Shown here: in pieces, positions 1 to 64,000 of the stretch
Position numbering within the stretch: position 1 is the first letter of the stretch
Layout of the letters: every line of letters starts with the position of its first letter
Assembly: GCA_034401795.1 (NCBI GenBank)
Contig: CM067374.1
Location: 98,552,860 to 98,616,859 of the forward strand
Direction: 5' to 3'
Length of the DNA stretch: 64,000 nt
From: Chaetoderma sp. LZ-2023a
Taxonomy: Eukaryota; Mollusca; Caudofoveata; Chaetodermatida; Chaetodermatidae
Made by a program: the position numbers and the translations under genes
The notes under the pieces: model-generated
Databases searched by the model: none
Seen by the model: the letters and a program-made list of their open reading frames with translations, nothing else
What the model was told of the DNA's origin: nothing

Positions 1-339
1 GTTAAACATACTGGATCCAAACTTGTGCACATGCTTCCTTATAATGACAGAGCATCTCACAATGACCTTGGGGTCAAAAGATGACAGGTCACTGTGACTT
101 TGGTAAAAACCTTGCTTTTTCAACATTAACATTTTCCATTTAACTCAACTTTTTTGTTTATATCTCAGGTTTGGTTAATATTACTGGACCCAAACTTGGA
201 CACATGCTTCCTTATAAGGACACGTGATCCACAATCATGTTGAGGTCAGAATGTCAAGGTCACCATTTAGAGCAGTTTGTATCTAATCTTTGGTTAATCA
301 ACTGGACCCAACCTTGGACATATGCTTCCTTATAATGAC
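1..339. repeat. Degenerate dispersed/tandem repeat, three partial copies
   Basis: The phrase CTGGACCCAAACTTGGACAC followed by ATGCTTCCTTATAA occurs three times (near 11, 185 and 302) with small changes, and stretches about gtcaaggtcac follow. Unit spacing is uneven (about 174 and 117 bp). No coding potential seen. It abuts the Helentron-like copy that follows. Confidence 0.5.
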
Positions 340-1411
340 CCACCCGAATGGTCAAGTGAGCTTATGCCAGGGTGGCCATCCTCCGCCCATACATCGTCCG
401 TCCGTCAAATCGCTTCTTAACGCTTTGACTGATTTCAAACAAATTTGGCTAGAACAATCCGATGCTGCTACCCTCCAGAACCTCTATTCAGAATTTTTAT
501 TGTTGCTGGCCATAATTCAACTAAATTTGGGTAGAAGGATTCTATGGTGCTAGGCTCTAGAACAGTTATTCAGAAGTTTGATCAATTTTTGGGGTGAAAA
601 TCTTAGATTTTATGGGGAAAATTTTACAGAAATTGTCAAAACATCTTAGTTGCTTGACATATTTTAACCAAATTTGGCTACAGGGACCCTATCATGCTAG
701 ACTCTATTCAGAATTTTTTATTAATTTTTTGGTTGAAAGTCTTAGATTTTGTGAAATATTTACCGGAAATAGTCAAAACGCTACTCTTCATTAATCGCTG
801 GGTGGATTTCAAATTAATGTGGCAGGAGCGACCTTATATGAGTAGGCTTCAGAACTTGTGTACAGAATTTTAATGTGTCAATCTTTTGGGTAGGAAACTA
901 GATTTTATGGAGAATTTGCCTGAAATTGTCAAAACGCTACTCAATAATAGCTTGGTGGATTTCAACTTAATTGGACTGGAAGGGCACTATGTCATTAGGC
1001 TTCAGAAATTATATACAGAATTTTGATTGATCCATTTTTTTGGTGAACATCTTAGATTTTCCAGAAATCCTTTAAAATGATACTCATCTTTAATCAATGG
1101 CCCTATTTCAATGAAACTTGGGTGAAATGCTCCTATCGTGATCAAGAGTTTTAATGAGAATTTTGATTTGTCAATTTTTTCGGCATGGATGTTGGATTTT
1201 CCAGACATTTTACAACAGAGTTTAAATTGCTACTATTACTTAATCAACAACTAAATTTCAACCATAGATAAGCAGCAGGAAATCAAATGGGAATTTTGAT
1301 TGGTCAATTTCTGTGGTGGTCATCTTAGATTTTCATCATGTCTATTTAAACACAAATGGTTCAAATGCTAATGGTCCAAGGTGACCGTCACAAGCCCTTG
1401 GGCCTCTTTTT
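340..1411 (+). mobile_element. Helentron-like non-autonomous element, ~195-bp monomer type (degenerate)
   Basis: The left end contains GGTCAAGTGAGCTTATGCC, the right end AAGCCCTTGGGCCTCTTTT, which are worn versions of the terminal hairpins in better copies (32609-36272). Between them, a ~195-bp unit (ATTTCAACCAAATTTGGCTG ... AGAATTTTGATTGGTCAATT ... CATCTTAGATTTTC) is repeated about five times with many changes. Small open frames here are not conserved between units, so I call none of them genes. Confidence 0.55.
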
Positions 1412-1574
1412 GATAAGTGTATTGATAAGCGTTCTATATTTATTTTATATTTAAGGGCAAGCTTCATAGATCATTGTAAAGTTGAGCTTCATGGTTGCAT
1501 CGCAGCCACATTTCTGGTAATAATGCAAACAGAAATCACTTAACCCTTTCACCAATAAATTCCATGAAACTCAA

Positions 1575-1800
1575 TGGACCTTTCCAGTTTATCCATCCAT
1601 CATATACCGTCATCGGCGTCATAATAACTACATGGCATGTAGGATGACATCATAATCAATAGCGTCATGAATGACGTAGATAAGTTCGTCACGAACGCAT
1701 AATTAGTGACGGACTAAGTGTTGTTGTATGAATTGTGTCGTTACTATTTAATAAACATGTTGAATATTTTGAAACTAACTTGACTGGGCACTGTTGCTTA
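1575..1800 (-). mobile_element. Hairpin MITE family 1, truncated copy
   Basis: Starts with TGGACCTTTCCAGTTTATCC, the right terminal inverted repeat of the family, followed by the CRE-like GACGTCA/GTCATGA stretch and TTGAATATTTTGAAACTAAC. It breaks off inside the central hairpin at ACTGTTGCTTAC. It preserves the uninterrupted sequence ggactaagtgttgttgtatg, used as an empty site for the nested insertion at 7615-8228. Confidence 0.65.
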
Positions 1801-1843
1801 CAATCTTATACATATCTGTGTACAATTATTGACTGTAGCGATT

Positions 1844-1844
1844 G

Positions 1845-1899
<55 letters not shown>
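1844..1899. repeat. (TA)n microsatellite
   Basis: About 27 uninterrupted TA units next to the truncated MITE. Confidence 0.95.
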
Positions 1900-1902
<3 letters not shown>

Positions 1903-3450
1903 CCATGATGTCTGTCTATATATTATATAACAGTTATATAGTCATGTATTCTTTAGCCCATGTCAGTCAGCTTCAGCTATTATAATGACCATTCATATCA
2001 GTGTATAATAATGGTAATAATGACGGTCAAGGTACTGATTCAGAGTGAATTATTGCCTGATGCTTGGTCTGTTACTGTCAGATGTAAAAGGTCTCATGTA
2101 CATACCATATGCCACGAAGCTATAAACCGCCAAAGGCCCCCCCAGACAACCACTGGAGTTTATACTCTGGATCCACCACATAGATCCATCATAATCTCCT
2201 GCTTCTATTCTACACAATGAACTGTTACATAGCAGTGGCTTGGGAAAAATGTAGACACTTTAAGAGTACCAACGTCTCACGTTCATTACGAATATTATTG
2301 GTAATTGCCAAATGCACAATGTATTCTATGTCCTGAATGGCTACGTTTGTGGACACCAATACATAGGAGATGTTTTGGACCCTCCAAGACCTGAACATAA
2401 GAGCACCAACGCTCCACTACTAATCTCTATACTTATGAAAGGTGTGGCTTATCAGTATCATGTCATCTCAATTAAGCCAGGCACAAAGAAATGACATACA
2501 CGATAGGAACATACAAGTCCTAAAACATATGGAGAAGGCAACAGAATGCCACGTGATCCACAAACCCCCGTGTGAAACAGATAGGATTATTCCTAGTGGT
2601 GTAGGAGACTTCCCTTCGGGTATCACAACTGTCTATTGGGACACTACATAGTTATTACCCAGACCTCCACGCAATTCTCATGGAGAGGTCTGATTACTGT
2701 ATTATTAAAATTAACGCTAGTGAATTTTGCTACCTTGATGCATTTCAGGGTACATTTCCCATTGCTTTCCTGTAGCCATGTATACAGTTAGTTCAAAGTT
2801 CCTTAGATGTATTGAATTAGTAATTATGTGAGGTATTAACTTGTAATAGAGTTATAATCTGAAATCTAAAATAGCTTCCGGTTCTTTATCTTAAAAATGG
2901 ATTTTCATCCATAGCTTGGTAAAAGTTAACTAGAGTTCGCATTTATTAGCGCACCATTGTAAATTCTGACACTTTCACCAAGTTTTACTTTACCTCACCC
3001 AACCACCAGTGGTGGAGCCTAACATCAATGGCATCTCACAATCCCCACTCATATTAGTGATTCACATAGCAAATATGTTGAATTCCAACAGATGGTTTCA
3101 GTGGCGATAACTATAGATGGACTGATGACAGATAGACAGGTTGACGGAAAAATATTTCAATATCGCCACGATTTTGTCAAAACAGTTTCTCTTATTACTT
3201 AGACATATTTAGTGCCCTTGATGAAAAACTATAGGGTGCTGCACTTGTTAATCATTCAATCAATGTTTTGATAGCGTTATATCACATGAAAGTAACTCAC
3301 CTTAACCGACTAGCCACTTAGCCAAATGCTTGTAAAATTGAAATTTAGCTAAAGCAAAACAGGATTGACTACATTTTTGATAATAGTTAAAATCTTATAC
3401 ATCTCTAATCAAATTAGGTTTGCAGATTTTTAAACACTGGATTTATTAGG
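1900..3450. other. Intergenic or intronic, no recognised gene
   Basis: Open frames up to 86 codons occur (for example 1960-2220) but show no domain, no splice context I trust and no similarity to each other. A short phrase, AGAG(C/T)ACCAACG(C/T)TC, is seen twice (near 2267 and 2400). No RNA gene recognised. Confidence 0.5.
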
Positions 3451-3454
3451 TAAA

Positions 3455-3545
3455 CTGAAGCATAATTTGAAACTAATTTGACTGGAAGCTTTTTCTGCCT
3501 TCGGTACTAACAGCTACCAGGCAAATTATGTTCAAAATATGCAAC
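3455..3545. repeat. Degenerate hairpin MITE remnant
   Basis: TTTGAAACTAATTTGACTGG and a later TTCAAAATATGCAACA recall the arms of MITE family 1, but the pairing is poor. Confidence 0.4.
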
Positions 3546-3639
3546 ATAATCACGGAACTGGATTGCAAGCATGCTCCTGAAATTTAAATTAAGACAGTAG
3601 CTAAACTAGTTCAAATTTGCCAAAGAAAAGCCAGGAATA

Positions 3640-4335
3640 CATCTGTGAAACATTCTGGAACTGTTCAAGAATTATTCTTAGACTGTTCGGGAATGAATGT
3701 TCCAGAACTGTTCTTGAACTGTTCCATCTGTTCTTACAGCTCTAGTACAATCTGTGAAAGTTAAATGGGACTTTCTGGAACAGTTGTTTGAGAACTATTC
3801 AAGAACTTATAGTAAAGAACAGGTCTAGAGCTAAGCTCAAGACATCTTCTGGAACACAAGTTCTAGTATATAAATTCTTAAAATGTTATAGAACTATTCA
3901 ACTTATATTCTAGAACAGATCTAGAATTCCTAGTTCTAGAACACTAGTTCTAGAATATTATAGAATTATTCAAGTTATGTTCAACAACTGTTCTAGAAAA
4001 AGGTCTCATTTACCATTCACGGACTGTACTTGAACTTCTGGAGAACAGATCAAGCACAGTTCCAGAACTATACAAGAACATATTCTAAAACCGTTCTAGA
4101 ATAAATGTTCTTAAAATGTTATAGAACTATTCAAGAACTTATATTCTAGAACAATTCAAGAACTAATATTCTAGACCAGTTCTAGAACTAGTAGTTCTGG
4201 AAATGTTCTACATGTAGAATTATTCTAGAATATAGGTTCTTGAAATGTTCTATAACAATGTTTTAGAGCTATTCAAGAGCAGTTCTAAAACTACATTTTC
4301 AAGAATAGTTCCAGAAGTATTTATGAACACTCTTT
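3640..4335. repeat. TTCnnGAA-dense tandem repeat (heat-shock-element-like array)
   Basis: A degenerate short-period repeat built from GTTCTAGAAC, TTCAAGAACT and TTCCAGAACTG. By eye about 23 exact TTCnnGAA inverted half-site pairs fall within about 660 bp. TTCnnGAA is the core of the heat-shock element bound by HSF trimers (established knowledge). Whether any HSF binds here is unknown; the array may simply be a palindromic satellite. No open frame of note. Confidence 0.7.
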
Positions 4336-4339
4336 AAAT

Positions 4340-4965
4340 AACCATGGTTGAAATAGCAACCCAGCGATTAGTCAGCAGTCCAGCTCCATTTTTGTAACAA
4401 AGGCAGACTGCTAAGATTTTAGAACATTTACACTTTGCCGAAAAGGTCGAGAAGCGATTAATACATTGTAAGCATTTTCATCAGCTAAGGTAATAGTCAT
4501 GATATGTTGTTGTTCAGTTGGTTTTATTGACCGCTTACACCTAGGTGTATTTGATGATATTGATCAATGTTTTTGGATATATAAGACTGAAAATGTTGCA
4601 ATGGTTGACCTATATTGTTATTGTTTGAAATAAAGTTTTTACAAGAATTCAGAGTGTAAATATTATCTATATGTTTCTATGTATATGACATTGACTATTC
4701 AAATGTCATAGCTAAAGATGTTTACGTAATTTAAGTATTATAATAGAATAATTAAGACTTTAAATGCAAAAAGACACATGTTTATGATCAAAGAATTGCT
4801 CCCTTATTTAATTTTACAAACAATTGCATGATCAAAACATGGTTGACCAATATGAAATAAGTTTTAAAGATTGATAACGGTAAAAAAATAGTTGACCAAG
4901 GCCATACGTAGTTTTCACAAATTTATTTGACCATTCATGTCCAAATTTTGTTGACAATGGTGAGA
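4340..4965. other. AT-rich intergenic stretch
   Basis: No gene, hairpin family or tandem repeat recognised. A single AATAAA (near 4630) lies in ttgaaataaagttttt, with nothing coding upstream that I can support. Confidence 0.5.
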
Positions 4966-4969
4966 TATT

Positions 4970-5440
4970 TTGCAACGAGTGAGCTTATGCCGTGGTGACC
5001 ATCCATCATCCGTCCGTACTCCATCGGCCATCAACTTTTGCTTTAAACCACTACTTCTCATTAACCACTTGATTTCAACCAAATTTGGCTGGAAGGACCC
5101 TATGGTCATAGGCTCCAGAACGTCCATTCGGAATTTAGTCATCAATTTTTTTGGTTGAAAATCTTAGATTTCTAAAAAATGTACAGGAAATTATCAAAAT
5201 GCTTCTCCTTACCATTCTGAGCGATTTCAACAAAATTTGGCTGAAAGAGCCTGTGGTGATGGTCTCTCAAACTTCCATACAGAATTTTGATTCGTCAATC
5301 TTTTGGATAAAATCTTACATTTTATTTTAAATGTACTGGAAAAGGGGCAAATTGCTTCTTCGCCTTACTATCTTGACCAGTTTTAACCAAATTTGGCTGA
5401 AAAGATCCTATGACCATAGGCTCTAGAACCTCCATTACGA
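4970..5440 (+). mobile_element. Helentron-like fragment, 195-bp monomer type, 5' part
   Basis: Begins with GAGTGAGCTTATGCCGTGG and the GTCCGT-rich segment typical of the 5' end, then two to three ~195-bp units with CCAAATTTGGCTGGAAGGAC. It runs into the next tandem array and has no 3' hairpin. Confidence 0.5.
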
Positions 5441-5965
5441 ACATTTTAAGAACTTGAAGTTCCTAATCATTTCTTCAATTGTTCCTGAAAATTGTAACAG
5501 ATCAGGAACATTTTAAGAATGTTAAAGTTACTGATCTGTTCTTCAGTTGTTCCTGAAAATTGTAACAGTTTAGGAACATTTTAAGAGCATTAAATTTCTC
5601 AACCTTTTCTTCAGTTGTTCCTGAAAAATGTTCAAAACGCGTTTACGAACAGTTTAAGAAATCTAATATTCCTGATCTGTTCTTTAGTTGTTCCTGAAAA
5701 TTTTCAAGAACAGTTTGCGAACATTTTAACAACGTTAAAATTCCTGATCTGTTTTTTCGTTATTTCTAAAGATTTCCAAGAGCAGTTATGAACATTTTAA
5801 GAACTTTAAAATTTCCGAATATTTGTCTTACGTTGTTCTTGAATATTTTCAAGAACAGTTTATGAAAGATGTCTTACCGGGTATTAGTTTAAGTTCTTTT
5901 CAAATGTCCAGAATCGTTTAAGAACTGAAAGTTCTAGAAAGGTTCACAAATAGTTCTTGAAAGCA
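5441..5965. repeat. ~70-bp tandem repeat, TTCCTGAA-rich
   Basis: GTTCCTGAAAATTGTAACAG starts near 5481, 5549, 5617 and 5690, giving a period of about 68-73 bp. Each unit also has GAACATTTTAAGAAC. About nine TTCnnGAA cores are visible, so it resembles the array at 3640-4335 although the unit differs. Confidence 0.7.
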
Positions 5966-5969
5966 TTTA

Positions 5970-6197
5970 ACCCTTTAACACTTAAATTTATTTTTTAAAT
6001 GTAAATTTTCTCATATAAAATGTCCACTTGCCGACCAAGAGAAGAGTATTTTTGAAAATTTACCACTGGAATGACTGGCTCGATTAGCCATTCCAGTTTT
6101 CAATTTTCAAAAATACTCTTCTCTTGGTCTGCAAATGGACATTTCTCTAGACCACTGCAGAGGCCGATTTGGCTGATATGAGTGTTAAAGAGTTAAG
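5970..6197. mobile_element. Palindromic MITE family 2
   Basis: Inverted repeat about ACCAAGAGAAGAGTATTTTT and AATTTACCACTGGAATGACT, centred on GGCTCGATTAGCC near 6078. It is bordered by AACCCTTTAACAC on the left and AGTGTTAAAGAGTT on the right, which are inverted to each other and probably mark the ends. Confidence 0.7.
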
Positions 6198-6713
6198 AAC
6201 AAATGTTCTATAACAGCAATTGAGTACAGGTCAAGAATAGTTCTTCATGTTTTAGAACTGTTCATGAAGTGATCTTAATGCAGGAACAGAATTCGTAGGC
6301 ATATTTTGCTTAGAAGCAAATTTTCTAGATAGCTGCTTAGCCATATTGGATTCCACATCTGGACCAATCTTCGATTTTGATTCTCCCTATGTTATATAGA
6401 ATTGAGTTTCACAATTTTGTATAAAGCGGTCAAAGCTACGGAGAGGTATTGTAAAAAAACAGTGCAATATTTTATTATTGGCTTTTGTCTTTGTGGGAAA
6501 ATTTACCTTTGCCTAATATTCTCCAATAATTAAGTCAAATGACATACTTGGTGTATTGTTATATAGTCTTTGCCTCAATATGTCCACTCACCAAGTTTGG
6601 TGCAAATTGGTCAACTAATAACAAAATTATTAAAATATTCCCAATTTTCTTATAGACACCAGTCCTTACAGTAAAATGTCATACCTCTGTATGATCTTAA
6701 CATATTAGCATAA
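6198..6713. other. Intergenic stretch, nothing recognised
   Basis: No domain-bearing frame, no repeat family and no RNA gene seen. AT-rich. Confidence 0.5.
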
Positions 6714-7114
6714 TGGACCTTTCCATTTTTAGCTATTCCCCGCCCATCTCTAGCTAAGCTCCACCCACACCCATGCATTGGGATCGATCGATCTCTGAAC
6801 ACCCTGATTCAATTTCCAAAAAACTACACAGGTAAGCTGTTGAATATTTTGAAACTAATTTGACTGGGTGCTGTTGCTGCCTAAGGCAGCAACAGCACCC
6901 AGTCAAATTAGTTTCAAAATATTCAACAGCATGTTTATTAAATAGCAAAGAATTACAAATACATACAAGTCATACAACGTGTCGGACTGTTTGAGATTTG
7001 GTGAGGTCTATATGGAACCCTTTGTGATGTAATGATTGTGACATCATCATACACAGGCTGAGCTGATTATGACGTCATACGAAGTCAGATGATGGATAGA
7101 AACTCTGGAAAGGT
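6714..7114 (+). mobile_element. Hairpin MITE family 1, full copy with perfect 46-bp stem
   Basis: Ends are TGGACCTTTCCATTTTTAGC and CTCTGGAAAGGT (inverted). Inside: a GATCGATCGAT segment, then a perfect inverted repeat with arms 6836-6881 and 6885-6930 and the three-base loop TAA. After it come TTTATTAAATAG and a CRE palindrome TGACGTCA at 7070-7077. No coding capacity, so it is non-autonomous. Confidence 0.75.
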
Positions 7115-7477
7115 GAATTCTTGCCAATTTGGTACATAGGTTATTAATAGTCCTATTCTTTCCAAGGTTCTGAACTTCGGATTAATCCATTGACTCATAT
7201 CAAAACATGTCACAGATGTGTTTTCTCCATGATTTCATTACTTTGACAATCTAACAAGGTCCTTGTTACAAGGATCATAAATCTGGTAATCAAAGTTATA
7301 TCCAGTTCATTGTCATATACCAAATATTTATTACTATAAGGAACATTTTGGTTTTAACTCTCAAAATAATCTTGTCCTGCAAATGGATATTTTCTATGAA
7401 AAAAATTGAAATTTTATTGATCAAATTTCACCATTAAAATGTTAATCCATCACCGAATGACAAACCCTGCCACAAGA
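7115..7477. other. Intergenic stretch, nothing recognised
   Basis: No feature supported by frame, fold or repetition. Confidence 0.5.
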
Positions 7478-8485
7478 GACCTTTCCAGTTTATCCATCCA
7501 TCATATGACATAATCAATTACGTGATGTGTAGGATGATGTCATAGTCAATGACGTCATGAATGACATAGATAAGTACATCACGAACGCATAATTGGTGAC
7601 GGACTATGCATTGTTAGCTCACATGGCCAGAATGGCCAAGTGAGCTTATGCCATGGCGACTATCTGCCGTCTGTCCGGCGTCCGGCCGTCAACTTTTTTC
7701 TTTAAACGACTTCTCAAGAACCACTGGGCCATTTTCGATTATATGTGGCAGGAAGTATCCTTAGGTCATAGGGATCGAAGTTTGTTCAAACAAAGCCGAT
7801 TGGCCAATTTGGATGATGGCCACCTTGGATTTCAGCCTATTTTAGGAAATGTCTAAAAATCTTCGCCAAAACTGAGCGATTGATTCTAAAGTCATAAAAT
7901 ATCATTTAAGGCATGAGCTGAACCAAGTTTGTTCAAGGGAACTTGATTTGCCAAATGGTTGGGCGGCCATCTTGGATGGCCTGGTTTTCATGAAAGCAAC
8001 TTCGTCTCCAGAGCCACTGAACGGATTGGGCCGAAATTTTGGAGATATGATATTGATGACTAAGGACCATTAAAGTTTTCAAGAGAAGTTGATACATAAA
8101 GAAACATGGCCTCTGTTTTCTTGTTACAAGTCTGCTCAACTCATTAGAGTTTTACTTATTGTTAATAACCATTCTAGTTGAGATGCCTATGGTCCAGGTG
8201 AGCGATACAGGCCCCTTTGGCCTCTTGTTGTATGAATTATATGTTTCACTATTTAGTAAACATGCTGTTGAATATTTTGAAACTAATTTGACTGGGCGCT
8301 GTTACTACCATAGGTAGCAACAGCACCCAGTCAAATTAGTTTCAAAATATTCAACAGCTTATCTGTATAGTTTTCTGGAAATAAATAGTTAGGGAGTTCA
8401 GGTATCAATCGATCCCCACACGGGCGAAGTGAGGGTGGAGCTTAGCAAAAGATGGGTATGGCAAAGCTAAAATTGGAAAGGTCCA
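7478..8485 (-). mobile_element. Hairpin MITE family 1, interrupted by a Helentron-like insertion
   Basis: Left part 7478-7614 starts AGACCTTTCCAGTTTATCC; right part 8229-8485 has the central hairpin (TTGAATATTTTGAAACTAAT with inverted arm, near 8271-8357) and ends ATTGGAAAGGTCCA. The two parts join exactly where the uninterrupted copy at 1711-1735 reads through. Confidence 0.75.
7615..8228 (+). mobile_element. Helentron-like element, single 615-bp monomer, precisely bounded
   Basis: Begins TAGCTCACATGGCC with the hairpin partner GGCCAAGTGAGCT and ends CCAGGTGAGCGATACAGGCC...TCTTGT. The 5' segment GCTCACATGG and 3' segment CCAGGTGAGC are near-perfect inverted repeats. The surrounding MITE gives an empty-site comparison: removing 614 bp restores a continuous target with no duplication, insertion between T and T. 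Hairpins at both ends, asymmetric inverted repeats and T-T insertion are described for Helentrons (Helitron2). No Rep/helicase frame, so non-autonomous. Confidence 0.65.
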
Positions 8486-8632
8486 TTGTTGACAGAAGGA
8501 TGATAGACCAATCAGCATTGTAGAAGCTCAGTGACCTAGATGAGGTAAAGAGGAGCAACATTCATTAGAAATGAATGGATTGGAGCAGAGGGATGAAGGT
8601 TCGGTTTCATTTGGTTAATTTTTAGCGCGCCT

Positions 8633-10141
8633 GGCCATTCTCAAGGGAGCTTATGCCATGGCGACTATCTGTCGTCCATCTGTCCATCCGGCATCCGTCC
8701 GTCAACCTTTGATTAAGACGCTACTCTTCATTAACCGCTTGGCAGATTTCAAACTAATTTGGCTAGAAGTACCCTATGGGGGTAGGCTTCAGAACATGTA
8801 TACAGAATCGTGATTGGTTTATTCTTTCGCCGGCCATCTTGAAATCTCCGAAAAATGGCAGAAAATTGTTTAAAACGCTACTCATTAACAGCGGGGGACA
8901 ATTTCAACTATACTTTGCTAGGAGGATAGTACGCTGGTATGGTTCAGAAATTGTATGGCAAATTTTGATTGGTCAATTTTTCCGGCGGCCATCTAGCATT
9001 TTCTGAACATTTCTGGAAATCACTTAAAAGCCTTCTCGAAAACTACTTGGCCAATTTCAATCAAACTCGGATGGAAGAACCCTAGCGTAGTTTACTTTGG
9101 AACTTGTATAGAGAATTTTGATTGGTCCGTTTTTTTCGGTGGCCATCATGAAATTTCCAAAAGATGGTTGGAAATTGTTTAAAACGCTACTCCTCATTAA
9201 CAGCTTGGGCAATTTCAACCAGACTTAGCTGGGAGTAGTATGCTGGTATGGGTCAGAACATGTATACAGTATTTTGATTGGTCAATTTTTCCTGTGGCCA
9301 TCTTAGATTTAAAAGGCTACTCATTAACCACTTGAATGACTTCAAGCAAATTAGGCTGGAAGGACCCTAAAGTGGTATGCTTCAGAGCATGTATACAGAA
9401 TTTTGATTGGTCAATTTATTCGTTGGCAATCTTGTATTTTCCGAAGAAAATGGCTGAAAATCGTTTAAAACGTTGCTCCTCATTGACTTCTTGAGCGATT
9501 TCAAACAGACTGGTTGGAATGAGCCCAGGGCTGTAGGCTTCAGAACTTGTATACAGAATTTTGATTGGTTAAATTTTCCGGCAGCCATCTTAGATTTAAA
9601 AGGCTACTCATTAACCACTTGAATGACTTCAAGCATTAACCGCTTGGCCAATTGCAACCAAACTCAGCTGAAAGAACTCTAGACAGGTACGCTTTAGAAC
9701 ATGTATACAGAATTTTGACGGCTTGATTTTGATGGTGGCCATCTTGGATTTTCCGAAAAATGGAAATTTGTATGAAATGCTACACCTCATTAATCGCTTG
9801 GGCAATTTCAACCAAATCTGGCTGGAAGGATCCTATTGATGTAGCCTCTAGAAATTCTATTTAGAATTTTGATAGGTCAATGTTTTGGCAGCCATCATTG
9901 ATTTTCTGAAGGTTTTCTGAAATTATTTAAAAACAGTACTCCTTCAATAAATAGCCCGATTTCAACAAAACCTGGCTGGAATGATCCTATGATGGTAGGC
10001 TTCAACATATTAAACGAGAATCCTGATTGGTCAATTTTTTTTATGGCTATCTTGGATTTTCCACCCATCATGTCTATTTAAATGCAAATGGTTTAAAGGC
10101 CAATGGTCCAGGTGAGCGCCACAGGCCCTTGGGCCTCTTGT
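8633..10141 (+). mobile_element. Helentron-like element, 195-bp monomer type
   Basis: Starts TAGCGCGCCTGGCC, then GAGCTTATGCCATGGCGACT and GTCCGTCCGTC. Seven or so ~195-bp units follow (GGCCATCTTAGATTTTCCGA, AAAACGCTACTCCTCATTAA, CAGAATTTTGATTGGTCAAT). Ends CCAGGTGAGCGCCACAGGCC then CTTGGGCCTCTTG. Minus-strand open frames at 9382-9588 and 9629-9811 are shadows of the units. Confidence 0.65.
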
Positions 10142-10867
10142 CACCACTAAAGTACATTCACTACTTAATTGACCAATACACCCCCTCGCCCAATTGAATA
10201 GACTAATAACCTACTAATTGATGTGATATTAGAGGTGAAATGATTAAAATTCATTTTCCCATTATGGAACAAGTATGGCTCAACAGGTTTTCTAAATGAA
10301 AAGAAACAAGTGCAATATGCCGTTATTGCGATATAGGCGAACTAGGCAGCTTTGTCAGAAATGTCACAAGTTTAACGGACAGGCCGACTTATTCTAGTTA
10401 TACCTAAAACTCAAATGTGATCAATATACATAAAAATATACATGCCTCACAAAGGTCTGCAAGCATGATGTCACTTAGCATCAGCATGAAAATAGTTTTA
10501 ATACTTTCAGACAGTTTGTTGAGACAGATAGCCTGGAAACGTAATCACACGTGTCTGGAAGTGAGATCTGTGTCAAAATTTGGGTGTTATTTATGGATAG
10601 CATATCACAGCACCGACATTCACACTTCTCTGTAATGCAGGGATCAAGTGGCATCAGGCAGCTTAATCTTGTTGGTTCGTGTAACTAACTTCTCATGTTA
10701 TTTTCTTGGTAAAAAAGGAATGGGTGAATTGTTTCATTTGTTTGTGAGCATTTGTTAATTTATTTCCAATCGTCTGAAATTTATCTGAAAAGCGTAAGTG
10801 TATTTATAATATTTATTCCAGAATATCTTGTGGAACAGAGCTTGCACAACGCAGATCCATCCTAATA
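10142..10867. other. Intergenic or intronic, nothing recognised
   Basis: Open frame 10417-10635 has no domain and no splice context I trust. No repeats recognised. Confidence 0.5.
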
Positions 10868-11070
10868 TAATATTAACCCATGCGACTCTGATGTCAAAAT
10901 TTTAAATATTCAAATTAAATTTAAAAATGAACTGATGTTCATTTTTCAATAACTTTGGCGGAAGTTGTTGCTGTCATACATCGTCCACCACATTGTTTAA
11001 AAATCTACGCCAGTTTCTTTGCTATTAATACACTGAAAAATTAAATATTTACCTCAGCATTGTACGGGTT
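10868..11070. mobile_element. Palindromic MITE family 3
   Basis: CTCTGATGTCAAAATTTTAA near the left end; imperfect central hairpin GGCGGAAGTTGTTGCTG / tcgtccaccacattg. The right half is more worn than in the copy at 12630-12828. Confidence 0.5.
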
Positions 11071-11537
11071 AAGTATAATATTATTATCAAGACGAGAAAG
11101 TTTGTATCTAATGGGTGTTAGCTGATCCTGTCTTCAGAGGAGAATATGCTTCACCCACTAAAAGCATCAATGAAACAATTCATTCAAGTGAAGAATGGCT
11201 TATACCACATCGTTTGTAGCATATATATTTGGTAGAAATTTACTCATATTTTTATCTGAACAATATCTTGTTAAGTATCCAGCTTCTGCAAGTAATCCAG
11301 GAGGACAATAGTTAATGTCACAGATGTGTATTAATTGTGATGTTCACCCCTTGATCAGCATGTTGTCTTGAGTACAGTATGTTATATGTGATACACATTT
11401 AATGTGTCACTTAGACCTTTTCAGCATGCCAGTATAGTAGTCAGAAATCTTTTTAAGTTACAGTCAGATACACTGAGAATTCTAACATGACTATTTTATG
11501 AAAGGTTATCAATTTCTAAACATTATATATCTTTCAG
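11071..11537 (+). other. Presumed intron upstream of zinc-finger exon A
   Basis: No gene. The final bases, ttatatatctttcag, make a plausible polypyrimidine tract and AG acceptor, and TTCTAAC upstream could serve as a branch point. Confidence 0.45.
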
Positions 11538-12244
11538 AAACCGATTTGGATGATTCAGAGAATTCCACATCAAGAGAATTACAGCATGGCCAGTTGCAGA
11601 TGGCTCTTGTGAGAGCAACTGCCTCAGATTATCGAAATTCTGCAGGAGAAGATTCTGAAAAGCAGATCATTGAACATGGGATTAATTCTTCACGAAGAGA
11701 AACATCCGGTGTTCCAAACATTCACGAGCTACTTGCATCAACAATACGAGGACGAAATCTGAATAGATTAGGAATGTCACAAAGTGAACAGTTTGGTGGC
11801 TTGTCCAGTGCTTCAGACTCTAACATTCTTATTGATCATGATGCTACAGATATGTCTGTTGTGCAAGCTCGTTCACCACTGTTATCATCCCTGGAATCAA
11901 CTTCTGCTGATAGTCCGGCGGTACCTCTAGTCAATCTTGGTGAATACCATGGGTATCTTCCCGATTCCAACTGTGTCATTCGATGTATGTATTGTAAAAA
12001 AGATTTCCAGGATTATACATTGTGCCGGAAACATCTGGAAGATGTTCATATTGAGCGGGGGGCAGAAAGTTACCGGTGCTTGGTATGTAGTTCAACTATT
12101 CAGCGACGAGCAGATTTCGTGCGACACTGCACCAGCCATGGTCTGCGTATTATTTGTCCAATCTGTGGTACTGGATTTTCTAGGAGGGATAATTACAGAA
12201 ACCATTTATCGAAGAAGTGCTTAAGAAGAGTACAACCGTATTAA
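11538..12244 (+). CDS. Zinc-finger terminal exon A (three fingers, long N-terminal extension)
   Basis: Terminal coding exon of a C2H2 zinc-finger protein, probably a nuclear DNA-binding factor. It follows AG at 11536-11537, begins with two bases completing a split codon (phase 1), and encodes about 235 residues to TAA at 12242-12244. The first ~145 residues are Ser/Asp/Glu-rich with no domain I recognise. Then come finger 1 (C-X2-C-X12-H-X4-H, first Cys codon at 11984), a 9-residue linker, finger 2 (C-X2-C-X12-H-X3-H, ending RHCTSH) and finger 3 (C-X2-C-X12-H-X4-C, a C2HC type). Spacing and the FVRHC signature match exons B and C, so they are one family. An ATG at 11498 lies before the acceptor and is probably intronic. 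An intronless short gene starting there is the alternative. Confidence 0.8.
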
Positions 12245-12629
12245 GACAGTAGAGTAGTACTAGCATGTTTCATTGCGACTCGCAACTAACAGAATTCAGT
12301 TGATAAGTCTGTCGCTCTGTTTTTCAAAATATTTACATTTCTGACAAAACTGCCTATGTCGCAACTGTAGCACGTTTCTGTGTATGAAAGCGTTGAGCAT
12401 TACCATGTCTGTTAATACATACATGCATCCTGCCATTTACAATTAGCATGCACTCATGTATTTGGAAATGTATTGGCCACATGAGTCAGGGAATGGGAAA
12501 AAGCGGTTACAATGCACCTATCAATCCCTCACCCTGCTGCTGACTCTGTGGTCCAAATGGGTCCGTGTCAATACACAGGCATGCACTACAAATCATACGA
12601 TTTTTAGTTTGAAATTTTATTAGTCTTAA
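12245..12629 (+). other. Downstream of exon A: 3' UTR or intron, with dispersed repeat 4
   Basis: Contains GCGACTCGCAACTAACAGAA ... TGCCTATGTCGCAACTGTAG (about 12273-12372), a dispersed repeat seen again at 12870-12960 and 16955-17170. No canonical AATAAA found in the first 500 bases after the stop, so the poly(A) site is unassigned. Confidence 0.45.
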
Positions 12630-12828
12630 CCATTACCGCTCTGATGTCAATATTCAATCTTTTAATGTGGCAATAGCAAGGAAACTGGTGTACTTTTTTC
12701 AACAATTTTGGTGGGAGATGTTTCTGTCTACGACAGCAACATCTTCCATCAAATTTCTTGAAAAATGAACCCGTTCATATATTTCATTTATATTTAAAAT
12801 TTTGATATCAGAGTGGTAATGATTAATA
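12630..12828. mobile_element. Palindromic MITE family 3, best copy
   Basis: Ends are TTAACCATTACCGCTCTGAT and ATCAGAGTGGTAATGATTAA, inverted to each other. The centre has GGTGGGAGATGTTTCTGTC / GACAGCAACATCTTCCATC. Non-coding. Confidence 0.7.
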
Positions 12829-12832
12829 CAAA

Positions 12833-13074
12833 CTAATGTGTACTTTTAATGTGAATATGTCAACTTTTAGTTTCAACTCACAACTTGCTAGATATGTCTA
12901 TCTGTCTGTCTCCCAAATTTTTCAGAAAGCTGCCTTAGTCGCAACTATAGGGCATCTCACTTGTTCCCATTTACATTAATAGTATGGTATACTGAAGCAT
13001 GTATACTCAAGAAGTTAAATGTTTTCCACTGATTATCAAGACCCCTGAGCCACTTGTTAACACTTAACGGTCAA
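12833..13074. repeat. Dispersed repeat 4, second copy
   Basis: Around 12870-12960: AACTCACAACTTGCTAGATA, TCTGTCTGTC, CAGAAAGCTGCCTTAGTCGC, as in the copies near 12273 and 16955. Function unknown. Confidence 0.45.
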
Positions 13075-13256
13075 GCCTGTTAAAACATGAACAATAATAT
13101 TGGAAATGCAGACAAAGAGAAAAAATTCTTTGATCATTTACCAATGGGATGACTTGCTCAAATAATCTAGCTACTCATTGCAGTGGTCATTTTTTTAAAT
13201 AGTCTGCTCATCTATAAATGAAGATTTTCTTCACCAAATCTGACCATTAAAGGGTT
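13075..13256. mobile_element. Palindromic MITE family 2, worn copy
   Basis: TCATTTACCAATGGGATGAC and its worn partner, with CACTTAACGGTC on the left and TGACCATTAAAGGGTTAA on the right. Confidence 0.5.
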
Positions 13257-13599
13257 AAAGAGTCTTGAATGATATTGATAAATCCATTCATGTCATAGTT
13301 TGCTATACATCTGTGAAATGATACTTATAGCTGGCTAAAATTATTGGCATTAGTGATGTGTACTAGGTAGGCGAGATTCCTTATTAACTCTCTAGTGAGA
13401 ACACAGCAAGACCACCCAGTTTCTAAGGTCACTTATGCTATTGGACGCTATAGTATAATATTTAGCAAACACATTTTGTCATATACCAAAATATAGATTT
13501 CGATGATGACAGAGGATTGCATTCATACATTGGCTCTCCCTCATAATATAAAGTACATAAATGTCTCATTATATTTGGAGAAAAGCTAAATTTCCCCAC

Positions 13600-13755
13600 T
13601 CAGCTGAATATCTATAGATTGGACCAGCCGACTAAAAATTTACCACGGGAATAACAGAGCCAGTCATTTCAGTGGTGAGTTTTCAAAAATGGTTTTCTCT
13701 TGGTCTGCAAATGGACATTTCTCAAGACCACTGAGCTGATATGAGTATTAAAGAT
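13600..13755. mobile_element. Palindromic MITE family 2, partial
   Basis: AATTTACCACGGGAATAACA ... TTCTCTTGGTCTGCAAATGG and GATATGAGTATTAAAG at the right end; left arm mostly lost. Confidence 0.5.
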
Positions 13756-14415
13756 TTATCTTTGAGCATGAGTGACGCTACTCATATAAACACTTGGTCA
13801 ATATGCGACCTTGTTTCTGGAAAAATGCATCAAAGCTAAGACATATATCCATTGATACTGATAGTAAAATACTCAACCATCAATATGTTTCATATGTAAA
13901 GAGTTTGTGCTTAGAATTTTTACTTGTGGACTGTTAACATATGGCATGGTCTGTATAACAGCTAGGTGAGCCTCACTACCTGGTATCTGACTAATAGAGG
14001 TCAAAGCGGGTTTTATCATTGGCATATATAATCATATATATTACTTCTAGCATCAGTAATTTGACTATTGCTTATTCTGTGAAGTTCATTGTGATTTAGT
14101 TAATTGTGATTATAACATGTGTATTAAAAGGCCATTGTTGAGTCATTAAAAATTTATTGATTGACACTGAACTAATTTTAAACTGTTGTTATAAGCACAT
14201 AATATCAGCGCCATGTGAATGACATTGTCAAAATCACCTGGAATAATTAGTCAGCCACACATTGCATAGTGACAATCACTGTTGCTTACTTTCCTAACAC
14301 TCATCGCAGTCATCCTAATTTCTTCCTGGGTTAAATGAGAGAATCTCAGACGCCTGAGCGTATTATTCTTTTGTATCTGCTGCAGCTGCGTCTTGATCAG
14401 AGAACTACTGGAGGA
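13756..14415. other. Intergenic stretch, nothing recognised
   Basis: A minus-strand frame at 14251-14442 has no domain. No fold or repeat recognised. Confidence 0.45.
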
Positions 14416-14940
14416 ATCCAGTTTTAGCCATGCCCCACCCATCTCTAGCTAAGCTCCACCCATGCATTGCCTGTGTTGGAATTGATCGATCCACGTAGGC
14501 TCGCGCGATTGTGTGATTAAATCGAAAATCATGATTATTTTTTATATCGTGAATTTATATGATTAAAAATTAAATAATCGAATAATCGTGAATAATTCTA
14601 TCGCAGAAAATATCTCAAAACCTACCTTTTAATTACTCTTTAATGCGATCGGTCATGGAAATTTACATTTTGCTCAGCGAATGCATGTCCATTTGCAGGC
14701 CAAGAGAAGACTATTTTTGAAAATGTATCACTGGAATGACTAGCTCGAGAATCGAGCTAGGCATAGGCAGCAACAGCACCCAGTCAAATTAGTTTCAAAA
14801 TATTCAACAGCTTATCTGTATAGTTTTCTGGAAATTGATAGTCTGGGAGTTCAGAGATCAATCGATCCCAACACGATCGAGTTGTGGACGAAGCTTAGCT
14901 AGAGATGGGCGTGGCATAGCTAAAAATGGAAAGGCCCATT
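14416..14940. mobile_element. Composite of MITE fragments
   Basis: 14416-14490 matches the left part of MITE family 1 (GCCCCACCCATCTCTAGCTA). 14497-14610 is an AT-rich block with GCGCGATTGTGTGATTAAAT and repeated AATCG words, similar to 63430-63560. 14640-14758 is half of MITE family 2. 14759-14940 is the right half of MITE family 1 in minus orientation, ending AATGGAAAGGCCCA. The order suggests nested insertion followed by loss. Confidence 0.5.
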
Positions 14941-15690
14941 CCGTGAAACTTAGGTTGATTGATCTTATGGTGATAGTTTTCAACACTTCTAACAGGAATA
15001 TTGAGTGGTCACTTTTATCGGTGGTAATCTTGGATTATCAGAACATTTTGGGGAAATATTTTAACCCTATCTCTTAATCCGCTTGGCACATTTTAATCAA
15101 ATTTGTCTGGAAGAATCCTTCAAAATTAACATTCTGAATTTTGATTTGTTAATCCTTTAGTGGACATCTTAGATTTTTTTTTAAATTTTTCCGAAAACCC
15201 TTCTTATGCAATTCTGTCTCCTTTAATCAATGGCCCAATTTCCTCGAAACTTGTGTGAAATTATCCAACTGGGGTAGGCTTCAACAGTTCTAATGAGAAT
15301 TTTCATTGCTTTTTTTTTTCAGTGCCCATCTTTTATTTTCTGAAAATTTTCCCAAAATCATTAAAAATATATCCTCCTAAACTGCTTGGTGGATTGTAAC
15401 AAAATTCAGCAGGAAGAATTGTATGTTAGGCTCCATACTGTAGCGTCCATTCAGAATTCTTATTTGTTTAATTGTTTCTGCAGCCATCTTTGATTTTCTG
15501 AAAATCTTCCGCAAATCCTTTAAAGCACTCCTTAGCCAGTGGCCCAATGTCAGCAAACCTTTGGTGGAATGATCCTATGATGATTGGCTTCACCACTTTG
15601 ATCGGACAATTTTTTCAGCATCCATCTGATTTTCTGAAAATTTGCCGGAAATCCATTTCTTCAGCATTTCAACGATTGTGTCAATCAATG
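14941..15690 (+). mobile_element. Helentron-like 195-bp monomers, no clear ends
   Basis: Three to four units with AATTTTGATTTGTTAATCCT, ATCTTAGATTTTTT and AATTTCCTCGAAACTTG variants. Both terminal hairpins are missing. Confidence 0.45.
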
Positions 15691-15965
15691 TTTCCTGCAG
15701 CTGCCATAAAATTGGCTGTTCTGTACAGGTCTTTCAGCATTCCCCATGGTGTTTTGTCCATAGGTCCTCTGCATAAGGCTCTGTCTGGTGTCGCAGTTGA
15801 CTGAAGAAAGGCCATGTCTGCAGTACATGGCTCTGATGTCTTGTCCAGCTAATGCCACAGTCACGGTTGGGTGACATAACTATACCCTATATGAAGATGG
15901 AAAATGGCTGTCTGTTCCGCTGGGCCAAGGCGATGCAGATCATCAATCTTTGGCTTGTAGTGGTT
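15690..15965 (-). pseudogene. LINE C-terminal fragment (5'-truncated, broken)
   Basis: On the minus strand the frame reads LHRLGPAEQTAIFHLHIGYS, then, after stops, a region ending TPWGMLKDLYRTANFM. This matches the layout of the LINE tail at 28181-28702 (EQVTIFRLRTGH ... LYGPVEELQKTTDFIL). The cysteine knuckle expected between them is disrupted. A dead remnant of a non-LTR retrotransposon with an RNase H-type tail. Confidence 0.5.
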
Positions 15966-15967
15966 TT

Positions 15968-16680
15968 TAGCTGACCTGTGAGCTTATGCCATGGCAACTG
16001 TCCGTCGTATTTCAATCCATCGTCCGTCAACTTTTCCTTTAAACGAATTCTCAAGAACTACTAAGCCGATTTCAATTATATTTGGCAGGAAGCATCCTTG
16101 TTGTTCAAATGAAGCCGAAACCACCTGGGGTATCGATGCAAACCTGAAATATGATCTAGAGCAAGAGCTGAGCCAAATTTTTTCAAGGGAACTTGATTGG
16201 CCATATGGTTTGGCAGCCATCTTGGATAACCTAATTTTTAGCGAAAACGACTTCTCCAGACCCTCTGAATGGATCTGGCCAAAATTTGGCAGATATGATT
16301 AGGAACTAAGAGCCATTAAAATTTCAATGGAAGTTGATACGTAAAAAAACCCATGGCCTCCATGGATCAATCAAAATGTAGTGTGTTTGGCGGCCATATT
16401 GGATATTGTTGTTTGATGGATTTTGAATCCTGAAATTGGTTTATAGGTTTTTGGGTATTCTGATGTCAAATTTGCCATTATCGAAACTGACTGATGAACA
16501 GTTTGGTGGCCATCTTTTATCTTTTTCCACCAAAAACTCCCATCCTAAAGCAATGAGAAATTTAAAATGTCTTCTCGAGAACCACTGGGCCAATTTCACG
16601 TATATTTGACATGAAGCATCCTTAGGGCATAGGGATCCACGTTTGTTTCCCCCCTTGCCTTTAAGGGTCATAATTTGGTA
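15968..16680 (+). mobile_element. Helentron-like element, 615-bp monomer type, 3' end lost
   Basis: Starts TAGCTGACCTGTGAGCTTAT, then CCGTC repeats and the 615-bp unit with ATTTCAATTATATTTGGCAG, GGCAGCCATCTTGGATAACC and CATGGCCTCCATGG. No 3' hairpin. The plus frame 15991-16302 (103 codons) is a chance frame across the monomer. Confidence 0.5.
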
Positions 16681-16954
16681 GTTCTTTAAGAATGGTCACA
16701 AAACCACCAATCTTAAGCAGCCACCATCATGTGGCCTCCCAATACCCATTTCATATGAAAACATATCTATGTTAAGAAACCATCTGTTTCTTTGACAGAT
16801 TTTAAATGATCCATAAAGTGCTCGTTATAGACGAATTTGACTGTATTTTATTGATTGGTTTGATACCACGCCAGCGAAGAGGCGATGACGGTCATTCGCT
16901 CACTTGTTTACTATTGCTATACTAACCTACTGACATAAGTTCCTTTCAAATATT
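16681..16954. other. Intergenic stretch, nothing recognised
   Basis: No frame, fold or repeat that I can support. Confidence 0.4.
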
Positions 16955-17175
16955 TAGTTGCGACTCATAAGCAACATCTGTCAGTCAGTTTGTCTGTCGG
17001 TATGTCAAATTTTTGACATTTCTTATAAAGCTGCCTAAGTCGCAACTGTGGGGCATCACACTTCGACTTGCTTAGTTGGAAGTCTCGACCAATATAACAA
17101 GGTCTGTCTATCAAAGGTTTGAGGTTTTTGACAATGCCATCTATGTCGCAACTATGCCATATTGCACTTGTTTTT
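16955..17175. repeat. Dispersed repeat 4, longest copy
   Basis: GTTGCGACTCATAAGCAACA ... AAAGCTGCCTAAGTCGCAAC ... CATCTATGTCGCAACTATG: three related stretches, so the unit is itself internally repeated. Nature unknown. Confidence 0.5.
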
Positions 17176-17203
17176 AAGATATTTAACATCTTTGCTGGGG
17201 TTT

Positions 17204-18130
17204 TAGCTCACCTAGGTGAGCTTATACAATCACGATTTGCCTGTCTGTCATCTGTCAACAATTCTGGCACATTTTGCCATTTGTTGATGGATTAAAAGCA
17301 AATTTGAAACCTATTCTCCTTTTTGCAATATCTATTTGGACTGTGAAAATGAAGTGGCCACGCCCACAAATAGTGGAGTTATGTCCCTTGCTATATTTTC
17401 AAGGTATTGAAGCCTATGGTGAAAATATGTTTGTTGCACGTTTCGTCATTTATGGATGGATTACAACTAAATGTAGTAGATATGTTCCTTTAGGCAACAT
17501 CTATTGGAGCTATGAATATGAAGTGATCACGTCCTTAAACAAGGGCCATAACTCGGGTTCATTGAGGTGTTTGTAAGTATTAAGCCAGTATGGTGAAAAA
17601 ACATGTTTTCACCAATTGTTGATAGATTGAAGTCAAATTTAGTAGATATGTTCCTTCAGTCAAATATCTATTTGAACTATGGATATAAAGAGTATGCATA
17701 TTTAAACAAGGGTCATAACTCTGGTTCATTAAGTCTTAGACTATTGAACCTATGGTGAAAATCCATTTGTTTCGTCAATTGTTGACGGATTAAAATCAAA
17801 TTTAACAGATATGTTTATTCAGTCAAATAGCTATTTGGACTATGAATATAAAGAGACAGCACCTTTAAATAAGGACCATAACACTGGTTCATTAAGACTT
17901 GAAAATATCGAACCCTTTGGTTAAAATACATTAGTTTTGTCAATTGTTGATGGATTAAAAACAAATTTAGCAGATATGTTCCTTCAGGCAATATCCATTC
18001 GCCCTATGAATATGAAGTAGCCACGACTTGAAATAAGGGGCAGAACTCTGGCTCATTAAAGCATTTTACGTATTGAACCCTATGGGGAAATTAATCTGTG
18101 TCACGTTTCGTAAACTGGTAATGGACTAAA
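17204..18130 (+). mobile_element. Helentron-like element with ~177-bp monomers
   Basis: Starts TAGCTCACCTAGGTGAGCTT (a short perfect hairpin form of the 5' end). From about 17265 there are five units of ~177 bp: TTGTTGATGGATTAAAATCA, AGATATGTTCCTTCAGTCAA, GACTATGAATATAAAGAG, CATAACTCTGGTTCATTAAG, AACCCTATGGTGAAAATA. No 3' hairpin recognised. The 100-codon frame at 17274-17576 spans units and is not a gene. Confidence 0.55.
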
Positions 18131-18626
18131 ACAAGATTTGTCAGAAAAGTTCCTTTAGTACACTTCAATCAAATGGCAATAGTGTCAGAGATGGCTGGCC
18201 CCATTGATTAATGGTACTCCTCCTGTTTGTCAATCAAGCCAATATTATTGCATTTCCCCATCCAAATTTGTTACTGTGACCTCACCTTTACCCCTTTTGG
18301 TAAATGTCAGTGTTGTGACAATTGAACTATTGATCAATGGTGTCTGTGATGGCTGCCCCATTAATCAATTGTACTTTTCCTGTTGGTAAATACTGAGATA
18401 TACTAAGATATCAGGGATAGAATAGTCTGGATAGGCGATAAGGATATGTTATGTGATTGTGGTGACCACCTTATATGGAGCAAGATAGCGGGTCACTAAA
18501 GCTAGATGGTTACATACATGTACTGGAACTCAGTTGTTCTTATATGAAATTTCTAATCAAATTTACAAGTTAGTGGTACTTTAACGCGGGTAGTATTTTT
18601 ACAAGCAACACATGAATGACTAGATT
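18131..18626. repeat. Short local duplication in otherwise blank DNA
   Basis: GGCTGGCCCCATTGATTAAT near 18195 and GGCTGCCCCATTAATCAATT near 18349 head ~155-bp related stretches. Nothing else recognised. Confidence 0.4.
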
Positions 18627-18780
18627 TTAACCCTTTCAGGACGAAACCGCCCAAGACCAGCCTCTGCAGGGGCCTTGAGAAATGTCCATTTGCAGGCCAA
18701 GAGAAGACTATTTTTGACATTTTTTTCAAAAATAGTCTTCTCATAGCCTGCAAATGGACATTCAATAAGTAAATATTTTA
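18627..18780. mobile_element. Palindromic MITE family 2
   Basis: TTAACCCTTTCAGGACGAAA at left; CAAGAGAAGACTATTTTTGA and its inverted arm meet around 18718-18722, with the centre of the palindrome shortened. Confidence 0.6.
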
Positions 18781-18926
18781 ATTTTTTGAACAAATTTAGT
18801 CGTTAATATTAATGATCACCTTATATTGCTCTGTATTCTGTCTGTCAAAATAAAAGAACATTGAACATTTCAGCAGCATGTTATGTTTTTTTAGCTTACT
18901 AAATCCAAATTAATGTTTCTTTACAG

Positions 18927-19267
18927 AAAGCGATAAAGCTTCTGGATGGCCTCACCAGTCGACATCTCTTAGTACCAAAAGGGCAGCTATTGCAGACACA
19001 GAAGCGTTTTGGTGTGTGTATTGTAATTCCAGTTTCCGTGAACTCGGCCCCTTCAGAAGACATTTACGCCAACATTTAGACAAGGACGCTGAATTCTACC
19101 AGTGCATATTGTGTGGGTCAATCATTAAAAACATGGTGTCTTTTGTTCGCCATTGCGTCGGCCATTGTCAGAGATCGCGTGTGTGTTTTAGATGTGATGC
19201 ATGTAGGAAGGACTTTACACGGGATGATAAGTATCGCGCACACATCAAGGCATATCATAGTATATGA
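18927..19267 (+). CDS. Zinc-finger terminal exon B (three C2H2 fingers)
   Basis: Second terminal exon of the family. It follows tttctttacag (AG at 18925-18926), enters in phase 1 and encodes about 113 residues to TGA at 19265-19267. Residues 20-30 read ADTEAFW, shared with exon C. Finger 1 is C-X2-C-X12-H-X3-H (signature FRELGPF, then HLRQH), linker 9, finger 2 C-X2-C-X12-H-X3-H (RHCVGH), then finger 3 C-X2-C-X12-H-X4-H (DDKYRAHI). All twelve zinc ligands are present. Over the 85-residue finger module it is about two thirds identical to exon C by eye, and keeps the spacing of exon A. Probably a nuclear DNA-binding end, spliced to constant exons lying outside the window. Confidence 0.85.
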
Positions 19268-19404
19268 TCAGTTGCTGCGCATTGATTATTTTCATTGTAA
19301 ATTTGCCTGTTGCTGTAACAACAACTAGTCAAAATCAAAAAAGATATTCACAAGTTTATGTCCTTTAGTGTCACTCAGTTCTGCTTTCTGAGATTTCAGG
19401 ATCA

Positions 19405-19801
19405 ATGGACCTTACCATTTTTAGCTATGCCCCACCCATCTCTAGCTAAGCTCCACCCACACCTCGATCGTGTTCGGATCGATCGATCTCTGAACTCCCG
19501 GACTATCAATTTCCAGAAAACTATATAGGTAAGCTATTGAATATTTTGGAACTAATTTGACTGGGCGCTGTTGCTGCCTATGGCAACAAATAGGCAACAA
19601 CAGCGTCCAGTCAAATTAGTTTCTAAATATTTGACAGCATGTTTATTAAATAGTAGAGACATACAATTTGTACGTGTTGGAATATTAAGAGTTAAAGACG
19701 GGCCAAATAGAATCATTTATGAAGTAATAATTATGACATCATCCTAGATGCTGCTTGGCTGATTATGACATCAGATGATAGATGGATACTCTGGAAAGGT
19801 G
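19405..19801 (+). mobile_element. Hairpin MITE family 1
   Basis: TGGACCTTACCATTTTTAGC to ACTCTGGAAAGGT. The central hairpin (about 19531-19641) has extra bases (ATGGCAACAAATAGGCAACA) at the loop. It begins 138 bp after the stop of exon B, so it may lie in that transcript's 3' UTR. Confidence 0.7.
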
Positions 19802-19914
19802 AATTGGAATACTCATCTAATCGTATAATACAGTACAGTTCAGAAATAACTAAATGTTTCCAAGACAAAAACATGTTAGTTAGTACAGTCTTGAAGACGA
19901 TGTAAGAAATGTTC

Positions 19915-19983
19915 TATTGAATATTTTGAACATAATTGAATGGGAAGACATTGCTACATTAGGCAGCAATGTCTTCCAATACA
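19915..19983. repeat. Short hairpin, MITE family 1 relative
   Basis: GAAGACATTGCTACATTAGGCAGCAATGTCTTC forms a stem of about 12 bp with worn flanks TGAATATTTTGAACATAATT. Confidence 0.5.
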
Positions 19984-20381
19984 ATGGACCTTTCCATTTT
20001 TAGCTATGTCCCGCCCATCACTAGCTAAGCTCCACCCACACCTCGCCGTGTTGGGATTGATCGATCCCCAAAAGCCCTAGCTATCAATTTCCTGAAAACT
20101 ATACAAGGAAGCTGTTGAATATTTTGTAACTAATTTGACTGGGTGCTGTTGCTGCCATAGGGAGCAACAGCACCCAGTCAAATTAGTTGCAAAATATTCA
20201 GCAGAATATTTATTAAATAGTAAAAGCAAACAATTTGTACAACAATGCATAGACCGTCTTCAAATATGCGTTCAGTGACGTACTTATCGACGTCATTCAT
20301 GATGTCATTCAATATGATGTCATTGTACACATCACGCAGTTCATTATGACGTCATATGATGGGTGGGTACTCTGGAAAGGT
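19984..20381 (+). mobile_element. Hairpin MITE family 1 with CRE palindrome
   Basis: TGGACCTTTCCATTTTTAGC to ACTCTGGAAAGG. Hairpin around 20112-20200; TGACGTCA at 20347-20354 and several half sites before it. A second copy within 600 bp of the previous one. Confidence 0.75.
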
Positions 20382-20569
20382 GAATTATGTTCAAAATATT
20401 CAACAATATATTTTATGTTTTATTTCTGAGCTGTACAGTATGCCATACTTAAAGTACGCATCATTTCTGTCATGCTATCAAAGAAAGATATTAATTTTTT
20501 ACCCCTTAACCCTTTAATGGTGAAATTTGTTCAAGAAAATCAAGATATTTGCCCAATGAATGTTCATTT

Positions 20570-21030
20570 GCAGGCCAGAAGGTCCAAGTGAACTTATGCG
20601 ATGGCGGTCGTCCATCCGTCAAATCACATCTCATTTATGCTTTGACCGATTTCAATCAAATTTGGCTGGAAGGATTCTATAGTGCTAGGCGGCGGAAGGT
20701 TTATAAAGAATTTTGATTGGTCAATTTTTCTGGTGGCCATCTTGTATTTTTAAAAAGATTTCTGGAAATCATTTAAAAGACTACTCCTCCAATATAAATG
20801 GCCTGACTTCAATGAAACTTGGGTGGACTAATTCTATCCTGGTAGGCTTCAACATTTCTAATGAGAATTTTGATTGGTCAATATTTCCAGTGGCTATCTT
20901 AGATTTTCAGAACATTTCTGGAAATTATTTAAAAGCCTGCTTCTCATTAACCGCTTGGCCGATTTCAAGCAAACTCGGTTTGGAAGGACCATAGCGTAGT
21001 GTGCTTAGGGACCTTTGATTGACCAATTTT
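20570..21030 (+). mobile_element. Helentron-like element, 195-bp type, left part of an interrupted copy
   Basis: Starts AGGTCCAAGTGAACTTATGC with the usual CCGTC segment. Units with CTAATGAGAATTTTGATTGG run to GATTGACCAATTTT at 21030. The element resumes at 25287. Confidence 0.6.
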
Positions 21031-24000
21031 TAGCTCACCTGGCCTGAAAGAACCGCTAGGCCAATTTCAATTATATTTGGCAAGAAGCATCCTTAGGGCA
21101 TAGGGATCCAAGTTTGTTCAAATGAAGCCGATCAGCCAATTAGGCCGGTGGCCATCTTGGATTTTGGCCAATTTTTAGAAACGTCTTTAAAAATCTTCTC
21201 TGAAACCGCTTGAGGGATTGAAGGAAACCTCATGAAATATGATCTAGGGCAAGAGCTCAACCAAATTTGTACAAGGGAACTTAATTGGTCAAATAGTTCG
21301 GCAGCCATCTTGGTTGACCTAGTTTTAGCGAAAATAACTTCTCCAGAACCGCTGAAGGGATCAGGGCGAAATTTGGCAGATATGATTAGGGACTAAGGGC
21401 CAGTAAAGTTTGTTCAAGAGAAGTTGATCCATCAAAGAACATGGCCGCAGTGGGCCAATCAAAATATAGCATGTTTGGCGGCCATATTGGAGTTTTTTAT
21501 TTGATGGATTTGAGGCCGAAATTGGTTTTATATAGGTTTTTGGGTATTCTGATCTCAAATTTACAATTTTCAAAACTGTCGGCTAAACGGTTTGGCGGCC
21601 ATCTTGGATCATTTTCCCCCCAAAAGCTCCCATGCTAAGGCAATGGGAAATTTAAAATATCTTCTCGAGAAATACTGGGCCGATTTCAATTATATTTGAC
21701 ATGAAGCATCCTTAAGGCATAGAGATTCAAGTTTGTTCAAACGAACCCGATCGGCCAATTTGGCCGTAGACCATCTTGGATTTCGAACGATTTTTAGAAA
21801 TGTTTTTAAAAATCTTCTCCCAAACCATTTGAGGGATCGATTCAAAACTCACAAAATATGATTTAGGGTAGGCGCTGAATCAAGTTTGTTCAAGGGAACT
21901 TGATTGACCAAATGGTTCAGCGGCCATCTTGGATGACATAGTTTTCACAAAAACGACTTCTTCCCCAGAACCGCTGAAGCGATCAGGCCGAAATTTGTGA
22001 TATATAATTAGGAACTAAGGGCGATTAATGTTTGTTCAAGAGAAGTTGATTCATCAAAAAACATGGCCGCGGTGGACCAATCAAAATATAGTGTGTTTGG
22101 CAGCCATATTGGATTTTTTTATTTAATGGATTTTGAGGCCGAAATTTGTTTTATATAGTTTTTTGGGTATTCTTATCTCAAATTTGCAATTTTCGAAACT
22201 GTCGGATAAATGGTTTGCAGCCATCTTAGATCATTTTCCTGCTAAAAGTTCCCATACTAAAGCAATGGGAAATTTAAAATATCTTCTCGAGAACTGCTGG
22301 GCCGATTTGAATTATATTTGGCAGGAAGCATCCTTATGGTATAGAGATTTCATTTTGTTCAAACGAAGCCGATAGGCCAATTTGGCCAGTGGCCATCTTG
22401 GATTTCGGCCGATTTTTAGAAATGTCTTAAAATCTCGTTCTCCGAAACGGCTTGGGGAATCGATTCAAAACTTATGAAACCTCATCTAGGCAAAGAGGTA
22501 AGCCAAGCTTGTTTAAGACGACTTGATTGACTGAATGGTTCAGCAGCCATCTTGGATGACCTAGTTTTCCCGAAAACGACTTCTCCAGAACCGCTGAATG
22601 GATCAGGCCAAAATTTGGGAGATATGATTAGGGACTAAGGGCCATTAAAGTTTGTTCAAGGGCAGTTGCTCCGTCAAAAAACATGGCTGCCGTGGGCCAA
22701 TCAAAATGTAGCATGTTTGGCGGACATATTGGATTTTTTTTTTTTAAATTGGTTCTATATATGGTTTTCGGTATTCCGAGCTCAAATTTGCAATTTTCGA
22801 AACTGTCGGATAAACGCTTTGGTGACTATCTTGGAAAATGTTCTCGTCAAAAGCTCCCATGCTAAAGCAATGGGAAATTAAAAATATCTTCTTGAGAACT
22901 GACAGGCCGATTTCAATTATATTTGGCAGGAATCATCCTTAGGGCATAAGGATCCAAGTTTGTTCAAATGAACCCGATCGGCCAATTCGCCCAACGGCCA
23001 TTCTGGATTTCGGCCGATTTCAGGAAATGTCTTTAAAAATCTCCGAAACCACTTGGGGAATCTTAGGCCAAGAGGTAAGCCAAGTTTGTTCAAGAGGACT
23101 TGATTGACCAAATGGTTCGGCGACCATCTTGGATGACCTGGTTTTCATGAAAACGACTCCTCCAGAACCGCTGAAGGGATCGGGCCGAAATTTTGGCCAT
23201 TAAAATTTTTTCAAAGGAAGTTGAGCCATCAAAAAAACATGGGCGCCGTGGGGCAATCAAAATGTAGTGTGTTTGGCTGCCATATTGCACTTACAATATG
23301 TCCACAAACTCCTTTAAAAGACTGCTAAACCACCCACCAACAAATTTGACAAAAATTGATGGTGCGCCAGGTGAGCGACACAGGCCCCTTGGGCCTCTTG
23401 TTAGAAACACTTTAAAAAATCTCCGAAACCGCTGGAGGAATTGATTCAAAGCTCATAACACATCATCTAGTGCAACGGTAGACCCAAGTTTGTTCAAGGC
23501 AACCTGATTTGACGATTTGCCTGGTGGCCATCTTGGATGACCTAGTTTTCGCGAAAACAACTTCTCCCGAACCGCTGAAGGGATAGACCTGAAATTTGGT
23601 AAATATGCTTAGGGACCAAGGTCCATTCAAGTTTGTTCAAGGGAAGTTCGTACATTAAAAAACATGTCCGCCATCAACCAATAAAAATTTAGCGTTTGTT
23701 GGTCATATTGGCTTTTTTGTATTTGATGTATTTTGATGGCAAAAATTGCTTTATATATGCTTATCAGTGTGGCCAGTTCAAATATCCCACTTTTGAGACT
23801 GTCGGATAAACGCTTTTCCTGCCATCTTGGTTTGTTTTCCCGCCATAGTCTCCCATAGTAAAGCAATGGGCCCATAGTAGAGCAATGGGGAATTCTTTAA
23901 ACGACTTCTTCTCAAGAACCACTGGGCCGATTTCAATTATAATTGGGAGGAAGCATTCATAGGGCATAGAGATCTAAGTTTGTTCAAAACAAAGCAGATC

Positions 24001-25286
24001 GGTTAAAATCCAAGATGGCCACTGGCCAAAATGGCAGATTTTTAGACACTAAAAAATCTTCTCTGAAACCGCAAGAGGAATTGATTCAATACTCATAACA
24101 CATCATCTATGGCAATGTTTATTCAAAATATGCCATTTTCAAGACTGTCGGATAAATGGTTTGGCTACCATCTTGGTTTGTTTTCCCGCCATAGGCTTCC
24201 ATAGTAAAGCAATAGGCCCATAGTAAAGCAATGGGGAATTCTTTAAACGACTTCTCAAGAACCACTGGGCGGATTTCAATTATATTTGGCAGGAAACATC
24301 CATAGGGCATCGAGATCTAATTTTGTTCAAAACGAAGCGGATTGGTTAAAATCCAAGATGGCCACTGGCCAAAATGGCAGATTTTTAGAACCACTTTAAA
24401 AAATCTCCAAAACCGCTGGAGGAATTGATTCAAAACTCATAACACATCATCTATGGCAACGTTAGACCCAAGTTTATTCAAGACAACCTGATTGGCCTAT
24501 TTGCTTAGCGGCCATCTTGGATGACGTAGTTTTCGCGAAAACGACCTACCGAACCGCTGAAGGGATAGCGCTGAAATTTGGTAAATAGGTTTTTTGTATT
24601 TGATGTATTTTGATAGCGAAAATTGCTGTATATATGCTTATCAGGGTGGCGAGTTCAAATATGACACTTTCAAGACTGTTGAATAAACGGTTTGACTGCC
24701 ATCTTGGTTTGCTTTCCTGTTATAGGCTCCCATAGTAAAGCAATGGGCCCATAGTAAAGCAAACAACTTCTCAAGAACCAGTGGGCCGATTTCAATTATA
24801 TTTGGCAGAATGCAGCCGTAGGGCATAGAGGTCTAGGTTTGTTCAAACGAAGCTGATCGGCCAAAATCCAAGATGGCCACCGGCTAAACCAGCCAATTTT
24901 TAGAAATGTCTTTAAAAATCTCTGAAACAGCTTGGGGGATTCATTAACAACTCATGAAACATCATCTAATGTAGGAGGAGAACCAATTTGTTCAAGAGAA
25001 CCTGATTGGTCCATTGGCTTGGCGGCCATCTTGGATGACTTAGTTTTCGTGAAAACAACTTCCTATCCAGATCGTTGAACGGATTGGGCCGAAAATTGGG
25101 AGATATGATAAGGGACTACGGGCCGTTAAGTTTTGTTCAAAAGTAGATGATACATAAATAAACATGGCTCCTGTTTTCTTGTTGTAATTCTGCTCAACTC
25201 TGTAGGGTTCTACTTATTGTTGATGGCCTTTCTGGTTGAAATGCCTATGATGCAGGAGAGCGATACAGGCTCCTTGGGCTTCTTGT
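21031..25286 (+). mobile_element. Helentron-like block of 615-bp monomers nested in a 195-bp-type element
   Basis: Begins TAGCTCACCTGGCCTGAAAG, then about six to seven monomers. Landmarks repeat near 21065, 21690, 22310, 22915 (ATTTCAATTATATTTGGCA) and then in shorter form near 23930, 24270 and 24790. One 3' end lies at 23362-23402 (CCAGGTGAGCGACACAGGCC) and a second, worn, at 25255-25286. So two elements of the same family are fused or nested, with one 5' end missing. All minus-strand frames reading MPY(E/G)C(F/I)LPNIIEIGP are shadows of the monomer. Confidence 0.6.
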
Positions 25287-25722
25287 TTTGGTGGCCAACA
25301 TGAATTTTCCACAAAATATGTGAAATGTTTTAAAATGCTACTTCTCATTAACTACTTGGGCAATTTCAACCAGATTTAGCTGAAAGGATACTAGGCTGAT
25401 AGGTTTCAGTTCATGTATATAAAATTTTGATTGGTTAATATATCTGGTGGCCATCTTGGATTTTCTGGAAATTTCGGGAATTCATTTAAAAGCCTACTCG
25501 CCATTAACAACTTGGCCGATTTCAAGCTAACTTGGTTGGGGGGATCCATTCAGAACTTGTATACAGAATATTGATTGGTATATTTTTTCAGCGGTTTTCT
25601 TGAATATTCCACAAAATGGTGGGAAATAGTTTAAAACGCTACTCCTCATTAACCGCTTCGATTTTCTGAAAATATTTGCAAATTATTTAAAAGCCTACTC
25701 ATTAACCACTTGTTGTTATCGA
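25287..25722 (+). mobile_element. Helentron-like element, 195-bp type, right part of the interrupted copy
   Basis: Continues from 21030: TTGGTGGCCAACATGAATTT follows the expected order GACCAATTTTT-GGTGGCCATC. About two units, then a break in CCACTTGTTGTTATCGAGCC, where a MITE family 2 half begins. No 3' hairpin. Confidence 0.6.
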
Positions 25723-25935
25723 GCCAGGCATTCCAGTGGTAAATTTTCGAAAATACTCTTCTCTTGGCCTGCAAATGGGCATGCCTCAAGACCTCTTTAG
25801 AGGCTGGTTTGGCCGGCCTGACCATTAAAGGGTTAAAACTGATGGACATTTTGGGTGATGGAGCCAGTCATTTCAGCATACAATTTTCCAAGACAGACTT
25901 CTCAACCTATATTTAGGCAGGCATTGCCATTAAAG
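25723..25935. mobile_element. Palindromic MITE family 2 fragments
   Basis: GAGCCAGGCATTCCAGTGGT to TTAAAGGGTTAA, then a second worn half with GGAGCCAGTCATTTCAGCAT. Only one arm of each remains. Confidence 0.5.
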
Positions 25936-26084
25936 GGTTTGATTGATAATGTCAGTTTATAGCTTCTATGAAAGCTGTCTTGATTTAATTTTTAAACAGT
26001 TAGAAAACACTTAAGCCATGTCCTTCCGTATGTCGGCTCAATCAGATATGCCGTATGGTTGGTTCACACATTTGGTGTAAAAGA

Positions 26085-26545
26085 TGTTAAATATTTTGAT
26101 GCTAATTTAACTGGAACCTGATGCTACATCATGCAGCAGCAGTAGCTCCCAGTGAAATTATTTTCAAAATATTCAGAAGAATAGATGTATCTGTGCCTAC
26201 ATGCGATCAAAGACTAACACTTAACCTCTGATGTTCGAATTGAAATATCTCGATTTCAAGACAACTGCAATACAGTTGGGCTGTTGAATATTTTGAAAGC
26301 AATTTGACTGGAACATGTTGCTGTCAAAGTAGTTTCAAAATATTCAGCAGAATAATCCTTACATCAAAAAGAATTTGTTTCTCTCCTATAGAGATTAAGG
26401 AGTACAGGTTTCCAAAACAAAAATATGTTAGTTAGTATACTTTTAAACGCGATGTAAGAAATGTTCTGTTGAATACCGGTATTTTACGTAATTTGTTTGC
26501 AAGCCATTCCAATCAAATTAAATTCAAAATATTCAACAGTACACT
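26085..26545. repeat. Three small hairpins related to MITE family 1
   Basis: Worn hairpins at about 26088-26180, 26278-26352 and 26460-26540, each with TTGAATATTTTGA(A) arms. Central GCTGCTGT-type sequence is changed in each. Confidence 0.5.
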
Positions 26546-26599
26546 CTTTTTGGAAATGTGTAAAGTTATTTCTGAGACCTCTACACTGTATCTATTGTA

Positions 26600-26832
26600 A
26601 CATTAACCCTTTAATTAAGCCTTGAATTTTTCAAGAAAATTTAAATTTTCTCATAGAAAATGTCCATTTGCAGACCAAGAGAAGAATATTTTTGAAAATT
26701 TACCACTGGAATAACTGGCTCGGTTATCGAGCCAGTCATTATTGTGGTAAATTTTCAAAAATAGTCTTCTTGGTCTGCAAAAGACCACTGCAAAAGCCGT
26801 TTTTGGCTGATGTGAGTGTTAAAGGGGTAATG
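26600..26832. mobile_element. Palindromic MITE family 2, near-complete
   Basis: AACCCTTTAATTAAGCC to GTTAAAGGGGTAATG; arms AAGAGAAGAATATTTTTGAA and ATTTTCAAAAATAGTCTTCT pair around GGCTCGGTTATCGAGCC. The open frame 26668-26898 reads across the hairpin. Confidence 0.65.
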
Positions 26833-26908
26833 TTATGTTCACTAGTATGTTATTGTGATAGAAATGGTTGTCATATTCTATTGGTAAAATATATATAATT
26901 ACAGCAGC

Positions 26909-27062
26909 CCTTACCACTCTGATGTCAATATTTCATCTTTTACTGTGGAAATATTGAAGAAATGGGTATACATTTTTTTTAACAATTTCGCTGGCCCATG
27001 TTGCTGTCTATAACAGCAACATCTTCCACCAGATTTGTTAAAAAATTAGCGCTAGTTCTTTT
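26909..27062. mobile_element. Palindromic MITE family 3, right end lost
   Basis: CCTTACCACTCTGATGTCAA, then the GCTGGCCCATGTTGCTGTC / AACAGCAACATCTTCCACC hairpin. Confidence 0.6.
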
Positions 27063-27210
27063 AAAGGATTTCTGCCAACAAGCTGCTATCCTGTGTTTTA
27101 GTGACTCCTTATATTTATTTAAACTATTTATAAAGAAAAAATATATCATCATTGATAGAAATGTTTGTAATATTAGATATTTCTTGGTTATTTTGTGATA
27201 CGCCATACCG

Positions 27211-27671
27211 TTTCAAATATGCATATTTTCTCGTTAATTCTCGTTGATTTCCGGCAGTGACGTCATGGTAGAGAGGCAGATTTCGTACGTAAAATGGTCG
27301 GTGTTGTTTCTGAATTTATAAATAACTATTTCCTTAATAAGTTTTGTTGAAATACGAAGGGTTAGTGGCATACTCTGCCGTATATGGATGCTTAAACAGA
27401 TTTAAAGGTTCAGGCATTTGCTTATTTTGTTTTCTAACGGATGAATCGGTACGTAAAGTGTGGATTACAGCGTATTAGGGGGAGTAATTTCTGTTGTTTA
27501 CAAATAGAAAACTCGAAACTTAGTCCGAACATGGCCTGAGAAGTCGCTACATGTTTGTCTTACTATGATTACTGAAATATAGATATGCTGGAGCCATACG
27601 CAGGTTTAAGACAAGATGTTATCCAGACGATTTTCGTGGCTAAAACGGACAACAAACCTGTGCCATTTAAA
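27211..27671. other. Non-repetitive block with a CRE palindrome
   Basis: No repeat family covers this stretch, and its CpG content is higher than the flanks. TGACGTCA is at 27258-27265. No coding frame with a domain. It could be an unrecognised promoter or 5' exon; nothing shows a transcript. Confidence 0.3.
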
Positions 27672-29123
27672 ACAAGAGAACCAAGGGCCTGTGGTTCATT
27701 AGCATTTGAACCATTTGAATTTAAATAGATATGATGGATAATTTTCAGAAAATCCAAGATGGCCACCCAAAAAATTTACCAATCAAAATTCTGAATAGAA
27801 ATTCTAGTCTACCTTGATAGGGTCACTCTAGCCAAATTTGTTTGAAATATGTCACGCAACTAAGGAGCAGTGTTTTGAAAATTTCTGGTAAATCTTTAAT
27901 AAAGATTTTCACGCAAAATATTCATGAATCAAAATTCTGAATATGAGTACTAGAGCCTATCATAATAGAATCCTCTCAGTCCAATTTGGTTGAAATCTGT
28001 CAAAATGGTAAGAAGAAGTAGAGATTTGACAATTTCCTGTAAATTTTTAATAAAATCTAGGATTTTCACACAAAATATTTATGCAACAAATTTCTGAGTG
28101 GATGTACTAGAGCCTATGACCATAGGATTCTTTCAGCCCAATTTGGTTCAAATTGGTCAAAATGGTAAGGAGAAGAAGCACTACAAACCATCAAATGCTT
28201 TCGGATAGCACTGCAGTGGATCCCCTCACACTGTGGAGTCCAAGGAAATGAGGAAGCAGACAAGATGGCAAAGGTGGGTGCAGAAGAGAATCAGACAGAA
28301 AACATGGTTACCCATACAGAGATGAAGACTATCATCAAGTCACTCTATAGAACACCTCAATCAGAAGATGCCTACCATCATCTCTCGAGGCCAGAGCAAG
28401 TGACCATTTTTCGTCTCAGAACTGGACACAACAGACTAAACCAACACATGTACAGGCGGTTCCACCTTACGACATCGCCCGCTTGTCCTTGTGGAGAAGC
28501 AGAACAGACCACAGAGCACATACTTCAATGCAGTACGTATGAGCTGCTGAGAGAAGAGATCTGGCCTTTGTCAACCTCTTTTCTTGAAAAGCTGTATGGG
28601 CCTGTGGAAGAACTGCAGAAAACCACAGATTTCATCTTGAGAACGGCTCTCCAAGTGTCTTCTTCTTCTTGTCATTCGCTGATCATACCGCCAGTCCAGT
28701 AAGTGACTATCGACATGATCATAAGCGTGATACCAGCGATCGAAAAGAAGAAGAAGTAAGAAGAAACAATTTGACAATTTCCGGTAAATTTTTAATAAAA
28801 TCTAAATTTTTCACCCAAAATATTTACGAATCATAATTCTGAATGCAAGTTCTATAACCTATGACCATAGGATCCTTTCAGCCAAATTTGATTGAAATCG
28901 GTCAAACGGGTAAGGAGAAGAAGCAATTTAACAATTTCCGGTAAATTTTTTATAAAATCTAAGATGGAAGTTCCGGATCCGAGCACAATAGCATCCTTTG
29001 ACCAAAATTTAGTTAAGATTTGGCTATTGGTTACGGTGCAGGAGCGTTTTAAAGCAAAAGTTGACGGACAATGGATGGTCGCCACGGCATAAGCTCACTT
29101 GGTCTTTCAGGCCAGGTGAGCTA
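27672..29123 (-). mobile_element. Helentron-like element, 195-bp type, carrying a LINE insertion
   Basis: Read on the minus strand it starts TAGCTCACCTGGCCTGAAAG (29123) and GTGAGCTTATGCCGTGGC, and ends ACAGGCCCTTGGTTCTCTTG (27672). About five units with CAATTTCCGGTAAATTTTT. It is interrupted at 28179-28756. Both ends are present, so the family boundaries agree with the plus-strand copies. Confidence 0.65.
28181..28702 (+). CDS. LINE C-terminal fragment: RNase H end plus zinc knuckle
   Basis: 3' piece of a non-LTR retrotransposon polyprotein, open for about 173 codons. The first part is the end of an RNase H domain (WIPSHCGVQGNEEADKMAK, with the conserved H and D of the HCGVxGNExAD box). Further on are FRLRTGHNRLN and a C-X-C-G-X8-H-X4-C knuckle (CPCGEAEQTTEHILQC). 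Such tails occur in I/Jockey-type LINEs. The element spans 28179-28756 with an AAGAAG-rich tail. Imperfect target duplications (TAAGGAGAAGAAG at 28166-28178, TAAGAAGAAAC from 28757) place it as an insertion in the Helentron-like element. It is 5'-truncated: no endonuclease or reverse transcriptase, so not functional. Confidence 0.75.
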   Translation, partial: LQTIKCFRIALQWIPSHCGVQGNEEADKMAKVGAEENQTENMVTHTEMKTIIKSLYRTPQSEDAYHHLSRPEQVTIFRLRTGHNRLNQHMYRRFHLTTSPACPCGEAEQTTEHILQCSTYELLREEIWPLSTSFLEKLYGPVEELQKTTDFILRTALQVSSSSCHSLIIPPVQ

Positions 29124-29317
29124 ATAAATGATCATTATCATCGACGAGACACAAGACATTGGCTTGTTATTGCCTCGGTGGATTGTGTCATCTTGTTTCT
29201 TTATATTTGTTATCATGCTGCATCACGGATAATAAAACTACAATCTACATTAACACGTGGGCCTACATACCAGATATAAGAATTTTTCTGATGCATAATA
29301 TCTAAAATTATATTCTG

Positions 29318-29410
29318 TTGAAAAAGTTGAAAATAATTTGACTGGAAGCCATTGCTGCCTTACACAGCAATGACTTCCAGTCAAACTATTTTCGAAATAT
29401 TCAACAGGTT
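29318..29410. repeat. Hairpin related to MITE family 1
   Basis: AATTTGACTGGAAGCCATTG ... CAATGACTTCCAGTCAAACT with arms of about 35 bp in all, loop about CCTTACAC. Confidence 0.6.
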
Positions 29411-29579
29411 GCCTGCATGATTAACCTAAGATTGCGATACATGTAGCGATGTTGGTGAAGCAATAATCTACTCCAGTCCGGGCCAAGATGGGCCTCTGAA
29501 GTGGCCCATAGGAATAGATTACCTGGGTTGAAAATTAGGTAACCTATGTTTTAGGCTACCCAAATTTGTCTAATTTTAG

Positions 29580-29815
29580 GGTCTGCATCATCATTGTTGC
29601 TGTCATCATGGTCAGCATAAATTTGTAACCATCATAATCACCATCATTATTGCTATCATTGTCTGCCATCTTTGCTAGTGCCAGCATTATCAATGTTACT
29701 GCAATCATGGTCACCATAAAATTATCACGGTCATCATGATCGCCATGATTGTCACCATCACCATTGTTAGTGCCACCATTATCACCATCATTGCGGATGA
29801 CTCTGATCTGTCACT
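29580..29815. repeat. Degenerate ATC/TCACCAT-type repeat
   Basis: Imperfect runs of CATCAT, GTCACCAT and TGTCATC without fixed period. Not coding. Confidence 0.7.
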
Positions 29816-29969
29816 CAAGTATATGGTGTCATAATCAATTACATCAGACATCACATGTAGGTTGATGTCACATCCATAATTGAGAGAAATTCTCCGCCAT
29901 TAAGCTGGAATAGTCTGTCAAGTGTACAAATTGTATCTTTGATGGATGTACTACTCAATAATCACTGAC

Positions 29970-30120
29970 GATTCGATTGAAAATTTTGAAACTAATTTGA
30001 CTATGGCAGCAACAGCACTGTCAAATTAGTTTCTAAATATTCAACAGGTTACCTTGATAATGGTATTCTGGGAATTCAGGGTTCGATCGATTGCAACACG
30101 AGCTAAAAATGGACAGGTCA
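29970..30120 (-). mobile_element. MITE family 1 fragment
   Basis: Arms TGAAACTAATTTGACT / TCAAATTAGTTTCTAAAT with a shortened loop, then GATCGATTGCAACACGAGC and CTAAAAATGGACAGG. Confidence 0.55.
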
Positions 30121-30129
30121 TAGCTAGAA

Positions 30130-30422
30130 ATGTATCCCTCTATTATTGGTACTCCCACCATTATCTCCATCAGAATTCTTACTGCCATCATTTTTACTGT
30201 CATCATTATCAGTCACAATCAACATTGTAAGCGCCATAATTGTTACTCTCATCATGTCACTGTTGTCATTGGTACTGTCATCACCATCATTGTCAGTCAT
30301 CATCCTAGTAAAATATGGTCATCACAATCATTGTCACTGCCATTGTTCTTATCATCATCATTGCCACCCACTTGACAGAACTTTACTCTCATCTTCTTCA
30401 CCTTCGTTGTCACCATCATTAT
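30130..30422. repeat. Degenerate ATC-type repeat, second block
   Basis: CATCATTTTTACTGTCATCA and similar. Frames across it (SLSPSLL, HHPS) are low-complexity artefacts. Confidence 0.7.
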
Positions 30423-32608
30423 TAGCTCACCTGGCCTGAAAGGCCAAGTGAGCTTATGTCGTGGCGACCGTCCGTCATGTGTCCGGCCGTCATCCATCCG
30501 TCCGTCAACTTTTCCTTTAAAACAACTTCTTCCTCACGAACCACTCGGCCGATTTCAATTATATTTGGCAGGAAGCAGCACTAGGGCATAGAGATTCAAG
30601 TTTGTTCAAATGAAGCCGATCGGCCAAAATCCAAGATGGCCACTGGCCAAAATAGCCGATTTTTAGAAACCCTTTAAAAAATCTTCTCCGAAACCGATAG
30701 AGGAATTGATCCAAAACTCATCGATGATCTATTCACCGGTAGACCCAAGTTTGTTCAAGGCAACCTGATTGGCCTATTTGCCTGGCGGCCATCTTGGATG
30801 ACCTAGTTTTCGCGAAAATGATTTCTCCCGAACCGCTGAAGGGATAGCGCTGAAATTTGGTAAATATGCTTAGGGACCAAGGTCCATTCAAGTTTGTTCA
30901 AGGGAAGTTTGTACGTTAAAAAACATGGCCGCCATCAACCAATCAAAATTTAGCGTTTGTTGGTCATATTGGCTTTTTTGTATTTAATGTATTTTGATGG
31001 CGAAAATTGCTTTATATATGCTTATCAGTGTGGCGAGTTCAAATATGCCACTTTCGAGACTATCGGATAAACAGTTTGGCTGCCGTCTTGGTTTGTTTTC
31101 CCGCCATAGGCTCCCATAGTAAAGCAATGGCCCATAGTTAAGCAATGGGGAATTCTTTAAACGGCTTCTTCTCAAGAACCACTTGGCCAATTTCAATTAT
31201 ATTTTGGAGGAAGCATTCATATGGCGTAGAGATCTAAGTTTGTTCAAAAGAAGCGGATTGGTCAAAATCCAAGATGGCCGTCGGGCAAAATGGCCGATTT
31301 TTAGAAACACTAAAAAATCTTCTCCGAAACCGCTGGAGGAATTGATTCAAACCTCATAAGACATCATCTGTGGCAGCGGTAGACCCAAGTTTGTTCAAGC
31401 CAACCTGATTGGCCGATTTGCTTGGTGGCCATCTTGGATGACCTAGTTTTCGCGAAAACGACTTCTCCCGAACCGCTGAAGGGATAGAGCTGATATTTTG
31501 TAAATATGCTTAGGGACCAAGCGCCTTTCAAGTTTGTTCATTAAAAAACATGGCCGCCATCAACCAATCAAAATTCAGCGTTTCTAGGTCATATTGGCTT
31601 TTTTGTATTTGATGTATTTTGATGACGAAAATTGCTTTATATATGCTTATCAGTGTGGCGAGTTCAAATATGCCACTTTCGAGACTGTCGCATTCATAGA
31701 GCATAGAGATCTAAGTTTGTTCAAATGAACCTGATCGGCCAATTTGTCTGGCGACCATCTTGGATTTAGGCCGATTTTAGGAAACGTCTTTAAAAATCTC
31801 CGAAACGGCTTGGGGGATTGATGCAAACCTCATGAAATATGATTTATGGCAAGGGAACTTGATTGGTCTAATGGTTCGGCGGCCATCTTGGTTGATCTAG
31901 TTGTAGTGAAAATGACTTATTCTCCAGAAGCGCTGAAGGGATCGGGCCGAAATTTGGCAGATATGCTTAGGGCCTAAGGGCCATTAAAGTTTGTTCAAGA
32001 GAAGTTGATCCGTCAAAAAACATGGCCGCTGTGGGCCAATCAAAATATAGCATGTTTGGTGACCATATTTTATTGTATTTTTTTATTTGATGGATTTTGA
32101 GGTCGAAATTGTTTTTATGTGTTTTTGGGTATTCTGATCTCAAATTTGTAATTTTCAAAACTGTCGGATAAATGGTTTGCTGGCCATCTTGTTGATAAAG
32201 AGCATTCTAGTGTTACATATGCAATGGCGACCGTCCGTCGTCTGGCATCCGTCAACTTTTCCTCTTCTCAAGAACCACTAGGCTGATTTTAATTATATTT
32301 GGCAGGAAGCATCCTTAGGGTATAGGGATTCTAGTTTGTGCAAACGGGGCCGGTCGGCCAAAATCCAAGATAGCCGTCTGCCAAATCGGCCGATTTTGAG
32401 AAATGTCTTTGAAAATCTTCTCCAAAACCGGTCAGGGGATCGATTCAAAATTCATGGAATATCATCTAGGCGTGTAGCTGAACCAAGTTTGTTCAAGGGA
32501 ACTTGATACTCCATATGGTCCGGTGGCCATCTTGGATGACCTACTTTTCGCGAAAACGACTTCTCAAGAACCACTGAATGGATCGGGCCCAAATTTGGGA
32601 AATATTAT
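30423..32608 (+). mobile_element. Helentron-like element, 615-bp type, cut by the next copy
   Basis: 5' end TAGCTCACCTGGCCTGAAAG with intact hairpin partner GGCCAAGTGAGCT, then CCGTC stretch and about three monomers, some rearranged (an internal new start-like segment near 32220-32250, CCGTCCGTCGTCTGGCATCC). Ends in GGGAAATATTA where the next element begins; its 3' end is absent. Confidence 0.6.
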
Positions 32609-35600
32609 TAGCTCACCTGGCCTGAAAGGCCAAGTGAGCTTATGTTGTGGTGACCGTCCGTCCGTCAACTTATCCTTTAAACGACTTCTCAAGAACCGCT
32701 GGGCCAATTTCAATTATATTTGGCAGGATGCATCCTTAGGGCATAGGGATCCAAGTTTGTTCAAATGAACCCAATTAGGCCGGTAGCCATCTTGGATTTT
32801 GGCCGATTTTTAGAAACGTCTTTAAAAATCTCCGAAACCGCTTAAGGGATTGAAGGAAACCTGATGAAATATGACCTAGGGCAAGAGCTCAACCAATTTG
32901 TTCAAGGGAACTTAATTGGTCAAATAATTTGGCGGCCATCTCAGTTGACCTAGTTTTAGCGAAAATAACTTCTCCAGAACCGCTGAAGGGATCAGGCCGA
33001 AATTTGGAGGATATGATTAGGGACTAAGGGCCAGTAAAGTTTGTTCAAGAGAAATTGATCTGTCAAAAAACATGGCCGCCGTGGGCCAATCAACATATAG
33101 CATGTTTGGTGGCCATATTGGATTTTTTTATTTGATGAATTCTGAAGCCGAAATTGGGTTTATATAGGTTTTTGGGTATTCTGATCTCAAATTTGCAATT
33201 TTCGAAACTGTCGGATAAACGGTTTGGTGGCCATCTTGGATCATTTTCCCGCCAAAAGCTCCCATACTAAAGCAATAGGAAATTAAAAATATCTTCTCGA
33301 GAACTGCTGGGCCGATTTCAATTATATTTGGCATGAAGCATCCTTAAGGCATAGTGATTCAAGTTTGTTCAAACGAACCCGATCAGCCAATTTGTCCGAC
33401 GACCATCTTGGATTTTGGGCGATTTTTAGAAATGTCTAAAACTCTTCTTCTCCCAAACCATTTGAGGGATCGATTCAAAACTCACGAAATATGATCTAGG
33501 GTAAGCGCTGAATCAAATTTGTTCAAGGGAACTTGATTGACGAAATGGTTCAGCGGCCATATTGGATGACCTAATTTTCACAAAAACGACTTCTCCAGAA
33601 CCGCTGAAGCAATCAGGCCGAACTTTGTGATATATAATTAGCAATTAAGATTTAGATTTATTCAAGAGAAGTTGATTCGTCAAAAAACATGGCCACGGTG
33701 GACCAATCAAAATATAGTGTGTTTGACAGCCATATTGGATTTTTTTTGATGGATTTTGAGGCCGAAATTTGTTTTCTATAGTTTTTTGGGTATTCTGATC
33801 TCAAATTTGCAATTTTCGAAACTGTCGGATAAACGGTTTGGCAACCATCTTGGCTCATTTTCCCGTCAAAAGCTCCAATACTAAAGCAATGGGAAATTTA
33901 AAATGTCTTCTCGAGAACCACTGGGCCGATTTGAATTATATTTGGCAGGAAGCATCCTTATGGCATAGAGATTTCATTTTGATCAAACGAAGCCGATCGG
34001 CCATTTTGGCCGGTGACCATCTTTGATTTCGGCAGATTTTTAGAAATGGCTTGAAAAATCTCGTTCTCCGAAACGGCTTGGGGAATCGATTCAAAACTTA
34101 TGAAACCTTATCTAGGCAAAGAGGTCAGCCAAGCTTGTTCAAGACAACTTGATTGACCGAATGGTTTGGCAGCCATCTTGAATGACCTAGTTTTCCCGAA
34201 AACAACTTCTCCAGAACCGCTGAATGGATCTGGCCAAAATTTGGGAGATATGATTAGGAACTAAGGGCTATTAAAGTTTGTTCAAGGGATGTTGCTCCGT
34301 CAAAAAACATGGCCGCCATGGGCCAATTAAAATATAGCATGTTTGGCGGCCATATTGGTTTTTTTTATTTGATGAATTTTGAGGCCGAAATTGGTTTTAT
34401 ACAGGTTTTTGGGTATTCTGAGCTCAAATTTGCAATTTTCGAAACTGTCGGATAAATGGTTTGGTGGCCATCTTGGATCATTTTCCCGCCAAAAGCTCCC
34501 ATACTAAAGCAATGGGAAATTTAAAATATCTTCTCAAGAACTACTGGGCCGATTTAAATTATATTTGGCATGAACCATCCTTAAGCTATAGATATTCAAG
34601 CTTGCTCAAATGAACCCGATCGGCCGACGACCATCTTGGATTTCGGCCGATTTTTTTAAATGTCTAAAAATCTTCTCCTCCCAAACAATTTGAGGGATCG
34701 ATTCAAAACTCACGAAATATGATCTAGGGTAAGCGCTGAATCAAGTTTGTTAAAGGGAACTTGATTGACCAAATGGTTCAGTGGCCATCTTGGATAACCT
34801 AGTTTTCATAAAAACGACTTCTTCCCAAGAACGGCTGAAGCGATCAGGCCAAAATTTGTGATATATAATTAGAAACTAAGGCCGATTAATGTGTGTTCAA
34901 GAGAAGTTGATTCATTGAAAAACATGGCCGCGGTGGACCAATCAAAATATAGTGTGTTTGGCAGCCATTTTGGATTTTTTTTATTTGATGGATTTTGAGG
35001 CCGAAATGCGTTTTATATAGGTTTCTGGGTATTCTGATCTCAAATTTGCAATTTTCGAAACTGTCGGATAAACGGTTTGGCAGCCATCTTGGATCATTTT
35101 CCCGCCAAAAGCTCACATACTAAAACAATGGAAAATTTTTAATGTCTTCTTCTCGAGAACTACTTGGCCGATTTGAATTATATTTGGCAGGAAGCATCCT
35201 TATGGCATAGAAATTTCATTTTGTTCAAACGAAGCCGATCGGCCAGTTTGGCCGGTGGCCATCTTTGATTTTGGCAGATCTTTAGAAATGTCTAAAAATC
35301 GTGATCTCCGAAACAGCTTGGGGAATCGATTAAAAACTTATGAAACCTCATCTAGGCAAAGAGGTACGCCAAGTTTGTTCAAGACAACTTGATTGACCGA
35401 ATGGTTCAGCAGCCATCTTGGATGACCTAGTTTTCCCGAAAACGACTTCTCCAGAACCACTGAATGGATCAGGACAAAATTTGGGCGATATGATTAGGGA
35501 CTAAGGGCCATTAAAGTTTGTTCAAAGGAAGTTGCTCCATCAAAAAAAATGTCCGCCGTGGGCCAATCAAAATGTAGCGTGTTTGGCGGACATATTGGAT

Positions 35601-36272
35601 TTTTTTATTTGATGGATTTTTAGGCCAAAATTGGTTCTATATATGTTTTTGGGTATTCTGAGCTCAAATTTGCAATTTTTGAAACTGTCGGATAAACGGT
35701 TTGGTGGCCATCTAGCTCCCAAGCTAAAGCAATGGGAAATTAAAAATATCTTCATGAGAACTGCCAGGCCGATTTCAATTATATTTGGCAGGAAGCATCC
35801 TTAGGGCATAAGGATGCAAGTTTGTTCAAATGAACCCGATCAGCCAATTTGCCCAGCAGCCAATTTGGATTTCGGCCAATTTCAGGAAATGTCGTTATAA
35901 ATCTTCTCCGAAACCACTTGCAGAATCTTCATCTAGGCCATGAGGTAAGCCAAGTTTGTTCAAGAGGACTTGAATTACCAAATGGTTCGACGACCATCTT
36001 GGATGACCTGGTTTTCACGAAAATGACTCCTTCAGAACCGCTGAAGGGATCACGCCAAAATTTGGGCTATTAAAATTTGTGCAAGGGAAGTTGATCCATC
36101 AAAAAAACATGGGCGCCGTGGGCCAATCAAAATGTAGTCTGTTTGGCGGGCATATTTCACTTGCAAAAATGTCCACCAACTCATTTAAAAGACTGCTAAA
36201 CCACCCACCAACAATTTTGACAAAAATTGATGGTGCTCCAGGTGAGCGACGCAGGCCCCTTGGGCCTCTTGT
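32609..36272 (+). mobile_element. Helentron-like element, complete, six 615-bp monomers
   Basis: Best bounded long copy, 3,664 bp. 5' end TAGCTCACCTGGCCTGAAAG, hairpin partner GGCCAAGTGAGCT; 3' end CCAGGTGAGCGACGCAGGCC then CCTTGGGCCTCTTGT. Monomer landmark ATTTGGCA recurs near 32718, 33325, 33943, 34563, 35178 and 35783 (period about 605-620). Each monomer carries CGGCGGCCATCTTGGATGAC and CATGGCCGC...GTGGGCCAATCAA. No open frame above 81 codons, so it must be mobilised in trans if at all. Confidence 0.65.
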
Positions 36273-37189
36273 TATTGTTATTGTCAATACTAACACACAT
36301 CGTGATTGAGCTCATAAAATGGCGAAATATTTATTACAACATTAGGTGGCGCTTTGGACTTCGGGGCATTACAAAAGAAGCTCGGATTGGCTGCTCATAA
36401 ACCAGTCTGTCATTCATTCTGTCTACTTTCACATGGGTTCGTTCACCTTTTGCAGAGACCACCGCGTATCAGAAATGAGGTCAATGCCAATGAGTGGTGT
36501 GCGTGCGCCGTCAAGAAGTTTTATCCTATTATGAAGAATCATTGATTTAAACAAAATGGATTCATTGTACCTTCTCAAATATTGAGCCCAATGCGGAGAT
36601 ATTACTGTTGTGGCACGTTTTGTTTTGTCATACTTAGAGCTATTGACGTCATGCTTGGTGAGTGAGTACCTCTGGGCAAAAGCTACCATCCATATAATTA
36701 CTAGGTCAGTCTGATCTACTTTTTGGATAATATAGGTGGCTAAGAAAAGTTGATGTGGTATATTTCAATGACTTCATCACAAATTGACATTATAAATCCA
36801 GAGTGATGTGAAATAATGATGTCGGAAACATGATGAATCAAGAAACAATGTAACAATGACGTCGAATATACACATAGAACGCAGTTCCTACTTTCTATAT
36901 CCTGGGTTATAATCAGTTTCAAATTGAAAGGAATTAAGGCACAGGAAGCTTATATCAAGGAAATATGCAGCATCTATTTATGTAATTATTTGTCATATGG
37001 TTATTCATTTCATATGTTACTTCATATTTTAGAGTGATAAATTGTACAAGTTATGGATAATGACAAGATGCAATGTATAATCAAAGATGAAATATAAGCC
37101 CATGACATTAGGCCTATAATAAAGTAAAGCTGGACTAGATAGCATGCATTAGCAGATCTGACAATGTTTAACACACCATGAAATATTTA
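36273..37189. other. Non-repetitive stretch between repeats
   Basis: No family repeat recognised. A minus frame at 36429-36689 (86 codons) has ordinary composition but no domain I know; a GT at CAAAAGGTGAAC could be a donor. A CRE palindrome TGACGTCA is at 36644-36651. I do not call a gene. Confidence 0.4.
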
Positions 37190-38400
37190 ATATGTATATT
37201 TGCAAACCAATAAGACTATTTTTGAAAATTTATCAATGAAATGACTGGTTCGGTAGTCTAACCAGTTATTTCAGTGATAAATTTTCAGAAATAGTCTTCT
37301 TGGTTTGCAAATGGACATTTATCAAGAGGACTACAGAAACACTAATGGAAATATTGCAACATCGTTTAGTATATTTATTCACGCTATTGAGAGCACTGCA
37401 TATTGTGGTGTCGGAGCAAACTGAGTTATACAGTGTACATTGCTGACCAAGATTATTAATTTTTGAAAATGTACCACTGGAATGACTGGTTTGGTAATAT
37501 CACCAGTCATTCTATTGATAAATTTTCAAAAATAGTCTTTAGTTGGTCTGTAAATGGACATTATAAAGACAACTACAGGCATGACAGATGTCCTAATGAT
37601 GGAACGGTAACATCTTTTTATACAATTTATTCACACCATTGAGAACAATTTATATTGGGGTGAGCGAACTGAGCTTTAAACAGTGTATCGGTATGTCCAT
37701 TTGCTGACAAAGACTCCAAAAGATTATTTTTAGAAAATTTACCACTGGAACGACTAGTTTGGTAATCTAACCTGTCATTCCAGTGGTAGATTTTCAAAAA
37801 TAGTCTTTAGTTGGTCTGCAAATGGACGTTATAAAGACAACAACAGACATGATAGAAGGCCTAATATATATATATATATATTAGGGTGAGCAAACTGAAC
37901 TTTAAACAGTGTACCGGTTCATTCATTTGCTGACCAAGACTTCAAGAGATTTTATTTAATTTACCACTGGAGTGACTGGTTTTGTAACCCAACCAGTCAT
38001 TCCAGTGGGAATTTTTTTTAATTAGTCTTCTGTTGATTTGTAAATGGACATTTATCAGGACCACTGCAGAAGTGGTAATGATGGAAAGGTTGGTTGACCA
38101 GCATCTTGTATATTTATTCATCATGAGGCAATGAGCACAACACACTAATTAATACATATATTGGGATGCGTAAAATGAGTTAGATTTATTAAAAAATTTC
38201 ATAATACATTGTTTGTCAATTTAGGGCCCAGATTCAGACGACCATTTTTGAAAATTTATCACTAATGATTGGTTCGGTAATCTAGCCAGTCATTTCAGTT
38301 GTATATTTTCAAAAATAATCTGGTCTGCACAAAGACATTGCTCAAGATCACTGCAGCTGACGTCGTTGACTGCATTAACCACTAAAGGGTGGTAACAGGC
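37190..38400. mobile_element. Run of five MITE family 2 palindromes in tandem
   Basis: Palindromes at about 37190-37325, 37438-37565, 37688-37840, 37920-38065 and 38215-38345. Each has GACTATTTTTGAAAATTTA-type arms around GACTGGTTYGGTAATCTAAC. Spacers share the phrase (A)CACT/GAGCAAACTGA and TTTATTCA. The ~240-bp period suggests tandem duplication of MITE plus flank, not independent insertions. A (TA)7 sits at 37867-37881. Confidence 0.65.
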
Positions 38401-38594
38401 TAGTGTTAAATTAATTTCTGTGCATGGCACATGCAGGTAAAACTTTTCTCACTTTGTGACAAAGTATGCGCCATGTAGGCAATGTACTGTCCCTGTAGGT
38501 ACTGAAAAATAAAACATCTAATGTAGTCTTCTACTTGGAAATAGGTTCTCAGTTTCTGAGACTTAGTCGTTTAAAAACTGATGGCCATTAACAT

Positions 38595-38826
38595 TTTAAC
38601 ACTCATATCAGCCAAAAGCGGCTTCAGCAGTGGTCTTGAGAAATGTCGATTTGCAGACTAAGAGAAGACTATTTTTGAAAATTTACCACTGGAATGACTG
38701 GGTCGATAACCAAGCCAGTTATTCCAGTCGTAAATATTCAAAAATAGTCTTCTCTTGGTATGAAAATCAACATTTCTAATGCGAAAATTGAAAATTTCTT
38801 GAACAAATTGGAGGGTTAAAGGGTTA
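38595..38826. mobile_element. Palindromic MITE family 2, complete
   Basis: TTTTAACACTCATATCAGCC to AGGGTTAAAGGGTTAA. Strong pairing around GGTCGATAACCAAGCC. Confidence 0.7.
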
Positions 38827-38894
38827 ATAAGTATGAAAATGTATGTAAGTAGAGTGTGCAGTTTAACAACTTCCAATCAACTCATATTGCCAAA

Positions 38895-39215
38895 AAATAG
38901 ACCAATGATAATCAAGATTCTCGTTTGATATGTTGAAGCCTCATAGGATCACTCTACCCAAGTTTTGTTGCAAGAAGGCCATTGATTAACTTAAGAAGTA
39001 CCGTTTTAAATGGTTCTGGAAGGTTTTCAGAAATTCCTAGAGATAGCTGTCAAAATATTGACCTAACAAAATTCTGGAAAGATTTTCGCCGCAGCATTTA
39101 AAGAGGAGTAGCATTTTAAACGAATTCACATTTTTCATAAAAATCCCAGATGGGCACCCAAAAAATTCAAGCAATCAAAATCTTTTATACAAGTTCTGAA
39201 GTGTTGAAGACTTAA
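38895..39215 (-). mobile_element. Helentron-like 195-bp units, minus, no ends
   Basis: TTGAAGCCTCATAGGATCAC, CCCAGATGGGCACCC, AATCAAAATC read on the minus strand as two units. Confidence 0.45.
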
Positions 39216-39352
39216 TATTGACAATAATTGATGACTGACTAACCCTGTCATGCAAGACTGGGTCATAGGAGGACCATGCAATCATCTGACTTAACACCAT
39301 ATGGCCCACACATGTATTGACAATAGCAAATGCAATGCATTGACCCTTTAAC

Positions 39353-39545
39353 CCTTACCACTCTGTCGAAACTTTAAATTTTAAAATTAAATTAAATGAT
39401 GAACTGGTGTTTATTTTTCAACAAATTCCTTTGAAGATGTTGCTGGCTTAAACGTCATCCATCAAATTTGTTGAACAAGGTACATCAGTTTCTTTGCTAT
39501 TGACACAGTAAAATGTAGAACATTGACATCAGAGTAAGGGTTAAT
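39353..39545. mobile_element. Palindromic MITE family 3
   Basis: AACCCTTACCACTCTGTCGA to GACATCAGAGTAAGGGTTAA, ends inverted. Centre GAAGATGTTGCTGG / GTCATCCATCAAATTTGTTG is worn. Confidence 0.65.
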
Positions 39546-39775
39546 GGTCAGATTTGGTAAAGAAAATTTCTATTTCTTCATAGAAATGTCCATTTTCAGG
39601 CCAAGGGACTATTTTAAAAACTTTACCACTGAAATGACAGGCTCGGTGCTAAACAATAATTGACAAAATGTTTCTCTAAGCATGCAAATGGATATTTACA
39701 ATCAATGCAGATGGTATATCAGGAAGATCAATGCATAGGATAGGATGTTTCTGGCAAGCTTGCCCATTAAAAAGT
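39546..39775. mobile_element. Palindromic MITE family 2, worn
   Basis: TGGTCAGATTTGGTAAAGAA to GCCCATTAAAAAGTTA; right arm partly lost. Confidence 0.5.
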
Positions 39776-40077
39776 TACCCCACTCCACCTGCGTTTAGTG
39801 ATCCTTTTTGATTAATCGATGGCTTATATAGTACGTTTAAAAAAACCCAGGTCAAATGTGCATAGGTCATGTCTTCTTGTGTGAATCAACCCTCAACAGA
39901 TAATCATAATATATAAATAAGGCTACATTTGGTAGATATACATCTGCGACACATATCAGATTAATGGGCTTCTATTGCAGGCGGCATTTTGCATCTTCTG
40001 AGAATCGAAATAAATTATTACTGTCAAAGCATGACAGGTGTCAGGGTGTTATCTATACGTTTCAGAAATATACATAC

Positions 40078-40299
40078 TTATGTGGTGGTTCATTGTCATC
40101 CAGTGGCCCTTCATCGTAGACAAATTCAAATAGGGAGACCTCTAGGAGATGACGGTTTAGACAGTTGCCTATAAATTCCTCATGCCGTGTGATGCACTGA
40201 TGCCCATCTTCTAAAGTCTTCTCTCGCACCAAGCTTATCTCCTGACAGCACACAGACCCATGTCCTGTAGTCATTGTCCGACAGTTTCCACATGAACAC
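40078..40299 (-). CDS. Single exon encoding a P2X7-type C-terminal cysteine domain
   Basis: On the minus strand the acceptor ttatttttag precedes 40299 and the donor AA/GTATGT follows 40078. The exon is 222 bp and enters and leaves in phase 2. Motifs in order: C-S-C-G-N-C-R-x-M, C-C-Q-E-I, C-I-T-R-H-x-x-F and C-L-N-x-x-L-L-E. That order is the zinc-binding ballast fold of the P2X7 receptor cytoplasmic tail, a domain also found without a channel in many invertebrate proteins (established knowledge). No ion-channel segment is near. It lies antisense between zinc-finger exons B and C, either a nested gene or an exon remnant. Neighbouring exons were not found. No stop or frameshift within it. Confidence 0.7.
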
Positions 40300-40384
40300 C
40301 TAAAAATAAGTTGCAGATGATAATTAAATACAGCCATTAATATTGCAGGCTTTCAGACATATAAAAAATTATTTCCCCATTTGT

Positions 40385-40640
40385 AGTTTAAATTGCAAAT
40401 GTACATTGATGTGAACGGCTAGCCGCTTAATGAATGTCTATTTTCAGGTTAAGAGAAGACTTTGAAAATTTACCACTGGAATGGCTGGCGCTGTTACAGA
40501 TCCAGTCATTCCAGTGCTAAGTTCTCAAAGATAGTCGTCTATTGGCCTCCAAATGGACATTCATCAAGATCATTCCAGAGGCTGGTTTTGGCCCTAAAGG
40601 GTTAACAATTAACCCTTTCACTCATATCAGCCAAAAATGG
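40385..40640. mobile_element. Palindromic MITE family 2
   Basis: GTTAAGAGAAGACTTTGAAA and GTTCTCAAAGATAGTCGTCT arms around GGCGCTGTTACAGATCC; right border GGCCCTAAAGGGTTAAC, followed by a second border fragment AACCCTTTCACTCATATCAG. Confidence 0.6.
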
Positions 40641-41632
40641 CCTCTGCAGTGAAAACGACTTCTCCCGAACCGCTGAAGGGATAGAGCTGAAATTTTGTAA
40701 ATATGCTTAGGGACCAAGCGCCTTTCAAGTTTGTTCGTTAAAAATATGGCCGCCATCAACCAATCAAAATTCAGCGTTTCTAGGTCATATTGGCTTTTTT
40801 GTATTTGATGTATTTTGATGGCGAAAATTGCTTTATATATGCTTATCAGTGTGGCGAGTTCAAATATGCCACTTTCGAGACTGTCGGATAAACGCTTTGG
40901 CTGCCATCTTGGTTTGTTTTCCCGCCAAAGGCTCCCATGGTAAAGCAATGGGCCAATAGTAAAGCAATGGGGGAATCCTTTAATGACTTCTTCTCAAGAA
41001 CCACTGGGCCGATTTCAATTATATTTGGGAGGAAGCATTCATAGGGCATAGAGATATAAATTTGTTCAAATGAACCCGATCGGCTAATTTGTCCGGCGGC
41101 CATCTTGGATTTAGGGCGATTTTTATTTTTGATCTGCTCAATGGTTTTCGAGCTACCCACCTTTTCGTGGGCAAAGAATTCACATAGAGAATGTATAGGA
41201 AATTTCAGGATGGATTTTTGAACTGCGACTACGCCTACAGTTTTTAGCCCACCTGGCCTGAAAGGGAATAAGGATCCAAGTTTGTTCAAATGAACCCGAT
41301 CGGCCAATTTGCCCAGCGGCCATTTTGGATTTCGGCCGATTTCAGGAAATGTCTTCAAAAATCTCCGAAACCACTTGTCTAATCTTCATCTAGGCCAAGA
41401 CGTAAGCCAAGTTTGTTTAAGAGGACTTGATTGACCAAATGGTCCGCGACCATCTTGGATGACCTGGTTTTCACGAAAATGACTCCTCCAGAACCGCTGA
41501 AGGGTTCGGGCCGAAATTTGGGCCATTAAAATTTGTTCAAAGGAAGTTGATCCATCAAAAAAAACATGGGCGCCGTGGGGCAAACAAAATGTATTGTGTT
41601 TGGCGGCCATATTGCACTTGCAAAAGTTCTGG
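40641..41632 (+). mobile_element. Helentron-like 615-bp monomers with one internal 5' end
   Basis: Enters mid-monomer (GAAAACGACTTCTCCCGAAC). A foreign insert (41120-41240, TGATCTGCTCAATGGTTTTC) interrupts it. A fresh 5' end TAGCCCACCTGGCCTGAAAG starts near 41245, followed by a deleted junction to the next monomer. Ends without a 3' hairpin in CACTTGCAAAAG. The 170-codon and 108-codon minus frames here are monomer shadows. Confidence 0.55.
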
Positions 41633-42202
41633 ACCAAGTGTAAACTAGTTTCACTCTGTATAACATGCCTCAAAATAAAACACACACGCACGCACGCACG
41701 CACACAATCAAACAAGGGAATAAAGGAGACAATAATTTCTGCAAAGAATGTAAAACTTAAATTGGTGCACATTTGGCAAGTGTGTAAAGAAAATGTCCAG
41801 ATATATTTGAATTTCCACCTGACCAACATATACAGCCATAATCTGATTGATCAGTTCAAACTTGTAGAGAGAATAACATATGCTGCTCAATGACACATAG
41901 AATTATGCCAGATTTCATGATACCCCAGGAAATCTATTCTACCTGACCCTGTTAATATACTAGTATACACATTCTGGCCATATTAACAATCAGTTTAATA
42001 GGGGTGTGGCAATGGTGAAGTAAACAATAGATGAGTTTTGTGCCATTATCATGGTTATTTTAATTAGTGTAAATGATGTTAGAGGGGGGTCACAATTGTG
42101 GATAAATGTAATACGTATTCATTACGAGATAGATAACCCTACTCTATAACACGTAGTGTGAGATTACTTTGTCAGTAAATCAGATTTCATGTTTCATTTC
42201 AG
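41633..42202 (+). other. Presumed intron upstream of exon C
   Basis: A short ACGC repeat (41684-41704). No gene. Ends in catgtttcatttcag, a good acceptor. Confidence 0.45.
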
Positions 42203-42561
42203 ACGGTGGTGGAACTTCTGGAATGTGTCCCTCTTACCAGGCAACATCTCTTAGTAACAGAGCGTCAGCTCTTGCAGACACTGAAGCCTTTTGGCGCATG
42301 TATTGTGATTTCACTTTCCGTGAACTTGGTCCATTCAGAAAACATTTACGCCAGCATTTAGACAAAGTTGCAGAGGTCTACACGTGTGTGCTTTGTGGAT
42401 CAGTTGTGAAAGACAGAGAATCTTTTATTCGTCACTGTATTGGTCATTGTAAGAGATCACGTGCCTGCTTCAGATGTAGTACATGTAACAAAAACTTTCC
42501 GCTAGATGACAATTACCGAGCTCATATAAGGACACATTTTATTGCATCATGGAATGCTTAG
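42203..42561 (+). CDS. Zinc-finger terminal exon C (finger 1 has lost a cysteine)
   Basis: Third terminal exon, paralogue of exon B. AG at 42201-42202, phase 1 entry, about 119 residues, stop TAG at 42559-42561. It shares with exon B the stretches TSLS, ADTEAFW, FRELGPF, HLRQHLDK and YRAHI. Fingers 2 (C-X2-C-X12-H-X3-H, RHCIGH) and 3 (C-X2-C-X12-H-X3-H) keep all ligands. In finger 1 the first cysteine is arginine (codon CGC at 42295-42297), so this finger should not bind zinc normally; the second Cys and both His remain. No frameshift or stop, so the exon looks maintained. Role inferred: alternative DNA-binding end of the same protein as exons A and B. Confidence 0.85.
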
Positions 42562-43007
42562 GTGAAATGTTGCCCAAAGTTTGATTAAGTAATATCCATG
42601 TTTCCAGACTACATCTCTCCCATGCCAACTATAACTGCCACCTTGTAGCTGATGTGTAATTCACTCAGTTTGAGACAATTTGTAATAACAGTCTTATACA
42701 CTTGTTTTGGGTTAAGTGATGTTGGTAGGTAGCCATAGCATTTGATGTAGATTTTTGTTTAGTGTATCTGACTACGAATGCCAGTGATAGTCACACAAAA
42801 ATGATTTTTTAAAAGACAAACACCAGTATCACCAAATTTGGTATTCAACAACAATATCACTAATACTTATGGAATTAGCCTGGATCCGTTTCCTGAGACT
42901 ACCTACTGCAGAAAATAAATATTATTTATCACATACATAGATAAACGTTTCCTAAAATAGATTTTTTAAGATTTTATCAAATCAAAATTTATGAGGAGTT
43001 TGCTTCC
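42562..43007 (+). other. Likely 3' UTR of exon C and following DNA
   Basis: No repeat recognised between the stop and the hexamer at 42914. Confidence 0.35.
42914..42919 (+). terminator. Poly(A) signal candidate for exon C
   Basis: AATAAA 353 bases after the stop of exon C, the first canonical hexamer downstream. Position is plausible for a 3' UTR; no transcript evidence. Confidence 0.4.
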
Positions 43008-43337
43008 TGATAACATGTAGACGTTGGTAACAGGTTGGCAGATCACATTTGATATTACAACGTTGGACCAACGTTGGCTGCATCACTTGTTTGCCAACAT
43101 TGGGCCAGCATTGGAAATTTCATATTGAATCAAACAAAATCAACAATATTCAAATTTTAATTTTTAAATTGTTAAATTATGCTCTCTGGTGTGTTATTTG
43201 AAGGATTTTCATAGATTTATGCCCATTGGCTCAACGTTGGCCCAATAATGTATTGGCAACGTTGGGCCGATGAGCAAAACTACGTTGGCACAACGTAGTG
43301 GTAAATGTTGGGCCAACGTTTGCTTGCTATCAGGGCT
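43008..43337. mobile_element. MITE with ACGTTGG repeats
   Basis: Ends CTGATAACATGTAGACGTTGG-like at left and CCAACGTTTGCTTGCTATCAG-like at right are inverted. Inside, ACGTTGGCCCAACGTTGG-type palindromes occur many times on both arms, flanking an AT-rich centre. Non-coding. Confidence 0.6.
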
Positions 43338-43387
43338 GGATATCAGTAGATATCACCTATGAAGGTCATGTGACTGTGTCAGCCATT

Positions 43388-43700
43388 AGAGCGATTCATT
43401 TTTATTTATGCCCCGCCTAGCTAAGATTTCATAATCTAAATTTCAAGGTAACTAACTATGAAGGTAAGCCACTGGATTGTTGCTGCGGCAACAGCTAGTT
43501 AAATTAGTTTCAAAATATTTAACAAAATGTTTATTAAATTATAAATTTACCAAAGACATGCAATTCGTACACGTTCGTGACAGACTTCAACTTCATGACC
43601 GAGCTATGCCATATTGACTGACATCAGCTAAATTGACATTATGATTAAGACGTCATAATTCAGTGACGGATCGGACCCATCCATTAGAGACAGGTTTTCT
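43388..43700 (+). mobile_element. MITE family 1, worn copy
   Basis: TTTATTTATGCCCCGCCTAG, AACAGCTAGTTAAATTAGTT, TTTATTAAATTATAAA and AAGACGTCATAATTCAGTGA keep the family order. Confidence 0.5.
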
Positions 43701-45059
43701 TAGGTAAATTTATTGGTTTTCATGTAGTCAACTCGTACTCGAATCATTCCATATGATCAGTCGATCTGCACAATTTTGTCTGGTTATTCGGTACCTAGTG
43801 TACCTATAATATGTTGTCAAAATGGCATTGTGCAGCAAATAAAATTCTAAAATTTGAACTTGCTAGGATATTAAGTCATTTACGCATCCGCACGGTTTTC
43901 CTATGAAGGAGAGGCCATTATTTCAGACTATTGTCTTCGCCGGTGCGCAAATGTTGGTATAAAACCATTCTCGTAAAGCTAATGCTAGTCATTCTTATGC
44001 AGGCTTCCAAGGTGAGTGCATAGTAAGTGCCTAGCATAGTTCAATACCAGTTGTATATTTGATATGGTGCAAGTGACAACAAATATATTTTTGTTTACTG
44101 AAAACTGCATCAACAGCTTTCCATCAAATTGGTGTCCATATAATCAGCAGAAAATGCAATTGTCACTAGTTAATATTTTGATTTTAATTTGGCTGAATAT
44201 CATTGTCGCAACAACTTTCAATCAAATTGTTCTCAAAGTAATCAGCAGAGCAGTCAATTTTGCAAGACTTGCTGAAAATATTTCGAGCAACTTTATTGAC
44301 AGTCATTTCTGCCTATGCCAGCAACAGCGTTGTCAATCTTTTTTTCAAAAATTCGGCGGGCTTTGTGTTTTGTTAGCTAACGAGTGCATGTAAAACTAGT
44401 TAGGCCTATGTGATATACAGAATCGAGTCCCAGCATCAGATATGCTCGAAAAATCTTCATTTCATTGCCAATCAGGAGGAAAGCATATTATTTTATTCAC
44501 ACCTATGTCAGAGGCGATCGTGCTTGTGCAGGTGGACTGTTTGGTCTTTGTGAACATATTTCACACTGGAATACGCACGTCAATAAACGTGTTATAAATA
44601 TATTTGTTCTCACTTGCAACATAGAAAATATAAAACTAATATTGAACTATGCTATGCACTTATATGCTCTCACAGTGGAAGCCAGCAGAAGAATGGCTAG
44701 CATTAGCATTACGAGAAAGGTTTCGTACCAATAATTGCACACCGGTGAAGACAATAGAAGCTGAAATAATGGTGCCCGAAAATATCTGTATAAATTGTGC
44801 CTAGAATCCTAATTAGTTAAAGTGTCCATAAAGTAACAAATAGTCCTAAATGTAGCTAAAATATATATCTGTTATGAATAGATGAGAACTTTAAGGAGCC
44901 TAATTTTATCATTATGATGCATCGTCGCACATGGTCTTGCATTTAGATGAATAGATGAGAACTTTAAGGTGCTCAGACAAACAATTTTTTATGGGGCCTA
45001 ATTTTATCATTATGATGCATCGGCGCACAGGGGCCTGCATTTAGGAGATATATATATTA
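43701..45059. other. Intergenic, one tandem duplication, no gene
   Basis: Around 44094-44360 worn hairpin arms (CAACTTTCAATCAAATTGTT) make a 109-codon frame that I reject as coding. GAATAGATGAGAACTTTAAGG occurs at 44876 and 44949 with CCTAATTTTATCATTATGAT after each, a ~75-100-bp tandem duplication. Nothing else recognised. Confidence 0.45.
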
Positions 45060-45568
45060 GTGCTGCTAATCGATTTTAGATGATTGGTCGTTGATCGATT
45101 GAATCAGTGATCAATTATGAAAATTCGTAATCGATAATCGTTATTTTAACAGTGGAAATATATAATTTGAGTGTAACTTGATGTAGGCCTATTGCCAGCA
45201 CACATTCTATATTGTATTTGACTTATATTTTATGAAATCATATGTTTTCTGAACTATAATCTTAGCTAATAAAGTAAACTATGTTGACAATGTTTAACAC
45301 TTTACTAAACAACTACGCCCACGCCCGCTTCAAAACCCCCACCCACACATGCATGCACGCACGCAGGCATGGACGCACGCACGCACATAAATATCCCTCA
45401 TTACTAGTATTCAGTCACGGTAAGTGGATATATAAAACCGAGATGCTACCTTAGTCCCTGTCAGGTTTACACTGTCCAGAATTATGAGAATATCGATCAA
45501 TGATCGATTAACTGATCGATTGAACTGTTGATTAATCGAATACCTAGATAATCGAAAATTAGCAGCAC

Positions 45569-45571
<3 letters not shown>
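45060..45571. mobile_element. MITE with GTGCTGCTAAT terminal repeats
   Basis: Left end GTGCTGCTAATCGATTTT, right end CGAAAATTAGCAGCAC. GATCGATTGAATCAGTGATC and ATCGATTAACTGATCGATTG are inverted subterminal blocks. It contains a GCACGCACGCA stretch (45353-45387). Probably a non-autonomous DNA transposon; superfamily not assigned. Confidence 0.55.

Positions 45572-45631
<60 letters not shown>
45571..45631. repeat. (TA)n microsatellite, left of Tc1 copy 1
   Basis: About 30 TA units ending at the TA target of the transposon. Confidence 0.95.
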
Positions 45632-45634
<3 letters not shown>

Positions 45635-47285
45635 CTGTGCAAAAGTTAAGCACCACCCTATTTTTACGCAAATGCGAGGGTATATTCATGTGCTATGAAG
45701 AAAGCAATAGCATAAACATTTATGTACCCATCCATCTTAGTGCAAGAGGTAATAATGCAACTAGAGGAATGCTGATTATGATGGTGGGGAAACACTGTAT
45801 GTTTTTGTTTGAACTTGAAAACGAGGCCTGAATATGGTTACGTTGACACAACTGACAACTATTGCCCTACAGTTGACACACGTGGCTAGATTGTCATTAA
45901 TGGTGTCTGAAAACGAAGTTTAACATCTGTGCACGAGTTTGAGACTGTCATTATTAATACCGGGTATATCCACCTTGTGCCTGGATGACGGCCTGGACAC
46001 GACGTCTCATGCTGGTCACCAACCGACTGATACGCCATTGTGGTATTCGTTGCCATTCAAGATGGAGTGCGTCTGTTAATTCCTGTAGGTTCTGCACAGG
46101 AGGATCCCTCCTTCTCACCATGTTTCCCAGAATGTCCCAGATATGCTCAATAGGGTTCATGTCAGGGCTCCTTGCTGGCCATGGTAGGGTTTCGATGGCA
46201 TTCTGGCGGAGGTATTCATGCACAGCTCTAGCATGATGTGGTCGGGCGTTGTCATCCATGAATATAGGGTGGGTTCCAGGTGCATGATTTACAAAATGAG
46301 AGACCACAACTCTATCCAGTATGGAATCTTGATATCTTGGTCCATTTAGTGTTCCAGGTACAGTCAACAGATCCAGCTTACAATCAAATGAGATGCACCC
46401 CCATATCATAACGGAACCTCCACCAAATGGAACTTCTTCCATGATGTTACGTTGGTCGTACGCCGTGCGTCTGGACCTCCATACACGAGTTCGACCATCT
46501 GTGGCATGAAGCAGGAACCGACTTTCATCGGACCAGTGTACCCGTCTCCAGGATCTCATGTTCCAGTGTCTTCTTTCGTTGCACCACCTCAGACGCTCCT
46601 CTTTGTGGTGTGCAGTGAGGAGAGGACGTCTGACAGGTCTCCTAGCTTTCATGCCAACAGCATACAGTCTCCTTTTGACGGTAGACATTGACACTCTATT
46701 GCGCGTTTCCCATTGCTGGCTGAGCACTCTGCTGTTGGTGAATGGAGATCTCCTAACAAGGCGTACTAGGGCTCGATCATCACGGGCAGTAGTCTTCTTC
46801 GGTCTTCCAGATCTAGGCATGTCCTTCACCTCGTTAGTTTGCCCATGTTTTGCAATCAAACGACTGATTACAGTATGGTTAATGTTCAGCTGTCTGCCAA
46901 TCTCTCTGCATGACATACCAGTGGTATGCATGCCTATTATTTGCCATTTCACACGATCACTTAACCTTCGTCTTGCCATAGCGGTTCACAATCAAGAGCT
47001 AATTCTCTCTGTACAAATAAACCACGGTCATGAACACAAAATTCCTAATCTTGTCGCCTAAATCTGTATGTAATGTTCTACACCTCAAACTGGATTTTTA
47101 CATAACTGAACATGTGTGCTGTTTCCCGCCACGCACGGACATCAAGCGGCGTGAAGTCATGCATGCATGTGCATTTCGTACTTGGAATTATGTCAGCTAA
47201 CGCGGGGACAAAAAGTATGGCAGCCTAGTTGTACCATCATGTTTCTACGTTCTATTGTTTTTGCTGGTGCTTAACTTTTGCACAG

Positions 47286-47288
<3 letters not shown>
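45632..47288 (-). mobile_element. Tc1-type transposon, copy 1, full length
   Basis: 1,657 bp between terminal inverted repeats of 24 bp starting CACCTGTGCAAAAGTTAAGC, each bordered by TA, the Tc1/mariner target duplication. It carries one uninterrupted transposase gene. Both flanks are (TA)n, so the insertion went into, or seeded, a TA microsatellite. Nearly identical to copy 2 at 52025-53681 in sequence and exactly equal in length. Confidence 0.92.
45954..46979 (-). CDS. Tc1-type transposase, 341 aa, copy 1
   Basis: Cut-and-paste transposase acting on the element's own inverted repeats. The N-terminal ~115 residues hold two helix-turn-helix regions (WQIIGMHTTGMSCREIGRQL; then SMSTVKRRLYAVGM) joined by an AT-hook-like GRPKK at 58-62. 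The catalytic part has D151 (HWSDESRF), D243 (FMDDNARPH) and E278 (SPDMNPIEHIWD), with 34 residues between the last two, i.e. DD34E, the Tc1 signature. Full family length (about 340 aa), no stop or frameshift. Start ATG is the first of the frame and lies 309 bp inside the right end. It differs from copy 2 at eight residues (9, 55, 108, 176, 214, 215, 227, 249), none catalytic. Likely recently active. Confidence 0.93.
   Translation of the reverse strand: MARRRLSDRVKWQIIGMHTTGMSCREIGRQLNINHTVISRLIAKHGQTNEVKDMPRSGRPKKTTARDDRALVRLVRRSPFTNSRVLSQQWETRNRVSMSTVKRRLYAVGMKARRPVRRPLLTAHHKEERLRWCNERRHWNMRSWRRVHWSDESRFLLHATDGRTRVWRSRRTAYDQRNIMEEVPFGGGSVMIWGCISFDCKLDLLTVPGTLNGPRYQDSILDRVVVSHFVNHAPGTHPIFMDDNARPHHARAVHEYLRQNAIETLPWPARSPDMNPIEHIWDILGNMVRRRDPPVQNLQELTDALHLEWQRIPQWRISRLVTSMRRRVQAVIQAQGGYTRY

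Positions 47289-47343
<55 letters not shown>
47289..47343. repeat. (TA)n microsatellite, right of Tc1 copy 1
   Basis: About 27 TA units directly after the terminal repeat. Confidence 0.95.
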
Positions 47344-47346
<3 letters not shown>

Positions 47347-48195
47347 GGCTCCCGAAATGGCCATATTGTCCGGACATGTCCGGGAAACATTCTCAATGTC
47401 ACAGGGCCTAATTTTATCATTTCCAGGAAACATTCTCAATGTCCGGTAGTATATAAGAGCAGCCGGACATCTAGACAGGTTTTTGCAATCGTGCAGACCA
47501 AAAAATCTATATTTACAGTCGGAAATATCATCGAAATCATGATACTTCCTTGTATAAACCGACTCCTATCGACAACAAATTTTTATCAAATCGGTCACCA
47601 TTAACCGGATTGGATAAAATGCATAATACTTGATCACCATGACGTTATAATCATATATAGACAATCTAAAAATAGAGGCACGGCCTCTTCGAGAATACAC
47701 CTTTAATGTATTGACAGGCCATCTTATTACGTCATCACAATGACTAGACTGTTACACAGACTCTACTTCGGAGACCAGACAGATCGGGACCCATTCTGTC
47801 TCTGTAGTGGATAGTAAAAGCAACACTGTGGATTGTGTTGATTTTGGTACCATCTTTACCTCTGTATCGCTAGCTTGATATAGACATTAAAATCGACTCG
47901 ATCCACCCCAGGGTGTGAAATCAACATCCACACAATGTCAGCAAATTCTCAACGTCATTTTGTGTGTGAATGATGTGCGACAGATTTGAATTTTACGACG
48001 AATTCCGAGGGATTATTTTTCTGTTAACTACTTGTCATACAGACTGCTATAGGCTTTATATCATCTCGTTTTACGTGAATTAATATTGTTTGGTATGAAA
48101 AGAGTTGCCTCAAGACCACTGCAGATGCCAGTTTGGGCCGGCTTGGCCATTAAAGGGGTAAAGGATATTTAAACATATTATTGACATTGTTTTAG
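47344..48195. other. Intergenic; short duplication, no gene
   Basis: GGAAACATTCTCAATGTC occurs twice (47382 and 47426), and CCTAATTTTATCATT links to the repeats near 44892 and 44998. CAGGGCTCCCGAAATGGCC at 47344 resembles a hAT-type end, without a partner. At 48110-48170 half a MITE family 2 (GCCATTAAAGGGGTAAAGG). Confidence 0.4.
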
Positions 48196-48313
48196 CACGA
48201 AACATGGAAAGGGCATATAATTATAATTATGCTTACTCGAGCAATGGTTTTCCTACTGAGGTAAACGCACTGCCACCAACCATCAACACCTGGAAGAGAA
48301 GCACAAAACAGAG
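48196..48313 (+). CDS. Candidate internal exon, function unknown
   Basis: AG acceptor after ttgacattgtttt, donor CAGAG/GTATGT at 48314. The 118-bp exon enters in phase 1 and leaves in phase 2. The frame encodes about 39 residues, polar and tyrosine/asparagine-rich (RAYNYNYAYSSNG ... NTWKRSTKQ), without a domain I recognise. The phase-1 entry is the same as in the zinc-finger exons but this one continues to a further exon. No neighbouring exon found; it may be chance. Confidence 0.35.
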
Positions 48314-48354
48314 GTATGTTCAAAGCCAGTTTAACTCTCAATCGAGGAATTCAT

Positions 48355-48580
48355 TTCTAGCTACATGTATGTCCCGCCCTTTTCTAGCTAAGTTCTACCT
48401 ACTTTTTTACACATGTTGGAAGCAATTGGAAACTATAAAACCTGATTTGCAGGTATCTGAATTTTAAGGTAAATATACAGGTAAGCTGTTCAGTATTTTG
48501 AAAATAATTTGATTGAGATCTATTCTACAGCAACAACAGGTTCTAGTTGAATTAGTTTAAAAAATTCACCAATTTTCTTG
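48355..48580 (+). mobile_element. MITE family 1 fragment
   Basis: ATGTCCCGCCCTTTTCTAGC, then GGTAAGCTGTTCAGTATTTT and a worn hairpin. Immediately before a better copy. Confidence 0.5.
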
Positions 48581-48595
48581 CATAGCTGTCTTGGT

Positions 48596-48963
48596 ATGGA
48601 CCTTTCCAGTTTTAGTTGTGCCCCACCCATTCCAGCTAGGTGCCACCCACACCTTGCTCGTGTTGAGATCGATCGATCACTGACCTCCCTGACTATCAAT
48701 GTCTAGAAAACTGTACAGGTAAGCTGTTGCATATTTTGAAACAAATTTGATTCGGTGCTGTTGCTCTTTCAAAATATTCAACAGCATCTTTATTAAATAG
48801 TAAAGACATACAATTTGTGAAACAACGCTTAGTCTGTCACCAATTATGCGTTTGTGACATACTTATCTGCGTCATTCATGACATCATTGGATATGAAGTC
48901 ATCGTACACGTCACATGGTTGATTATGATGTCATGTGATGGATGGATAAACTGGAAATGTCCA
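48596..48963 (+). mobile_element. MITE family 1, hairpin arm deleted
   Basis: TGGACCTTTCCAGTTTTAGT to AACTGGAAATGTCCA. Most of the inner part of the hairpin is gone (GTGCTGTTGCTCTTTCAAAA), showing that the stem can be lost. Confidence 0.7.
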
Positions 48964-50164
48964 TTGAGACACTAGTATTTCAAGGTCTAAGGTGTTAAAG
49001 CCAGGAACAGAATTGAGTCAAATTAATCTTAAAATACCAAAGTATCCCTTCAGTAATATAAGGGGGCAGCTACAAAATCTGGAATAGTAAGGAACTTTTT
49101 CACGACCGCATAATTCTTCAGATGTGTTCGTACGTCACAATCCACTAGCCATCTAACGTGAGTTCTTCACCATTCTTGAGTATGATTCACATCAGTTATA
49201 TCGTCTGTGGCTAACCACCAAGCAGCAACTTCAGAATCGCGCCATCTTGCGCCGCAATCATGTGACGTTTCAACTACAGTGACGCTAGGACATTTTTGTG
49301 CCGATGACTAATAGGTTTTGTAACAATATTGTTTTACCATTTTTAATAGCTACTGATTACTTTCATGTACCACAAGGTCGGATATGACCTTTATTTTATA
49401 TTTTATATCTTTTATTGTATATATTTATTTCATTTATGCACTGATGACTAACAGGCACGGCAAAGTCGGTTGTGACTTCATATTTTTACTGTATTGTATA
49501 GTTTGTAATATGGCAGTAGCCATCCAAGTTGATACTTTTTGTTTAGTTATTCATATTCTACAACAATACTTGGACCACATTCCGCTTAGGTTACACTATA
49601 CACCCACAACAAACACACCACCTTATTTCTCCCCTACAGCAACAATTTTTCACTAGGGTCGTGACATGTGGCCAGTAAACCTAACTATGTTAGCTCAGTA
49701 GGATAGATTTAAAAGTAGCTAGTGACGACTACTCGATAGGAGACAGTTTGTGTAAAGCCTCTTTTCCGGGAGCTGCGGATCCATTATACCCCTCGCACTG
49801 GCAAGTTTATATAAATTGGCCACCTACCATAGGGCCTCCTAAATTCTTTATAATGGGTAATTGTCTCTTCCTACGCTTCTCCGGCCACCTGACCTAATAA
49901 TTGTCTGGATTCCCTCCGCCACTTTGGTTAGAACTGACTTAAGAAACTATTGGGGTTTCAGAGTGGTTAGAATCAAAGTGTCAATGACCCCCCCCCCCCC
50001 CCCCGTATCTTCGCTTAGACTTTATGCCAAAGTAGGAATCACTGCGAAAACATAATTATGTTAGCCTGACCAAGCAGTGCATTCTTTCAGCCAACTGCTT
50101 TAATGCTAAAGCAGATAAACGTTAGCTCCAGGGAGCGGATCTCACATGGTCCGCTCTTGAAATG
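48964..50164. other. Intergenic, no gene recognised
   Basis: AT-rich frame 49384-49656 begins FILYFISFIVYIYFIYA, a composition artefact of TTTTAT runs. A poly-C run (about 17 C) lies at 49987-50004. No domain, RNA gene or family repeat seen. Confidence 0.4.
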
Positions 50165-50466
50165 CTAGGTGACGGATAAAGACACATTGCCATCTACCTC
50201 TACAGTGACTGGGTGTGGCCTTTGATCCCTCCACGCCTTCACAGGAAGGTCACCATAGTTGGATATCTGTTTCTTCCTCCCCACCGTAAATAGATGTGTG
50301 CTTTCTAAAAATTCTTGTGTAATGTGACTTGTCCCCGTGTTGTTATTTGTGGTCATGCTGCGGTATACGGAGGGATTGTTATTTGATTCCATGCTGTCGG
50401 TCTGAGGCGGATGCTCTGTGGTGGTGTCCATAGCGGGCACCAAGCATTCTCGCCAGGCAGACCTTT
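50165..50466 (-). CDS. Candidate terminal exon, function unknown
   Basis: Minus strand: acceptor ctatattttacag just before 50466, phase-1 entry (two bases then AGG TCT GCC), about 100 residues without a stop to TAG at 50165-50167. Composition is polar, Thr/Asn/Ser-rich at first (TTTEHPPQTDSMESNNNPSV), then more mixed (GRKKQISNYGDLPVKAWRD ... VEVDGNVSLSVT). No domain recognised. The start in the same phase as the zinc-finger exons but on the other strand is curious. It might be a real last exon or a chance frame. Confidence 0.4.
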
Positions 50467-51081
50467 CTGTAAAATATAGGAAAACACAAAGCCACTTGCG
50501 GCCTAAACGTTGAACTTATAGACCTAACAACAAACTGTTAGAGTAGGTTCTAACAAGAAGGCCTACAAAAATGAAGCGGCATCTACTAAATCAGTATCTT
50601 TAATCCACATAAGGTGATGGTGTTGAATTCTGGGGAAATCATCCACTCAACCTTCATGTAAACCAGTGTGCATCCAGATAATTTTTAATTACACTAGGTT
50701 GATTAATTTTCTCACTCTTAGCATTGTTTGAATAGGAGAGTGGCCATTTTCCCCATCTCTCCTCCTCCACTTCGGCATTCTAGGCATTTTCCTGTGACGG
50801 AGGCCCACGCAAGGCACTTTCCTCTCGCAGCCAAAAAGCTTGGCCGGCCTGAGATTAATTTAGTTTATATTAAACCTGCTAAAGTAGCCACGCTAGGACC
50901 CTCCTTTGCGGGAATACCTCACAGATTATACCGATGAGAGATCACTGAGGTGCCTGTGGCGAGGATAAAAAAACCCCAAAACATTCGATCTTACATACTT
51001 AAAACTCCTTAGTAGCAAACGAGTACGATTTTTTAGCTCTAATATATTCATTTTTCATGTCTCACTTCTAAATTAATAATT
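50467..51081. other. Intergenic, no gene recognised
   Basis: A 69-codon frame at 50728-50937 has no domain. No repeat family recognised. Confidence 0.4.
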
Positions 51082-51350
51082 ATGGACCGACATAACGGTG
51101 ACAAAAACAGCCGGGATGAAACAGTATGGTTTAGCTTCCTCGACAATGGTCGCAGGGCCCCACTGGAACGTGATCATTCCACCGAGTCTAGAGGTCGGTC
51201 GTTGTGGAGTCCAGAGAGATATGATTTTGCTTCCGTATCCCTGAGGCTAGCTAACCAGCATCTTCAGACCGACGCACCATGTACCTGCGGTGCCAAGGAA
51301 CAGGATGAATTTTTGGAGCAGTGCGTGCCCCTGGAGGCTGCAACATCATC
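51082..51350 (+). pseudogene. Possible LINE tail fragment with cysteine knuckle
   Basis: Reads ... LRLANQHLQTDAPCTCGAKEQ, then DEFLEQCVPLE: a C-X-C-G-X-(D/E)Q...C arrangement like the LINE knuckle at 28181-28702, with the expected His replaced. Upstream residues do not match anything I know. It adjoins reverse transcriptase pieces. Confidence 0.35.
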
Positions 51351-51365
51351 CTCTCCTTCTATTTG

Positions 51366-51480
51366 CTTATATATCTTGGTGTCATCTGCAAATAAGTATG
51401 TCGATATATTAATGACTTACCAGATGGTGTCGAGGTATCGACATACTTATATATATAGCGTCCTGGGACCGATACTCTGT
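51366..51480. pseudogene. Fold-back reverse transcriptase fragments
   Basis: Minus strand 51404-51374 reads TYLFADDT (the RT active-site box). Plus strand 51406-51449 reads INDLPDGVEVSTYL, the stretch that should come before that box. Plus 51459-51484 reads SVLGPILCVIY, which should precede INDLP. Arms AAGTATGTCGATA (51394-51406) and TATCGACATACTT (51436-51448) are a perfect 13-bp inverted repeat. So a LINE segment is inverted and scrambled here. Confidence 0.6.
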
Positions 51481-51641
<161 letters not shown>

Positions 51642-51684
51642 CACAGAGATGGGACCGATACTGTGTTATATATATATATATATA

Positions 51685-52013
51685 CACCTGTGCAAAAGTT
51701 AAGCACCACCCTATTTTTACGCACATGCGAGGGTATATTCATGTGCTATGAAGAAAGCAATAGCATAAACATTTATGTACCCATCCATCTTAGTGCAAGA
51801 GGTAATAATGCAACTAGAGGAATGCTGATTATGATGGTGGGGAAACACTGTATGTTTTTGTTTGAACTTGAAAACGAGGCCTGAATATGGTTACGTTGAC
51901 ACAACTGACAACTATTGCCCTACAGTTGACACACGTGGCTAGATTGTCATTAATGGTGTCTGAAAACGAAGTTTAACATCTGTGCACGAGTTTGAGACTG
52001 TCATTATTAATAC
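51685..52013 (-). mobile_element. Orphan Tc1 end (329 bp), inverted relative to copy 2
   Basis: Starts with the 24-bp terminal repeat (CACCTGTGCAAAAGTTAAGC) and continues through the region downstream of the transposase, stopping at ATTATTAATAC, right at the transposase stop codon. It equals 45632-45960 of copy 1 in length. Diagnostic bases (GAAGTTTAAC, CACGTGGCTAG) agree with copy 1 and not with adjacent copy 2 (cctcgtt, cacgtgactag after inversion). So it derives from another insertion. Confidence 0.85.
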
Positions 52014-52024
52014 ATATATATATA

Positions 52025-53681
52025 CACCTGTGCAAAAGTTAAGCACCAGCAAAAACAATAGAACGTAGAAACATGATGGTACAACTAGGCTGCCATACTT
52101 TTTGTCCCCGCGTTAGCTGACATAATTCCAAGTACGAAATGCACATGCATGCATGACTTCACGCCGCTTGATGTCTGTGCGTGGCGGGAAACAGCACACG
52201 TGTTCAGTTATGTAAAAGTCCAGTTTGAGGTGTAGAACATTACATACAGATTTAGGCGACAAGATTAGGAATTTTGTGTTCATGACCGTGGTTTATTTGT
52301 ACAGAGAGAATTAGCTCTTGATTGTGAACCGCTATGGCAAGACGAAGGTTAAGTGATCATGTGAAATGGCAAATCATAGGCATGCATACCACTGGTATGT
52401 CATGCAGAGAGATTGGCAGACAGCTGAACATTAACCATACTGTAATCAGTCGTTTGATTGCAAAACATGGGCAAACTAACGAGGTGAAGGACATGTCTAG
52501 ATCTGGAAGACCGAAGAAGACTACTGCCCGTGATGATCGAGCCCTAGTACGCCTTGTTAGGAGATCTCCATTCACCAACAGCAGAGTGCTCAGCCAGCAA
52601 TGGGAAACGCGCAATAGAGTGTCAATGTCTACCGTCAAAAGGAGACTGTATGCTGCTGGCATGAAAGCTAGGAGACCTGTCAGACGTCCTCTCCTCACTG
52701 CACACCACAAAGAGGAGCGTCTGAGGTGGTGCAACGAAAGAAGACACTGGAACATGAGATCCTGGAGACGGGTACACTGGTCCGATGAAAGTCGGTTCCT
52801 GCTTCATGCCACAGATGGTCGAACTCGTGTATGGAGGTCCAGACGCACGGCATACGACCGACGTAACATCATGGAAGAAGTTCCATTTGGTGGAGGTTCC
52901 GTTATGATATGGGGGTGCATCTCATTTGATTGTAAGCTGGATCTGTTGACTGTACCTGGAACACTAAATGGACAAATATATCAAGATTCCATACTGGATA
53001 GAGTTGTGGTCCCTCATTTTGTAAATCATGCACCTGGAACCCACCCTATATTCATGGATGACAACGCCCGACCACATCGTGCTAGAGCTGTGCATGAATA
53101 CCTCCGCCAGAATGCCATCGAAACCCTACCATGGCCAGCAAGGAGCCCTGACATGAACCCTATTGAGCATATCTGGGACATTCTGGGAAACATGGTGAGA
53201 AGGAGGGATCCTCCTGTGCAGAACCTACAGGAATTAACAGACGCACTCCATCTTGAATGGCAACGAATACCACAATGGCGTATCAGTCGGTTGGTGACCA
53301 GCATGAGACGTCGTGTCCAGGCCGTCATCCAGGCACAAGGTGGATATACCCGGTATTAATAATGACAGTCTCAAACTCGTGCACAGATGTTAAACCTCGT
53401 TTTCAGACACCATTAATGACAATCTAGTCACGTGTGTCAACTGTAGGGCAATAGTTGTCAGTTGTGTCAACGTAACCATATTCAGGCCTCGTTTTCAAGT
53501 TCAAACAAAAACATACAGTGTTTCCCCACCATCATAATCAGCATTCCTCTAGTTGCATTATTACCTCTTGCACTAAGATGGATGGGTACATAAATGTTTA
53601 TGCTATTGCTTTCTTCATAGCACATGAATATACCCTCGCATGTGCGTAAAAATAGGGTGGTGCTTAACTTTTGCACAGGTG
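52025..53681 (+). mobile_element. Tc1-type transposon, copy 2, full length
   Basis: 1,657 bp, TA-bordered 24-bp inverted repeats (CACCTGTGCAAAAGTTAAGC at left). Inserted in TA-rich DNA between the orphan end and a reverse transcriptase remnant. Intact transposase. Confidence 0.92.
52334..53359 (+). CDS. Tc1-type transposase, 341 aa, copy 2
   Basis: DD34E transposase with D151, D243 and E278 in the contexts HWSDESRF, FMDDNARPH and NPIEHIWD. Paired helix-turn-helix DNA-binding half at residues ~6-110. Compared with copy 1 it has R9H, P55S, V108A, Q176R, P214Q, R215I, S227P and H249R. Full length, no break; the start ATG is 309 bp from the left end as in copy 1. Most other ORFs on either strand here are shadows. 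Confidence 0.93.
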   Translation: MARRRLSDHVKWQIIGMHTTGMSCREIGRQLNINHTVISRLIAKHGQTNEVKDMSRSGRPKKTTARDDRALVRLVRRSPFTNSRVLSQQWETRNRVSMSTVKRRLYAAGMKARRPVRRPLLTAHHKEERLRWCNERRHWNMRSWRRVHWSDESRFLLHATDGRTRVWRSRRTAYDRRNIMEEVPFGGGSVMIWGCISFDCKLDLLTVPGTLNGQIYQDSILDRVVVPHFVNHAPGTHPIFMDDNARPHRARAVHEYLRQNAIETLPWPARSPDMNPIEHIWDILGNMVRRRDPPVQNLQELTDALHLEWQRIPQWRISRLVTSMRRRVQAVIQAQGGYTRY

Positions 53682-53802
53682 TATATATATGTATATATAT
53701 ATTTATATATATATATAACACAGAGTATCGGTATGTATATATATATATATATAACACAGAGTATCGGTATGTATATATATATATATAACACAGAGTATCG
53801 GT
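53682..53802. repeat. Three tandem units inside a reverse transcriptase remnant
   Basis: AACACAGAGTATCGGTATG followed by (TA)n starts at 53717, 53753 and 53787 (period 34-36). The unit is the antisense of the RT stretch PILCVIY joined to TA, so microsatellite growth copied part of the gene. Confidence 0.75.
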
Positions 53803-54335
53803 CCCAGGACGCTACCCTGGGGTATCCTGCCAGTTACTGGATGACTTTCTGAGGGCTGTCCATTAACAACGACACACTGACTCCTGTTTGAGAGAAAGTT
53901 TTCCACCCACATGACCATCTGCTTGCTTATGCTGTATCACCTAAGTTTTAGTCTTAGGCGCCGATGAGGTACAGTGTCAAACGCCTTCATGAAGTCCATA
54001 TAGATTGCATAAATCCTTCCTCCATTTTCTAATATGGCCATCCAATCATCCAACACCTTTAGCAGTTGGATTGTTATCGACCGCCCATTCAGGAAACCAA
54101 ACTGCCTCTTTCTAAAAAATGTGTTTCTTTGCATATGCTCAATTTTTTCTGACCTTATCAGTTTTCCATCAGTTTGCACAGTATGTTGCTCAGACCTACT
54201 GGTCTATAAATTCATGGTTCAGATTTCTTACCATTCTTGTATATTGCTGTAATATGAGCTAATTTCCATAGATCTGGTACTATCCCCAGACGGATATGAA
54301 ATATACACAATATCTCGATTTTATTATTAAATAAT
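53795..54335 (-). pseudogene. LINE reverse transcriptase, 3' half (broken)
   Basis: Minus strand, upstream to downstream: LGIVPDLWKLAHITAIYKNG, then KLIRSEKIEHM, then IYAIYMDFMKAFDTVPHRRL (palm aspartate box), then RSQCVVVNGQ and GRIPQGSVLGPILCVIY. Order and spacing are those of CR1/Jockey-type non-LTR reverse transcriptases. The FADD box is not in line; TA repeats interrupt it. There are stops after KKSEP and after LRLKLR, so it is dead. Its upstream part continues at 54690-55065. Confidence 0.8.
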
Positions 54336-54344
54336 ATATATGAT

Positions 54345-54556
54345 CCTGAAGTAGCACCTGAATTAAAGCTATCAACTGAAAAATCCAGCCTATTAAGAGA
54401 ACATAAACATAAATTAAGCAAACAAAGGTCTAAAAAGAATATAAGACTTAAAGCATTTCCATCGGGAATAGTAAATATTTGGAATAATCTGCCAACCAAT
54501 GTAGTTAATCCACCCAGTTTAAATGCTTTTAAAAATAGATTGGATAAGGCCTGAGG
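54345..54556 (+). pseudogene. LINE 3' tail inserted in the antisense LINE
   Basis: Plus frame to TGA at 54552-54554 with RLKAFPSGIVNIWNNLPTNV and SLNAFKNRLDKA, the WNxLP...FKxRLD tail of CR1/Jockey-type LINE ORF2. Only the last ~65 codons remain, a heavily 5'-truncated copy. It splits the minus-strand LINE between its KVLAELKDT and FNNKIEILCIF segments. Confidence 0.7.
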
Positions 54557-54689
54557 AAACCAGGATGTATTATTTAATTATAAAATGCCCCTGATTACCG
54601 GAAGTCACACAGTTAACCAGGAGCAGATGAAGAAGATGTTGTCATAGAGGACTAGAGCCAGCGACCACTCATCACCTAGTAAGACCTAG

Positions 54690-55065
54690 TAAGTATCCTT
54701 TAACTCAGCCAAGACCTTTCAATGTAGTTCATCAGGACCAGGGTACTTTGTTTTGTCCAGCGTCTTGAGAAGCTTCCCCACCTCAACTTCCTAGTACGTT
54801 TTGTCCTGGAACCTATTTTCCACTAATCTTTCCTCAAATTCTGGCAATACTCCATCAGACTACCGTGTGAAGACACTGGTGAAGAAGTCTGCAAGAACAT
54901 TGGTCTTCTCAATATCCTCAATGTTCCTTCATCGGTTTGGACTTGTAGCTCTGCTAGCCCTGCATTTGTCTTCCTTTTGACATTTCCATTTTCAATTTTA
55001 GGCCTTGGCAGTTGCTTGTGAAGCTTGTCCGCTTGAGATATGTCTTGCTTGTAGATGTTTGATGG
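54690..55065 (-). pseudogene. LINE reverse transcriptase, upstream part
   Basis: Minus strand: SNIYKQDISQADKLHKQLPR, KRKTNAGLAELQV, TSSPVSSHGSL, then KYPGPDELH and KVLAELKDT. The PGPDELH box precedes the RT palm in this group, so it is the missing 5' neighbour of 53795-54335. Stops and shifts are present. Confidence 0.65.
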
Positions 55066-55099
55066 TACAATAACACCACTATATGTATGTATATACATA

Positions 55100-55590
55100 T
55101 AGAGCCAGACAAAAAATAGGCATGATCAAGAGATGCTTCAGAAACAGATCACCAACTATTGTCTCAACTTTATTCAACTCGATTATCAGACCAGCACTCG
55201 TGTATGGGTCCATAGCCTGGAACACATGTTTAGTCAAAGACATCAAGCCCTTAGAGAACGGGCAGAATCTCTGTTTTAAACTATGCAATCAGACACCACC
55301 AACTACACTAGCAGATAGAAGAAGACAGATTGACCTCGCAGAAACCTACAAATACCTCAACAGGCATTACAATACAGATCTGTCAACTCCATTTGAACAA
55401 CCCCGTCGAGACCTACGTGGACACTCCCATAAGATATACAAACAGATGCATCAGAGAACTGGCAGAACACTTTTTTCCATCCAGAGTATTGGATGAGTGA
55501 AACAAGCTGCCAGAAGATGTTGATGCACCCACTGTGGAACCATTCAAAATAAAACTGAGAGCTGTGCCCTTAGGCGAAGACAGCTAGACC
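55100..55590 (+). pseudogene. LINE 3' fragment (RT C-terminal domain)
   Basis: Plus frame with KIGMIKRCFRNRSPTIVSTL, IIRPALVYGSIAWNT, DRRRQIDLAETYKYLNRHYN. After a frameshift near 55480 it reads NKLPEDVDAPTVEPFKIKL to TAG at 55585-55587. This is the post-RT domain and WNKLP tail of a CR1/Jockey-type LINE, 5'-truncated. An empty site with matching flanks lies at 61078-61210. Confidence 0.75.
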
Positions 55591-55599
55591 ATCAAGTAT

Positions 55600-55740
55600 C
55601 AAGTATGTACCGGTAACAAAGATTAGAAAAACAGTAAATATCACTATAAAATATTACCAGATTTCGGGAATTTTAATCATGAATGTTACAATATTTATTA
55701 ATTTTATTACTGTTGTCCGCTTGGGCCATGTCTGTCGTTG
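55600..55740. repeat. Right flank of the LINE insertion, duplicated at 61108-61210
   Basis: AGTATGTACCGGTAACAAAG ... AATTTTAATCATGAATGTTA matches 61106 onward with small changes. Confidence 0.6.
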
Positions 55741-55749
55741 TTGTTCGTT

Positions 55750-57568
55750 TTGTCTAACATCCGACTAGGAGGTCCGTCTAAAGGGAATTAGTTCAGAGAA
55801 GCGGGATCAACTCAAGGCAAGACAAGATCTTATGGATGGGCGATCTAAATGCTGTAATGTACAGAGATACATCAACAAAGAACGACAACCTGCTTAAGCA
55901 GTTCTGTAGAGAATCTGGCTACCAAGTATCACCACTGATGCCAGCCGAGCCAACATACCATCATTTTGTAAATAATACAACTTCACAGCTTGACTTCTAA
56001 CTAGAACCATCTAATCAGAACAGTCCCATCAAAAGCATTGTTATAGACTCCCGTAACCCTATAAATGGCAGCACACATGATGCGGTAACAGCTGAAGTCT
56101 ATGTCAACACAAGCAAATCTGGGCAGCATTCCAATCTTCCTAATATGCCAACCAAGCAGCGTATCAGATGGGAAAAGATTGATAAACACAAGTACAGAAA
56201 GATAACTGCACAGCGGTTGAAGTCTATGATCAGTACAGTAGGATACATCCCACAAGCAGAGTTACTGCTTCAGAGGGTAAATGACATTCTCCAGAAAACC
56301 GCAGCTGAACTAAGCCCACCGTTAAGAAAAATTACTCAGAAACGAAATTACAAATTGAACAGCTAACTAAAACAATGTGTCAGTAAAGCTAAAGGTGCTA
56401 ATTTGAAATGGAAATATCAAGGCGTCCATGAGAGGGTGCAACATGGATTGAGAGAAAGAAGAATAAAAAAGAACTAAGAAGTATGCAAAGGAATTTAGAA
56501 GTTGAACACCGGAATAGCCTGCATAATGAAATCATGAATTACAACCTACATGATAGAAACAAGATGTTTAAAGTTATCAGAAAACTTCGGAATGACAATC
56601 CAGCACAAGAAGCATCCATAAACTTCACGGATAATCTATCTTCAAACGAACCCCAAGTAGGCTGCTGGGCAGAATACTTTGAGAAGCTAGCAACTCCAAT
56701 AGATAGTACTACCTTTGATTCGGAAATGATTGCATCTACTGAATTGAAACCGCTACTATTGAGCATGGTTACTTCCACATCGGATCCACTTTCTCACATA
56801 ACACCAGGGGATACATATAAACATGTTAGAAAGCTACACCTTGGAAAAGTATCAGATGTGTATGGAATCTCAGCGGAACATGTAATGTATGCCTCCTGTG
56901 AGATCGTTAAAATTGTTACTCTGGTAATTAATGATGTCCTAAGTACAGGAAATATACCATATCCATGAAGATCGGATTAATTACTTCAGTCCTAAAGAAG
57001 GGATAATGTATGCGAACACCAGATAACTACAGGCGTATAACTGTAGGATCGCTTCTAGGGAAAGTTGTTGAAAAGGAAATCACAAAAAGAATAAGACCAA
57101 TACTGAATCAAAGCAAGAGTAAACTGCAAATGGGATTTACTGCAAACTGTTCATCTACAAATGCTGCCTTCATTTTGAGCGAGACTATTGCAGAAGCCAA
57201 AGATACAAAAAGTGATTAGCACATAGTATTCATGGATGCCAGCAAAGCCTTTGATATTGTTAATCACAAAGGACTACTTAATACAAAATATAACCAGGGA
57301 ATAACAGGGAAACTATTGACAATTGTTAGCAGCCTGTACACAGATATAACATCAGCTGTCAAATGGAGTGGTAACATTTCCAAAACAATCACTGAGAGCC
57401 AAGGAATCAGACAGGGTGGTGAATCGTCCGCTGATCTATTTAACAGCCGCAGTAATCCATTGCTAAGAAAATATGAAGATCATCCAGCTGGATTCAGAAT
57501 TGGAAATATTTCAACATGTGCTGTCATGTGTGCAGATGATCTTGCTCTGACGGCTACCACTCCAACTC
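55750..57568 (+). pseudogene. LINE A, 5' part: endonuclease and reverse transcriptase
   Basis: From 55833: WMGDLNAVMYRDTS, PTYHHFVNN, then STHDAVTAEVYV, the GDxN and SxHD parts of an APE-type endonuclease. After a linker come NYRRITVGSLLGKVVEKEI, HIVFMDASKAFDIVNHKGLL (RT motif A), QGIRQGGESSADLFN and CAVMCADDLALTATT (motif C, here CADD). Several stops (e.g. 55999, 56365, 57217) and one shift make it a pseudogene. At 57569 another LINE is inserted directly after ALTATTPT. LINE A resumes at 59479. Confidence 0.8.
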
Positions 57569-59478
57569 TGTTCGTGTGTGGTGATTTCAACTCCAAGCTG
57601 GGTAAACTCGGCATTGCGGACAAAAGTTCAGGACTTGGCTCATGCATGGGACCATATGGAGAGGGCACACGCAACAGCAATGGATATGCACCAGTGGCAT
57701 ACCTTAGTTCTAATGGCCTATTTGCCACAAATACGGCTTTCAAACACCCATGCCGCCACAAGGCTACAGAAGCTGTCTTCAACCAAATTACTGTCATACT
57801 ATGCACGACAGCAGCAAAACCCCTACTTCGTGATGCTCGTTCCTATGGAGGCACCGACCACAATTCTGACCATAAGCCAGTCATTACATGCTTCCATATG
57901 AACCAGCTCTACCTAATGTATAAACGCCATACCAGGCAAGAGGGTAGAGTCACCTACAACCTACCCAAGCTCATCAGTGACACGGACACTCAAATGCCAT
58001 ACAAAATGGCCCTCGGGGAGCAGATAGCTAACATCGTCAGCTCCGATCCAAACGAAGCCCTGACCAAAATACTGATATCTCTGGAGTCATCAGCTACTAG
58101 CACCATAGGTGTACTAAAAAACAACAGAACTAGATATACTGACGACTCTCTCGTAGTAAAACTGTCAGCAGAACAGAAAGCGTTACGTCTGCGTCTGCGC
58201 ATCTATCAAAGTGGTCAAAGTGAAGATCGCACCAAACTACGCCAGGAATGCAATAACATTCTGCGCCACATTAGTGAACGCTTAAAAGATCTTGCTATCC
58301 AACAAGTAGACGCTGTAGCAGATGAAATTACTGCTACAGATGACTGTCACAAAATGTTTCGGGCACCCCGAGCCCTAAGAGTTGCCGACTACACACCTCC
58401 ACTAAGCTGAGGCAATTCGAGAATGGTTCAAGGAACAGCTCACTGACCACGATGATGAGCCCTTGCACCCATTCTCAGGAGATCCCAGGTCATTACTAAC
58501 ACCAATTAATACAGCAGAGGTTGAGAAGGCACTTAAATCCCTGAAAATGGATGTGCATCTGGACCTGATGGAATGAGCAATGACCTATTCAAATATGCAA
58601 GTGACATTATCTCAAAACCGATCACGCACATAATCAATTCAGCTTTTATGCACCACCTTCCCATCGACGCTGTAGGCCAAGGCATCCGTATTGTGCTACC
58701 CAAGCCCAAGAAGCCACCTGCCCCCCCCCCCAAATGAATCCAAAACAGAGTTCACCCACATATACCTATCTACAGAGCATGGAACTAAAGAAAATAACGA
58801 TCCACTCCGTGACGGCGAACCATGGAGAAAAAGTAAAATCCTGAGCTCACTGCTTTGCAGTACTGCTGACATTGCTGCACGCTGCATCATGGGGAACATA
58901 GCTTTCCAGTCCTTCTGGAAGCTATGGCATCGTAGGTCAAAGATGCCCTTGGTAAAAAGACTATGTTTATACAATGCGACCTGCATATCCTTGATGATGT
59001 ATAACTGTAACAGCTGGGCAGCTCCAAAGGCAGCTCTGGACAAACTTGATTCCTGCCACTGCAAACATCTACGCACCATCACTCGACACGTATGATCAGA
59101 GAGCATAATTTCCAATGATGCACTATACAAGATGTGTAAGCCGCCGCTGTCTGTAAAAGTTGCCTAGCAAAGATGGTCCATGTTTGGCCATGTGCTAAGG
59201 ATGCCAGAAGACACAACAGGACAGAGAGCCTCGGAATTCGCCCTACTCCGAGCCAGCAAATACAGAGCCAGGAGAGGATGTCATTGCATAAATCCACTAA
59301 CCATGCTGCGAGGTGATCTCAAGAAAGCAGGATTAGGTACACTCAAGTCAAGAATGGACCTGAGGAAGCTAAGGGTTTTGGCTGAGGACAAGACACAGCG
59401 GACAAAAGTGAAGAAGGACTGATTGCAGCTGTAGGATGTTTCTACTACTACAGCCGCAGAATACAGTAATCATACATA
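57569..59478 (+). pseudogene. LINE B nested in LINE A, with RT core deleted
   Basis: Begins inside an endonuclease (FVCGDFNSKLG, RNSNGYAPVAYLSSNGLFAT, TDHNSDHKPVITCF). A linker follows, then GPDGMSNDLFKYASDI and GIRIVLPKPKK (start of RT). Next comes a jump to post-RT sequence (NDPLRDGEPWRKSKILSSLL; SFWKLWHRRSKMPLVKRLCL; MYNCNSWAAPKAALDKLD), then FGHVLRMPEDTTGQRA. RT motifs A to C are absent. Bounded by ACTCCAACT at 57562-57570 and 59478-59486, a 9-bp target duplication. The long frame 57232-58410 fuses LINE A and LINE B and is not one gene. Confidence 0.75.
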
Positions 59479-60982
59479 CTCCAACTTCAATACAACTTCT
59501 TACCAATGAAGCACAGATAGACGCAGCTAATGAATTCTACCTCTTCAGCAGTACTAAAGCAAAACACATGGCAATGAGAAGTACAAAAGCGGCATCCATG
59601 TTACTCAATGGTGAACAGCTTGGTACTACAAAGGAAGAGACACATCTCGGAGTAGTTAGAACATCGGATGCCAGTAACAAGCACGCAATAGAGGCTAAAA
59701 TTGGATCCTCAAGAAAGGCAGCATATTCACTCATGGGAGCAGGCCTATATGGATTAAATGGTGTGAACCCATTAACCTCAAAACAGCTCTATGCCATCTA
59801 TGTGACCCCCGTTCTTCTACATGGTCTTGAGGGAGTTATACTCACTCAGACTGAACTTGAAAAGCTGGAGAATGTCTATCTGTCACAACCGAAAGCAATT
59901 CAGCCTCTTCCAGTTTCAACTGCAAATACAGCTGTGTACATACTCTTGGGAACCCTACCACTTGAGGGAGAGCTGCACAAAAGAATACTAAACTTCTTCA
60001 TACAAATGCTACATCATCAAAATTCTGTTGAAAGAGAGGTTCTAGAAAGGCAATTGGCTGGGAAACTACCATCATCCAATAGCTGGACTGTAAAGCTAAA
60101 GAAAATCATTCAGCAGTATAAACTACCCTCCGCATACACCCTTCTAGCAAACACCACTACTAAGGCAACATGGAAGAAGACAGTCACATCAAATGTAAAC
60201 AACTACTGGGAAAACAAACTAAAGGACGAAGCTGCAAGTAAAAGCACTCTACAGTACTTGAACATGGATACCTATAAGATCAGTGTACCACACATAGCAT
60301 GGAGAAGCTGCGAGACAGATAAAACCTCAGTCTACAAAGTTACAGTGAAAGTAAGACTACTCGTGCAGAAATATCATCTTTTCTGAGGCCCAACCAGGAA
60401 TAGAGGAGGAGCAGTAAAATGTCAGCTATGCAGCCATTACACAGAAGATCTGCAGCACTTCCTTATTGACTGCCAAGAGCTAGAGCATGTCAGACAGCCA
60501 TATCTCATAAAAATATGAAAACTACTAAAGCGACTCAACATCAGCATGAACAGTGAGCACTATATGCAGGCTAGTCTAGATGCTAGCAAGCTATCAGACA
60601 CCAATCTAGAAACATTCGAAAAATTATAAAGAGAACTCTGCTACAGTCTACACTTAAAACGTTCATCACTTATGAACACAACATCTGTTGGAACTCTGTT
60701 AACCCATTAAAATCAGTCTATAAAACTCTACTGAACTACACATTTAAAGTCGCAACCCATGACAAATCCTGTGGTTTGAATATTGACATTCGACGAAAAT
60801 TCAATAGTCAATTTCTTGTGTATAGATCCATATAGCGCGATGTTACAGTTAGCCTGATATGTACAGTTAAAGTTATAATATAATAGGAACTACTCCGTCA
60901 CGTATGTTCGCCTGAAGGATGCTGAATCCTGGATTATATTCGAGAGGCGGTATCCACACAACAAGAAGAAGAAGAAGAAGAA
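59479..60982 (+). pseudogene. LINE A, 3' part: C-terminal domain and tail
   Basis: Open for about 300 codons to a stop at 60384-60386: AQIDAANEFYLFSSTKAKHM, KIGSSRKAAYSLMGAGLYG, QLYAIYVTPVLLHGLEGVIL. After the stop, CQLCSHYTEDLQHFLIDC keeps a C-X2-C-X(8)-H-X4-C knuckle. 3' tail without coding, closing in an AAG repeat at 60962-60982. It continues the frame of 55750-57568 exactly across the LINE B insertion. Confidence 0.75.
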
Positions 60983-61077
60983 TGGAGAATTTTCTCCTTT
61001 CGAATAAATTACTTATGCAGTCGTTTAAGAAGGAACCCTGACCAGTTTCGAGGCTCACTTCGAGGATGTTTATAGGC

Positions 61078-61210
61078 GTTTGATGTTACAATAACGTCGA
61101 TATATGTATGTACCAGTAACATAAAGATTGGAACAACGGTAAATCTCACCATAAAATTAAAAATATCACCAGATTTCGTGAATTTTAATCATGATTTCTA
61201 CAATATTAAA
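61078..61210. repeat. Copy of the sequence split by the LINE at 55100-55590
   Basis: GTTTGATGTTACAATAACGT and TATATGTATGTA match 55057-55091; CCAGTAACATAAAGATTGGA to ATTTTAATCATGATTTC match 55600-55690. Here the two halves are continuous, so this is the pre-insertion form. Confidence 0.6.
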
Positions 61211-61394
61211 AAATCTAATTGGTGTTTTAGCAGCAGATAACAAAATGTTCCAGACATTTGGGGAAACACTGTTGACGTCACAACTCTACAAGAGCATTAA
61301 CTGTATGAACCAGGCAGTATGACAAATAAATATTCATAGTTTCACAGGGTATTATTGGAAATTTGATTGTGATGATGTCATCGCGATTCTATAA

Positions 61395-61640
61395 ATAATG
61401 GAACCTCTAAAGCTCCCACCGTTGTCAGATAGAAGGAAGCAAAACAGCCTTATTTTGTTCTACAAAGGTCTACAGCAACAAGCAAAGATATCATTAGACA
61501 GTACAGACTCCAATTCGGAAAACCAAAAACATGCACAACAGCCACTTCAACTAAATTTATGCAAGAACTGACTTCTTTAAATTCAGCTGTATTCCCAGTA
61601 CGATAAGGGATGTTGATCACACGGATGCTGAAATCCATGC
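61395..61640 (+). pseudogene. LINE C-terminal remnant
   Basis: Plus frames read LKLPPLSDRRKQNSLILFYK, then, after a shift, RTDFFKFSCIPSTIRDVDH. This is the L..RR...L..FYK and FFxxxIPxTIRDW pattern at the end of Jockey/CR1-type ORF2. Too short to say which family. Confidence 0.5.
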
Positions 61641-61781
61641 ATACTGATACATTGAATGATCTGCTCTTAATTTCAACTGGTGGTTGTGAGTTAAGTAATT
61701 ATTGTCCTGAGAAAGCAATTGACTACTGGTTCTTCTCTGGAAAAGGGAGTAGACACATGATTTATAATCCACCAACTGGGG

Positions 61782-62722
61782 CTGGGCGGTTTCCCGATAA
61801 TACCGGGATAACCGCAATAATATTGTTATCGTTATCGTCGCATTTCTAAATACCATCAGCGACGGTATTGATAATATGGTGGCGACTGTATTTTCCACTT
61901 TTGTCGTTATAAATCCAGCAGCTCATCACTACGGTACGGATAAATCCAAATAATATCCTAGTTTTCCGTGTTTACATTTCTAATATAAAACAACCCGCAA
62001 GTCCGCCACAATAAGGAGCGTAACCAGCTCTAAGCCATTTAGTAGATAGCTTGCCCCTTCTTAACTTGTACGCTTTAAACTGACAATTTACTGGAAATGC
62101 GATTTACTAGAAAGAAGAGTTTTGAGTAGAGCACATGTTTTCCTGACATATAGTCCTGTTTTCTCGATCGCTCCAAAGCACTTAGGTGGTATACTCTCGG
62201 AACCTTCCAGTAATAATATATTGGGTCATATAACCCATCAAATTTGGCGCTAAGATTTTGCCTTACTGCGTTTAAAAGCAGCACAGTGACTAGATTTTTC
62301 GTTTCACCATTTCGTTCCGTGCGAGACATTTCTCATTACTGGTAAATTAGCAGACCCCCCTCTAGGCTGATTCGTGACATAATTTTTACTGTTGAAATTA
62401 GTAACCGGGATCACGCCGTTCTGTAAGAATGGAATGTTTATGTTACCGGACAGCTGTACCTGAGCTGATAATCCAATCTACTGGCCATTGACAGATAGAA
62501 GTTGCGCGAGAAAAATATTTTTTCCAAAAGTAACGGGTTGCCCGATATACAAGATTGACTTGCCTGCCATATTTTTCACTTGCCCCTGGCAAGCGTTAAG
62601 TTCATCATCATCATCATATTCTAGCGACATACGCCACCAGAATACCGTGGTATTACACATTATCGCGGTATTTTCCTGTGATATCATTATCGTTACCCAA
62701 ATGTCAATACCACCCAGCCCTA
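61782..62722. mobile_element. hAT-like non-autonomous element
   Basis: Left end TGGGGCTGGGCGGTTTCCCG, right end ATACCACCCAGCCCTA (inverted). Flanks CCACCAAC and TCACCAAC form an 8-bp target duplication with one mismatch, as in hAT elements. Subterminal ACCGGGATAACCGC / GCGGTATTTTC and GTTATCG words are inverted too. About 940 bp with no transposase frame. CATCATCATCAT at 62604-62616. Confidence 0.6.
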
Positions 62723-63120
62723 TCACCAACACGTGCTGCTGACAGTGGTATAAGTAAAATAGGTACAGGTTGTGCAGGTGGCTCAGTAGACTCCCAACCA
62801 TGCCAGGAAGAGAAAGATCTTGGGCAATTACAATCAGTTTGAATATGAATCACAGCAGCCTGATCAACAACAACAAGGTGATAAAGCTGAGGCCGATGGT
62901 AGAGATCATATTGAATCACTGATGATTGACAAGTGATCCTGAACTGAATCAATGAATCATGAGTGAAACTCGGTGTGACAGTGTCAGTCAGCGACAAATT
63001 GACAATCATTATATAATACTATATTATGCACATTACATGCAATGCATGCCACTGTTTATTGTGTTGAGTTTCTAATCTTTTGAACACTAAACATTGATAC
63101 TCAAATGCTCAATCTCAGCA
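62723..63120. other. Intergenic, nothing recognised
   Basis: A 101-codon minus frame (62704-63009) crosses the end of the hAT-like element and has no domain. Confidence 0.4.
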
Positions 63121-63124
63121 ACCA

Positions 63125-63260
63125 TACAATATACATGTAAGCTGTGGAATATTTTGGAGCTAATTTGATGGAAGCTGTTGCTGCCTAGTGCCTGCTGCCA
63201 CAAATAGCAAGTTAGCAACTCCTTCCTGTCAAACTTGTTCGAAGATGATCAACAAAATAT
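63125..63260. repeat. Worn MITE family 1 hairpin
   Basis: ATGTAAGCTGTGGAATATTT, GAAGCTGTTGCTGCC, GTTAGCAACTCCTTCCTGTC. Confidence 0.45.
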
Positions 63261-63424
63261 CTCGTCTCGTACAGTGTAATGTTTTTGTAATTTATAGGTA
63301 GTGTGTTTGGGGTTTAAAAGATTGACTGTGATTTCAAGTTTTTAACCCGGATGAGTTGCTTTGAAATTTGAATTGATTTTGTTTTATCTATTGTATACCA
63401 CATGGTAACTACAAGGTAAAGTAG

Positions 63425-63570
63425 GTTAGGCTTGCACGATTTTTTGATTTAATCGTGAAGTTCGATTTATTTTTTAAATTGCGATCTTTACGATGTAATT
63501 GAGGAAAAATTGTCCAAAATTTAATGTTTTTTTAAAATCTGAAGTGTGTACTTTTCCGTCGCATTTTATC
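63425..63570. repeat. AT-rich TGCACGATTTTTTGATT block
   Basis: GGCTTGCACGATTTTTTGAT, AATCGTGAAGTTCGAT; like 14497-14610. Probably one end of a non-autonomous DNA element. Confidence 0.4.
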
Positions 63571-64000
63571 AGTACATGAGTACAATTATAATCGATTCAT
63601 GCGGGTGTTCATTGTGTTTATATCCCTCCGTGCCATGCACGTGTAGAATAATTACTAATCACAACACAAAGCGCAATAAACAAGCTAACAATAGCGAGAT
63701 ATAATACCTTTGTCATTGAGAAAACCAGCTAGTTACTCCGTCGAATCGCCATATTTTCTTTCTTTCGCTGCAGACCCTGAGTCTGTCGTGAAATGCCAAG
63801 TATATACTTAGTTGCAGAGTGTTAGGCAATCAGTGAACATACTTCTTTTTAATTCTAGAGTTAGCAATTTCAGGCGGTGTAATAATTTTTCCTTTTTGGT
63901 TCGGTTGTCATGTCAAATTAAAAAAAATAAAGCAACTGCATTCCAAATTGTTTGATTTTGAAATGTGCGTTCTGTTGATTACTCTTAAATGTAAATAGTA
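63571..64000. other. Window end, nothing recognised
   Basis: No frame or repeat I can support. AAAATAAAG near 63924 contains AATAAA without a supported gene upstream. Confidence 0.4.

Follow-up and report, generated by a model that had tools for sequence, protein, structure and literature searches.

Introduction

Do three zinc-finger exons that lie far apart on one strand of the Chaetoderma sp. genome belong to three genes, or are they interchangeable ends of a single one? The window, by which we mean the whole stretch of 64,000 nucleotides analysed here, contains three such exons, A, B and C, and the first-pass annotation had read them as an array like that of the insect genes lola and mod(mdg4), in which the common 5' part contains BTB.

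In Drosophila lola, common N-terminal exons are spliced to any of about 20 unique 3' ends, which mostly carry zinc fingers (excerpts of PMC1947980 and PMC11426971). The common part of lola encodes a BTB domain, and the splicing takes place both in cis and in trans. The gene mod(mdg4) has an N-terminal BTB domain and mostly FLYWCH ends; its shared 5' exons serve at least 31 isoforms in D. melanogaster, and in some insects the alternative exons lie on both strands (excerpt of PMC4667647). Among the literature titles and abstract openings listed in our searches, which covered few subscription papers, none reports such arrays outside insects, and no paper of the same literature contains any of the four exon peptides searched.

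Results

Three putative terminal exons in the window

The candidate exons, hereafter cassettes, and their acceptors are listed below; plain positions are those of the window, and the prefix C16 marks positions on the contig.

11538..12244 (C16:98564397-98565103), + strand: cassette A, putative 3'-terminal coding exon, three fingers, phase-1 entry, own stop
18927..19267, + strand: cassette B, putative 3'-terminal coding exon, three C2H2 fingers, phase-1 entry, own stop
42203..42561, + strand: cassette C, putative 3'-terminal coding exon, three fingers, phase-1 entry, own stop
11516..11537, + strand: acceptor of A, ctaaacattatatatctttcag, ctttcag/AA
18905..18926, + strand: acceptor of B, ccaaattaatgtttctttacag, tttacag/AA
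42181..42202, + strand: acceptor of C, cagatttcatgtttcatttcag, atttcag/AC

On re-reading, positions and splice signals were as first claimed: three exons on one strand, each with its own acceptor, phase-1 entry and stop. The acceptors are all pyrimidine-rich, and two bases precede the first full codon, which defines phase 1. The three-finger layout is likewise common to all three, with nine residues linking finger 1 to finger 2 in each (IERGAESYR in A, LDKDAEFYQ in B, LDKVAEVYT in C); two fingers deviate in a ligand. Finger 1 of C reads R-x-x-C in place of C-x-x-C, with arginine for the first zinc ligand, the sole ligand loss in the 11 of 12 ligand columns checked over 32 cassettes; finger 3 of A has cysteine as its final ligand (C2HC). 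Finger 1 is preceded by 148 residues in A, 28 in B and 30 in C, and B has no in-frame methionine ahead of it. Cassette C is a tandem relative of B, with 63% identity over 86 aligned residues and a dN/dS of 0.12. When the reading frames of the window were searched at E<=1 with a profile built from the 32 cassettes (A, B and C among them), these three matched and no other frame did. In the Pfam scan all three match C2H2 families, and FLYWCH is not among the matches listed for them at E<=1.

Splice phase, coding potential and selection

When the best acceptor is picked without regard to frame, 32/32 cassettes read are entered in phase 1; this phase also comes up most often in random open stretches of the window, at 762 of 1941 (39%). 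Choosing a more upstream acceptor leaves 30 of the 32 in phase 1 and two in another, and inspection by eye suggests that the script's acceptor is probably wrong in about three (L025, L035, L042). Ahead of finger 1, 12 of the 32 cassettes lack an in-frame methionine, or 11 if the acceptor further upstream is taken, so these could not by themselves yield the full set of three fingers from a start codon of their own. All 496 cassette pairs have pN<pS; of the 16 closest pairs, 12 give a dN/dS of 0.09-0.31 and the other four have saturated dS; judged by these substitution patterns, the cassettes show purifying selection. Poly(A) signals within 500 bases of the cassette stop are not enriched (17/32 against 21/32 in the antisense control), and we therefore dropped them as a marker of terminal exons.

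A probable shared front part upstream

Constant exons had been predicted outside the window, and indeed two were found upstream of it:

C16:98484051-98484189, + strand, upstream of the window: constant exon 1, 46 residues, phase-1 donor
C16:98498494-98499444, + strand, upstream of the window: constant exon 2, 316 residues, phase-1 donor GAA G/gtaagt

Exon 1 starts with a conserved ATG, and its 46 residues are modelled as a hairpin of two helices. Exon 2 carries a conserved AP[RK]WI[RK]DYSMS motif followed by about 300 residues of low-complexity linker, which is probably disordered. The searches for a known domain in exon 1 gave no significant match: the best hits were E 7.3 for the exon 1 model against the PDB by Foldseek, E 0.6 and 0.51 for two PDB sequence searches, and E 0.14 for the joined exons in Pfam. 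A Pfam scan of 37 exon-1 copies from the genome was likewise without significant match, giving eight families at E<=1 (a setting at which the HMMER filters discard most matches above about 0.1), each with one copy and the best at E 0.041; the KRAB box (PF01352) is absent from these eight. The family TPPII_GBD appeared in a separate Pfam scan at E 0.086, below its cut-off, and was rejected: the match starts at position 48 of 86, just before the exon ends, and lies mostly over intron-derived residues.

The shared domain suggested for this front part was BTB or another. A genome-wide search with PF00651 gave 111 matches at E<=1, none of them near the cassette clusters. On C16 there is no match at this threshold between 71.85 and 100.83 Mb, the nearest lying 1.6 Mb past the last cassette and 2.2 Mb past the window; elsewhere the nearest is at least 6 Mb from the clusters on C9, 50 Mb away on C11 and at least 4 Mb from the exon-1 loci on C6. 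On this search BTB was rejected as the shared part. The upstream phase-1 donors were found together with a shared domain that is not BTB and has no significant database match.

Extent of the array and recurrence across the genome

Cassettes had also been suspected beyond either edge of the window. Upstream this proved right, as the profile matches place three additional same-strand cassettes in the stretch from exon 2 to the window, one of which was read; downstream, none is among the matches listed before exon 1 of the next gene at C16:98634953, 18 kb beyond the window. The cassette at C16:98523.7k lacks a histidine in finger 3 and has a doubtful acceptor.

Genome-wide, we found 37 matches to exon 1 and 19 to exon 2. 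The exon-1 search used the exon alone; past residue ~58 the sequence is an intron repeat with many scattered matches. A GT that gives a phase-1 donor is present in all 37 exon-1 matches, in 30 at the same column by script and in the remaining seven one or two codons later, by eye. Comparing the lists by hand places every exon-2 match on the strand of an exon 1 and 1-22 kb further downstream, and six of them also turn up in a separate search; three of the 19 have E below 0.01, and the remainder rest on position. At least 88 cassettes, typed from listed, clustered matches (some with E up to about 0.01, scattered zinc-finger matches left out), were assigned to at least 11 loci, with 1-29 per locus. 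The nearest exon 1 is upstream and on the same strand for 88 of the 88 assigned cassettes, and exon 1 and the last cassette are 10-252 kb apart. No clustered cassette is among the matches listed for 26 of the 37 exon-1 matches. From their sequence, about ten further genes look built the same way. On C16, a minus-strand locus contains two exons whose zinc fingers are of quite another type; these too enter in phase 1 and have their own stops.

Discussion

Very probably, a single + strand gene has A, B and C as alternative 3'-terminal exons and exons 1 and 2 as its front part. The best reading of the locus is a lola-like set of terminal exons on a different shared domain; the exon-cassette proposal gains support from the upstream constant exons, the matching phase and the further cassettes. 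The case is built from genomic sequence, which documents the exons with their splice signals, the agreement in phase and strand, a layout repeated at 11 loci, and purifying selection. In each transcript the phase-1 donor of exon 2 would be joined to a single cassette, either A, B or C or any of the three found upstream. The resulting proteins, about 476-598 residues long for the C, B and A isoforms, would share their N-terminus and differ in the three fingers that read DNA. Alternative splicing together with poly(A) choice would select the cassette, more likely in cis than in trans. Like BTB in lola, the N-terminal domain may let the proteins associate with one another or contact cofactors, and the isoforms may bind different DNA sites. 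Several observations speak against this explanation: poly(A) signals are not enriched, phase 1 is the commonest phase in random stretches too, a few acceptors are doubtful, most exon-2 matches rest on position, 26 of the 37 exon-1 matches have no listed clustered cassette, some cassettes are degenerate (the ligand loss in C, the copy at C16:98523.7k), and the 10-252 kb from exon 1 to the last cassette of a locus are long for simple cis splicing.

These long distances are also what a trans-splicing model would draw on, in which cassettes with their own promoters are joined to exon 2 of a separate precursor in the manner of mod(mdg4) and partly of lola. According to the excerpts of PMC4667647 and PMC1947980, the two best documented insect genes of such layout are trans-spliced, and same-strand exons are compatible with it, since those of Anopheles gambiae mod(mdg4) are thought to be trans-spliced as well (PMC4667647). 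Against it stands the position of all 88 assigned cassettes downstream of their exon 1 on its own strand, in contrast to mod(mdg4), which in D. melanogaster and D. plexippus is reported to draw on cassettes of both strands (excerpt of PMC4667647). We give this model a small, though not negligible, chance.

Tandem zinc-finger gene clusters are common, and A, B and C might be remnants of separate genes, clustered or decaying copies never spliced to a common front. The damaged cassettes and the lack of poly(A) enrichment would fit this. It is nevertheless very improbable, given the phase-1 acceptors (32/32, or 30/32 by the other choice), the 11-12 of 32 cassettes without usable methionine, the purifying selection, and an arrangement repeated behind exon 1 at 11 loci, with exon-2 matches at 19 exon-1 loci. 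Equally hard to believe is a true relative of lola or mod(mdg4) whose BTB exon has diverged or lies elsewhere: the overall layout and the many zinc-finger cassettes are alike, but none of the 111 PF00651 matches is near the clusters, and exon 1 has its own conserved ATG, a two-helix model of 46 residues and no significant sequence match in Pfam or the PDB.

With alternative 3'-terminal exons as the preferred explanation, the likeness to lola consists in several 3' exons with own stops, all phase-compatible with one upstream donor. The differences are the common part, which has the predicted hairpin plus linker where lola has BTB, and the number of loci, a single one for lola and at least 11 paralogous ones here. 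Compared with mod(mdg4), the ends are C2H2 and the assigned cassettes keep to one strand per locus. The KRAB, SCAN and ZAD families also have many paralogues and encode a small N-terminal domain in a separate exon ahead of the zinc fingers; such genes usually have one zinc-finger exon each, and at E<=1 in Pfam no exon-1 domain among the 37 matches any of these families.

If transcripts confirm the array, the design best known from insect genes also occurs with another front domain, in a form that was then multiplied over several chromosomes, with up to 29 cassettes per locus, in the range of the about 20 ends of lola and the 31 isoforms of mod(mdg4). This would offer an independent comparison for why one front with many zinc-finger ends evolves, and a zinc-finger-associated domain to characterise. 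More tentatively, one may speculate that the lola principle arose a second time, independently, in a non-insect animal, in which at least 11 duplicated loci with at least 88 cassettes would share a new N-terminal interaction domain, and pairing of isoforms across loci through it would yield combinatorial transcription factors. Such a combinatorial set could be used, for example, in neuron or cell identity.

Results and Discussion

The first-pass annotation had described A, B and C as three zinc-finger exons of one layout, and we found each of them with an acceptor, phase-1 entry, three fingers, its own stop and a 9-residue linker between fingers 1 and 2. The window corresponds to C16:98552860-98616859 in a genome of 2.44 Gb, and a search of this genome with the fingers of A, repeated with B, gave clusters of like exons on C16, C9, C11 and C6. 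Reading the 30 kb that precede the dense C9 cluster revealed an exon 1 of 46 residues, beginning at an ATG, and an exon 2 opening with an APRWIRDYSMS motif ahead of a long low-complexity linker; both have a phase-1 donor. Searching with exon 1 furnished a plus-strand copy 69 kb upstream of the window, and reading from there to C16:98525706 located the exon 2 that belongs to the window's gene. Both constant exons carry phase-1 donors and lie beyond the window, as had been expected, and the further cassettes (zinc-finger 3' exons with their own acceptor and stop) that had been thought possible past either edge are represented upstream by three between exon 2 and the window.

Exons of the window's gene, in order, all on the plus strand
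C16:98484051-98484189 (L061:1507-1645), plus: exon 1, donor G/gtacgg
C16:98498494-98499444 (L065:2788-3738), plus: exon 2, acceptor ctctcag/AT, donor G/gtaagt
C16:98523.7k, plus: degenerate cassette, finger 3 without His, read base by base
C16:98539.9k, plus: cassette, protein match only
C16:98552.2k, plus: cassette, protein match only
Window 11538-12244, plus: cassette A, acceptor, phase-1 entry, three fingers, own stop
Window 18927-19267, plus: cassette B, acceptor, phase-1 entry, three fingers, own stop
Window 42203-42561, plus: cassette C, acceptor, phase-1 entry, three fingers, own stop

An acceptor-like site 36 bases 5' of the exon-1 ATG suggests a 5' untranslated exon. The predicted isoforms ending in A, B and C have 598, 476 and 482 residues, respectively, and exon 1 of the next gene follows at C16:98634953. 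Within the intron from exon 2 to the first cassette, long open frames resemble reverse transcriptase and recombinase in parts (L066, about C16:98506.8k-98511.9k) and may represent a DIRS-like element.

We read 32 cassettes base by base with their flanks, plus the degenerate one. For the phase analysis, A, B, C and 29 other best loci from the search with the fingers of A were scored for the best acceptor in the open stretch 5' of finger 1, ignoring frame. This acceptor was in phase 1 in all 32 cassettes (p 5e-16 against one third, by script; about 1e-13 against the 39% background, by our own arithmetic), while random open stretches of the window gave phase 1 in 762 of 1941 cases (39%). By eye, the scripted acceptor is probably not the true one in L025, L035 and L042; when acceptors of similar score compete and the one farthest upstream is preferred, 30/32 are in phase 1. 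An in-frame Met before finger 1 is absent in 12/32 cassettes (11/32 with the more upstream acceptor). All 496 cassette pairs showed pN<pS, and among the 16 closest pairs dN/dS was 0.09-0.31 in 12 and dS was saturated in 4. Poly(A) signals downstream of the cassettes were not enriched over the antisense control, which does not help the terminal-exon reading. A profile built from the 32 cassettes, A, B and C among them, recovered these three in the window and matched no further window frame (E<=1).

The arrangement recurs across the genome. Exon 1 matched 37 places at E<=10. For 35 of these E was under 0.001; the two weakest, on C13 and C14, had E values of 0.02 and 0.41. Our script, which read all 37, placed a phase-1 GT at the same column in 30, and by eye the other seven (L074, L080, L085, L087, L088, L090, L091) have a phase-1 GT 1-2 codons later. 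The first 29 residues of exon 2 matched 19 places at E<=10, with E under 0.01 in only 3; all 19 share their strand with an exon 1 and lie 1-22 kb downstream of it (assigned by hand), and none among the matches listed lies away from an exon 1. Searches with A and B gave at least 88 clustered cassette positions, some with E near 0.01, and for all 88 among the matches listed the nearest exon 1 is on the same strand. They fall into at least 11 loci with 29, 13, 10, 8, 7, 6, 5, 4, 4, 1 and 1 cassettes among the matches listed. The count omits zinc-finger hits scattered outside clusters, two weak hits close to clusters (C9:20910477, minus; C6:80912824, plus), each sharing its strand with an exon 1 within range, and two exons from the C16 minus-strand locus whose fingers are of quite another type.

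Exons of another finger type
L050:9248-9679, minus: zinc-finger exon, phase-1 acceptor, own stop
L051:9258-9662, minus: zinc-finger exon, phase-1 acceptor, own stop

Because these two exons suggest that the arrays mix finger types, as they seem to do, 88 is probably an undercount. Among the matches listed, 26/37 exon-1 copies have no assigned cassette of this type. Of these 26, the C14 copy (L092-L093, C14:8479k-8492.6k) precedes an ordinary many-finger exon 11 kb downstream on the same strand with phase-1 entry, and the C7 copy (L075/L094, C7:23493.6k-23521.5k) precedes another 26 kb downstream, same strand, phase 0. Exon 1 hence seems to be a domain associated with zinc fingers more widely in this genome, and some genes that carry it lack the array.

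The first-pass annotation had advised looking upstream for a BTB or other shared domain. A shared domain other than BTB, exon 1, is there with its phase-1 donor; BTB was excluded near the loci by profile search. F12, F27, W30, L31, D32, E37, K39 and G42 are invariant in the 37 copies, and AlphaFold models two helices (2-17, 21-41; mean pLDDT 84.8, pTM 0.53). No Pfam family was matched by more than one copy (best E 0.041), a PDB sequence search gave at best E 0.51 over 12 residues, and a PDB fold search gave nothing at E<=0.001, a result of little weight given how short the model is. By analogy with lola, we infer that the domain may serve in self-association.

In insect lola, cis and trans splicing connect a BTB front with about 20 ends, most of which carry zinc fingers (PMC1947980; PMC11426971). 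For mod(mdg4), at least 31 isoforms are reported; their ends come from both strands in some insects and from a single strand in Anopheles gambiae (PMC4667647). On genomic evidence the window's locus works in the same way as lola, but its front is not BTB and it does not qualify as a member of lola. A survey of animal zinc-finger genes reports large numbers in molluscs, and the passages of it examined do not mention such arrays (PMC10547256). Our literature search, with sparse coverage of subscription papers, found no such array reported outside insects.

Support in the 32-cassette tree is moderate, with only 5/29 inner branches reaching the program's mark. There B and C pair locally in tandem (100/99), with 63% identity over 86 aligned residues and dN/dS 0.12. 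L035 and L044 form another local pair (100/99), and A clusters with cassettes from three further loci (89/91; long-branch warnings). This suggests that whole genes were duplicated with their cassettes and that cassettes were also duplicated in place. The zinc ligands are fixed in the 11 columns checked, except in C, where Arg replaces the first Cys of finger 1, the sole ligand loss in the 32 cassettes. Of the helix positions that usually contact DNA, several vary strongly, such as 2 and 3 in finger 1, -1 and 2 in finger 2, and 3 and 6 in finger 3 (column entropies 2.7-3.5 bits). Other contact-type positions are nearly fixed, as in finger 3 at -1 (0.4 bits), and some positions outside this set are equally variable, so we claim no enrichment at contact positions. 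One would expect the isoforms to differ in their DNA sites.

Downstream of C the window holds two uninterrupted transposase frames, 98% identical (335/343) and in opposite orientation, which are probably recent insertions.

Transposase frames
Window 45957-46985, minus: Tc1/Tc3-type, 343 residues, PF01498, PF13358
Window 52328-53356, plus: Tc1/Tc3-type, 343 residues, PF01498, PF13358

Long TA-type simple repeats with YIYIYI frames lie near these copies (window 45411-45692, 47201-47565 and 51043-51751), and retroelement pieces with adjacent open frames occupy window 54000-60400, with a reverse transcriptase (PF00078) at 57220-58407.
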